Shown here: piece after piece, positions 1 to 63,320 of the stretch | Position numbering within the stretch: position 1 is the stretch's first letter | How the letters are laid out: the number at the start of each line of letters is the position of its first letter | Assembly: GCA_003550305.1 (NCBI GenBank) | Contig: QKYT01000283.1 | Location: 70,762-134,081, forward strand | Length of the DNA stretch: 63,320 nucleotides | Direction of reading: 5' to 3' | DNA from: Glomus cerebriforme | Lineage: Eukaryota > Glomeromycota > Glomeromycetes > Glomerales > Glomeraceae | The notes under the pieces: generated by a model | What the model was told of the DNA's origin: nothing | Seen by the model: only the letters and a program-made list of their open reading frames with translations | Database searches by the model: none | Translations under genes and position numbers: made by a program

Positions 1-3000
1 ATGTTAATTTATATTGGGCTAACCAAGTAAAGTATAGTGACATATATGAGTAACATTCCATATTTTTTAATAAATCATAATTTCCTAATTTCCTTTTATT
101 TTTTAGTCTATAATTAGGTAATATTAGAAGATATAGATTTATGAGTCACACAATTTATAATTTTATAACTAATTTTTTTTATAAAATCATATGAATCTAT
201 TACATAAATATTGTTGAATGTACTACAGTACAAATATGCATGATTATACTTTAAATAGTTATGAGAAATTTTGATTATGATAATAAATTAATTTATTATA
301 CTGAATTATATTGCTATATAATAGTTACAATATTTAATTTTTTTCAATCATTTTTGGCATGTTATAAAAAATTTTTTATGCACTTTTGAAGTTTAGTGGA
401 GTTGTGCAAATTAAATTTCATACTTGGTTAATACTATGAGAAAATCATGAGTTATTAATACATGACACTATGGCTCATTTTGCATAAGTAATTCAAGTAA
501 TTCATTAACAAACAAATAAATTTACTTACAAATAATATATTGGTTAAAATCAATTATAAACTAAAGAAACTAAGAAAAGGAAAAAATAATTAAAAGCAGC
601 AAAAAGTTTGTATCACTGTATTGTTTATTTAAAAAACCAATTAAAGAATAAGAAATGTTAAAACATTTATGAAAAAAATGGATTTTTCGTAAATCAGCAA
701 ATTTGCCCGATTATAATCATCCAATTTTTTTTAATTCCACCAATATGGAAAGTACAGGAAAGGGTTTCAGGAGACGAAGTCTCTTACTCAAAAATGCAAT
801 TCTGGTTTAAAGTAGTATAAATTATCCATTGAATTATCCAATTGAACAATTCACGAAATAATATTTATTTAAGTATTTGGAATAATTAAAAATATTAATA
901 GTTATCTATTACGAAAAAAAAATGTTAAATTATGACTATTAAAAAAATAAAATAAGTAAATCATTGATTTCTACTTCTACTTTATCACATCTTTTGTTCC
1001 AAATTAGTTTTCGAATATCCTTATTTTCTCAATAATTCTCTCATTGAATCTCCACTTTTTTCCACATTTCGTAAATGATCCCAATATTCCTGGCACTTTT
1101 CTTATTATATATCTGTCAGTATACCTTTCTTTTTTGTATAATTTTTTCAAATTGTTCTTTTCATTTTTTTTCCTATGCATCTCCATTTTTTGACTTTCTT
1201 CTCATTTCTTTATCTTCTTTTTGTTCATTGAAATCTCTCTCTAAATCTCATAAAATCCAATTTTAGAAAAAGCAGGTTTCGGGATTTAGTGTTTTACAGA
1301 TATACTTTGGTGTTTCAACTGGTAATTTGTACTATTTTGTTAACAATGGTAACTTTAGAGTTACTGGATAGGACTATAGAGAAAAAATAAAATTATGATA
1401 ATAATATAATTAGATGTTAGAAATATAAAAATGAGTCAAAATTAGTCACATCGTGCAAAAAAAAATTGATGTACCCTTAATATTCAAAACTAGTCAAAAT
1501 CCATAACAGATTATGCATGATCAAAATTTCGGTAAATTAGATTACGAAAAAATTGCTCATATAATTTTTAACATGAGTAATAGTACACAAAATATCAATT
1601 TTTACTTTGAGAAATAGCTTGTATATAAACACAAAAAAATATATATATCTTGTATGACAAATTTTAATTATTCTGAATGACGTACTATGAGTCTATGACT
1701 TAATTGACTCTTAATTTGAAAATATGTGTATTATATCAATTGAGTGATATTTTGTATGATGCATAAAATATAATTATTATGGCAAAGTTCAGTCAACCTC
1801 CTTATAATCACACTTCTCAGGACCAGTAAATGCTGTGACTATAAAGGATGTTTTATAATCACACATATATGAAATTTAATATTGATGTGATTATATTAAA
1901 AACTATCTTACATAAATAATTAAATATATCTAAAAATTTTTTTTAAAAAATTTTCTAATACAGAATATTAGAAATATAATCATGGTAATTATTTAAAATT
2001 ACAAATTTTTTTTCCTCCTTTCACCACCCACTACGTTTTTAAGCTTAATTTATAGTTTTTCTTATTACACAAATACGATGTGAACATCGCATCGTTACAT
2101 AAATGGCGTTACCACTTCCTTATTTTACATTTTACTTGCACAGCAAATCTAATTAAGTATTTCTATAAAATATTACTAAAATAAAGTGAGTTAATTTTTT
2201 TATAACTTAAACGTACAGTTCAAAATTAAAACAATGTTAAGTTTTTATAGTGATCGCAATAAAATTTATTCCGTGATTTGGGTTCCATTATTTTAATTTT
2301 GTCCCATAAATTACATAAGCAAATAAAATTATTTTTCTGACTCCAGATAATTTTTTTGTAATAATGAATTTTAAGTTATATTAAAAGTCAGCAAACAAAG
2401 AATATTCAGATAAATAAATAATTTGGAAATTAAAATTAGAATGATTTTAATAAGCAGATGGTATTTGAATTATATGACAAGCTTTAATGACAAGCTTTAA
2501 TAAAGGTACAAAATATATACACGTACGGTATGTATCTTACAAAAATAAAACTCAATTTTTCTGAAAAAATTACTTTTTTTCTTATCATATTCTTGAATTA
2601 TCTACCTGTAAAACCACACTTTTAATATCAAATCGTTTTTATCATCGACAATTAAGATAATTATTTTATGTGTCATGCTTTTTCACCTGTTACATAATAT
2701 AAAATCAATTATAAAGTTTATTCCTAATAAATTTAAATAAATAAACCGATAAATCGCTATTTGTCTGCTCATCATTAAATCCAACCGACAAACAAATCAT
2801 GGGGTACGTGACGCCATCTTGTTGTGTAATCATATGCTAAACTTTATTCACGATAGATTTTCCACGCATTCTAAATAAGAATTCCATTGGAATTGAAGCA
2901 ATATCATGTGATTAGTGATCCAACTTTAATATAAACAAATTTTTTCTGACGTTCTAATAAAAAAAAAAATTTTCCTCCACGATAATAATAATTTTTTTTT

Positions 3001-3017
3001 TTTTCATCAAGTTCAAC
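1..3017. other. Gene-free AT-rich stretch
   Basis: No convincing coding region is visible on either strand. The longest open frames (about 60 codons near 1004-1266) are low-complexity and overlap each other on opposite strands. A short direct repeat (GACAAGCTTTAAT, twice) lies near 2478-2503. The last 100 bases before 3018 hold poly-A and poly-T tracts like those before other kinase genes here, so they may be the remains of a promoter for the downstream kinase pseudogene. Confidence 0.6.
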
Positions 3018-5216
3018 ATGTCTGATATCACCAAAATTCAATCTATCAACAATTCAAATGAATGGATTGATGAAGCTATTTCTAAAAAGCATATTAAATA
3101 TTATAATTACGAACATTCAATAATATTAAAGAAATTGGTCAAGGTTCTTTCGGAAAAGTTTATCGCGCAAATTGGAAAAATTCGGAACAATATTTTGCAT
3201 TGAAATATTTATTTAATTCCAACAATACAACTGTACAAGTAATTGGACGTGGAGTAATTGATATTATAATATTTATTTTATAATTAATTCATACGAATAT
3301 CCTATTAAGATATATTTTTATTATTTTAATTATTTTTTAATTACTTTAGCTTGGGCTTTTACGTGAAGTTGACTTTAATAATAATGTTATACGCTTTTAT
3401 GGAATTACAATTTCAAATGAAGGTATAAATATTTTAATCCTTATTCTGTATTTATTTAATTGATTTCATTGATATTAATTATTCCTTTTTAAAAATTAGA
3501 AAATCAAAATGGTTATTTGAAAAATTATTTATTAGTAATGGAGTATGCCGATGGTGGTTCTCTTCGAAAATATTTGAAAGAAAATTTTAATTATCTTACG
3601 TGGGAAGATAAATACAAATTAGCATATCAGTTGGCTTGTGCTGTGTCATGTTTACACGACGAAGGAATTGTGCATCGTGATTTGGTAATTTATTTATTTT
3701 ATTATCAATTTTAATTTTATTATTATATACATTATTATATTTAATTAAATTATTTATTATTTTATATTAGCATTCTGATAACATATTGATTCATCAAAAT
3801 GCTATCCAATTAGCTGATTTTGGATTATCAAAAAGAATTGAGGAAGGATCAAATAATCAACAATCTGAAATTCTGAATTATTAGGTATAGTGCCTTACAT
3901 CGATCCAAAAAGATTTATTAAACAAAATGGTATTCAACAATGTTCATTAAGTGAAAAGAACGATGTTTACAGTGTTGGCGTACTTTTATGGGAGATATCA
4001 AGTGGTCAACCACCATTTGGTGGTGAACCATATGACGCTAGCTTAGTGTTGCAAATTTTACAAGGTCATAGAGAAACAATTGTCCCAGATACTCCTATTG
4101 ATTATTCGAATATCTATACTGGTAAAAATAATGTTTTTAAAAATCCTATATTATATGTTAATTTAATATTAAACTTATTTCCGTATATATTTTTTAGCAT
4201 GTTAGGATGCTGAACCAGATAATCGGCCAACCATGAACCAAGTAGTTTCCAAATTAAAAACAATACTTACGAAAAAAAATTTAATAACAAATTATGATCA
4301 AATAGATGATTATAAATCAAATCCTCAATTATTAAATGATCATTATCTTAATTCAAATTATGTTAATACTAATAACTCATTACATGGAGAATTATCTCAA
4401 ATTATTATAAACTATTTAAGCTTGATAATTGATGAATTAATTGATAATTTTTTTAAGATGTTAAATATAGGAAAAGAACCAAAAATAAGAAATCAATATA
4501 TTTTTGAATATTGTTTTAATCAAAATATTAATTTACATGAAATTTATAATTGGCTTTTAAATCATCAATATAATTTAACTTATATTTATTTACTTGGATA
4601 TTTAAATTATTATGGAATTGGAACTAATATTAATTTACAAGAAGCATTTATATTATTTCAAAATGCAGCAAATGATGGTAATAGTATAGTTCAATGGAGT
4701 CTTGCTCTTATGTATAGAAAGGGAAAAGATATTAATAAAGATTATAATAAATCTTTTGAATTATATAAAAAATCAGCGGAGAGAGGGTTTTCATGTGGAA
4801 TCAATATGTTATATTAATGGAGTTGGAACTGATATTTATAGGCAAAAGGCGTTTGAATTATATCAAAAGTCAGCAAGTTTAGGAAATATTATAGCTTACT
4901 ATAATCTTGCCGATATGTATTTAGAAAGAAAAGATGTTAATAAAGTTTTTGAGTTATATAAAAAATCAGCAGAGGGAGGGTGGAATACATTAATGGAATT
5001 GGAACTGATGTTAACAAGCAAAAGGCATTTGAATTATATCAAAAGGCAGCGAATTTAGGAAATAGTGTAGCCCAATATAAACTTGGTCTAATGTATGAAT
5101 ACGGAGATGGAATTGATAAAAATATCAACAAAGCATTTTTTTGGTATGAAATTGCTATAAACAAATTAAATGATAAACAAAGGATAATAGAATATAATTC
5201 ATGTATAATAGTTTAA
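3018..5216 (+). pseudogene. Decayed TKL-like kinase with C-terminal Sel1 repeats
   Basis: The kinase parts are easy to follow in order: a glycine loop (GQGSFGKVY), FALK, the hinge region, HRDL just before an intron, ADFGLSK, VYSVGVLLWE, then Sel1 repeats to the end. Proposed exons are 3018-3238, 3350-3422, 3500-3684, 3771-4121 and 4198-5216. These match the intron positions and phases of the kinase gene at 26745. Reading is broken at least five times: a one-base loss near 3114-3118, a one-base loss near 3868-3873, a TAG at 4203-4205 replacing the Trp of the conserved Cys-Trp pair in the kinase C-lobe, and two deletions or frame changes in the Sel1 part near 4795-4812 and 4975-4985. The two early losses are in short T runs and could be base-calling errors, but the stop and the Sel1 deletions are not of that kind. 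I therefore call it a pseudogene. Intact relatives would bind and phosphorylate protein partners through Sel1 scaffolds. Confidence 0.82.
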
Positions 5217-5450
5217 AAAAACTTAATATATAATAATTCAAATAATGTAATTTTAACTTTGTAAATCAAATATATAGGATACCTTATTAAATTGTACAGT
5301 AACAATTTGCTTTTTGATGCGTATTTATGTTTCACAATGCGACCAAGCCATTGTGCACAAGCACGTGATAGTATAAGAGTGGCTTCTTGATCTTGACAAT
5401 CATGCATGATATTGCAAGCAGATTTCTTAACTTTTTCTTGACCAAAATTG

Positions 5451-5580
5451 TAGTGTTCCAGTCCGCGGATATCCGTGATCCGTTTATCCGATCCGATCAT
5501 TATCCGTCATCCGAAATATCCGGATTTTTGGACGGATATCCGTAATCCGGCGGATAACGGTTTAACGGATTGGAACACTA
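5451..5580. mobile_element. hAT-type MITE with 8-base target-site duplication
   Basis: A 130-base non-coding element with perfect 10-base terminal inverted repeats (TAGTGTTCCA and its complement). It is flanked by a perfect 8-base direct repeat CAAAATTG at 5443-5450 and 5581-5588. Eight-base duplications and TAGTG-type ends are typical of the hAT superfamily. The interior is a run of ATCCG/CGGAT motifs in both orientations, as expected for subterminal transposase-binding repeats. It has no coding capacity, so movement would depend on a transposase elsewhere. A relative lies at 38096. Confidence 0.85.
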
Positions 5581-5819
5581 CAAAATTGTGATATATGAAA
5601 TGTGATAAAATGCGATAAAACATGATAAACAATAATGCGTCGTGTTTTTTTTCATTTATGAAATGTATTTTTTTTTTTACTTATTAGAAATAGTTAATAT
5701 ATTATTTTTTATTTGTGATTAAAATAAATAAAATAAAGTAATATAAAAAAAAAAATAAAAACCATGAATATTAAATAAAGATTAATAAATATATAATGGA
5801 ATTGGACATTCCCTTTTGA

Positions 5820-6190
5820 TAAAGATGGTCAACGGTCCTACAGGTCCATCTCGGTCCCGAGACTGCCAGTCTCGGGACTTTGTAGGACCGGACCGCGTTC
5901 TTTTTTTTTTCTGTGGCGCAGTAAGGTCCGGTCCCGAGACCGATGTAGGTCTTCGTACCGGTCTTTATAATTTATATAAAGATGACCACTACCAAATTAA
6001 TTTTATTTAGTAAAAAAAAAAATGTTTATAATATAAAGACCGATCGGTCTTAAAAGACTGCGGGACCGATGTCTTTGATCCCGTGATTCGAGACCGAAAG
6101 ACCGAGGTCCTACACTGAGTCGGACCGGCCGTCTTTTCATGGTGTAAGACCGATAAGACCGTGGTCCTTCAGGACCGTTGACCATCTTTA
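5820..6190. mobile_element. hAT-like MITE, second family
   Basis: A 371-base element with perfect 20-base terminal inverted repeats (TAAAGATGGTCAACGGTCCT and its complement). It has a perfect 8-base target-site duplication CCTTTTGA at 5812-5819 and 6191-6198. The interior is packed with GGTCC/GACCG motifs in both orientations around a central AT-rich segment and is clearly richer in G+C than its surroundings. No transposase is encoded. The duplication length points to hAT; the end sequence is a different family from the element at 5451. Confidence 0.85.
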
Positions 6191-6511
6191 CCTTTTGAAC
6201 AAAAAACAATATATATATTAGAAAAAAACGTTATTATTAATAAAGTTTGAAAATATAAAACGAAAAAAAAAATTTTTTATATGCACTAAACCACTTATAC
6301 AGTATATCAGCGTGTTTTTTATCACATTTCAAATATATCAAGAAAAGTTAAGAAATCTGCATGTGTGGCAACTGTCGCAAATGTATACGTGTACGACATA
6401 CTTTCTTATATACATCGTATGCATAAGAAAATAGCGCCTGATCGTATAAGAACGAAACATTTGTGCAACTGGCAACCACCCACCCTAGCGTCGCCTCAAT
6501 TTGCCTGGTTA

Positions 6512-7300
6512 CACGTGATTTCGGATAATGATTTTTGGTATTTTCACTTAATTATTTCGTTGGCACTTCACCATTGTAACTCAAATTCATTTCAATAAAC
6601 TTATATTATTTGTACCATTTTATTTGTCATCGTTTTATTATGACATATGTATTTGTTTATTCTTATTTATTTTATTTTCTAAAGATTTTAATATCATCTT
6701 TTCATGATATTTTAGAAAACAATGAATCAAATAAAGAAATATTGAACACGAAATTGGTCATTGTATAATAAATTTTATTTCGTCTATTCATGGATCTATC
6801 ATAAAAAATCAAAAAGAAAGGAAAAAATAAATAATGATATTATAGCACTAGAAAATCGTAGAACGATGCCAAGCTTGGAAAGATTTTAATAAGAATACCA
6901 GGTATTGGGAATAGTAATTCAATATTAAAAGTTAGATTTAACTCTTCATTTTCTCCTTCATAAAAATTCATTAATATTTTTTAATGAAGTTAAAGAGTTG
7001 TATATAGTTTTGGTAATATACAAATAGTTAATTACTGTATATCAATCTGCGGCTTAACGAGTAGTCTTTAATTTTATCTCGACAGCTCAAAAACTGTTCA
7101 TAATTTCGAAGAACATGACATTCTTTACAAACTTTATTTTGCTGGCTTGACATAATTAAATATAAAGTTTAAATTAGTTTTTTTTCCTCCTCGTTATAAC
7201 TTATTTCCAATAAAATTGATTAGAATGATTTAAATACGTCACAATAAGTGAATGAATGATCAACATGGAATTACCAAGAAACATTATCCGAAATCACGTG
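6512..7300. repeat. Perfect 19-base inverted repeat pair 750 bases apart
   Basis: CACGTGATTTCGGATAATG at 6512-6530 recurs as its exact complement at 7282-7300. The 750 bases between have no convincing gene. The pair could be the ends of a degenerate transposon. I found no clear target-site duplication. Further small direct repeats (GAACAGGATAA, and TTCTGCTGG followed by a G-rich stretch) lie just downstream at 7320-7490. Confidence 0.45.
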
Positions 7301-8543
7301 CAACTTGGAAAATTAAATCCTTTCTGCTGGGGGCATCCTTAAAATGTACCACTATATCCTGTAAACCCTGTATAAATAATTTTTTTTAGAGTAACTATCA
7401 CGTGATTAATACAGTTGCAGAACAGGATAAGAGCCTATACGGCTATACCCCCGGAACAGGATAAATTTGCCCTTCTGCTGGAGGGTGGCGAATGGGATTT
7501 CACTCACAATCCACCTATAGTAAAATCCGGAAATTATGGTTCATCCCAAATTTAAATTGTGATGCATTTGCTTCTTTAATCCAAAGCGCAAAAGAAGTTT
7601 GTCATAATAATAGTCGAATTTTATATTATATAAAAAAATTACTTGAATAACTTTCACTAAATTTTATATTATCAATAAGGCTTTAGAAGCAACAACATCA
7701 TGTAACAAATTAAAAATATTTTGTTTAATATTTTAAGAATGTTCACAAGAATGAGTATCGGAAATTTCCGATATTCTTAGATCGACATCATTATTTATAT
7801 TGGTACATAAATCATTTAAATCATTGTTATTTGTTATTGTCATTTGTTATTGAATGAACTATATCGGTCTTAACGCCCCGTTCAATAATATAAACAATTT
7901 GTTTTATTTAAATTCATAAATTAAATATAGAATGTAAAATGTACTCATTCATATTAAATAAATATAATAGAGTTAAGAAATAAATTGTTAAATAACCTTT
8001 TATAGGACAAAGACCGCCGGCTTTAATTTTGATTGGTTCATTTTTCGTAAAATTTAAAATTATTTTCATGAAAATTGGCACGAATATATGAATATGTAAT
8101 TCAAAATTCTGCGGTCAATAGACGATAAATTATTATTATTATAATTAACTCCATGATTTTTTCTTTTTGAAATCGACAAAATAAAAAATTTTCTTTCCGA
8201 ATATTTTTTATTTTGAAATCCAAGGTATTTTGTCAATTTGATTACATCAAATTTAATTAAATTAATTTCTTGTTTTCTTTATAAAATTCTTTAAAATAAT
8301 ATAAGTAATTTCTTAATATTTCGATCTTATACAAATCCTATAGAATGATAATTATTTACATAAACTTAACAAATTATTTCTTAATTCTATTATATTTATT
8401 TGTACTATATTTATTATCTTAAATTTTTTTTTTTAAAAAAAAAATGTACATATGTTTTTACAATCTATATATAATAATTTATAAATTACAAAAATTTTTT
8501 AAAATTAAAAAACAAATTGACCATTTTCCAATAGGTGGTTCGT
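7301..8543. other. Intergenic, no gene seen
   Basis: AT-rich sequence with poly-A and poly-T runs, downstream of the minus-strand F-box gene. It includes that gene's 3' flank. No RNA gene or coding frame could be supported. Confidence 0.5.
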
Positions 8544-9776
8544 TCATATTTTGAGATAAATATTATCCTCATTATTACAATTTTTTAAATTCATAAATTT
8601 TTTGTTCAACCCTTCAATTGAAGAATATTCATTTCGACCAAGTTCACAAGATGTGAATTCTGTTGCATATTTTAATACCGCTTCAATGATTTTTGGTGTA
8701 ACACAATCCATAATAATTTTACGAAGATTTCGATTTGCAGTTTTAATGATTTCGATCAAAAAATCTTCTAATAAATAATATTCCTTATATTTAAACGTAA
8801 ATTTTCTTAATAATGGAAATGATTTTGATAATGATAAAAATTTCTTATTATCCAATCCAGTACAATGATTTAAACCAAGAATTTCTAATTTTTTACATGA
8901 AGTCAATACTTCTAGAGCCTTATCATTAATAATATTAAAATTACAATTCTTAAGTGAAAGATATTCGAGATATTCTTTATGATTTTCAAGTGATTCTAAT
9001 ACAGGAACGAATAAATGATCTTCAGAAAATTCGACTATTAATATGACCAACTTCTTTTGCGATCGAATTAAAGAAGCTAATGAATTAGAAGATTCAATTG
9101 ATTCACAATTAATCTTAATTAATGTTATATTTTTACAAATTTGGGATAATCCTAAATGAAATTTGGTAAAATCTAAATTACCAGCAATATGAATACCATA
9201 TAATTTTTGTAAACTTTTATTTGCACCGGGTAAATATGGTAACATATTTATTTCATCTTCGATTTTATCAAGATCTTTTGTAAGGGGACCATTATGAAAT
9301 CTTCTTATAGTTTTAATAAATTCACTTCGATTTATTATAATGGTTAATAATTGACGAAACATTAACCTAATTTTTTTACTATTAGAATCATGATCGTTAT
9401 CGACTTTTATAATAAAACCATCATCTTTATATTCAGAAGATATATAATTTTTGATTCCTTTAAAAATGTAATCGTATGGAATATTACGAATAAAGAACGG
9501 GTAATCAAGTAAAGTACCAGACGAAGACGATGATAAATTTATATCGTTATCGATTAATAATGATCTTGAATCATTATCCAATGTTGATAGGAGAGTACGA
9601 ATGATTTTATAATAATTAAAACGATGAGATATCACGAAAGGATTTTCCCAAATTATAGGAATAATGGTTTTACACCATTTTCGATTAACCATTAACGCTG
9701 AAAATCCATCTTTAGGTGAATCTCTTAAAAGTTCTCTAAAAATTTGTTGTAATATTTCAGTTAATAAATTATCCAT
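8544..9776 (-). CDS. F-box protein with leucine-rich-repeat-like region
   Basis: A single-exon frame of 410 residues. The N-terminus (residues 1-45) has the form of an F-box as seen in this fungal lineage: an L-T-E-I-L-x-x-I-F start, then V-N-R-K-W-C-K and P-I-I-W-E-N-P-F. Residues about 195-390 contain irregular Leu/Ile-rich segments (for example LEYLSLKNCNF and LEILGLNHC) that resemble LRRs of F-box/LRR proteins. Such proteins recruit substrates to SCF ubiquitin ligases through Skp1. The start at 9776 is the first Met and begins the F-box. It stands alone, with no neighbour within 1.5 kb on the same strand. The large F-box families of these fungi are mostly uncharacterised, so the substrate is unknown. 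Confidence 0.87.
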   Translation of the reverse strand: MDNLLTEILQQIFRELLRDSPKDGFSALMVNRKWCKTIIPIIWENPFVISHRFNYYKIIRTLLSTLDNDSRSLLIDNDINLSSSSSGTLLDYPFFIRNIPYDYIFKGIKNYISSEYKDDGFIIKVDNDHDSNSKKIRLMFRQLLTIIINRSEFIKTIRRFHNGPLTKDLDKIEDEINMLPYLPGANKSLQKLYGIHIAGNLDFTKFHLGLSQICKNITLIKINCESIESSNSLASLIRSQKKLVILIVEFSEDHLFVPVLESLENHKEYLEYLSLKNCNFNIINDKALEVLTSCKKLEILGLNHCTGLDNKKFLSLSKSFPLLRKFTFKYKEYYLLEDFLIEIIKTANRNLRKIIMDCVTPKIIEAVLKYATEFTSCELGRNEYSSIEGLNKKFMNLKNCNNEDNIYLKI

Positions 9777-11338
9777 TTTCGGAAGTTTGTTTTTTATCGA
9801 TGAATTTTTGAGATTTTGTTTTTTTCGAATACTTTTATATTTGAAACGATATATAAGCCATATGGGGGCTAATAACCGAAGCCACTTCTTTGTAGAACGC
9901 GTGGCGGCTTGTGGCTAATTATGTTGTAACCTATTAATTTAATTTCAAATGCCCGTAAGGGCTTTAACTTCAGATGTTGAACAAATTATACCAAAAATAG
10001 CAATTTAACAGAGACCATTTAGTCAATCCTATACAATTTCCTATTTTTAGGAAATTTAATAATTTAATATATGAAGACAGTAAAGATATGATCGACGAAT
10101 TAAAAAAAATCAAGCCACTTACTTTTAAAAAAACAATCGAATAATTAAAACTATCATTTTATTATTTTGATAAACAAAACTTATAAAAAACATATTGTAA
10201 TTGAACAAAACAAGAGAATAAATGAAAGTAAGAATATAACGATTTTTATATATTATTACTAATATGTTTCGTTGTCTGCCGAAAGGAGCTTCAACTTTAA
10301 GCAATTAAAGGTTAGGGGAACGAATATGCTAGAAGATCTTCAAAAAAAAATGCTTTTATATGAAAATATTTATTATCTTAAAGACACGTAAGTACTATAC
10401 GTTCATGATTTCTAAAACGAATTCTTATTTGTAAAATCGTTACTATACAGAATACAGATATACAATCATATAAACCATATAAACCATACATATAAAGTGA
10501 TAATCCGGGATGTTTTACTTTTTATTTTCTTTGTATGGAGTATAAATTTAAGGGGGTTATTTTTTTCTTTATACAAAGCAACATTCGGAGTCCACGGAGT
10601 GATTCCGGAATTAATTATTTTTTGTTGATATAAAATACAAAATATTTAAAAATAAACAACCTTATTTGAAATATAAACTTTAGTAAATCATTTTGAAAAC
10701 AAAACAATTGAATTATACAATTAAAATTGCAGTTCATTTATCTTTTCCCCTAATTCATCAATCAATCCATGAGTTTTCTATAACTCTTTAGGGATATTAC
10801 CCTTCTTCCACTAAACTAGAATTCAATAGTTCTTATTATGGTGTGAAGAAGTGGGCAGGAATACCTGAAGTTATTGAAAGAATTTGATCGTCGTTCCGTT
10901 GTTTCTCAGGTGACCTTTTAGTAATTATTCATTTAAGTGTATGACGTAATACAATTTATTTATTGCTAAAATATTACCAATCTTTGGTTAGAACCCAAAA
11001 CCTAAAATTGGATAAAAACAGAAATCTAGGAATCATATTAACAATTAAAAAATTTTTTTTTTTTGCAGCACTGTTCGCAGAATTTTCTTTAATTCTTTCC
11101 ACGTTGTTCCAAATTTGCGTCACCTTGCATGTTCATTGTGTATTTGTGTTAGCATAAACAATTCCATAATTCCATAGAATTTTAGTAGGTTATGATCGTC
11201 CTTAAATTCTGTAACGTAGCAGTTTTTTTCGATATGTAACACGTGCATATTATTTATATTATTTATAATTAAAAAATTTTCACGCTATTCCATTTTCTTC
11301 TATCTCCTAATTAATTTTTTTTTTTTTTNAAAAAAAAA
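9777..11338. other. Intergenic, no gene seen
   Basis: Contains the upstream region of the F-box gene and the AT-rich upstream region of the kinase-Sel1 gene. Open frames up to about 84 codons occur but lack recognisable domains. A poly-T/poly-A junction with an undetermined base at 11329 lies immediately before the kinase gene. Confidence 0.5.
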
Positions 11339-13738
11339 AAGTCCACTAATACGGAATGGATAAACTGGCTTGAAAAATGTATTAAGGTGCGACATATTAA
11401 ATATTATGATTATAAAAGATTTAATGATATTGAAATAATAGGTAGTGGAGGATTTGGTAAAGTATATAAAGTGAATTGGATACAAAAGGATTTTGCATTA
11501 AAATCATTTAATTTAGATAATTTTACTGTTAAAGAAATTGTTAATGAGGTATGATTACTTTTATTATGTTAGAAAATTTTTCAAAAATGAATTTATTAAA
11601 GAAATTATTATTATTACTATTTTTAGATTAAGTTACATCGTGAAGTGGATTTTCATGATAATATAATACGGTTTCACGGAATAACGAAAACTGATTCAAG
11701 TAAAGTTTTTAAATTTTGTATCTTATATATATATTTTTTTTCAAAAAAAAAAATTTCTAATTTTCCCTTGCCTTTTTTTTTTCTTTTGTTAGATGAATAT
11801 TTATTGGTATTAGAATATGCTAATGAGGGTACACTTCATAATTATTTAGAAAAGAATTTTTCAAAATTCACTTGGAAAGATAAATACAGATTAGCATACG
11901 AATTATCATGCGCAATAGAATGTTTACATATAGAAGGAATGGTACATCGAGATTTACATTCTAATAATATTCTTATACATAAAAATTCAATTAAATTGGC
12001 GGATTTTGGATTAAGTAAACGTATTGAAGATTCTTCAAAAATATCAACAAATTTATTTGGTATTATACCTTATGTTGATCCAAAAGGTTTTGATAGTACA
12101 GGAAAAAAGAAAGAAAAATCTTCATCAGGAGAAAAAAAAAATCCAAAAAAAAAATATAAGTTAAATAAAAAAAGTGATGTTTATAGCGTTGGTGTATTAT
12201 TTGGGAATTATCTAGTGGTAAGAAACCTTTTGATGATGAAGAATATGATGTATTTTTGTTTATGAGAATTTTTAATGGATATAGAGAAAGTATTGTAGAT
12301 GGTACACCTGAAGATTATTCTGATCTTTACACGAGTAAGTAAAAAAAATTTTTTTTTTTTTTTTTTTATTATTATAGTTCGAATATACTGTGTGTTATAC
12401 TTAATAATAAAAATTTATTTAGGATGTTGGGATGGTGATCCGGATAAGAGACCAACAATTCAACAGGTTGTTTTGACTTTAAGACAAACGATTTCATCGC
12501 TAAATTCAGATACAACGATTTCACCACCAATTTTATCACAAATTTCAATTTATGAGGATAATACATCACGTGAAATCACAAGTTTTAGTACTACTTCTAA
12601 CAACAAACCTCATAATTCAAGTGATATATCACAAACACAATTCTCTAAATTAATTGACGATTTTCATCTATTAAATACAAACGATTTAGATTCTTTATCA
12701 ACTAAGTCCACATCACTAAAATCTACATCATTAAAATCTATATTGGATAATAAGTCTCTAGATATTTTGGTATCAGGATTAATAACATTGTTTTTAAAGA
12801 TGACAGATGAAGGAAAATCTCGTGAACAACGACGTCCAATTCTTGATGATTATTTATCATCACGTAATATTACCATGGAAGAAATTTATGATTGGTTAAA
12901 TAATAATTATATGTTGGATCCAAGTTATATATTTTTCTTAGGATATTTAAATTTTTCGGGAATTGGTGTAACAAAAAATATTACTAAGGCGTTTGAAAAT
13001 TTTTATGAAGCATCATCTAGAAATTATCCAACCGCTCAATATTATTTAGGAATTTGTTATGAATTTGGGTTTGGTACCACGAATGATAAATCATCAGCAT
13101 TTAAATGGTATGAACAAAGTGCTAAAATTGGTCAAAGTACAGTAGGAAAATTTGCTTTAGGAATTTGTTATGAAAAAGGTATAGGAATTGGAAAAAATGA
13201 TCAACTTGCTTTTAATTGGTATAAGGAAGCTGCTAATAATGGTCATGCTGTAGCTCAACATAATCTTGGTAATTTTTATCGTTTAGGTATTTGTGTTAAA
13301 AAAGATTCTCATATGGCTTTTAATTATTATAGATTAAGTGCAAATGGTGGATATGCTTTTGGTACTAGTATGTTAGGTTATTGTTATTCGGAAGGTATTG
13401 GAACTGATGTTGATAAAACAATGGCTTTTGATTTATATTTAAAAGCTGCTAATATGAATAATAATGTCGCTCAATATAATGTTGCAGTTTGTTATGATGA
13501 TGGTATAGGTACAACAAAAGATTTTAATAAAGCTATGGAATGGTATAAAAAATCTGCTGATAATGGTTATGATAGAGCTTTAAAAAGGTTGGAAATGTTA
13601 AATAATAGAAGAAATCAACAACAACAACGTTTTATATCAACTTCTTCAACTCCTTCAACTCCTTCAACCCCTTCTAAAAATTATCCAGACATTTCTTTTC
13701 CAATTCCACATCCATATCCATATAATAATAATAATTAA
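11339..13738 (+). CDS. TKL-like kinase with six C-terminal Sel1 repeats, one frame break
   Basis: Exons are 11339-11548, 11627-11699, 11793-12334 and 12423-13738. The kinase shows [34 protein letters not shown] in place of APE, and [10 protein letters not shown], so it looks catalytically competent. About six Sel1 repeats follow, from the segment beginning [12 protein letters not shown]; these TPR-like helices usually scaffold partners. The C-terminus is Ser/Thr/Pro- then Asn-rich. Two oddities: where the start codon is expected (11339-11341) the sequence reads AAG directly after a homopolymer that contains an N, and one base is missing near 12200-12203 at the LLWE motif, which shifts the frame. 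Both may be consensus errors, since everything downstream is open. Unlike its relatives at 3018 and 26745, it lacks the intron between HRDL and the catalytic-loop Asn. Probably a working gene with local sequence errors; a young pseudogene is the alternative. Confidence 0.75.
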
Positions 13739-14950
13739 TTATTTGTTATCTATATTTATTATATTTATTGTGTATTAATGTATTTAAAAAAAATTATATT
13801 AATAAATTTTTATAATTATATCTTGATCCCGATAATTGTTTACCTTAGGCTAGTATTTTAGGTATTTTACGCGTCTATAGAGGTTGTCGCATACAATTTG
13901 TAGTTTTATACAATTTTGTCAAAAATTATTACTGATACAGAAATAAATTCTGATTTAAAGTTTTTTAGTTTTAATAGTAGGCTGCAACAATATTGTTTAA
14001 TAATCTTATCATTTTATGATTTCAACTGTTAGAGGCATACGCTTATTCACCAAAAGCTATGATTTGTATTGCTGGTTACCACCTTATTTCATAGCGTCAA
14101 ATTGTCTGATGAAGAAAAATAATTGATTCGAAGAATTATGATCAATTATATTTGATCGATTAATTATCAATATTTCTAATAATGGTAAATTTGAGGTCGG
14201 TCGTACATCTAGTAATAAAAGTTGTTTTTTATTATCTAATAGAGACGAAAATAAATTTATTAATAGGTAGAAGAAATAGAAATTTAATATGTGATGGTTG
14301 CTGATGGATTTACCTACTTTCATCATTTGAATATTTCTATGAATTACATTTTTTCTGCATTAGATAAGTGAATTAATCATACTTGGATAAAATTGGCAAT
14401 TAAAGGGAGGGTTGAACTCTTTGAAAAGGATTCTTATGACGTTTAGACATTTAACTTTATTTCTCGCTTTTACTTAGCTTTAACATTAGATAGTTTTGCT
14501 TATCTTGCAACATAAACCAATTGGTGGCAAAAAAAAATAGAAAAACTGTCCATGGTCTTTTATAATTATTTTAATCAATGATTAAAGTTGTTCATTCTTT
14601 TATTAATAATGAGAATTGAAATATTGATATTTATAAAAGAAAATTATACAATATTTTTTGATACTTAAGCGCTAAATGACTTGATTGACTGAATCAAGTG
14701 ATTATAAGATCGTACTGACTATGCGAAATCGAAAACCCGATATTTTTTTATGTCGAAATAGGGAATATTTAAATATATTTGATTAGCTTATTTAAACAAC
14801 GTAATAAAGTAAAATAAGTAAAATAATAATATATATTTTTTTATTATATGTAATTTCACAGATAAAATTTATCGAATAATTATTTGATTATGAGTTTTTA
14901 GAAAGTGCAAACAAAAATATAGCATTTTATCTTTATGCATTATATTTTGT
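13739..14950. other. Convergent intergenic region, no gene seen
   Basis: Lies between the 3' ends of the plus-strand kinase-Sel1 gene and the minus-strand pseudokinase/MACPF/Myb gene. An 80-codon minus-strand frame (14084-14326) has no recognisable domain and is not supported. Confidence 0.5.
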
Positions 14951-17900
14951 TCATTGTATGCTTTTCTCTTTCTTTCTTATGTAAGAAACCCAAAAGTTCT
15001 TTACTTTATTTTCAGAGCGCAATTTATTGAATTCATCTTCCATCTTTTTAATTATCTTTTTCCAGCTAATTTTCTCATCTGGTTTTAGTTTATTAATCTC
15101 TTGGATAATAAAATCTTTTTCTTTTTCGTCAAGAGGCTCATGACAAACTAATTAAAAGAAAAATTATCATTATTTTTTTTNNNNNNNNNNNNNNNNNNNN
15201 NNNNNNNNNNNNNNNNNNNNNNNNNNNNNNNNNNNNNNNNNNNNNNNNNNNNNNNNNNNNNNNNNNNNNNNNNNNNNNNNNNNNNNNNNNNNNNNNNNNN
15301 NNNNNNNNNNNNNNNNNNNNNNNNNNNNNNNNNNNNNNNNNNNNNNNNNNNNNNNNNNNNNNNNNNNNNNNNNNNNNNNNNNNNNNNNNNNNNNNNNNNN
15401 NNNNNNNNNNNNNNNNNNNNNNNNNNNNNNNNNNNNNNNNNNNNNNNNNNNNNNNNNGGTGATATATCCAGCTAAATTTTAGTAAAAAACCAAACAAAAT
15501 TTAAGAAAAATTAATTAACAAATTACTGTAGATCAATAATACGATATCTTACTGCTGCCGGATTTGTTTTGCACTATATAGAGGAATGAATCTACTAATC
15601 CTTGAAAAGCAATCAGATAAATGTCCCCATTCATTCATAAGCTCTATAATTTTATCATCAATCTACAAGAAAGAGTTTTTGTAAATCGAAAACGTAATAA
15701 ATAGATAAATACTATTTTTAAAAAAATAATAATAATGCGTACATTTTTAGGAAAGGTAGTTCTAAAAGTACTTTCAGCAATATTTATCGGTAAAACTAAA
15801 CCAATTTTATCATCTTTATCATCAATCTTTAAATTTTTATAATTTGTTGATAGAATACAAATGCGTAAATCTATTTCAATATTTGTTAAAGAATTGTTAT
15901 CTTCATCAATTTGGAGACTTGAAATAATTGCATTTGATCCTTTATAAGGTATCTGAATTATTCGAACATTAATAGACTCAACATTCCAATCAATAATATC
16001 AATAGGTTTATAGTTTGCTGAAGGGTATTCATGAACGAAAATAGTAAATCCTTGAGATAATGGAAAAGGAGCTTTAATATGATAATCTAATTGATTAGGT
16101 TGTAATGTAATTGATTTTGTAAAAAATTTAACCTGAACATTTCTATTCTTTGGACTATAAACTGATAATTTTGAAGGATTTCCAATAATCATCCATAAAA
16201 CATAACATTCTTTTATATCAATATTTATTTCCTCCGAATTTTTTATTATCGCGTAAAATCCGTTAAAGTCATATAATCCAAAATAAACATAAATTTTTTT
16301 CAATTTTGAAAAATCGGTCGAAATAATTGATCCAAATACTTCATAATCTTCATCTTCTAATGATGATTTTAAATTTATGCGTTTATAATGCTCAATATTT
16401 TTATTATCTAAATCTTCCAAATCAGTAATTCCTGTCATTATAATTTTAAAATCATTTTTTAACATATCATCTATTTTTCTTTGCTGTTTTATTTCAAGAA
16501 TTTTGTAGAGAGGAATGATATTATCAAATTCAATAGTCTCCAGATTATCATTCGCATCTTTAATCCAATTAGGTAAATCATCTTTTTCAATAATCTTTCC
16601 TTTTTGTGTTAAAAGATATGAAATATCTAATTTATCCAAATCTAGCTTTAATTTAGTTAGTGAATTTAAATCAATATTTCCATATGTAAAAGTGATCGGT
16701 AAACTCTTTCCTTCTTGTGCTAAAAGATATGAAATATCTAACTTATCCGCCGATTGTGTTTTTAATTCAGTTGACGAATTTAAATCAACATTTTCATGAG
16801 TTGAAGTGAATGGTAAAATATTTTTAAGAAATTTTCCTAAAATAATTCTTTGCGGAAATAAATGACCATATTCATTAAATACTTTTTGTAAAGCTTTTAA
16901 TGGTTTTATATTATTAAGTGCTTCTTCTATAGCTCGCTCAAATTCTTTTGTAGGTTTTATATAATCCTTATTTAATAGAATTTCATATTGTTCGCGTTTG
17001 ACCAGAATATGAACATAATCCCCACAACTTTTAGCATTAATTTTAATAAATGAAAAAGGTATTGCATTTTTAAATGAAAAGATATTATTTGATATTAATT
17101 TTTCTTCTAATTTAGTTGTCGGTTTCATTATTTTCAAATAAATTTTATCAGATAAATAAACTTCAGGGATTTTGATAAAGTCAATAGCAATTTTCTTACT
17201 ATTTTCTATTTTATAATTTTTATTAACTATTAACCCTTGAAAAAGTTGAAAATTTTTGGTCCAACTCGTTAAATTATTATGCATCGCATCTCCAACCCAT
17301 TCTTCTAAACTTAACTTTTCTTTAAAATTAGTTACTCCGGGTTGTTTTTCGTTAGAAGTTTCAAGGTTATCTATTGATGATGTACAGCTCATTAATTGAG
17401 AAATGGGGATAAGACTTTCATAAGAAACTATATACAATCTCGCTCTCTCTTTATATAAATTATTCATCCATATAGCTAACTTTTCATGAGTATCTAATTC
17501 TTTCCCATCCGATGTTACTATTTTTGGTAAGAGATTCAAGGCGAATGAATTATTGGATTGAATTTCCATAGAATTTTTAGCAAATATATATGCATAGAAT
17601 AAATATAATTTTAAAATATCAATCTGTGCTGAAGTAGCCAAATTAAAATCTTTGATAAATAATTGACTACCAACTAAAAATTTTCTTGCGAGAAAATGAC
17701 CAAACCATTCATGGGATGTTTTGTCAACATCCATATATTCTTGAAAAGATTCTACCAAATTACCATTGTAAATGATTTCAGTAATTGGAAAATTGATGCA
17801 TATATCCTTAGAATTTATATACGTGTATACTAAAGGTTGACCATCGTATAAACTCAATTTCAATTCTCCATTTTCAGCAACAATAGCCTGTGAACTTGGT

Positions 17901-19173
17901 TTTATATTACTCCCATCGCAACTTAATCCATAATTCAACCTAAAATCTCCAATTATTTGTTGTTCGCTCAATAATCTTTCACATATTTCTGCAACAAATT
18001 TCGCAACGCATGATTGACCAGTTTGATCAGATGGATCAGATTTATAATCTAAATCCATTAAATCATCAAAAGTATGCGGTGATGATTTATCAGGTATTTC
18101 TCTATAATCCAAATCCATAAAACTATCAACATTATATGTCATATGTTGTTCATTAATATTGAGACGTGATTTTAATTGAGATAAAATTTCATAAACTTCA
18201 TTTATTTCAGGTCTTAAATTTGGATCATCTTGCCAACACTTTTGATAAAGCTGTTGGTATTCCGGAGGTGCACCTTCAATCAGAGATTCTCTTTCGATAT
18301 GTCCTATTTGTATACTTGGAGGACGTCCACTTGACAATTCCCATAAAAGAATACCCAAGCTATAAATATCAGATTTCATATCTCGATTATAACTTGAATT
18401 ACGAAGGTACTGTGGTTCAATATAAGCTGCATCAAATGTTAATTTAGCTTCTTCCACTTGATTGAATAATCCAAATTCTGCAATCGATAATCTACCATGA
18501 TGAACCAATATGCTATATGCATGCTACAAACGGTAAATAATAATTAATATTTAAATATGATGTTAAAATTATTATTTAAAACCCTCCATTACCAAATCTC
18601 CATGAATTATTTTCTTAGAATGTAAACGCATTAATCCTTGAGTAATATCTAGAGCCATACGAACTTTATCGTCCCATTCTAATATACTGAATTTGTTTCT
18701 TAAATAATTTCTCAAACTTCCTTCGTTAGCATATTCCAGTACTAAAAAATAATTTGCATTCGAATCTATAATTTAAATATAAAAAATTATATGAGTATTG
18801 TGTTTTACAATTTGGATTACTATTTTAAAATTACAAAACCTTTCGTTATCCCAAAAGAACGATTGATGTTTGGATGAAAATAAACCATATGGAGAGCCCT
18901 TAACTACATACATAGTAAAATATAATTGTATATAAGTTTTTTAAATTTATTTACTCCTTTTTAGTGAACCATTTATACCTTTATAATATCATTATAAGTA
19001 ATAGTCGAATTTTTCAAATTTTTTAATGCAACGGTAATTTTTCGATTTTCCCAATTCGCTTTTTTCATAGGAGTCCGATATAAAAAAATATCTTCTAGAT
19101 TTCTAAATTCATTGTAATCAATATAACTGATCTCTCTATTATTTATCATTTCTTCAATCAAATAAAACTCCAT
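14951..19173 (-). CDS. Pseudokinase, MACPF-like, Myb-like fusion protein (crosses a gap)
   Basis: Minus-strand exons are 19173-18979, 18903-18840, 18765-18593, 18523-15743, 15662-15553, 15471 into the gap, and 15147-14951; the phases agree at every junction that can be tested. Residues 1 to about 250 are a kinase fold with a damaged active site: no glycine loop, HGDLHAYS where HRDLxxxN is expected, and EFG for DFG. A conserved unnamed module follows (about 320-560). A MACPF-like core has [12 protein letters not shown] at about residue 696, then a beta-rich domain. The long exon then splices in frame into sequence with two Myb repeats: the first ends AKQIRQHWIYH, the second carries NKVKNFW..YIRKK, matching the canonical Myb N-x-[IV]-K-N-x-W pattern. 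It faces the stand-alone MACPF-like gene 227 bases away. Fusion is inferred; a separate Myb gene starting inside this locus is possible but would lack a clear start. Confidence 0.68.
15181..15457. other. Assembly gap (277 N)
   Basis: A run of undetermined bases falling inside the Myb-coding 3' part of the minus-strand gene. The exon starting at 15471 runs into it, and the next recognisable exon begins at 15147. The linker between the two Myb repeats must lie here. Confidence 0.97.
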
Positions 19174-19400
19174 TTTTAAGCAAAGAATAGAGAAATTTAA
19201 ATTGTGGTGACTTTTCCATATGCATATTTTTAGCCGATGATAAATCACATGATTCGGAGTTTTTAATTGGTAAGACAGTACATAAATGATGTAATGATAT
19301 ACAACCTGCTGTAACGGTGTAACTAAGGGCGTTAAATAAATAAATCGATTTGTATTACAAAGTATATTCAAACAAATATTCGTTCAAAAAAAAACAAGAA
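19174..19400. promoter_or_regulatory. Shared divergent promoter region, cassette 1
   Basis: The 227 bases between two start codons that point away from each other (minus-strand ATG at 19173, plus-strand ATG at 19401). Both genes must be driven from here. It is the shortest of the four spacers and lacks the TTCTATTTTTGGG and ACGCCC motifs shared by the other three, so this is the most diverged pair. Confidence 0.55.
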
Positions 19401-21365
19401 ATGTCTTCAATATTTGTTAAAAATATAGATGAAAAAAAACTCAAATTATATCACTTAGATCTAATAGATAATTTATCCAATATTCGTAAAGAGCTCGAAA
19501 AACATAATACCATTAATGATATATTATCATTTTCAAAAAAATCTCCCGAAAACGAATTTGCTGAAATAGAACGTGAACATGAGGAAAAATTGCTTTTAAA
19601 AGATATTATAGATAATGTTAATTCGTGCAATTATTTATATTTAACAAAAAATTCAAGAGCGAATTGGAATATCTTGAATAAAAAATGTAAGTTAGATTAC
19701 GGACGTACTATGAGTTTTGATGGAATAAAGAAAGCTAACAATAGAGCATTTATAATGAAAAATTGTGAATTGACCGAAATTAATGCTGAAGGGTATAAAA
19801 AAGGTGAACTTGAATTTGAATCAAAAGAAGATTGGATGAAGAAAACAAATTTATTCCTTGATGACGATGATATTAATGTAATGAATTTTGTAAATTTGGG
19901 AATTTCAATAAAAGGATTGAAAGATGAAAATTTTAATAATGAAATTAAGTCAACTTATCGATATACAGAACTTGGTAAAGTAATAGTGAAATTTAATAGA
20001 GAAAATTTAGAACTTACTGATGACTTTAAAGATGATATCAGGGATGCCATAGGATCCAAAGATCCCAGAAAATTTAGGGAAATTATTAAGGAATATGGTC
20101 AATTCATTCCAACTGAAATTATTTTGGGAGGAAGAGTCTATTTTAAGGATGTCAAAATATCTTTAGAGAATTCTGCAGATAATTCTGTTGAAAGTTCTGT
20201 GAATGCAAGTTTTGGACCTTTTAATTTCAAAATAGGTTATAATTCTAACAATACAAGAAAAAAGTCAAAATTTTATAGTTCTAATCACATGAAATTACTT
20301 GGAGGAAAACATCCCGACGATGAAAATTTTGATGAAAAAGCTTGGATTGAATCCTTAGAAGATTATCAAAACTGGGATTGTATAGAATTTAAAAATCCAA
20401 TTAGTATTTTTCAACTTTTGCCTGATGATTTACGTAAGGAGTCCTTTGTATCTATTGGAAAAAGAATTCTTTATACAAGTACCGAAGATTATAATTATGA
20501 TTTATATGAACTTGGAAGACATGGAACTTTTGAATTAAGAAATATACCAGAAAATATATTAGAAATTATTCTCAATGAAGAAGCTGATTGTGATGCCTTT
20601 GCAACAGTCATTGATGCTGATGAAGTTTCAACAAACGTTTTTTTTAATTGTCAAATTCTTAGGAAACCAAAAGCAAAACCTAATATTATAATTCATGGTA
20701 TCCAAGAAGAATTTCAAAAATGTAAATATAAATTGAAAATTAAGATAATGATTATTGGATATGATATAAATTTTAATTTTATTCTTTCAGATACTATTGT
20801 TCAATTAAATAAAGAAGTCTATGATCCAGAAAGTCCATGTTTGTTTAATAATATGAAATTACAACTTGAACATGAGTTAATAACAGGAAATATTCCTTTT
20901 TTAGGATTTCCTATATTAGATAATTTGGATTCATCAAATAATTCCATTATTATTGGGCATAATTTTTGCAATACTCAATCAGATGATAAATTTAGAATAG
21001 ACACATTTTCTTATTGTATAAAAAACAAATTTTATGTAAATTTACCTAAATTTACTTTTTGCACCCTTATTATTTTAAATAGTAATACTTTTAATTCTTG
21101 TGAATCATTTCCTTTTAAATTTAACAAATGGAAGAAACCATTTATTGATTTTAAAGAATCTAATCCAAAATATATTAGTTTATATTGTTCAAAAGATAAT
21201 AATTATAATCCGATTTTTACAAGTCAAAGGGGAAGGGGAAAGCAAATTTGCATAGAATATGTAAATTGTAATTGTAACAAAACTTGTTTTATTTGTATGA
21301 ATAAAACATCAAAAATATCAACCAAACAAAATGATATTGAATGTAAGATTTTCTCTTTAAGGTAA
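19401..21365 (+). CDS. Stand-alone MACPF-like protein, 654 residues
   Basis: One long exon. The ATG at 19401 is chosen because the preceding 17 codons are low-complexity and the paralogues start at the equivalent place. Residues about 10-110 may be a beta-grasp-like module with a conserved L-x-D..L-S-x-I-R-K-E-L pattern. The MACPF-type core has YGQFIPTEIILGGR at about residue 232, matching the Y-G-x-x-[FY]-x5-LGG signature, followed by a serine-rich segment, then LGGxxPD and an AWIESLxDYxNW block typical of the MACPF C-terminal half. A beta-rich domain follows, and a CxCx3CxxC motif near the C-terminus may bind metal. MACPF proteins usually oligomerise on membranes and form pores; whether this one does is unknown. 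A possible terminal intron (donor near 21362, acceptor near 21434) would only alter the last few residues. There is no signal peptide, so a cytosolic site is likely. Confidence 0.85.
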   Translation: MSSIFVKNIDEKKLKLYHLDLIDNLSNIRKELEKHNTINDILSFSKKSPENEFAEIEREHEEKLLLKDIIDNVNSCNYLYLTKNSRANWNILNKKCKLDYGRTMSFDGIKKANNRAFIMKNCELTEINAEGYKKGELEFESKEDWMKKTNLFLDDDDINVMNFVNLGISIKGLKDENFNNEIKSTYRYTELGKVIVKFNRENLELTDDFKDDIRDAIGSKDPRKFREIIKEYGQFIPTEIILGGRVYFKDVKISLENSADNSVESSVNASFGPFNFKIGYNSNNTRKKSKFYSSNHMKLLGGKHPDDENFDEKAWIESLEDYQNWDCIEFKNPISIFQLLPDDLRKESFVSIGKRILYTSTEDYNYDLYELGRHGTFELRNIPENILEIILNEEADCDAFATVIDADEVSTNVFFNCQILRKPKAKPNIIIHGIQEEFQKCKYKLKIKIMIIGYDINFNFILSDTIVQLNKEVYDPESPCLFNNMKLQLEHELITGNIPFLGFPILDNLDSSNNSIIIGHNFCNTQSDDKFRIDTFSYCIKNKFYVNLPKFTFCTLIILNSNTFNSCESFPFKFNKWKKPFIDFKESNPKYISLYCSKDNNYNPIFTSQRGRGKQICIEYVNCNCNKTCFICMNKTSKISTKQNDIECKIFSLR

Positions 21366-23634
21366 ATTTAATTTATTACTTGATTTATTTTTTCGAAACC
21401 ATAATTATTCTAAAGTAAAATAATTTTTTATTAGTGATGGCATTATAATGAATTAGGTATCTAGGATAGGATATCAATGACATAGGAACGAAAAAAGAAA
21501 TTTAATTTCGAGCAGGTTACAACCTTTCTCTGACAACTTATTACGTCAGCAAAGTCTGTATCCTAAGGAGTAGGCGCAATTGTTATAGTGATTGCTTTGC
21601 TTTCTTGCAAATTGCTAAAGCCAATTTGTAAATTTACATTTAATTAGTACTTATTGTCATCTATTTATTACCGAGTAATTAGTCAAATTAGCGGATTTAA
21701 TCCTATATTTTCTATTTAAAGTATGTACAAGTATCAAAAAAATTTTTAATAAAAATGTTTATACATTTTTCTATTATATCCATAAAAAAAGTTTAACTTT
21801 GGAATTTTAATCGTATATCTGTTTTTTTTTTAATTTATACTACGGGCCTTCACTAAAAGATCGTTTGATTGCAGTTGGATAAAGTTTTCCAAACGTAGAC
21901 CCCGGGTCTAGGATCTTTTCCTAGACCCCCGAATTTGATTGGTTCATCATTGTCATCATTCACATTAATTATTTGTTTGTTAATCGTTTAATCGTTTATG
22001 ATAAATTTTTTATTTCTTTCTTAAAAATATGTTTCAACCGTTTTTTTTTAATTAATCAATAAAGCTAATATCTTTCAGAACTTTGACATAAAATATTATC
22101 ATGAATTTATAAATATTTTCATAATATTTTCATAAGTAATTTGTAAAAAACGCGTTTTTTCATACTTTATAGAGATTTCATAAGACAATTTAAACACTTT
22201 AGGTCAATCCAGATAGGCAGGAATATCTAAGAAATTTATTTAACAGGTATGGAGATACTTGTATATTGATTTTCATGAAGCTAACTGTGGAGTTAATGGA
22301 GTTATAAATTTTTTTCTAATAATATCAAGACGCGTTTTTATTTTTTACTTTCAAGGCGTAATTTGAACACTTTGATCAAAGAAAATATGAAAGGAAGCTT
22401 AAGTAAAGTTGTTTAGCGGGTATTGAAACACCTACATATTAATTTTCGTGTATCTAGCTTGAGTAGTTGTGAAATTATGAATTTTTTTTGTAACAATACT
22501 AGAATAGAATGTATTTCTTTGATAAAAATTTTATACTGAATGTTAATAATTATTAATTCTGAGATTGGCTTTAACTGTTAACATCATTTAATGAAGATGT
22601 AGTATCAATAATAAAATAATAATAAACTGTATTTTACAATTATTAAAATTAAATAAAATTTCATTATGATTTAAAATCTTTATTTCTAATATTTTTAACT
22701 TTTAAGTATACAAAAATATATACTAATATTTTCTATTATTTATTTTAAATGTACATTTAAAAGTTCGTGTCTAAGTTTTTTTTGTCTTTTTGATTAGCTT
22801 AATATGCACGTGATAAACATATCTGTATCATATGATCATACGTGAGCATACGAAAAAAAAGTTCATTCATTCCAAACCTGATTTACGCCCAATTAAAAAA
22901 CTTATTATTGTACTTTTTGAGAAATAGACCAATTAAATGAATTAATCTATAGTGCAGTAATAAATTTGTCCAATATATTGATTATTGTTTTAAATTGATA
23001 ATTAATACAGTGCGAGAGAAAAATATTAAATGAAAAATATTAGATTATAACATTACATGAAAATTAAATATTCCTATTCATACAAATTATCACTCCGTAA
23101 AGACTCTTTAATAAAACTTTGATCAAGGTCGAAAAAAGTATTCGTCATCCCGTGAAAAATTCACGTATTTTATAATTTACTTTATTCTATTTTTAAAAAC
23201 GTTCTAGAACAAAAAAAAACATTTGGCACATAAAATTATTACGCAATATTCCTATTATATTTTGTTTCGGTAAACAAATTCCAGTTTATACGTCAAGCCG
23301 TGTTACAACGTTTACGTTTCTTTTATGAAATGCTGCATTTAGAAAGTAATGTGGAACATTATAGTAGAACTTTCACATAATGTATTTTCAGAGTTCTTGT
23401 TACGCAAATTTCCATAAAAGCTAATTTATTTTTTTAAATGATTTTCTTTTTGACTAGAACTTTCTTAGATTTCGAATAAAGAATTCTTTTCATTTAAAAA
23501 AACAAATTTGTTTTATTTCCTATTTAGTAAAAAAAAAAATGTATATATGGAGAAATTATTGATAAACATACATTATAAACCAACCAATTAACTATAAACC
23601 TTTAAAAAATACGACACAAACCATATTTGAAATA
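21366..23634. other. Intergenic with hairpin and diverged tandem repeat
   Basis: No coding frame is supported. Two features stand out: a short hairpin at about 21908-21932 (GGGTCTAGGA pairing with TCCTAGACCC) followed by TTTGATTGGTTCAT, and the tandem duplication at 22149-22503. A similar GATTGGTTCAT also occurs near 8030. Confidence 0.5.
22149..22503. repeat. Two diverged tandem copies of a 175-180 base unit
   Basis: Copy 1 (22149-22328) and copy 2 (22329-22503) each run from ACGCGTTTTT through a TTTAAACACTTT/TTTGAACACTTT stretch, a GGTAT..GA.ACxCxTxxATATT segment, ATTTTC[AG]TG, an AGCT..[CG]xG.AGTTxxxG block, and a terminal poly-T. They are clearly homologous by eye but diverged. They encode no protein. 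Confidence 0.6.
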
Positions 23635-25426
23635 ATGATTAAGAAATGTAATGAATGCATTCGAAGAAAACCTTTACGTAAAATTGATCAGATTTGTTAC
23701 AAATGTTATAAAACAAAAACGGTTACACTGAGTGGAAATAAAGTTGTTGATGATTTTATAAGATATACATTAAATAATCATAATGAAAAAGTTATGAAAA
23801 TGGAATTTGTTCCCTATGATAGATTCAAACATGTAGAATTTATTGCTGAAGGGGGATTTAGCAAAATTTATAAAGCCACTTGGATTGATGGTTCAATAGT
23901 TGATTGTAGTAATAAAAATCAAAAGTTTAATGGTTATGAAATGATAGTTGCTCTCAAGGAACTTAATGATTCTAAAAACATAAGATCTAAAGAGTTAAAT
24001 GAGGTTAGAGTAATCCTATATTAATTTTTTATTCATATTAGATAAATAAATTAATTTTAAATTTTTTGTGTTTTAGCTCAAAATATTTTATAATCTTAGA
24101 ACGCCATATTTTAGTTACATTAATAAATATTATGGAATTACTCAACATCCTATCACCAAAAATTTTATGATAATTACAAAATATTATGAAAAAGGAGATT
24201 TAACACATTATATAATTAATAAATTCTTTAATATTGGATGGAATAATAAGTTCATTCTATTAATTTCTATTATACGTGGACTTAAAATCCTACATGACGC
24301 AAATATTATTCATAAAGATTTTCATAGCGGAAATATTTTTATTACTGATGATACATATAATGCAAATATAATAGATTATTTGGTTTTTAATTCAAGATCA
24401 ACAGGAATAGCAGTAACAGGTGATTTTGGAGTAAGTAAATCTGCAATAGATGATGATGAGAATGAGATTTATGGAATTATTCCATACGTTGCTCCAGAAG
24501 TTTTTCAAGGACAAAAATATACTAAAGCTTCAGATATATATAGTTTTGGTATGATTATGTGGGAATTAATGATAGGTAGAAGACCTTTTTGGGACAAAAA
24601 TCATGACATAGATCTTATTATTGAAATATGTGATGGACTTCGTCCTCCAATTTTTACAAATGCACCTGAAAATTATATTGAATTAATGAAATTATGTTGG
24701 CATTCTGATCCAAATAAAAGGCCGACATCTACTGAATTAGAAGAATATATTTTAAAAGTTCTTTGTCATAAAGAACTTTCATATTCTTATATCAATCCAA
24801 CTAATATTATAAGATCGCCAAATATTGGACCTTTAACAACGTATAATCCAGGTGCTGTATATAAAAGTAGATCTTTGAGTGTAATGATAAAATCTGCAAA
24901 ATTTATCAGAAATTTAAAAATTCAAGGTAAGAGTTATAAAATCATCTTTAAAAATATAAATAAATCATTGCTTTTATATTTTTATTATTAATAAATCATG
25001 TCGTATTAAGATAAAGAAAGAAAGTTTGACGATAATTGGACTGAAAATAATATTAATGATGGTAAAAAAACTCATATATCTTATAAAAAACTATTGATTA
25101 ATTTAATGTTAACTTTTTTTTTAAAAATAAAAAAAAACAGATAGAAACATTAAAAAAATTAAATTGCATAAAAATAATGGTAAATCTTTTTTTTTTTATT
25201 ATCCTATTTTTACAATATATAATATAATTCTTAATCAAATTTAACTTTTTTAGAATATTGGACAAAAGAATTTGAATTTGATATTGACAGTAATATTAAT
25301 TCTAGTAATTCTAACAATAATGGTAAGTAAATTTAATAATATTTATTTATTTTAATTAAATTCATAAAATAATTTGTTATTTTTTAATTAGATTATATCA
25401 CCAAAGAAATCGAGTTTGATATTTAA
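23635..25426 (+). CDS. TKL-like protein kinase with N-terminal Cys motif and micro-exon tail
   Basis: Six exons: 23635-24003, 24077-24926, 25011-25061, 25141-25179, 25254-25322 and 25392-25426, total 470 residues. The N-terminus has C5xxC8 and C21xxC24, a possible zinc knuckle common in this kinase family. The kinase has AEGGFSKIYKA, Lys108, HKD at 202-204 with HSGN, DFG at 239-241, APE at 262-264 and CWHSDPNKRP; all catalytic residues are present. The tail is built from three tiny phase-1 exons whose lengths (51, 39, 69) are multiples of three, then a last exon. The last two encode the repeated peptides TKEFEFDI and ITKEIEFDI. The ending is chosen because TKEIEFDI recurs and every junction keeps phase. 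A simple read-through stop after 24926 would give a shorter product. The partner and pathway are unknown. Confidence 0.82.
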
Positions 25427-26464
25427 TTCTCTTTGAAGGTTTAAATTTCAACTTCAAGTTTAGTTTTTTTAACTAATTAGAATTCTTTTTTTTTTTTTGG
25501 TTTATTAATTATTTATTAAGAATAATGAAATTATGTTTTTTATTTTATTTTGCATTCAAATTTATAAAAAAAAACAATAAATAAATATTGACATCAATGA
25601 ACTTTTTTTAAAAAATAAAGCAATTGGAACAATAAATATTCTTCTCAATGTGAATTTTATGTGAGCAATATCTCATCAAAGTTTTTTTCTTTAATCAAAG
25701 TTCAGAAGTGACGCCAAAACAGTCATACCGTAGTAAGCGATATCTTTTTGTGTATTTTGATCGCGTAAAAGAAGTGTACAATAATATTCCTTGATAGAGA
25801 AAAAGATAATATTTGCTTAAAGTTTTATCAAGATTTTAAGATTTAAAGTGATATTTCATTATATATCGGCATATAAAGCTTTCAGCTAAATTAGTAATTG
25901 ATTATGCTTAAATAATTTAACATGACGCAAAGGCCAAATTTTTTATTCCAGTTTTTATTTGCAATTGGTCAATAAAATGTAGGATTTAGTTATCTATTGA
26001 AGATTGTAATGTTCAGTTACAGATGAATCAATTTATCTTGCTGCTGTCTATTAAAATTTGAAAATAAACTTCTTATATTTTAGCTATATTGAAAACTAAA
26101 TTGTCATTAAAGCACCAGTAAATCAATAAATAAAAACATTAACAAATATTGTCTTTTTACATCTACTCTAAAAAAAAAATGAACTTCAGCGGTAGAAAAA
26201 AAATAATCTGTTCAGGATTTCTTCCACAGTGATTGATGAAGAGTTCCCACAAATCAAACCTAAAAAGTAAAGAACGAACATTAGTACGTCCCAGAAGTTA
26301 AAAAATCACATCATTTCTGAGGCTGTTTTCGCATTTTTGAAGTTCCTAAAATAAAACAGCCTTCTTATTGGTCAATAAATCGTAAAAAATATATATATAT
26401 ATATATTTATATTAACTTATAAATTGATATTATGGTATTAATATGTTTTTAAAGCGGGTTTTTG

Positions 26465-26495
<31 letters not shown>

Positions 26496-26744
26496 AAACG
26501 AATTCATTGAGATAATTGAATAAATATTATAATAAAAAAAAATTTTTACAAAAATGCATTTTTTGTTGTTTTTTTAGTCACACACTAAATTAGTTAGTAT
26601 TACAAGCCGTAAACATTTGGCCGTATTACGTATTTTAAGTAATACGCCCGTTTATTAATTAGTAAGTACAATGAAATTCTGCCGATCAATAATTGAGTAA
26701 CTCACTCCATTGAATTAAAATCTTTTAACAAAAATATCGTTAAA
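25427..26744. other. Intergenic, upstream of the large kinase-Sel1-MACPF gene
   Basis: No gene seen. It contains a short (AT)n run at 26391-26408, a long poly-T near 26470-26492, and a small palindrome about 100-130 bases before the next gene (CGTATTAC, nine-base loop, GTAATACG, near 26622-26650) which may be a regulatory site. Confidence 0.45.
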
Positions 26745-29700
26745 ATGTCAAATGAAACCGACTTTAAAGAATCAAACGTTTATATTGATTGGTTAGAAAA
26801 TTCAATTACTAATGAATATTTAAATTATTATGAATATTCAGAATTTAAAAACATAGAACCGATAGGACGTGGTTCATATGGAAGTGTCGTTCGTGCTAAT
26901 TGGAAAAGTACCAATAGATTTTTCGCTTTAAAAACTTTTAATAATGATAAAATAACGTTAAAAGAAGTATTCAATGAGGTATGAAATTTATGATAATCTT
27001 AAATTTTGTAATAATTTTTTATTAACGAATTGAATTTTAAATTCATTGCAGATAAAATTACGAAGAGAGGTTTGTTTTAATGAAAATATTTTGCGATTCT
27101 ATGGGATTACAAAGATAGAAACTGGTGGGTTATAACATGTATTTATCATTAAGTTTCCTTTTAATATAAGCAAGATTTATTTTTCTTTTATAGATGCAGA
27201 GAAAAAATACTATTTACTAGTTTTGGAATATGCTGATGGCGGTACATTAAATAATTATTTAAATAATCATTTTAACGAACTTTGTTGGAGCGATAAATAT
27301 CTATTAGCATTTCAATTAGCAAGTGCCGTCGAATTTATGCATAATCGTGATATCATTCATCGTGACCTGGTAATTTATAAATTAATTTCTTCAATTTACT
27401 TTATTATAATTTTTTTTAAAATATTAACTTTTATTTAATTAAAAGCATGCAAACAATATACTTATACATCGGAAAAAAATTAAGGTAGCAGATTTTGGTT
27501 ACTCGAAACAAATTGCTGAATCAAATGATATGTCGGAATTGTTTGAGATAATACCTTATATAGATCCTAAAAGTTTTAATTATCATAGTTTTAATAAAAT
27601 CGAAATTTACGAGTTAAACAAAAAATCTGATGTGTATAGTGTAGGAGTTTTGATGTGGCAAATTTCAAGTGGATATCGACCTTTTTATCCAGAAGGTGTT
27701 CATTATGATATATCTTTAGTCTTAGCTATACGAGAAGGAAAAAGGGAAAAAATTATTGATTACACTCCTATTGAATATAGTAACTTATATACAGGTAATG
27801 ATATTTATCATCTTTTTAAAAATATTAATTCTTTAAAGAAAACCTTAACAATATTGAATTATAAATAGAATGTTGGAAATATGAACCAAATGAGCGTCCA
27901 AATATGCGGGATATTCTTTCAATCCTTAATAAGATAACATTTCCTGATAAAATTATTAATAAAGAATTGATGTTAAATAAAGAATTAAATGTTAGTAGTA
28001 TTAGCAACCCAATATCACAATTCCCCAAGAAAGATCAGGCCAAGCATGTCTTGGTGAATAACGAGGAGAAAAATGAGGAGCATTACGCATTTCAAACAAA
28101 TGCAATAATGGATCCCAAAATATATTCATCAAATATATCAATTCAACCGAATTTATCATATGTGTCAATATTTGACAAACTTAATAATATAGTTATTGAA
28201 AAGTTAATTACAGTTATAAATAGAAAATATGATAAAGAAGTCATTAATTTCAACCAATTTCAGCAGTTTATTAATCAACAAATATTGGAATTAAATCAAA
28301 GTCCAGATTACCTAATTAAATGGCTATCAAATAATCAAGATAATCCGCAAAATACTTATTTACTAGGATTATTTTATTATTATAATATTGGTATAAAAAA
28401 AAATAGCGTTGAAGCATTTAAATTATTTTTACAAGCATCTGAGAAAAATCATTCAATTGCACAAGTTTATCTTGGGAAATGTTATAATGATGGATATGGA
28501 ATTGAGTGCAATAAATATTTAGCATTTAATTGGTATCAGAAATCCACCGAGAATGAAAGCATTGTTGGTCAATTTTATTTAGGAACTTGTTATGAATATG
28601 GTATCGGAATTGTGAAGGATGTATTAAAATCAGTATATTGGTATCAAAAAGCAGCCAACAATGGAAATATGACCGCAAAACTTCATCTAGCAAATTGTTA
28701 TAGATTAGGAAAAGGAATTGATAAAGATGAGAAAAAAGCATTTGATTTAATAAAAAATTTAGCAGAAAAAGAATATGTAGATGCACAATTTCAACTTGGA
28801 TATTATCATTATAAAGGAATTGGAACTGAAGTTGATAAATCAAAAGCATATGAAGTATACAAAATAACTGCAGATAAAGGTTATGATGATGCAATATATA
28901 ATTTAAGTATATTATATCAATTAGGAGAAGGAATTGATAAAAATGAGAAAAAAGCATTTGACTTAATAAAAAATCTAGCAGAAAAAGAAGATTTAAATGC
29001 TCAATTTCAACTTGGATATTATCATAATAAAGGAATTGGAACTGAAGTTGATAAATTAAAAGCATATGAATTATACAGAATAGCTGCAGAAAAAGGTCAT
29101 AATGATGCACAATATAATTTGAGCAAATGTTATGAATTAGGAAAAGGGATTGATAAAGATGAGAAAAAAGCGTTTGAATTAGTAAAAAATTTAGCAGAAA
29201 AAGAATACTTAAATGCTCAATTTCAACTTGGATATTATTATGATAAAGGAATTGGAACTGAAGTTAATAAATCAAAAGCATATGAATTATACAAAATAGC
29301 TGCAAAAAAAGGACACATTATTGCAAAATACAATTTAAGTTTATTATATCAATTAGGAGAAGGTGTTGATAAAGATGAGAAAAAAGCATTTGAATCAATA
29401 AAAAATTTAGCAGAAAAAGAATATATAAATGCTCAATTTCAACTTGGATATTATTATGATAATGGAATTGGAACTGAAGTTAATAAATCAAAAGCATATG
29501 AATTATACAAAGTAGCTGCAGAAAAAGGTCATGATGATGCACAATATAATTTGGGCAAATGCTACGAATTAGGAAAAGGGATTGATAAAGATGAGAAAAA
29601 AGCGTTTGAATTAATAAAAAATCTAGCAGAACAAGAATATTTAAATGCTCAATTTCAACTTGGATATTATTATGATGAAGGAATTGGAACTGAAGTTAAT

Positions 29701-32679
29701 AAATCAAAAGCATATGAATTATACAAAGTAGCCGCAGAAAAAGGTCATGATGATGCACAATATAATTTGAGTAAATGCTATGAATTAGGAAAAGGAACTG
29801 ATAAAGATGAGAAAGAAGCATTTGAATTAATAAAATATTTAGCAGAACAAGAATATTTAAATGCTCAATTTCAACTTGGATATTATTATGATAAAGGAAT
29901 TGGAACTGAAGTTAATAAATCAAAAGTATTTGAATTATACAAAATAGCTGCAGAAAAAGGTCACATTATTGCACAATATAATTTAAGTTTATTATATCAA
30001 TTAGGAGAAGGAATTGATAAAGACGAGAAAAAAGCATTTGATTTAATGAAAAATTTAGCAGAAAAAGAATATTTAAATGCTCAATTTCGACTTGGTTATT
30101 ACTATGATAAAGGAATTGGAACTAAAGTTAATAAATCAAAAGCATATGAATTATATAAAGTAGCTGCAGAAAAAGGTCATGATGATGCACAATATAATTT
30201 AGGTTTATGTTACGAAAATGGAATTGGCATTAAAAAAAATGAAGCTAAAGCCCTTTATTGGTATCAAAAATCTTCAGAAAATGACATTGGAGAAGATAAA
30301 TCTAAAGTATTTAAAAAATTTGAAAAGCTAGCCAAACACGGATATGTTAGTGCACAAAATAAACTTGGATATTTTTATGAAAATGGTATAAATATAGAAA
30401 AAGATTTAGAAAAATCAATTTATTGGTATAAAAAATCGGCAGAACATGGAAATAAAATCGCATATTATAATTTAGATATAGTTAATACCCAAAATAATCA
30501 AGTGATTCATCAATTGAAATTGAATCATGGTTTATTCTTAGATTGGTGTGATATAAGGCCAAGTACAAAAGCTATTTTAAAGGATGATGGTGAATTAAAT
30601 ATAAGTATATATGATGGTCAGCCTACAGTATACATTACTACAAATGATCCTATTACTTCCGATTTTTTTTTTAATTCTCACGAAGATAATGATGTGAGTA
30701 TTAATTTTCCGATTGCTGAAATCACATATGAGGGTAATTTGTTGGAATCTTTTTCAAAATATATGGATGATGAAAATTTACATAAATTGTATGGACAACT
30801 TTTTGCAAGGAAAACCTTAATTGGCGGTAAATTAATTATCAAAGATTTTAATTCAGCTACTCAAACACAAATAAACGCTTTAAAATTTTATTTATATTGT
30901 GCATATAATTCAGCTAAATATTCTATAGAAATTCCGTTCAATAATTTATTCACTTTAAATCTTTTACCAAAAATAGTAACATTGGGCGGAATAGAGTTAA
31001 ACTCTCATATAAAATTGGTCAAATGGATGAACAATTTGTATCAAGAGGAAGAGAAAAATATTAATATAATATCCTATGATAATCTCATTCCCGTTTCTCA
31101 ATTAAGAAAATCACTAGTAGATGACTCGGTTAATAAAATTCAACCCAATGAGAAGTTAAGTTTAGACGAATGGGTCGGAGATGCGGTGAACAATAATATA
31201 GCGAGTTGGACTGGAGACTTTCATCTTTTTCAGGGATTGTTATTTAATAAAAACTATGAAATAGAAATTAGCAAGAAAATCGCCATCAACTTTATTAAAA
31301 TTCCCAAGGTCAATCCAAGTGATAAATCTTATTTGAAGATTATCAAACCCTCAACAAATTTAGAAGTTAGTTTAATCTCTAATAACATTTTTTCATTTAA
31401 TAATTTAAGCACTTTTCCATCTATCAAAGTTAACAATATTAAAAGTTATACAGATTATATTCATGTTCTAATCAAATGTGAGCGATATGAAATTCTCTTA
31501 AATAAGGATAATATAAGACCAACAAAAGAATTTGAACAAATCATAGAAGAAGCACTTAATAGTATGAAACCTTTAAAAGCTTTACAAAACGTATTTGATG
31601 AATTTGGGCATTTGTTTCCACAAAGAATTATCTTAGGAAGGTCTCTTAAAAATATTATATCAAATCTCTCTTCATTTAATATTGATAATATTAATTTAAA
31701 ATCACCAATATTTGATTCTTTAAAACCATATTTAGATAATTTAAATGTTTCATATCTTTTAACACCAAAAGGAAGAATTATCGAAAAAAGTGATTTACCT
31801 AATTGGATCCAAAATATAAATAATTTGGAAATTATTGAGTTTGACGATGTTATTCCTCTATATAAGTTTCTTGAAGCAGAAAAACAGAATAAAATTGACG
31901 ATATGTTAAAAAATAATTTCAAAATCTTGATGACAGGAATTACTGATTTGAAAGATTTAGATAATAACGATATTGAGTATTACAAACGCATAAATATCGA
32001 ACCATCATTGGAAGATGAAAATTATGAAGTATTTGGATCAGTTATTTCAAGAAATCATTCGAAATTAGAAGAAATTTATGTTAACTTTGGATCATATGAT
32101 TTTAATGGATTCTTCGCATTGATAAAAAAATTGGAAGAAACAAGTATTGATATAAAAGAATGTTACGTTTTATGGATGATTATCGAAAAACCTTCAGAAT
32201 TATTGGTTTTTAGTCCAAGTAATCGAGAATTTCAAGTTGATTGTATTAAAGAATCTATTATATTACGACCTGATAAATCAAACTATTATATTAAAACTTC
32301 TTTTTCGTTATCTCTGGGCAATACAATTTTTGTTCATGCATATTATTCATCAACAAATTATGAACCTAATAATATTATCAAGCTGGTTAAATGGTCATAT
32401 AATTATATTAATTTTCAAATAATCAAATCAACTTATAATACTTATAATGAATCAAGTAATAATTTTTTGACAAATACTGAGAATACTATTGATTTAGACC
32501 TGCATATCTGTGTTTTATGTTCAGATTATAAGAATTTAAAGTTTGATAAGATTGATAATAAAAAAGAAGGGAAACATTCTTTAGATTTATCTGGATATAT
32601 TTTGACTAAAGATAATTTTAATGAAAGTTTATTAGCTGAAATCAATGAAGTTGGTGATTCTAATTATGACACAGTATAA
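26745..32679 (+). CDS. Kinase, Sel1 array, MACPF-like protein, 1880 residues
   Basis: Exons are 26745-26978, 27052-27124, 27194-27369, 27446-27794 and 27869-32679; their summed length is a multiple of three. The kinase (about 30-290) is intact: GRGSYGSV at 41-48, Lys63, HRDLHANN from 158, DFG at 177-179, and [10 protein letters not shown]. About 20 Sel1 repeats follow (about 440-1150), most arranged as alternating A/B pairs of 72 residues. Then come the unnamed module shared with the minus-strand cassette proteins, a MACPF-like core with [12 protein letters not shown] near 1521, a W-I-Q..LEIIEF block, and the beta-rich C-terminal domain. The order kinase-Sel1-MACPF differs from the minus-strand genes, where MACPF precedes Sel1. 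It likely scaffolds partners through Sel1 and acts in the cytosol. It lies 1.8 kb upstream of, and parallel to, the stand-alone MACPF-like gene at 34437. Start: first ATG of the conserved family N-terminus. Confidence 0.88.
28690..30205 (+). repeat. 216-base tandem repeats (paired Sel1 units) within coding sequence
   Basis: Seven copies of a 216-base unit coding for two Sel1 repeats: an A repeat ([20 protein letters not shown] type) and a B repeat ([20 protein letters not shown] type). The anchor GATAAAGATGAGAAAAAAGC recurs every 216 bases from 28720. DNA identity between neighbouring units is visibly very high, more than needed to preserve the protein, so the array expanded recently by unequal exchange. 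Confidence 0.88.
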
Positions 32680-34436
32680 TCTAGGAGTCGTTTCTTTATA
32701 TAAAATTCATGTGATGAGGGTGAGAAATTAACAAATAATAATTGATATAGTCTTTTAACCATTTATTGTACTCTTATAAAGAATCCCAAGTTATCCTATA
32801 TATTATGTGATAAATCATTTAATAATTTAATAAACTCATAGAGAATTTAAATTAAAAATAACCTGCATATGATCATATGTTATAATATACAGTATTAAAG
32901 TAAATATTTCACAATCCTGCCAATGGAAAGATGGTATAATTTTATTTCAAAATCTAATTTTTATAAATAAATAAATTCCGTGGCATTCAACTTTGAAGAT
33001 TTCCCTCATTGATCTTTGATAAATATTTTGTCATTCATATCATGAAAATCTACAGTAAAAATATAAGTTAAAAATAAATTATACTATTTACTTCCTTCTT
33101 TAATTATAATATTTCTTTTTAAAGCTTATGGTTCGTCTAAAGTACAAACTGAACTGAGGAAACTATCCGAAGTATTCCAAAAGTCGAAACCTAACGCTAA
33201 CATGAAACCAATATATCTGTAAAGCAAATTTTAACATTTTATAATGTCAAATTGTCAATAGCATAATTGACTTAAAGTATCTTGTATTCTTATACGACAC
33301 AATGTCATCGTTTTCTCGGGTTATTAAATTATTAATTAAATGTGATTATAACCATCTAAATATTTATTTGCAGCCTTTTCTAATCTTCACCATCGTTACG
33401 CTATTTTCTAGAATTTCTTCAATAATTATATTTACGGATTTACCAAATCTGCTATATTTATTCTGCATCCAAATTTACCAATTATTTAATCTCGTCTATA
33501 AATATAACAAATTGAAATTCAATTTCAACTATGACAAAATAATTTTAATTTTAAATTTAAACTTTAATGAAATTTCGAAAAATCCATTTATTTCCGAAAT
33601 TAAAAATTTGTATTTGTTTATTAATATTGGAAACCTGCGATTTTGATTTGTCCGCTATTACATATTCAATCACCACAATCTTCAAGAACTAATAGTCGAC
33701 TAAAAGATGATCTCTTGAAGCATGTAATGTCTCAAAAATCCAAATAATAAAAAGGATTCATAATTGTATGCCATAGAAATTCAAGCAAGATCCTTAATTT
33801 TACTGTGGCCTACCAATAGGGATGATATACATAAATTAATTAAATACAATTTACTATTTATCTGTTATATTATAACCCGCAGTCCAAACCGCAATTTATA
33901 TTAATTACTAAAATAAATTTTATTTTTATATTTTATTTGACGCAAAAGTAAACAGATACATTCAAAGAACGAAGTTTAGCGAAAAAATATATTGCAAGAT
34001 AAAATTCAAATAAATGTAATTAGACAAAAAGTTTTTTTTTAAATTTTTTTTTTTTTTTGCTTAAACTAAAAGATTCCATTAAAGGAAATAAATGAAACTA
34101 AATCTCCGAAAAAGTATACTGTATAACATCGTGATAATTTGCATTAATTAATTTAATAGAAAAAGTAACCAGAACTGTCAAACCCGCTGAACTGTGGAAC
34201 CCATTACCAATTTTTGATACGGACCGGATCACGATGGTTAAGCCGTTTTTAATTGGTTCTCGACATTAAATTTGTCGATCATTTCATGATTTTTACTATG
34301 CTATTTATGATTGAGGAATTCTGTAGATCTATTTTATTTGTTGTATCGATACACGACACAATTATTGTATCATGTTACATTTAAAAAACCTATTTTTTTT
34401 TTTTTAAAAAAAAAATGTATTTATATTATCTTTAAA
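32680..34436. other. Intergenic, no gene seen
   Basis: Separates two parallel genes. A 114-codon plus-strand frame (33302-33646) is Phe/Ile/Leu/Tyr-rich without domain features and is probably chance. Before the next gene there is a poly-T tract followed by poly-A at 34391-34414. Confidence 0.45.
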
Positions 34437-36492
34437 ATGTCTTCCGAAAATGTATTTATTCGAATTTTAGATGACACACCAGTGACACCACCGCAATATA
34501 GTTTAAAAAAATTAAATTTAACAGATAGCTTACCTGATATTCGTCATAATCATGACATTGATAATATATTATTATTTTCAACTGAAACGAACGATGGTTA
34601 TGCCAAAATAGAACGTGAAGTAGAAAAAAATTTTAATTTAAGAGAAATTATAACAATTAAAAATAATCAGAATATTTTATATCTAATGAAGAAACCATGT
34701 TGGGATATTTATAATAATAATTGTAAATTAGACCATGGATGTTCTATGAGTTTTGATGGAATTAAGAAAGCTATTAAAAGAGCATTTATAATGAAAGATT
34801 GTGAAATAACTGAAATTAAGGCTAGAGGTTATAAAAAAGGTCAACTTGAATTTGAATCAAAAGAAGATTGGATGAAGAAAACCAATTTATTTTTCACGAG
34901 TGATATCAATGTACAAAGTTTTGCAGAATTAGGATTATCGATTGGAAGTTCGCACATTGAAAATTTTGATGATGAAATTAAGTCAATATATAAATATACA
35001 GAACTTGGAAAAGTATCGTTAAATTTTCATAAACATTTAAAACCGACTGACGAATTTATTGAAGAAATAAAAAATGCCATAGATTCTAACGATCCTGATG
35101 AATATAGAAAAATTATTGAGGAATATGGGCAATTTATTCCAACTGAAGTTATTTTAGGAGGAAGAGTTTATTTTAAAGATATCAAAATGTCATCAAAAAA
35201 TTCAACAAATAAATCTAAAGAAGGTTCTACAAATGTAAAGATTGGACCTTTAAATTTCAAAATAGGAAATGCTTTTAGTAATTTAAAAGGAAAATCAAAA
35301 TTTTATAGTTTTAATAACATGAGATTAATCGGAGGAAACCATCCTGAAGGTGAAAATTTTGATGAAAAAGCTTGGATTGAATCTTTAAAAGATTATCAAA
35401 ATTGGGATTGTATAGAACTTAGAAATCCTATTAGTATATTCCAACTTTTACCTGATACATTATGTAAAATACCATATAAATCTATTGGAAAAAGGATTCT
35501 TTATACAAGTATAGAAGATTGCAATTATTTTTTAAATGAACCTGGAAGACATCTAAATCACGAATTAAAGTTACCACAAAATGTATTAAAAACTGTTCAA
35601 AATGTTGATGCTGATTGTGACATCTTTGCGGCAGTTATTGATACTCAAGATTCGAAAAACATTTTTTTCAACTGTCATGTTCTTAAAGTACCAAAAAAAG
35701 AAAATGAGAAACCAGTGAAACCAAGAATTATAATTCATGGAATTCAAAAGAAATTTCAACAACGTAAATTTAAATTGAAAATTAAGATAATGGTTGTTGG
35801 ATATGATATAGGGTTTAATTTTATTCTTCCTAATATTGAAGTAATTGAAAATATTTACGACCCACAAAATCAACACAATTTTAATAGTATGGAATTTATA
35901 CCAAAATATGATTTAATGACGAAAAATATTCCTTTCTTTGGAATTCCTATATTAGAAAATTTGAATTCTCCAAATAAGACCCTTGTCATCGGACATAATT
36001 TTCGCAATATTTCAGATAATGAACTTAAAATAGACATATTTTCTTATTGTTTAAGAAAAAGATGTTTTGTTGAATTACCAAAATTCACTTTTCGCACACT
36101 CGTTATTTTAAATAATCTTACTTCTAATGCTTATGAATCACTTCCCTTTGAGTTTAGTAGATTGAAAAAAACTCCATTCATTGATCTTAAAAAAAAATTT
36201 ACTTCACATTTAAATCCAAAATATATAAGTTTATATCTATCGAAAGATAATTATAAACCATTCTTTTTGAAGCAAAAAATTGGACAAATTAAGATAAAAT
36301 ACGTTGATTGCAATTGTGATGAACCTTGTTTTGTTTGTAAAAACAAAACCTTAAGAATATCAAAAGGTGAAAATAATATCGAATGTATAATATATAATTG
36401 TAAGGTATATATAATTTATCATTTTATTTCGTTTTCAAAATCAATAATTATACTAAATCAAATTATTTTTATTATTAGTGAAAGATTGGTAA
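34437..36492 (+). CDS. Stand-alone MACPF-like protein, 658 residues
   Basis: A paralogue of the proteins at 19401, 49411 and 57077. A main exon 34437-36399 and a small last exon 36479-36492 (donor GTAAGG, acceptor ATTAG) give 658 residues ending LKDW. This length matches the paralogues (654, 656, 658) far better than the read-through frame to 36578. It has the N-terminal L-T-D-S-L-P-D-I-R pattern, the core YGQFIPTEVILGGR at about residue 230, a LIGGNHPE segment with an AWIESLKDYQNW block, and the C-terminal CNCxxxCFVCKNK motif. There is no signal peptide. It is the only copy here without a divergent partner: its upstream neighbour is the parallel kinase-Sel1-MACPF gene. Membrane-pore activity is plausible from the fold but unproven. 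Confidence 0.85.
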
Positions 36493-36597
36493 CTTATAAA
36501 TTAGGATTCTGCACGTTACTTCCAGGCACGTGCGGGACCACAAGAGTTAATAGTGCTCTTGAAGAACCCTACTTCTAATGGGACCCGTTCACTTACC

Positions 36598-36727
36598 CGA
36601 CAGTTATTTCACCGACAGTCATTTCACCGACAGACATTTCCCCGACAGGGTCATTTCACCGACAATCATTTCACNGACAGTCATTTCCCCGACATGATCA
36701 TTTCCCCAACAATCATTTCCCCGACAG
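36598..36727. repeat. Minisatellite of CGACAG-[ACT]-CATTTC-type units
   Basis: About eight imperfect copies of a 15-16 base unit such as CCGACAGTCATTTCAC. Two further copies in reverse complement lie at 37084-37112. The arrangement (array, 350-base spacer, inverted short array, with GGGACCC- and GGGTCTGG-like outer ends) suggests a transposon about 550 bases long with repeat-rich ends. Confidence 0.65.
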
Positions 36728-38095
36728 AAAAAAATTATTTTATCCAACTATAATATTAACACTTAATTTATTATATACTTTTTTATTTATTCTCAAGAAA
36801 AATAAGATAAAATATACAGTTTAAAGAAATTAAACCTTTAAAAAATATTAATTAAAAAAAACTAAGATTTTGAATTTTTAACATTTTTTTTTTATTATAC
36901 TAAGATTTTTAATCTTTTCAATAAATAAAAAAAACTAATAATTATTTTTATTTTTATTTTTATCTTTATTTTTATATTAGCAAGAACTATCTACACATAC
37001 ATCTAATATTAAGGGACATAAAAGTTCCTATTGGGATCAGATTATGATGTTAGATAAACTCAACTAGAAAATGAAACTATATTTGTCGGGGAAATGATTG
37101 TCGGGGAAATGACCCAGACCCATATTACATAATTTTATTCAATTCACTTCTTTTTTTCTTGTTTTTTATAATGACCTCTAAATAAATTGTTTCTAACTGA
37201 AGTGTTGCATCACTTTCCAACTGAAGCCCTTTATTCCTAAATTACTAAATTATTTTCTGGAGACCAGATTTCTTATTTAATTTTGCAGAGACATTAAAAT
37301 TAGCGTTAAAGAACGAATAAGTTCATACTTTTTGCGTAATTGGCCGTTATTAGACAAATAATTAAAGCATTATTACTAAATAAAGTTGTTTTTTATTAAA
37401 ACCTTCTGTTGAACAAAAGCAAAAGATTAATTAATATAACGTTCGAATTTTTATGGGATAGGTTGCCTTGATCAAATAATAAACGAACCATAATAACCAG
37501 CTAATTAATCAGTTAATATATAAACTTTATAACTGTTTTTTGTTTAGAAACTTATTTGTCTCTATCTATTTGATTATTTAATAATCCGCCGCGATCCCGC
37601 CCTTAAAATTTCGCGTTTTATAAAGTTTTATCATACGATTATATAATTGCTGTGCCACAACAATATTTCAAAATAAATTCGGGTTACTTTGTCATAGTGT
37701 ATGTGGACTTTCATGGTACGTATTCCATAAATCCTGAGCATCCTTAATCTAGGGTGGGGTTGGTGTACTATTAAATTTATTGGTCAGATCTGTTTTGTGT
37801 CATGATGTTTTTTGTGAAGAATAAAATAAAAAATTTTTCTGATATTTTTCGCAAGGAAACAACTGAAAATAAATATTTATCTAAGAAAATAAGCAAAGGA
37901 ACATTTATTTAGAATAATTCTTTTTTTTTTCATTTCATAAATTTATTGAATATATTATTTATTATTTTAAAAATTATTTAATGTAAATAAACGTTTCTTT
38001 AATTTAAGAAAGATAGTCTAAACAAAAGCTAACAAATCTATGTAAGCTTCTCTATAAACTGTCGCAAGTACAAAAGATCTTTCTTTAAGTTGAAC

Positions 38096-38191
38096 TAGTG
38101 TTACAATCCGAGAATATCCTCCATCCGTCTATCCGTATCCGCGGATGACGGACCATGTATCCGGGTGGCGGATAGACGGATTGCATCACTA
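38096..38191. mobile_element. Short hAT-type MITE
   Basis: 96 bases with terminal inverted repeats TAGTGTTACAATCCG / TAGTGATGCAATCCG (13 of 15 match). Flanks AGTTGAAC (38088-38095) and AGTTTAAC (38192-38199) form an 8-base duplication with one mismatch. The interior has ATCCG/CGGAT motifs like the element at 5451. It appears older or shortened. Confidence 0.7.
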
Positions 38192-39376
38192 AGTTTAACA
38201 GTTAAACAATATATTCTAAATACTTCTTCCCTAGTAGTTTAAAATTATAAAAAAAGAAATAGGACAAAATCTGCAACAAATGGAGTGAAAAAAAAAAAAT
38301 TGAAAAAATGCGAAAAAACAATTATCTGCTTATTATATATCAAATCTCAAAATACATCCCAGTTTAGGATCCTCACCTTAGGTTAAGGATGCTCGTAAAT
38401 CTTACATGTCAGTATATCCCGCTCGTATTTGAACTTTGAACATCCCGCGTGTACGAATTGAAATTTCCTATAATAAATGATTGTTCTAAATTTATTTTTG
38501 TAAATCATAAAATATTTTTTTTGTATCTAAATGGTATATTTTATGGACATTTGGATGTTTTCGATTGTTAGTTTTATTATTTGGGAAGAATTTTTTTAAA
38601 TATTTAATTAAGATTAATTAATCGATTAATCCAACTTCTAAGCTAATATATTAATAAAGATACTTTAAACAGGATAATACTAAGTTTATCAATAGCTAGA
38701 CATATAAAAATTTATTTTTTAATTCAAAATAAATAAATTTTCAATCTTTTCTATTCTTAAAAATTCCACCTCAAAGTTAATGACTTGTTCAAGTTTTTGC
38801 ATTAAAAAATTTATTTATAATATACTTTATTATTTCATAGATATACTGCAACTATTCAACAAGTTCGCATTTTAAATCATACAATTATAAACTTTAATGT
38901 AAAAAGTTTCAAATAACGTACCTTTATACCTTATTACAAAATAACTACTCGTAAATTGAACATCTTCATTATCATTATTTTCGATTAATCTAAATATGAT
39001 CCATTAACGATCACTTTGTAAATAATTCATGAAATCCAATATATGTATTGATTAGAGTTTGTAAAACCAAAAGAACCTCATTAAATCCGCATTAATTCAA
39101 GCAAAAATTGACTAAATATAAGCTCAAAATTTCCTGAGCAATATATAAATAATTTACCGTCATTATAAAAATATTACAGATGAAAAATTGCCGGTATTAA
39201 TGATATCAAATTGAAGCTCAAGTAAAGTACATATGCGACAATTTGATTTTAAAATAAGAGCATTACGAATGACACACTCGTACACTAATTTGTTAATTTT
39301 GTAATAATAAAAGTATATGTTGCGCATCGGTTCCATTAAATTACAGTAGCTGACGAACATTACATTAAGATAAATT

Positions 39377-39502
39377 TCGTGCCTCAGATCGATTCTTAGA
39401 TCTTATCTCAGATCACGAAGTTTATAATTTGCCTTAAAAAATTTTGGCCTCACGCACTTCTGAAGTAAGATGTTTGATCTGAGACACGATAAATGCCAAA
39501 TT
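39377..39502. repeat. Small imperfect inverted repeat, MITE candidate
   Basis: Left end TTTCGTGCCTCAGATC and right end, read in complement, TATCGTGTCTCAGATC. About 125 bases in all, with further short matches inside (ATCTTA). I could not define a target-site duplication. Confidence 0.4.
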
Positions 39503-41214
39503 GTCAGATCAATTGTATTCATATTCGATAAAATTGCCTCATTTAACAATGTATTTATAATTGCATATATTTCAGATGAAACTTACAACAAATAATTTTT
39601 AAAAGTTATTTGATCAGTTTTTCATATGAAGTACAGCATAAATTACAATATTTCATAAATATTTATATAATTGAAATAATATTCCTTTTGCTAAATTTTG
39701 TCTTGGTTAATTTTTATGACATATTTTATTTATTTTGCTATGCTTGTTAAAGTGTATGGTATTTACATTTTTTTGTGATGTAGTTTATTTACCCTAATTT
39801 GTTTTTTTTGACATATTTAATTTTTTTATAAATTTTTTTATAAATATTTTTTAGGGAATAAATTAAAATGGTTTTATATTTAATTTATAAAAAAAAAAAA
39901 ACTGCTATTTTATCGGGCTTATTTCAGATTTCGTAACATAGTTTTTATAAATTATAATTATATCCTACAGCCTATTTTAAACCTTTTTTCCAAGTAATTC
40001 GAATAACAAAAAGTAGTATGCATGAAAACTCTTTCGTAGCTGATTGCAAAATTGTGCGATCACATGATTTTTCAGTTGAGTAAAATTTTCTACAAAAATT
40101 ATGAGTAAGTAACAAATAAATCACGCGACTGTGTACAATTTTTATGTATGAATTAAATTTATTTGCTGTTATATTATTTAACTACCAAATTACAAATATA
40201 AAATTTTCAAACGAAAAATCATAGCTGGCCGCACAATAGTCGCACAATTTTGTAATCAGTTGTAAAAAAATATAATTTTCTGTTTGGTCATTATCTGTTA
40301 ATGGTCAATTGTTACTTTTTTTATTTTTAAATATTACGTAAACATCATGTTCAATAATCATTATTTCTTTATTAACTACGATATTTTTTTGCAAACTTAT
40401 TTTTTAAACGGAACTTTTAATTTAGGTCGTTTATAATTATGAATTTTGTGCCCATTCTTATTCCTTTGATTAAACATAAGAATCGTGCCACAATATTAAA
40501 AAATAATCTAAATAAACAAATTTAACTAGCTTTACTTATTTAGATAGCTTATAAATTTATATATTGCAATAAAATACTCACAGTAAATAGTATCAATCTT
40601 TCAGAATTTTTAAAAAATATTGTCAGTCAAATATAATTTTTTATTAAAATATACGCTTATTTTTGCAATTTGATATTATTATATGGTTAATGATCTATTA
40701 CGTCACCAACTTTTGTTATAGTATAATTTAATATTAAAATAAAAATCCAGTATTTTTGCAAGGAAAGTTTCATATTATTAAGTGCTTATGGCTTTCAAAT
40801 TCCTTTGTTGGCTTTCATATTTAATAGAATTTCTATACTGATCATATTTTTTAAAACATGAGTATAATCTCAACATTCTTTTAATAAATGGACAAGAGCT
40901 TAGATTAAATATTATTGAAGATTAAGGTAAATTCTAAAATTGTAAATGACTTAATCGTTTCAAATAAGATTTATTACTTAAATTGAAATCAGGAATTTCA
41001 AATTAAAGTATCTGAATATTAATTTCAGATAAAGTTTGAATTTCAGATACAAAGTTATCCGAAATTAGATAACTGAATTTTAAATTCAGATGAAAATCAA
41101 TTTTTGCAACATCAGAGTTTTATTAATGTTTTGTTATCTTTTATTTACTGGAATTATCATAGGGAATTAACAAGATCAACTTATACAAATTGTTAACTAC
41201 AATTTTTGAAATAA

Positions 41215-43103
41215 TTAATCATCAATTAAACAATCCAAACACTCTGAGTTTCTTTGATCTAAAATTCCAGTAAGTAAGCGACTTGAATACCATGCTTGTG
41301 GATGAAATTGTATAATAGAAGTATCTGCTTGTTCTTGTGCTAAAGCTTTATTGGCTTCTACAAATTCATACATATCATTTCTGAATTGGCTACCAATATT
41401 ACTACTAACTTTTAGAATAATTTCTCCTTCTTCACTATTTAATTCATAATATTCATTAATACATTTAAGCCATTGAGATATAATATTTTCAAGTTCTACT
41501 ATAGTTGGTCTTTTAAAAGGATCTGGATCCCAACATTTTTCCATCAAATTTACATAACATTTTGGGGTATTTTTTACAATTTCAGGACGTTTTCCTTCAC
41601 AAATGTTTAAACTAAGTTGATGATCATGTGCTTTATTATTAAATGGAGGAACACCTGATGTAAATTCCCACATTATCATCGAAAAACTATAGATATCACT
41701 TGCTGGGGTATAAGGTTTGGTTCTTAATATTTCGGGCGCCATATAAGGCAAAACTCCATATCTTCTATCCATAGGATCTTGTAAGTCATTAATATATTTA
41801 CTCGATCCTAGATCAATAATATATGCTTCATTATAATTATCTGACATTAAAATATTACCATCATGAAGATCACAATGAACAAGATTTAATTCATGTATTA
41901 TTTTGAGCCCTAAAATAATATTTTTTAATAATTGTAATTTGTATTGCCATTTAAATTTAACTATAGTAGGTAACAACTTTCTTAAACTTCCTTTTTTTGC
42001 ATAACTCATTACTATCATGTAATTTAAAGTATCCGGATCCTGGGTAATTCCAAAGAATTGAATAAATTTTGAAAATGATTTTTTCTGACAATTGTAATGA
42101 TATTTCCACTATATGAATAATTAAATTTAAATTATTAATTTTAAATAAAAAAGAATAAAAAAAAACTGAATTATATAAAATTTTACCTCATTTAAAAATT
42201 TATTATTTAGACTTGATGAATTATTAAGATTTTTAAGAATAACTTCATAACCTATTTGAGAATTCCATCTATTCCATTCTTGTCTATCAAAATTCCAACT
42301 ATCAATAGGTCCATCTAACCAAATAGCCTTATAAATTGTACTAAATCCTCCTTTATCATAATAATTAATATTTTTCAATCTATTATAAGGTATCCATTCT
42401 AAAACTTCATAACTATTTTTAGCATTAAGTTGTGCTTCTTGGATAAATATATCTATAAATTTATTTTTACTGGTCCACTTTGAAAAATCTAGACGAAATC
42501 GTTTAGAATTACATTGTTGACACCAATGGTAATCAACATCTGGCTGTTTGCATTCTTTACATGATCCATTATTAATATTGAAATTTTTGTTGTTATTTTC
42601 TGTTGCTTTTTGATACCAATAAAAGGCTTTTTCTAAATCCTTTTCTGTTCCTTCACAATAGTAATAACATTTGGTTAAATTATTCATTGCATCTTTATTA
42701 CCATTTTCTGCTGCTTTTTGAAACCAATAAAAAGCTTTTTCTAAATTCTTTTCTGTTCCAAAACCATTTTCATAGCATATTGCTAAATTAAATTGTGCTT
42801 TAATGTGATCCATTTCTGCTGCCTTTTGATACCAAAACAATGCTTTTTCTAAATTCTTTTCTGTTACAAAACCATTGTAATAATATATAGCTAAATTATT
42901 CATTGCAATTTTATCATAATTTTCTGCGGCCTTTTGATACCAATAAAAGGCTTTTTCCAAATTTCTTTCTGTACCACTAGCATTTTCATAACATAAGGCT
43001 AAATTATTCATTGCAACTTTATCACCATTTTCTGCTGCTTTTTGATACCAAAAAAAAGCTACTTCTAAATTTTTTTCTGTTCCTTCACCATTGTAATAAC
43101 ATA
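41215..43103 (-). CDS. Sel1 repeats, Cys motif and protein kinase (5' end in gap)
   Basis: Minus-strand exons: from the gap edge at 43103 to 42188, then 42108 to 41215. The visible protein starts inside a Sel1 repeat. It has about five 36-residue Sel1 units, a Cys motif CxxC..CxxC (CKECKQ, WCQQC), and then a kinase with a YDKGGFSTIYKA loop, VILK, HCDLHDGN, a DLG version of the DFG motif, MAPE and CWDPDPFKRP, so it is probably active. The C-terminus (SRLLTGILDQRNSECLDCLIDD region) is typical of a large kinase family in this lineage. The Sel1 units are of the same type as those upstream of the gap, so this may be the C-terminus of the gene starting at 49038. Against that, the two sides of the gap are in different frames at the stated gap length of 750, which is a round figure. 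A separate Sel1-kinase gene is the alternative. Confidence 0.75.
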
Positions 43104-43853
43104 NNNNNNNNNNNNNNNNNNNNNNNNNNNNNNNNNNNNNNNNNNNNNNNNNNNNNNNNNNNNNNNNNNNNNNNNNNNNNNNNNNNNNNNNNNNNNNNNN
43201 NNNNNNNNNNNNNNNNNNNNNNNNNNNNNNNNNNNNNNNNNNNNNNNNNNNNNNNNNNNNNNNNNNNNNNNNNNNNNNNNNNNNNNNNNNNNNNNNNNNN
43301 NNNNNNNNNNNNNNNNNNNNNNNNNNNNNNNNNNNNNNNNNNNNNNNNNNNNNNNNNNNNNNNNNNNNNNNNNNNNNNNNNNNNNNNNNNNNNNNNNNNN
43401 NNNNNNNNNNNNNNNNNNNNNNNNNNNNNNNNNNNNNNNNNNNNNNNNNNNNNNNNNNNNNNNNNNNNNNNNNNNNNNNNNNNNNNNNNNNNNNNNNNNN
43501 NNNNNNNNNNNNNNNNNNNNNNNNNNNNNNNNNNNNNNNNNNNNNNNNNNNNNNNNNNNNNNNNNNNNNNNNNNNNNNNNNNNNNNNNNNNNNNNNNNNN
43601 NNNNNNNNNNNNNNNNNNNNNNNNNNNNNNNNNNNNNNNNNNNNNNNNNNNNNNNNNNNNNNNNNNNNNNNNNNNNNNNNNNNNNNNNNNNNNNNNNNNN
43701 NNNNNNNNNNNNNNNNNNNNNNNNNNNNNNNNNNNNNNNNNNNNNNNNNNNNNNNNNNNNNNNNNNNNNNNNNNNNNNNNNNNNNNNNNNNNNNNNNNNN
43801 NNNNNNNNNNNNNNNNNNNNNNNNNNNNNNNNNNNNNNNNNNNNNNNNNNNNN
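43104..43853. other. Assembly gap (750 N) inside a Sel1 repeat array
   Basis: Undetermined bases lie between two blocks of 108-base Sel1-coding repeats. Near-identical tandem repeats are a common cause of such gaps. The round length suggests an estimate. Roughly seven repeat units would fit. Confidence 0.97.
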
Positions 43854-46800
43854 CTTTTCTGTTACAAAACCATTTTGATAGCAAATTGCTAAATTATACA
43901 TTGCATCTTTATTACCATTTTCTGCTGCTTTTTGAAATGAATAAAAGGTTTTATCTAAATTCTTCTCTATTTCTTTATCATTTTCATAGTATACAGCTAA
44001 ATTATTCATTGCATTTTCATTATCATTTTCTACTTCTTTTTGATACCAATAAAAAATTTCTTTTGAGTGCTTTTCTGTTTCTTCAGAATTATCATAATAT
44101 AAAATTATATTATCAATTACAAATTCATCATCATTATCTGCTGCTTTTTGATACCAATAAAAAGCTTTTTCTAAATGCATCTCTGTTTTTTCATCATTTT
44201 TATAATATAAAGCTAAACTATTCATTGCATCTATACTACCTTTTTTTGCTGCTTTCTGGAACCAATAAAAGGCTTTTTCCAAATCCTTTGTAGTTCCTTC
44301 ACCATTTTTGTAGCATATAGCTAAATTATTCATTGCATTTTCATCATCATTTTCTGCTGCTTTTTGATACCAATAAAATGCTTTTTCTAAATTATTTTCT
44401 GTTCCTTCACCATTGTAATAGCATAAGGCTAAATTATATATTGCAATTTTATTACCACTTTCTGTTGCTTTCTGAAACCAATAAAAGGCTTTTTCTAAAT
44501 TCTTTAAAGTTCCTTCACCATTTTTGTAGTACATAGCTAAATTATTCATAGCATTTTTATCACCACTTTCTGCTGCTTTTTGACACCAATAAAAAGCTTT
44601 TTTTAAATTATTTTCTGCTCCTTTACTATCCTTATAATATATGGATAAATTATACATTGAAGTTTTTTTACCATATTCTGCAGCTTTTTGATACCAATAT
44701 AAGGCTTTTTCAGAATTCTTCTCTGTTCCATTTCCATCATAATAACATTTGGCTAATTTATTCATTGAAATTTCACTACCATTATTTGCTGCTTCATGAT
44801 GCCAGTAAAAGGCTTTTTCTAAATTTTTTTCTATTCCTTCACCATTATTGTAGCACATAGCTAAATTATACATTGCAATTTCATTTCCATTTTTTGCTGC
44901 TTTTTGATACCAATAAAAGGCTTTTTCCAAATTTTTTTCTGTTCCTACACCATTGTAATAGCATACAGCTAAATTAAGTTGTGCTTTAATATAATTAATT
45001 TCTGCTGCTTTTTGATACCAATAAACAGCCTTTCCTAAACATTTTTCTATTCCTTTACCAATATGATAACATATAGCTAAACTATTCATTGCAATTTTAT
45101 TGCCATTTTCTGCTGCTTTTTGATACCAATAAAAGGCTTTTTCTAGATTCTTTTTTATTCCTTTACCATTTTCATAGCATATAGCTAAACTATTCATTGC
45201 ATATATGTTACCTTTTTCTGCTGCTTTTTGAAACCAATAAAAGGCTTTTTCCAAATTTTTTTCAGTTCCTTTACCATTGTAATAACATACAGCTAAATCA
45301 AATTGTGCTTTGATATGACCAATTTCTGCTGCTTTTTGATGCCAATTAAAAGCCTTTTCTAAATTTTTTTCCGTTCCTTTACCATTAGAATAATATATGG
45401 CTAAACTATTCATTGCATCTTTATAACCATTTTCTGCTGCTTCTTGATACCAATAAAAAGCTTTTTCTAAATTCCTCTCTGTTTTTTCACCATTTTCATA
45501 TAATAACGCAAGATTATATTGTGCATCAATATTATTACTTTCTGCTGCCTTTTGTAACCAACAGATTGCTTTTTCTAAATCTTTTTCTCTATTTTCATAA
45601 TAATATTCTAACTTATTTTGTGCATTATTACATTCTTGTTCAGCTGGTATATTATGTTTATTTTCTTTAGTTAAAATGTATCCAATTACATCTAAAGGAT
45701 ATACTTCTTTTTTATGATCAATCTTTAAATCTTTATAATCCATAGATATAACGCAAATATGCAATTCTATACCAATAGCTGTTAAAGAATCATGCTGACA
45801 ATTAGAATCATTTGAACTAGATTCATTATAAGTTGATTTGATTATTTGAACATCAATAAACTCATCCTTCCATTTGACTAACTTAATTATATTATTTGGT
45901 TCATAATTTGCTGATAGATCATATGCATGGACAGCAAACATATTTCCTTTATATCCTTCAGATAATGGAAAAGGAATTTTAATGCTAATATAGTTTAACT
46001 CATCAGATTGTAATGTGATATGATCTTTAATACAATTGACTTGAATTTCTCGATTCTTTGGACTTAAAACTGACAATTTCGTGGGATTTCCAATAATCAT
46101 CCATAAAACATAACATGTCGTTATATCAATACTCGTTTCTTCCAATTTTTTTATTATTGCATAAAATCCATTATGATCATATAATCCAAAATTAACATAA
46201 ATTTCTTTCAATTTTGTGTTATTTCCTGAAATGATTGATCCAAATACTTCATAATCTTCATCTTCCAATGACGTTTCTAAATTTATATATTTATAATACT
46301 CCACATTACTATTATTTAAATCTCCCAAATCAGTAATTCCTGTCATTATAATTTTAAAATCATCTTTTAATATATTATTTATTTTTCTCTGTTGTTCCTC
46401 TTCGAGGATTTTGTAAAGAGGATCGACGTCATCAAATTCAATAAGCTCCAAATGATTATTTGTGTTTTGAATCCAATTAGGTAAATTATTTTTTTCGATA
46501 ATTCTTCCTTTTTGTGTTAAAAAATATGAAATATTTAAATTATCTAAATACGGTTTTAAAGAATCAAATATTGGTGATTTTAAATTAATATTATCAATAT
46601 TAGATAAAGAAAGATTTGATAAAACATTTTTAAGAGACCTTCCTAATATAAATCTCTGTGGAAGCAAATGGCCATATTCATTAAATACATCTCGTAAAGC
46701 TTTTAATGGCAACATACTATTAAGTGCATTTTCTATATCATTTTCAAATTCTTTTGTAGGTTTTATACTGTTTTTATTTAAAAAAATTTCATATTGCTCG

Positions 46801-49038
46801 CATTGAATTATAATATGCTTAAAACCTTCATAATTTTTAGCATTGCTTTCAATAAATGGAAGAGCTTTTAAATTTTCAATTGTATAAATGTTATTAGATA
46901 TTAAAGTAAATTCAAATTTTGTTAATGGTTTAATCATTTTCAACGAAGATTTATTACTTGAATTAACTTTAGGAATTTCAATAATATTAATAGGAATTTT
47001 CTTGCTAAGTTCTATTTCGTCACTTTCATTAACTATTAATCCCCGAAAAAGATTGAAATCTCTGGTCCAACTCATCAGATTATCGTTCACCGCATCTCCA
47101 ACCCACTCTTCCAAACATAACTTCTCTTTAAAATTAGTAATTCCACATAGTTTTTCGTTAAAAGCTTCAAGGTGATCATTATCTATCAATGATGTACTAT
47201 ATTTTAATTGAGAAATGGGAATAGGATTAATATAAGAAATTATATCAACCATTTTCTTTTGATATAAATTATTCATCCATGCGGCTAATTTTTCATGAGT
47301 ATTTAACTTTTCTCCACCCAATGTTTCTATCCTTGGTAAAAGATTCAAGGTGTATAAATTGCTGAATTGAATTTCTGTAGAATATTTGGCGGAATTATAT
47401 GTACAGAATAAATAAAACTTTAAAATATCTTTTTGTGTTGGAGTGGCCAAATTAAAATCTTTGATAAATAATTGACCGCCGGCTAAAAATTTTCTTGCAA
47501 AAAAATCACCATATAAATCACATAATTTCTTTTCATCATCTGAATACTTTAAAAAAGATTCTAACAAATTAGCATTATAAATGATTTCAACAACTGGAAA
47601 ATTAATACATGTATCTAAAGTGTTGTCACCATTCCTTTCAGAATTAATACACGTGTATACTATAGGTTGTCCTTTGTACAAATTCAATTTTAATTCACCA
47701 TCTTCAACAGCAACTGCTTGCATACTCGGTCGTATATTATACTCAGTTAAAATTAAACCATGATTCAATTTAAATTGACTAATGATTTGTTGCGTTGTTA
47801 ATGAACTTTTAAATATTTCCAGAGTATTTGTTTCTGTATATGATGGTGATTTATTATCATCAGAAGTCGAAGAAAAACTTTTATCATATGCTTCTACTTG
47901 ATTATTAAGTTGTTCATTAGTATCGAATTGTAATTTAAATTGAGATAAAATTTCGTGAACCTCGTTAATTTCAGGCCTTAGGCTTGGATCATCTTGCCAG
48001 CATTTTTGGTAAAGACGTAGATATTCCAAAGGTGTATTTTCAACTGGATCCTCTCTTTCTCCATTTAAAAGATTTTTTTCTATTTGAGCTAAATCAAATG
48101 CTTCTTGCATGTAATTAGAAAATGGAGGACGTCCGCTTGACAATTCCCATAAAAGAACCCCTAAGCTATAAATATCGGACTTCATATCTTGCTCGTAACT
48201 TGAATTGTGAAGATACTGTGGCTCAACATAAGCTATATTTTCAAAAGTAACATCTGTTATTTGCCGGAATAATCTTAAATCCGTCATCATTACTATACCA
48301 TTTTTAATCAATACATTATGTCCAGACTTTACAACAAAAAAAAAAAATAAATAAAAATATAAAAATCGATATTAATTAAGACATTAATTAAATAACGAAA
48401 CCAAAAAATCAAATTAAAATTTTATTTACCAAATTCCCATGAATAACTCTTTCAGAATGTAAATGCATCAATCCACGAGTAATATCCAATGCCATTTGGA
48501 TTTTGTCATCCCATTTTAAAGTACTAAATTTGTTTTTTAAATAATCTCTTAAATTTCCATTGTTAGAATATTCCCATATTGAAAAATATTTCCCATACAA
48601 GCCTAATTATAAAAATATATACATCATTAGCATTAGCATAAAATGCAGTAAATTTTATTGAATATTCTATTCATCACATACCTTTCGTTAACCCGTGAAA
48701 ACGATTGATATTTGGATGATTAATATTACGAAAAGCTTTTACCTACATAGTAAAATAAAACTTAATATTTAATAATCTCTCCTAATAAGCCTAACAAGTA
48801 AAATCAATATTATTAATCATACCTTGTCAATAAATTCGTTAAAACAACTTTCAGTAATTTTTGAATTATTTAAATCTTTTAGTACAACAGTAATTTTTCG
48901 ACCTTCCCAATTAGCTTTTTTTAAAGTCCCATTGATTCTGTTGTCAATTTTTTCTAAATTGTTAAATTTACTATAATCAAAGCAATTAATATCTTCTCTA
49001 TTTGCCCTTTCATCAATCCATTCTTTCAAAAGTTTCAT
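43854..49038 (-). CDS. Pseudokinase, MACPF-like, Sel1 array protein (3' end in gap)
   Basis: Minus-strand exons are 49038-48823, 48742-48682, 48602-48430, and 48326 into the gap at 43854; exons 2 and 3 have exactly the same lengths (61 and 173) as in the gene at 56715. The kinase fold (1 to about 290) lacks a glycine loop (KIDNRINGTLKKA), has HGNL for HRDL and DLR for DFG, so it is a predicted pseudokinase, though VVLK keeps its Lys. The unnamed module follows, then the MACPF-like core with YGHLLPQRFILG near residue 700, an NWIQNTNNHLELIEF block, the beta-rich domain to about 1030, and at least 17 Sel1 repeats of 36 residues. It is transcribed divergently from the stand-alone MACPF-like gene at 49411, 372 bases away. 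It may continue through the gap into the kinase ending at 41215, which would make one protein of well over 2,000 residues. Confidence 0.83.
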
Positions 49039-49410
49039 TTTGAAAATTTTGAAATAAGAATAAGAATATTTATTTGTAGTTGATACAAAAAACGTGATTT
49101 ATAATTTTCTATTTTTGGGAAACAAGAAGTCTCAGATGACAAAAATAATCATGTAGTTCTTTCCTTTTTGTGATAATTCCAGCCAGAATTACAATGCCGC
49201 TCTGAAGATCCGAGTATCTACCTATTTTACTGTTATTAAACACCCCCCGTAGATATTTATACTTGGCCTGCATTAAAGATGCGTTAGGCCGGCATTATAT
49301 TCGAAAAGGGGGGTACTTAATAACGAGATAATATTTATTATATATTTATTTGTGTAATCAAACCTTTTATATAAAGTAACATTTAAAAAAAAACGCCCTT
49401 AATTTTAAAA
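49039..49410. promoter_or_regulatory. Shared divergent promoter region, cassette 2
   Basis: 372 bases between opposed start codons. It carries TTCTATTTTTGGG followed by ACAAGA at 49107-49126 and AAACGCCCTTAA at 49391-49402, just before the plus-strand ATG. Both recur in the equivalent spacers near 56.8-57.06 kb and 62.9-63.18 kb. A CCGCTCTGAA / CCGGCTCTGAA block is also shared with the 63 kb spacer. The first motif lies nearer the minus-strand gene, the second next to the plus-strand gene. Confidence 0.6.
49232..49324. mobile_element. Palindromic MITE-like insertion in the divergent promoter
   Basis: A 93-base sequence with inverted ends GTTATTAAACACCCCCC / GTTATTAAGTACCCCCC (15 of 17 match) and an inner palindrome around GGCCT..AGGCC. 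No equivalent is present in the spacers at 56.7 or 62.9 kb, which is consistent with insertion after the cassettes duplicated. The target-site duplication is unclear. Confidence 0.55.
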
Positions 49411-51381
49411 ATGTCATTGAAAAAAATTATAGTATTTATTAAAGTTATAGGCGTCTCGTCATTACAAAGTTCTACTATAAAAAAATTAAGTCCAGATGAT
49501 CATTTACCTGATATTCGTAAAGAACTCGAAAATAATGATATCATTAATGATATGCTATTATTTTCAATAAAAGAAAACGACGAATTTGGTGAAATTGGTC
49601 GTAAGGAAGAAAAAAATTTTAATTTAAAAGAAATTATAACGATCAACGATGATCGGAATATTTTATATTTAAAACGACTTACTTGGAAATTTTTGAGTAG
49701 TCAGTGCGAACTAAATTTTGGACGCACTATGAGTTCTAATGGAATTAAAACAGCTAAAAAACCAGCATTTGAAATGAAAGATTGTATATTAAATGAAATT
49801 AATAAATTTAATAGAGGCGAACTTGTATTTGGATCAAAAGAGGATTGGATGAAGAAAAAAAATTTATTTATTAATGTTGATGGTATCAAAATTACAAATT
49901 TTGTACATTTTGGATTATCAGTTGAAAGTTCACAAAATGAAAATATTAATGAAGAAGTTAATTCAACTTTTCTATATACAGAAGTTGGCAAGGTATCATT
50001 AAAATTTAGCAAAGAAAATCTAGAATTAACTGATGACTTTAAAGATGACGTGAATAATGCCATACAATCCAAAGATCTTGGAGATTTTAGGAAAATTACT
50101 GAAAAATACGGACAATTTATTCCAACTAAAGTTATTTTGGGAGGGAGGGTTTATTTCAAGCAAATCGCGAAGTCAATTGATAATTCTACAGATTGTTCTA
50201 AAGGAGGTTCTGTAAATGCAAGTATTGGATCTTCAACACTCAAAGTGGGATATAATTCTAGTGAGTCAGAAAGAAATTTAAAATTTTATAATTTTAATCA
50301 CACGGGATTACTTGGAGGAAACAATCCTGATGATGAAAAAGCTTGGATTGAATCTTTAAAGAATTATCAAAATTGGAAATGTATAGAATTTAAAGATCCT
50401 ATTAATATTTTTCAACTTTTACCTGATGATTTACGTAAAGGATCCTTTAAATCTATTGGGAAAAAAGTCCTTTATAAAGATATTAATAATTGTTATTATA
50501 ATATAAATAAACCTGGGTCGTACCGAAATTTTGAATTAAAAGAATTAAAAAATATTCCACAAAATATTTTAGACACTATTCAAAATGAAGAAGCTGATTG
50601 TGACATTTTTGCAGCGGTTTTTGATACTAATGAGGAATCAAAAAAAGTTTTTTTCAACTGTCAAATCCTTAGAAGACCAAATATGAAACCAAGTATTATA
50701 ATTCATGGTATTCAAAAAAATTTTCAAAGATGTAAATATAATTTGAAAATTAAGATAATGGTTGTCGGTTATGATATAGATTTTAATATTATACTTCCGG
50801 ATATGATTAGTGTTGACTTAATAAAAGAAAAATATGATTCGCAAGGTCAACTTGAGTTTGATAGTATTCCATTACAACGTGAACTTAGCTCAATGATGAC
50901 AAATGGTATTCCTTTTTTTGGAATTCCTATATTAGACAATTTGGAAAATAATTCCATAGTCATTGGACACAATTTTTGCGACACTCAAAACAATAAATGT
51001 AATATAGATGTATTTTCCTATTGCGTGAAAAAAAAGTGTTATTATAAATTACCCAAGCTTACTTTTTGCACACTTATTATTTCTGATTTCCCTGCTTCTA
51101 ATTTTTATAGATCACTTTCTTTTAATTTTAAAATATTAAAAACCCCATTTATTGGTCTTGATCCTTGTAGTATAAATCCAAAATGCATTAGTTTATATCT
51201 AACGAAAAATGACAATTATAACAATTATAAACCAATTTTTTTGGATCAAAAAATTAAACAAATTAAGATTAAATACGTTGATTGTAATTGTAAGAAAACT
51301 TGCTTTATCTGTAAGAACAAAACAGTAAGAATATCAAAAGATGAAAATAATGCTGAATGTATATTCTTTGAGATAATATAA
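49411..51381 (+). CDS. Stand-alone MACPF-like protein, 656 residues
   Basis: A single exon starting at a Met that aligns with the starts at 57077 and 63193. The N-terminus KKIIVFIKVIG then LSPDDHLPDIRKEL may be a beta-grasp-like fold. The MACPF-type core has YGQFIPTKVILGGR from residue 233, then a glycine/serine segment, LLGGNNPD and an AWIESLKNYQNW block. The beta-rich C-terminal domain contains a CDIFAA strand and IIIHGIQ. A Cys motif at C625, C627, C631 and C634 ends the protein. No signal peptide or membrane helix is seen. It is very similar to the 57077 product. The divergent partner is the giant pseudokinase gene. Its role is not established; oligomeric membrane insertion is the family's usual activity. 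Confidence 0.87.
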   Translation: MSLKKIIVFIKVIGVSSLQSSTIKKLSPDDHLPDIRKELENNDIINDMLLFSIKENDEFGEIGRKEEKNFNLKEIITINDDRNILYLKRLTWKFLSSQCELNFGRTMSSNGIKTAKKPAFEMKDCILNEINKFNRGELVFGSKEDWMKKKNLFINVDGIKITNFVHFGLSVESSQNENINEEVNSTFLYTEVGKVSLKFSKENLELTDDFKDDVNNAIQSKDLGDFRKITEKYGQFIPTKVILGGRVYFKQIAKSIDNSTDCSKGGSVNASIGSSTLKVGYNSSESERNLKFYNFNHTGLLGGNNPDDEKAWIESLKNYQNWKCIEFKDPINIFQLLPDDLRKGSFKSIGKKVLYKDINNCYYNINKPGSYRNFELKELKNIPQNILDTIQNEEADCDIFAAVFDTNEESKKVFFNCQILRRPNMKPSIIIHGIQKNFQRCKYNLKIKIMVVGYDIDFNIILPDMISVDLIKEKYDSQGQLEFDSIPLQRELSSMMTNGIPFFGIPILDNLENNSIVIGHNFCDTQNNKCNIDVFSYCVKKKCYYKLPKLTFCTLIISDFPASNFYRSLSFNFKILKTPFIGLDPCSINPKCISLYLTKNDNYNNYKPIFLDQKIKQIKIKYVDCNCKKTCFICKNKTVRISKDENNAECIFFEII

Positions 51382-52355
51382 TTAGATTTTTTTCAAAATT
51401 ATAATTATTATGGTTTTTATTATTAACAAAAAAATTATTTATTTATTTGAATTAAAAATGTATTTTGTTAAAAGTATAAAAAAGGTTTTAAATGTATGGC
51501 ATGTTAATTTATTAATAAAAAAAAATCATAAATACTTATGAAGTTCAATTTTAAGTGTGATAACTATCAGTTATTAATTTTTTTTATTCAACTACAGTAT
51601 TTTGTAGAAACGCCGCAATGATGTGGGATAAATCCTTAAGATCCATCAGAAATATTGCGAAAAAACATTAATTCATCCGGTTAACATAATATTGCATATT
51701 TGATGGATCAGATTCATCAGATATTTCGATTTTTTTTTTTTTTTGATTTTCGATTTAAATTCATTTAATCATTTCCAAAGAATAGATTGTTTTTTATCAG
51801 AGTTAAAAATTGGATTTGTTTTTCGTTAAGAAATCAATGAATAATTTTGATCGTATACTCACGGATCATCAAAATTATTGATACCGACCCGAATTAAAAT
51901 TCGAGTAGGACCTTTTCGGAGCACTAACGGTGTTCGTGATTTGTCCGGCATTATGGATACTTGGCCGGAATTAAGAATACAGGGTGACAAACAGAATTTA
52001 CACATATACTATGCGTATTTTTGTCTGCTTTACAACTTAATTAATAGGCCAAGGGTTTAGATCAAAACTCAAAAGTCATCAAATCAACGTTATAAACCTC
52101 TGTAAATATTAGATTTAAAAATTCAGTCTTTGACAATTTATTATTTTTTTTCTATAAAGCAAAAAATTTCAGTTCACTTTTTCGCAGATCCATTGATTTT
52201 ATACTTTTATATGTTAATAAGACTATTAAAAGACATAAAAACTACTTCGATTGTAGAAATGAACGAATAGTAAATATGTTATATATGCGTTTATTTATCA
52301 AGGAAAAAAAAATATTACAAAGAAATATAAGTTTTAAAAAATATATTAAATTACA
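51382..52355. other. Convergent intergenic region, no gene seen
   Basis: Lies between the 3' ends of a plus-strand and a minus-strand gene. A 60-codon frame near 51878-52060 sits in a slightly more G+C-rich patch but has no recognisable domain. The rest is AT-rich. Confidence 0.5.
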
Positions 52356-55300
52356 TTAGACAAGAGATTCTCGAAACACATTATCAATAAAGTTTATGTC
52401 CTGTACTATATGTTTATCATATAATTTCTGTAGCATATTGAAAATATGCTGAACAACTGGACGTAATGATGGTGCTTGATCCCAAGCAAGTTTAATAATT
52501 GAATAATATCCTTTTTGGATAGAATTAGAACATGATTCAGTGTCTAATGTTTCTCTACCTCCATTTGAAACATGCTTTAGTATTTCCATCATAGTCATTT
52601 CTTCATATGGCTTTCTTTGAAAATCAAGCTCCCAAAGGAGCATACCAAGACTAAAAATTTCACATTGAGTAGTATATATAAAATCTTCTTGTAGTATGCT
52701 ATTCTTTGAAATACATTTTAATTCCTCAGGAGCCGACCAGTTTATCCTATCATCAATATTATCGATAGGTTGCGAGATAACATTAAATTTATGAGACAAA
52801 TCAAAGTTTGAAATCTTAGCTTGCATTTTTTCTGTAATCAGAATATTTTTGCATCTTAGATCATGGTGAAGAATATTCACGCTATGCAAAAAAGCTAAGC
52901 CACGGCAGATATCTCTTGCAATTGAAATCTTTACTTCCCATCTAATATTATTGTGTTTAAGATATACTTCTCTTAAAGTTCCATATTCGGCCCATTCTAA
53001 AACCATTACATTTTCTCCATTTATTTCTGATAGACCATGAAATAGAATAACATATGGACAAGCTTCCAACATTCCCAAAATATTAAGATGATTTTGAACA
53101 CTTTCAGTATTGTATTTAGATACATGTCTACAAGCAACGTCCATCGCGTGATAAACTTTTTTTTGAATTATTATTCTGCTACCTTTACGTGGAAGAACAT
53201 ATTGTGGAGTATCTTTCAATTCTGAAGGCATAATTCGTTTAGATTCTCTTGCAAAAGTTTGATTTTCTATTCTTTCAATAACATATGAAGTAATACTATT
53301 CATGTCATCATTTACTAATGTATTCGATGTATTCGATGTATTTAATGTATTACCACTGTGTCTTGTTCTAAAATTATTTAATATAATAGTTGAGACATTT
53401 TCGGCCAAATATCCTACATTTTTAAGATCAATAACTATATTTTTATGATCAATCTTTATATTTTTATGATTCATAAATATTGCACAAATATGCAATTCTA
53501 TATCGATAGCTGTTTCAATACCTGTTAAAGAATAATGCTGACATTTAGAATTATTTGAACTAGTAGACTCATAATCTGATTGGATTATTTGAATATTAAT
53601 AAAATTATCATTCATCACTGAAACTGACTTAATAATATTAATAGGTGCATAATTTGCTGATGAATGATATGCATGAACGAAAACAGTATCGCTATAACTG
53701 AGATTACGGGGATGGTGTGAAGGAGCTTCAATATGATAGCATAATTGATCAGATTGTAATGTGATATGATCTTTAATACAAATGACTTGGATTTCTCGAT
53801 TCTTTGGACTAAAAACAGACAATTTTGAGGGTTTTCCAATAATCATCCATAAAACATAACATTTTGTTATATCAATACTTGTTTCTTTCAATTTTTTTAT
53901 TATTGCATAAAATCCATTAAAGTCATATAATCCAAAATTAACACAAATTTCTTCCAATTTTGTATTATTATTTGAAATAATTGATCCAAATACTTCATAA
54001 TCTTCACCTTCCAATGATGGTTCTATATTTATACGTTTGTGGTGCTCAACATTATTATTATCTAAATCTTCCAAATCAGTAATTCCTGTCATTATAATTC
54101 TCATTTTTTCTTCTATTTCTTGGTTATCTTTTAATATATCATCTATCTTTTTTTGTTGTTCTGCTTCAAGTATTTTATAGAGAGGGTTGATATTATCGAA
54201 TTCAATGAATTCCAGATAATTATTTGTATTTTGAATCCAATCAGGTAAATCATTTGTTTCGATAATTCTTCCTTTTTGTGTTAAAAAATATGCAATATTT
54301 AAATTATCTAAATAAGGTTTTAATGATTCAAAGATTGTTGATTCTAAATTAATCGTATCAAGAGTACTATTTGGTAAAATATTTTTAAAAGACATTCCTA
54401 ATACAATTCTCTGCGGAAATAAATGACCATATTCATTAAATACTTCTTGTAAAGCTTTTAATGGCTTCATACTATTAAGTGCTTTTTCTATATCATTTTC
54501 AAATTCTTTTGTAGGTTTTATACTATCCTCATTTAAAAGGATTTCATATTGCTCACATTTAATTATAATATGTTTATAACCTTCATAACTTTTATCATTA
54601 CTTTTAATAAATGGAAAAGAATTCAAGTTATTGATTGAAAAAATATTATTTGAGATTAAAGTAAATTCTAATTTTGTTAATGGCTTAAACATTTTCAGAT
54701 AAAATTTATTACTTAAATTAACTTTAGGTATTTCAATAATATTAATGGCAAATTTTTTGCTAAGTTCTATTTCGTCATTTTTATTATATATTAATCCCCG
54801 AAAAAGATTGAAATCACTGGTCCAACTCATTAGATTATCGTTGACCGCTTCTCCAACCCATTCTTCTAAACTCAACTTTCTTCGAAATTAGTAATTCCAG
54901 GTTGCTTGTCGTTAAAAGTTTCAAGGATATCGTCCATCGATGATGTACTACATTTTATTTGAGAAATGGGAATAGGATTAATATAAGAAATTATATCGAC
55001 CATTTTTTTTTGATATAAATTATTCATCCATATGGTTAATTTTTCATGAGTATTTAACTTTTCTCCGTCTAAAGTTTCTATCCTTGGTAAAAGATTCAAT
55101 GTGAATAAATTGCTGAATTGAATTTCTGTAGAATATTTAGCTGAACTATATATGCAGAATAAATAAAATTTTAAAATATCTTTTTGTGTTTGAGTGGCTA
55201 AATTAAAATCTTTAATAAATAGTTGACCACCAGCTAAAAATTTTCTTGTAAAAAAATCACCATACAATTCATGTAATTTCTTTTCATCATCTGAATAATT

Positions 55301-56715
55301 TAAGAAAGATACTAACAAATCGCCATTATAAATGATCTCGGCTACTGGAAAATTAATGCACGTATCTAAAGTGTTATTACCATTCTCTTTAGAACTAATA
55401 CACGTGTAGACTATAGGTTGTCCTTTGAATAAATTCATTTTTAATTCGCCATCTTCAACAGCAACTGCTTGTACGCTTGGTCGTATATTATATCCAGTTA
55501 AAAAACCATGATTTAAATTGAAATGTTTAATTATTTGTTGCGTTGTCAATGAACTATTAAATATTTGCAAAGAATCAGGAGTTGGTCTATTACAATATAC
55601 TAATAATTTGTCATCAAGTAGTAAATTAAATTGAGATAAAATTTCGTAAACTTCGTTAATTTCAGGTCTTAGATTTGGATCATCTTGCCAGCACTTTTGA
55701 TAAAGACGTAGATATTTCAAAGGTGTATTTTCAACTGGATCCTCTCTTTCTCCATTTAAAAGTATTTTTTTTATTTGAGCTACACTAAATGCTTTTTGTA
55801 TATAATTAGAAAAGGGAGGACGTTCACTTGATAATTCCCATAAAAGAGTACCCAAGCTATAAATATCAGACTTTATATCTTGCTCGTAACTTGAATTATG
55901 AAGATACTGTGGTTCAACATATGCAATATTTTCAAAAGTGACTTCTGTTACTTGCTTGAATAATCTCAGGTCTGTCATCATTATTATACCATTATTAACT
56001 ACTACGTTATATGTATGCTTTAGATAAAAAAAAAATATTATAATAATCAAATATCAATTAAGACATTAAATAACGATAAACAAAAATCAAAAGTTTTTAT
56101 TTACCAAATTTCCATGAGTAACTTTTTTGGAGTGCAAACACATTAATCCACGAGTAATATCCAGTGCCATCCTAATTTTATCATCCCATCTTAACGTATT
56201 AAATTTATTTTTTAAATAATCTCTTAAATTTCCATCGTTAGCATGTTCCCATATTGAAAAATAATTTCCATTCGAGTCTATATTTTAAATATATAAATAA
56301 TTAACATTAGCATAAAACGCATTAAATTTTATTATATCGCACTATAGAATTTATTCATTACAAACCTCTCGTTAACCCGTGAAAACGATTAATATTTGGA
56401 TGATTGATTTTACGAAAAGCTTCCAACTATACGGTCGGTAGAACAAAATTTTGATATTTAATAATTCCTCTTAACAAGTAAAATTACTATTATTCATCAT
56501 ACCTTGTCGATAAATCCTTTAAAATAACTTTCAGTAATTTTTGGATTCTTTAAATTTTTCAGTACGACAGTAATTTTCCGACTTTCCCAATTCGCTTTTT
56601 TTAAAGTCCCAATTCTTTTGTCGATTTTTTCTAAATTGTTAAATTCGTTAAAATCAAAACAATCAATATCTTCCCCATTTACCCTTTCGTCAATCCATTC
56701 TTTCAAAAGTTTCAT
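52356..56715 (-). CDS. Pseudokinase, MACPF-like, second kinase-like domain protein (one frame break)
   Basis: Minus-strand exons are 56715-56503, 56426-56366, 56277-56105 and 56017-52356, about 1370 residues. The N-terminal kinase fold has HGNL for HRDL, DLR for DFG and no glycine loop. The shared module and a MACPF-like core follow ([12 protein letters not shown] near 677), then the beta-rich domain. After an Asn/Ser/Thr linker comes a second kinase-like domain of another subfamily: VACR in place of VAIK, HHDLRCKN, NFD for DFG, SAPEEL, FSLGMLLWELDF and AWDQAPSLRP. It keeps the catalytic-loop Asp but lacks the Lys and DFG Asp, so it may also be a pseudokinase. One base is missing in an A run (plus-strand T run near 54877-54879), splitting otherwise fully open frames of 392 and 839 codons. 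I think a sequence error or a very recent mutation is more likely than old decay. It faces the stand-alone gene at 57077. Confidence 0.83.
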
Positions 56716-57076
56716 TATAGAACAAGGAATTTAGAAAAAATTATTCGTTGGAAAGAAATATTCCATTGGTCATATTTGTTTATTATACAATATTCTATTT
56801 TTGGGTGATAAGATGTACTCAGCAGATCGTCCATTTTAGGAAATAAGAAAATTATGTAACATCATTGCTTAGAAAATGACGTTATTTCTGGCCCTGTGGC
56901 GCAAAGATTACCTTCTTGACCTTCTAGTGTTACCCCTACATATTATATATGTAAAGGAAGTAAGTCGTACAGGTAAAGAAGGCCCCTGTTTGTTTGTGTA
57001 ATAAAATTGAGTACGTTCAACAACTTTTTAATAAATATACGGTGAAAGTAAAACGCCCCCAAAATTTTTTTTAAAA
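56716..57076. promoter_or_regulatory. Shared divergent promoter region, cassette 3
   Basis: 361 bases between opposed start codons. TTCTATTTTTGGG is at 56793-56805, followed by a TGATAAGA variant of the downstream part. AAACGCCCCCAAAATTTT is at 57051-57068, next to the plus-strand ATG. The middle contains an imperfect inverted repeat (ACCTTCTTGACC.. / GTAAAGAAGG) near 56910-56985. Confidence 0.6.
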
Positions 57077-59053
57077 ATGTCTACAAAAAAAATTATAGTA
57101 TTTATTAAAGTTATAAGCGACTCGTCATTACAAAATTCTACTATAAAAAAATTAAGTCCAGATGAATATTTATCCGATATTCGTAAAGAACTTGAAAATA
57201 ATATCATTAATAATGATATGCTATTATTTTCAAAAGAAGCAGGCAACGAGTTTTGTGCAATTGATCGTAAGGATGAAGAAAACTTTTATTTAAAAGAAAT
57301 TTTGACAATCAACAATGATCAGAATATTTTATATTTAAAACGGCTTACTTGGAAATTTTTGGGTAGTCAATGTAAACTAAATTATGGACGCACAATGAGT
57401 TCTGATGGAATTAAGACAGCCAAAAAACCAGCATTTATGATGAAAGATTGCATGTTAAATGAAATTAATAAATTTGATAAGGGCGAACTTAGGTTTAGAT
57501 CAAAAGAGGATTGGATGAGGAAAAAAAATTTATTTATTAACGTTGATGGTATTAGCGTAACAAATTATGTTAATTTTGGCCTATCATTTGAAAGTTCACA
57601 AAATGAAAATATCGATGATGAAATTAGTTCAACCTTTCAATATACAGAAATTGGTAAAGTGGCATTGAAATTTAGTAAAGAAAATCTAGAATTAACTGAT
57701 GACTTTAAAAATGACGTGAATAATGCCATACAATCCAAAGATTTTGGAGATTTTAAGAAAATTACTGAAAAATATGGCCAATTCATTCCAACTGAAGTTA
57801 TTTTGGGAGGAAGGGTTTATTTTAAACAAATTACAAAGTCATTAGATCATTCTATAGATATTTCTAATGGAAGTTCAGCAAATGTAAGTATTGGACCTTC
57901 AACGCTCAAAGTGGGATATAATTCTAGTGAGTCAGAAAGAAATTTAAAATTCTATAATTTTAATCACACTGGGTTGCTTGGAGGAAACAATCCTGATGAT
58001 GAAAAAGCTTGGATTGAATCTTTAAAGGATTATCAAAATTGGAAATGCATAGATTTTAAAGATCCTATTAATATTTTTCAACTTTTACCTGATGATCTAC
58101 GTAAAGAATCCTTTAAATCTATTGGGAAAAAAGTCCTTTATACAAATATTGATTATTGTTATTTTAATTTAAATGAACTTGGATCATATCGAACTTTTGA
58201 ATTGAAAAACATTCCACAAAATATCTTAGACACAATTCAAAATGAAGAAGCTGATTGTGACATCTTTGCAGCGGCTCTTGATACTAATAAAGATTCAAAA
58301 AACGTTTGTTTTAGCTGTCAAATTCTCAGACAACCAAAAACAAAACCAAGTATTATAATACATGGTATTCAAAGAAATTTTCAAAAATATAAATATGATT
58401 TGAAAATTAAGATAATGGTTGTTGGTTATGATATAGATTTCAATATCATACTTCCAAATATGATTAGAGTTGACTTAATAAGAGGAGTATATGATTCACA
58501 AAGTCAACTTGAGTTTGAAAGTATACCATTACAACGCGAACTTAGCTCAATGATAACAAGTGGTATTCCTTTTTTTGGAATTCCTATATTAGAAAATTTG
58601 GATTCTTCAAATAATTCCATTGTCATTGGACATAATTTTTGCAATCCTCAATTAAATGAATTTAATGTAAATGTATTTTCTTATTGTTTGAAAAAGAAGC
58701 GTTATGATAAATTACCCAAGTTTAGTTTTTGTACATTTATTATTTCTGATTGTCCTACTTATAATTTTTATAAATCACTTTCTTTTAATTTTGGGATATT
58801 GAAAAGCCCATATATTGATCTTGATCCTTATAGTATAAATCCAAAATGCATTAGTTTATATATATCAAAGAATAATAATTATAAACCAATTTTTTTGAAT
58901 CAAAAGATTAAACAAATTAAGATAAAATATGTTGATTGTAATTGTAAGAAAACTTGTTTTGTTTGTAAGAACAAAACACTAAAAATATCAAAAGGCGAAA
59001 GTAATGTTGAATGTGTATTTTTTGATCCGCCTAATATTACTATTAGTAATTAA
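57077..59053 (+). CDS. Stand-alone MACPF-like protein, 658 residues
   Basis: A close paralogue of the 49411 product over its whole length, in one exon. The N-terminus is KKIIVFIKVIS and LSPDEYLSDIRKEL. YGQFIPTEVILGGR begins at residue 233, followed by LLGGNNPD and an AWIESLKDYQNW block, the beta-rich domain with IIIHGIQ, and a CNCKKTCFVCKNK motif close to the C-terminus. No secretion signal is present. Its divergent partner is the pseudokinase/MACPF/kinase-like gene at 56715. Together with the 49411 pair it shows that the whole two-gene unit was duplicated, since both partners match across the two loci. Confidence 0.87.
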   Translation: MSTKKIIVFIKVISDSSLQNSTIKKLSPDEYLSDIRKELENNIINNDMLLFSKEAGNEFCAIDRKDEENFYLKEILTINNDQNILYLKRLTWKFLGSQCKLNYGRTMSSDGIKTAKKPAFMMKDCMLNEINKFDKGELRFRSKEDWMRKKNLFINVDGISVTNYVNFGLSFESSQNENIDDEISSTFQYTEIGKVALKFSKENLELTDDFKNDVNNAIQSKDFGDFKKITEKYGQFIPTEVILGGRVYFKQITKSLDHSIDISNGSSANVSIGPSTLKVGYNSSESERNLKFYNFNHTGLLGGNNPDDEKAWIESLKDYQNWKCIDFKDPINIFQLLPDDLRKESFKSIGKKVLYTNIDYCYFNLNELGSYRTFELKNIPQNILDTIQNEEADCDIFAAALDTNKDSKNVCFSCQILRQPKTKPSIIIHGIQRNFQKYKYDLKIKIMVVGYDIDFNIILPNMIRVDLIRGVYDSQSQLEFESIPLQRELSSMITSGIPFFGIPILENLDSSNNSIVIGHNFCNPQLNEFNVNVFSYCLKKKRYDKLPKFSFCTFIISDCPTYNFYKSLSFNFGILKSPYIDLDPYSINPKCISLYISKNNNYKPIFLNQKIKQIKIKYVDCNCKKTCFVCKNKTLKISKGESNVECVFFDPPNITISN

Positions 59054-61525
59054 AAAATGAATGTATTTCTTGTTTCGGTTTTTATTTATCAGAATTAAAC
59101 GAAAACAAAGTTTTAAATGCGTAGCATATAATTTATTAATAAAAAAAACCACGTTTTATCTCATAAATTTTTTACATTTTAATGTGATTTTGAGAATGGA
59201 AGCTGTAAGTTTTTAATTGAACTATTTTGTAGAAAAAGTAATTGAAAAAGGGAATAATGTGAGATGAATCTTAATTTATTCTATTCTATTTTTAGTCAAT
59301 ATTAACATTTAAGTTCAAAATTTTATTTAGTTAATGCATCAAATAAAACATAAATAAGAAAATTTGAAGAATGACTTTGAGAATAAATATGTAAAAAGAA
59401 AAATACGTCAGGATCTACACTATAAAAAAATTTTCAGAAAAATGATCACATTTCTGACTTTTTCGGAATAAAAACCAGAGAAATGATCATTTATCGGAGT
59501 TGTTTCCAGAAATTTTTTATAGGGCTATTGCATTGATTGTGTTATCAAATTTCTAAAATTAGAAGTTATCATCCACGTATAACGGATTCACTAGAAGTAA
59601 TAGTAATTTCTTAACAGTAAAATCTCAACAGTAAAGGTGTACTTCGGTGAAAAAGAATCCTGTAATGGAGATTAGTCTAAAAAATTATTGCGATAAACCT
59701 ATTAACACAATTTATGTAACAAATTACAATAAATAAATTTTAATAATATCGACACCATCAGTTGTTTCTTTATTTAAAGTGAATTTTGATGATGTTTCAT
59801 CCGGTTAAAGTTCTATAACATGATTTCGTATAATCGTATTTCTACAAACAAAGTAAATGAAAGCGTATTAGAAATTAAACTGATTTTAAGCTTTTTAAGC
59901 AAAGCAGGATAATTATCCATGTAGATTGAATTTTTGATGTTGTGTAATGTGATCAATGAATTTGTATAGTATAAAAGGAACTTAGAAAGGTATGATGTTA
60001 GATGATTATATAAATTTAATACTTGCAATAATGTAAATAACATCCGGATGCATGATGCGAATCAATGGCTTCTCCAATCTCCAAACAAACATCATGTTAA
60101 TATCTTCATTATCATTTTCTGGTTTAGTATACATCAGAATTATATGAAGTGTCCAGATCCTTACACATCTTACACGCGCGCTGAATGGATTAATTTATAA
60201 ATATGACGGAGTGCACTCTTTCATGCAGTGGGGTTAACAGAAAAAAAAATAATAAATAATAAAATTTCTGTGCAAATTCCAGAGACATTATTAAATAAAT
60301 TGTAAACCCGCAACTAATAGTGCAGCCTTTACTATCTAATTCTAATAAGTTCGTGTTAAATTGTGCATTTAAGTAAATTTTTCTTATTTGATGCAGAAGA
60401 TAGTAACAAAGCCGTTTCTGTTGATCCTCCAGCAATTCGTATTCTTCAGATCATCAGATGGAAATACTAACAGCTAAGTTACCTTTAAAGGGTATTGTAA
60501 ACAATGATCTATACAATCGTCATATGTACTGACTGGTGCAATGTAATTAAACCTCAAGTCTTTCTACAATACATATAATTTAACGAAACTGTCCTCACTT
60601 TCTTACAGAACGCAATATTATAAAAATTCTATTTTTAGCAATGTGTATTTGACGAAAATTGTAGAACGCTTCACTTCCTACATAAGGTTCATATGTTTTT
60701 TTCATATGACGTAATAATTCTAATCATGTAATAAAACTTTTGTAATAATAAAAGTAATAAATATAAATAAGTACGAAAAATAAATATTGTCATTTTTATT
60801 TGTTTAATTAACTAATATAGAAATATACCCATATTAAATTCAACAGATCATCCAATATTCTTGTCATAAATTTAGCTATTTTCGTTCCATTATCATCATT
60901 TTTCTTTTGTTTGAAACATTAAGCAAATAATTCCCAAAAAAAAAGTTATAAAACTCTTGATGTTTCTGGCAAAGAAAGATTCAAATATCCTGATCGATAA
61001 AGCATTTGTAGCTATAGTCCAACCTACTTGATATACATCACGACAGACACTCACTCACTCGTCTGTCTGTCTGTCTATCAATAAATAATTAGTCATAGAC
61101 TTGCGGTTATATTATTATGACACAACAATACAACGTTGCGAAAGGTCAAACCATTTTAATCATATATTAAAGTTTGTGATTGTATTATTACAACATGACA
61201 ATACAGCATTGTGACATATGTTGCAACATTGCGCAGATTTCAAAAATAAATACAACCGCAACTCTTGATCACGTCCAAAAGATATACATTCTATAGATTT
61301 TAGCATGAATTCACGCTCATACATAGATTTTTTTCTAATAATGATAATTATAAAAAATTTCTGTCTCTAGATGGTAATTATATATTTTGTCCATGATGAT
61401 TTCATCAATGTATTTTATTTGCAGTGATCTTTTCGATGATGTTGCCCCTACATTACTAAATCTCAATTATACAATTAGTCTAATTTGTCGTACATAATTA
61501 TTTCGATCCAATTGCCCAATGTTTA
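59054..61525. other. Intergenic, no intact gene seen
   Basis: Frames of 76-81 codons (59813-60043, 60190-60435) have no recognisable domain. It contains the MITE candidate at 59416, a short (CTGT)n run at 61058-61075, and loosely repeated ACAATACA..TTGCGA segments at 61120-61240. Confidence 0.45.
59416..59527. mobile_element. Small Tc1/mariner-like MITE candidate
   Basis: Inverted ends CACTATAAAAAAATT / GCCCTATAAAAAATT are flanked by TA on both sides, about 110 bases, non-coding. Inner stretches also pair (AAATGATCA / TGATCATTT). The TA flank suggests Tc1/mariner, but TA is too common here to be decisive. Confidence 0.4.
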
Positions 61526-62890
61526 AGATATTCAACTTTTCTCCATCCAATGTTTCTATTCTGAATATTTAGTTGAATTATGTGCAAAGAATAGATAAAA
61601 TTTCAAAATATCAATTTGTGTTTGAGTGGCTAAATTGAAATAATTGGCCATCGACTAAAAATTCGCTTGCAACAAATCACCACACAATTCATTTTCATCA
61701 TCTGTATATTCGAAAAAATATTCTACAGTTGCAAGTTGCATCAATTATTTCGAACAACTGGAAAATTGATGCATGTATCCAATGGTCCATTATCTTTAGA
61801 ATTAATACACGTGCATACATTAGGTTGTCCTTTATATAAATTCATTTTTAATTCGCCATCTTCAATAGCAACAGCTTTTATGCTTGGTCGCATATTATAA
61901 TTAAACCATGATTCAGCCTAGTTATTTGTGTTGTTAATAACTTTTAAATCTTTCGGGAGTAATTTTCTCAGTATGTGACAATGATCGATCACCATTATCA
62001 GAAGTCTGAAGAGAAAATTGTTCCATATGCTATTCGAGTATATTAAGTTTTCAAGCCTTAAATTTGGATCATCTTGCCAGCACTTTTGATGTGTGTATTT
62101 CGGCTGGGTTCTCCCTTCCTCCATTTAAAATTTTTTTTATTTGAGCTAAACCAAATGTTTTTGTATATAACTAGAAAGAGAGGACGTACACTTGACAATT
62201 CCCATAAAAGAATACTAGCTATAAACAATTCTTGCTCGTAACCTGGATTGTGAAGACAATGTGGTTCAAGATATACAAGATAGACTATATTTTCAAAACT
62301 ATCTTCTACCGTTTGTTTGAATCCTAATTATTGCTATATCACTGCTAACCAATATGTTATATGCATGCTTTACGATAGAAAAAAATGATAACATTTACTA
62401 TCAATTAAGAATTAAATAACGATAATCAAAAATTAAATTAAAATTTTTATTTACCACCTTTTTGGAATGTAAACACATTAAATCCACGAGCAATACCCAG
62501 TCCCATTTGAATTTTATCATACCATTTTAATGTATTAAATTCGTTTTTAAATAAACCCTTAAATTTCCATTATTAGCATATCACATTATTAAAATTCAAT
62601 CTAACATTTTTGTAGCTCCTGATAATGACCTCTTGTTAACCATGAATACGATTGATATTTGGATGATTAATTTACGAATGTTTTCAACTAATTACGTGGT
62701 AAAATAAATTTTAATATTTAATGGTCTCTCTTAGCAAGCAAAATTAATATTATTCATCATGCATACCTTGTTAATAAATTTTTTTTTAAAGTCCCATGAA
62801 TTCTGTTGTCAATTTTTCTAAATTTTTAAATTAATTATAATCAAAGTGTCAATATCTTCTATTTCGCCAAATTTATTTTTTCAAATTTAA
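61526..62890 (-). pseudogene. Ruined copy of the pseudokinase/MACPF gene 5' part
   Basis: Recognisable minus-strand pieces occur in the same order as in the genes at 49038 and 56715: N-terminal exon (62790-62880), the HPNINR-type exon (about 62640-62690), the exon with the LRxYLK-like hinge (62450-62590), the YVEPQ / SLG.LLWELS / CWQDDPNLR region (61920-62380), and the start of the shared module (61526-61910). Small deletions and frame changes interrupt it many times and no long frame survives; for example, only a few repeat-free residues around HQKCWQDDPNLR remain in frame. Everything after the start of the shared module, including the MACPF-like core, is absent. Its neighbour at 63193 still looks open. 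Confidence 0.85.
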
Positions 62891-63192
62891 GAATAAGAAA
62901 ATTATTTGTGATCAGAACGGAAATCAATATTTATTTATATTTTTCTATTTTTGGGTTACAAGAGTGTTACAAGAGGTTTCGGAATTCGGATTTTGCATAG
63001 AATGATAAAATAATTTACTTTTTGTAATAATGCTAGCAGAATTACATAATGCCGGCTCTGAAAATCTAGACTAAGTAAATGTGCGCCGATATATATTTGT
63101 TTGTCTTACAGTAATCATAAAATTGGTATGTTGAACAAAACTTTTATATAAATGAAATAACGTACAAAAAACGCCCTTAATTTTTTTAAAAA
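62891..63192. promoter_or_regulatory. Divergent spacer, cassette 4
   Basis: About 300 bases between the ruined minus-strand copy and the plus-strand start. TTCTATTTTTGGG with a TTACAAGA continuation is at 62943-62963 and AAACGCCCTTAA at 63169-63180. It also shares AGAATTACA.AATGCCG.CTCTGAA with the 49 kb spacer. The minus-strand half survives although its gene is dead. Confidence 0.6.
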
Positions 63193-63320
63193 ATGACCTC
63201 GAAAGAAAAAAAAATTATGGTGTTTATTAAAGTTATAGGCGACTCATCATTACAAAGGTCTCCTATAAGAAAATTAAATCCAGAAGATTGTTTATCCAAT
63301 ATTCGTAAAGAACTCGAAAA
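63193..63320 (+). CDS. Stand-alone MACPF-like protein, 5' end only (cut by window edge)
   Basis: The first 42 codons of a fourth head-to-head stand-alone copy. The ATG at 63193 lies 21 bases after the shared CGCCC motif. The visible residues contain KVIGDSSLQ and LNPEDCLSNIRKEL, matching the N-termini at 49411 and 57077. The frame is open to the window end, so nothing can be said about the MACPF core. Confidence 0.8.
   Translation, partial: MTSKEKKIMVFIKVIGDSSLQRSPIRKLNPEDCLSNIRKELE

Follow-up and report, generated by a model that had tools for sequence, protein, structure and literature searches.

The end of one contig of the R. cerebriforme genome (deposited as Glomus cerebriforme) carries genes of two families repeatedly arranged back to back, raising the question of whether the arrangement reflects a joint function of their products. 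The stretch analyzed (63,320 bp, reaching to the contig end; hereafter the window) contains four complete plus-strand genes of the first family, A1, starting at 19401, 34437, 49411 and 57077. Members of the second family, A2, have a kinase and/or Sel1 repeats followed by a core of ~700 residues, and three minus-strand A2 genes diverge from A1 genes with ATG-to-ATG spacers of 227, 372 and 361 bp. This repeated organization is suggestive of an intrinsic switch for cell death or defence.

The original prediction placed divergent pairs at approximately 19.2, 49.0-49.4 and 56.7-57.1 kb, and all three positions are confirmed. In pair 1, A2 partner 1 comprises a first exon encoding a degenerate kinase N-lobe (18976-19173, minus strand; 57% identical to the 57-kb copy across 54 aa) and a main ORF (15644-18379, minus) in which domain and profile searches identify the kinase C-lobe and a MACPF-like core (15791-18004, minus); the 227 bp spacer (19174-19400) separates it from A1 gene 1 (19401-21365, plus). 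Pair 3 has a similar layout, with a first exon at 48820-49038 (minus) recognized by sequence comparison, an ORF at 43065-48290 (minus) encoding the kinase C-lobe, core (45660-47834, minus) and Sel1 repeats by domain and profile searches, and including a run of Ns at 43104-43853, a 372 bp spacer (49039-49410), and A1 gene 3 (49411-51381, plus). In pair 4 the first exon (56500-56715, minus; also from sequence comparison) is followed by a kinase C-lobe, core and second, C-terminal kinase (52356-55981, minus) split over two ORFs in different frames (52356-54830 and 54872-55981), so that the core profile match (53430-55567, minus) spans two frames and the frame break is left uncorrected; a 361 bp spacer (56716-57076) precedes A1 gene 4 (57077-59053, plus). 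Partners 3 and 4 thus carry Sel1 repeats or a second kinase on the C-terminal side of the core. A1 profile matches begin at 19401, 49429 and 57095 (all plus), and A1 genes 2, 3 and 4 are assigned by Pfam and profile searches. The product of A1 gene 1 is 100% identical along its entire length to a database protein from Glomus (Rhizophagus) cerebriforme. The 49-kb and 57-kb pairs are duplicates, with 80% identity between their A1 genes and 72% between their A2 genes.

A further divergent pair had been proposed at 62.9-63.2 kb, and here an A2 sequence does lie beside an A1 gene, but the A2 is a decayed remnant (61562-62845, minus, the outer limits of scattered matches in broken frames at 61562-61642, 61753-61902 and ~62.8 kb), and A1 gene 5 is cut by the contig end after its first residues (63193-63320, plus; 73% identical to A1 gene 4 across 37 aa, with the start codon placed by counting from the translation). 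An additional pair absent from the original prediction is in tandem rather than divergent: A2 partner 2 (27904-32679, plus), in which Pfam and profile searches identify Sel1 repeats and a MACPF-like core (30481-32616), is followed by A1 gene 2 (34437-36578, plus). A degenerate kinase exon upstream (26787-26978, plus; 36% identity over 64 aa, E 1.2e-8) probably belongs to the same A2 gene. Among the intergenic spacers, a stretch TTCTATTTTTGGG is common to the three duplicates. The hexamer ACGCCC was considered as a common promoter element and rejected; it sits directly ahead of two recent duplicates, yet occurs in the last 60 bp before only 2 of 28 A1 starts.

All four complete A1 genes in the window match PF24209 (DUF7431) with E-values no higher than 2.5e-107, and also exceed the curated Pfam cut-offs of two MACPF families, PF01823 and PF22693. 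The domain order is a ubiquitin-like N-domain, MACPF, and a DUF7431 beta domain, with gene 1 assigned by Pfam and predicted fold. The predicted folds of A1 and of the A2 core are both MACPF, in agreement with the expectation that structure prediction would not return some other fold, and pleurotolysin B is the best fold and profile match of each. This match raises the possibility of a secreted bicomponent cytolysin of the aegerolysin/pleurotolysin B type, directed against soil animals or bacteria, with divergent transcription serving to co-express the two toxin halves; the fungal aegerolysin/MACPF pairs described in PMC9505663 are likewise oriented 5'-5'. However, the partner here is a large kinase/Sel1 protein and not an aegerolysin, no aegerolysin domain is present among the window proteins scanned with Pfam, and by a rough test few of the matches listed begin with a strongly hydrophobic segment (5 of 120 A1 and 3 of 120 A2 proteins). 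Unconventional secretion would be compatible with these counts, and we regard a secreted toxin as improbable.

The two families are themselves related, with a profile-profile probability of 97.4 (E 1.2e-11). The window A2 partners score below the PF22693 cut-off, the A2 part of the relative P0144 exceeds it (57.5 bits), and 43 of 54 aligned A2 members match at E≤0.001. The original prediction described one MACPF-type signature in both partners, and each does carry one, but the single pattern is not exact for both, since the A1 signature is YGQFI-x6-GG and the main A2 signature is YGHLF-x6-G[RK]. The second glycine is present in 78 of 80 aligned A1 proteins (110 of 120 among the matches listed) and in the A2 main module of only 2 of 54 aligned members (11 of 119 signatures found by pattern). 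An earlier pattern count for A2 (69 of 118) was higher because it caught an additional N-terminal signature, YGHF-x-x6-GG, often with GG and often located ~280 residues before the main one; the two were separated afterwards. Many A2 cores therefore have two MACPF-like signatures, and profile comparison suggests, weakly, that A2 holds a second partial MACPF module. By these comparisons A2 is a distant relative of A1 whose main MACPF module mostly lacks the second signature glycine. The GG hinge is important for pore formation, as seen in work on cholesterol-dependent cytolysins. The span expected to hold TMH2 is also longer in A1 (median 73 residues, n=79) than in A2 (median 54.5, n=54), with window partner 1 an exception at 91 residues.

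These features bear on which partner acts on membranes. The roles could be reversed, with A2 as the executor and A1 as an inhibitor or membrane adaptor, and both the paired signatures in many A2 cores and the presence of MLKL_N on some A2 relatives would fit. Retention of GG and a longer TMH2 span in A1, and usually not in the A2 main signature, makes this reversal quite unlikely in our estimation, and A1 is probably the pore former. In A1, the putative TMH regions do not have an excess of amphipathic beta pattern (43 and 47 of 80 exceed the mean of their own shuffles), and for A2 TMH2 only one sequence was usable. The lack of an excess in A1, like the 91-residue span of partner 1, tells to some extent against a two-component pore-forming module, and would fit MACPF proteins that are non-lytic and act in development or adhesion, with the pairs coordinating growth signalling. 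The structure matches include MACPF relatives such as astrotactin-2, which are not known to form pores. Nonetheless, conserved developmental genes do not typically expand, cluster and vary in their appended domains as these families do, and we consider a non-lytic role very unlikely.

The kinase portions of A2 are mostly degenerate. Among the 120 A2 relatives listed, 74 have an N-terminal part longer than 120 residues ahead of the core, and 43 of those 74 match a kinase over at least 120 residues. With 23 of the 43 set aside for gaps, 19 of the 20 kinases aligned at all three catalytic positions are missing the K of VAIK, the D of HRD or the D of DFG, and the pseudokinase assignment made originally is thus backed by the residues themselves. 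At the catalytic loops, the window copies show HGD with EFG once and HGN with TDLR twice. Other appended domains in A2 relatives include GBP (P0146, P0183), AIG1-type GTPases (P0185, P0197), Argonaute domains (P0201) and MLKL_N, which scores above the cut-off in P0147 and below it in P0150. An A1 protein fused to an intact-looking kinase is also present (P0071). As an observation weighing against a module, this lineage has expanded kinase and Sel1 families in any case.

Is the pairing more than local coincidence? A search of the 112.5 Mb genome (1117 contigs) yields 39 A1 starts (43 DUF7431 matches minus five fragments or broken rows, plus the contig-end gene) and 21 A2 loci, the latter being PF22693 matches confined to the central motif from 53 at E up to 10. 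E-values in the A2 list reach 0.2, with 6 of the 21 confirmed by a full A2 profile (four in the window, L052 and L059). Thirteen A2 matches lie within 5 kb of the nearest A1 start, with 12 divergent, one tandem and none convergent. Randomizing position and strand within the same contigs, with assumed sizes for contigs C1110 and C349, gives a mean of 1.27 divergent pairs, and 12 were reached in none of 20,000 trials; the predicted excess of divergent adjacency is thus seen in this genome. A weaker result is obtained when positions are kept and only A2 strands are randomized (12 reached in 38 of 20,000), and the pair counts are non-independent because several pairs arose by recent duplication. 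The A2 list has gaps, as illustrated by L027, an A2 core in tandem with A1 that is missing from it. On this incomplete list, no divergent A2 match accompanies 27 of the 39 A1 starts, so A1 seems to be independent of an adjacent A2 gene. Ten A1 upstream stretches were read, of which two contain A2, that of L053 ends before a listed A2, and the other seven contain none. In two places at C346 and in one at C689, the divergent neighbour of A1 is a distant A1 relative. There are 29 MLKL_N matches in the genome, and three have an A1 gene within 5 kb (0.12 expected), two of them (C627 and C497) below the family cut-off; the C627 locus has an MLKL_N-kinase-Sel1 organization (MLKL_N 23.1 bits, cut-off 27) divergent to an A1-type gene.

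Adjacency could also be a by-product of local duplication, with fast-expanding families clustering near transposons without any joint function. Clusters of these families are concentrated on few contigs, the 49-kb and 57-kb pairs are duplicates as noted above, and kinase and Sel1 genes are close to MULE elements in R. irregularis, according to PMC8647823. Against this, 12 of 13 close neighbours are divergent, and 7 of the 10 contigs holding A2 matches have divergent pairs; with the concordant partner distances between species and the A1-A2 fusions described below, duplication by itself seems an unlikely explanation.

Relatives elsewhere were taken from the best 120 of 263 and the best 120 of 215 matches, and the named sources among the matches listed are only Rhizophagus/Glomus and Funneliformis. 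Pairing in other species was judged first by tag adjacency. Among the matches listed, 5 of 12 RclHR1-tagged A2 rows from R. clarus have an A1 at the next or previous tag (A2/A1 tags 27170001/2, 10830001/2, 01340019/18, 04300015/14 and 09420001/2), and Funneliformis mosseae 9905/9906 is a sixth such case. Nine further pairs were assigned by the weaker criterion of contigs of equal size, with multi-candidate contigs left out. At least six proteins among the matches listed combine A1 and A2 in one chain (P0097, P0144, P0192, P0194, P0200 and P0218), although P0097 has only part of A2 and P0194 part of A1. Across 23 pairs, including four of the six fusions and one of the two A1 genes flanking 01340019, the A1 and A2 distance matrices are correlated (Mantel r 0.63), and in 9 of the 23 the two matrices agree on the nearest neighbour. 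The correlation is 0.78 when fusions are left out (19 pairs), 0.59 when the window is left out (also 19), and 0.81 for the ten tag-adjacent or window pairs (p 0.0001 in every case), values that a shared species tree may have raised. Both the apparent co-evolution of co-located partners across species and the fusions add support to a paired module.

We favor a lineage-specific intracellular two-component MACPF module, with A1 as pore-forming executor and A2 as pseudokinase-bearing regulator in defence or self/non-self recognition, and would give this model an even chance of being correct; it is favored by analogy with the fungal NLR/HeLo and protease/gasdermin two-gene clusters and with the 5'-5' aegerolysin/MACPF pairs. 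In this model A2, a distant A1 relative that combines its MACPF module with a degenerate kinase and other, variable domains (in the window Sel1 or a second kinase; in relatives GBP, AIG1-type GTPase, MLKL_N and Argonaute), could either keep A1 inactive or nucleate its oligomerization once the appended domains meet a signal. Activated A1 would then breach membranes, either the fungus's own or those of an intruder, and divergent transcription may match the dose of the two proteins and ensure their joint inheritance. More tentatively, and doubtful in its full extent, the Glomeraceae may possess an intracellular repertoire for immunity or allorecognition that works without NLRs; the MACPF core would be its receptor scaffold, and tandem-MACPF pseudokinases (A2) with swappable sensors (Sel1, GBP, AIG1, MLKL_N, Argonaute, second kinases) would license the cognate divergent MACPF executor (A1) to kill a hypha or endobacterium. 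The pairs offer a concrete and testable candidate for self/non-self discrimination, or for defence of multinucleate hyphae and their resident bacteria, in arbuscular mycorrhizal fungi.

We found no description of A1/A2 pairs in searches of the open-access literature, in which DUF7431 gave no match. A possible partial forerunner is the set of MLKL-family homologues with Sel1 repeats reported as exclusive to Glomeromycotina in PMC8778642. The necroptosis pseudokinase MLKL itself similarly combines a degenerate kinase with a membrane-acting domain, and MLKL_N is matched in the A2 relatives P0147 and, below the cut-off, P0150, but the membrane domain here is MACPF-like, and MLKL_N (PF22215, the N-terminal four-helix bundle) is absent from the window partner ORFs scanned with Pfam. 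Head-to-head plant NLR pairs share the divergent sensor/executor logic, as presented in PMC12258605, but differ in that no NB-ARC, NACHT or LRR is seen in the window proteins scanned with Pfam. The pleurotolysin B/aegerolysin cytolysins share the MACPF fold, two components and 5'-5' gene pairs (PMC9505663), whereas the partner here is a degenerate-kinase/MACPF multidomain protein and A1 has a ubiquitin-like N-domain and DUF7431. The fungal NWD2/het-S, PNT1/hellp and protease/gasdermin systems also cluster a multidomain sensor-type gene with a membrane-acting executor, according to the review PMC12881547, in whose main text the words MACPF and perforin are absent. The executor here is instead a MACPF protein, and no NLR, HeLo or gasdermin domains are seen in the window pairs. 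If the proposed module is correct, the fungal two-gene cell-death modules built on HeLo and gasdermin would be extended to MACPF, with a regulator that is itself derived from a pore former.

Divergent pairing of A1 genes, which encode the stand-alone MACPF proteins with a ubiquitin-like N-terminal domain and DUF7431, with distant A1 relatives is also found in the R. cerebriforme genome at L001, L004 and L006 (contig C689, 32.1-35.6 kb; contig C346, 117.1-120.6 kb and 124.0-127.5 kb), with start-to-start gaps of 341-676 bp as measured between estimated start positions. The A1-type MACPF gene of locus L040 (contig C627), starting at 8851(+), faces away from an MLKL_N-kinase-Sel1 locus at 4809-7600(-), in which the MLKL_N match falls below the family cut-off; an A1 gene on C920 has an RNA-dependent RNA polymerase gene (L051:408-3305(+)) as its divergent neighbour, and one on C260 is divergent to a kinase with a P-loop NTPase stretch after it (L054:1852-3500(+)). 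Near a further A1 gene, L056:1062-1791(-) contains frames that by eye resemble a Tc1/mariner-type transposase.

In the window, the A2 partner at 52356-55981(-), paired with the A1 gene at 57077(+), changes frame inside its MACPF-like core at 54872-54887, reflecting either a sequence error, a short intron or a real break. A2- or A1-type matches at C260:80876, C260:90421 and C704:16987 lie in open frames of 3379, 2221 and 3416 codons, respectively, and are possibly giant fusions. In other Rhizophagus, the A2 core is joined to GBP (P0146 and P0183), AIG1-type GTPase (P0185 and P0197) or Argonaute (P0201) domains.
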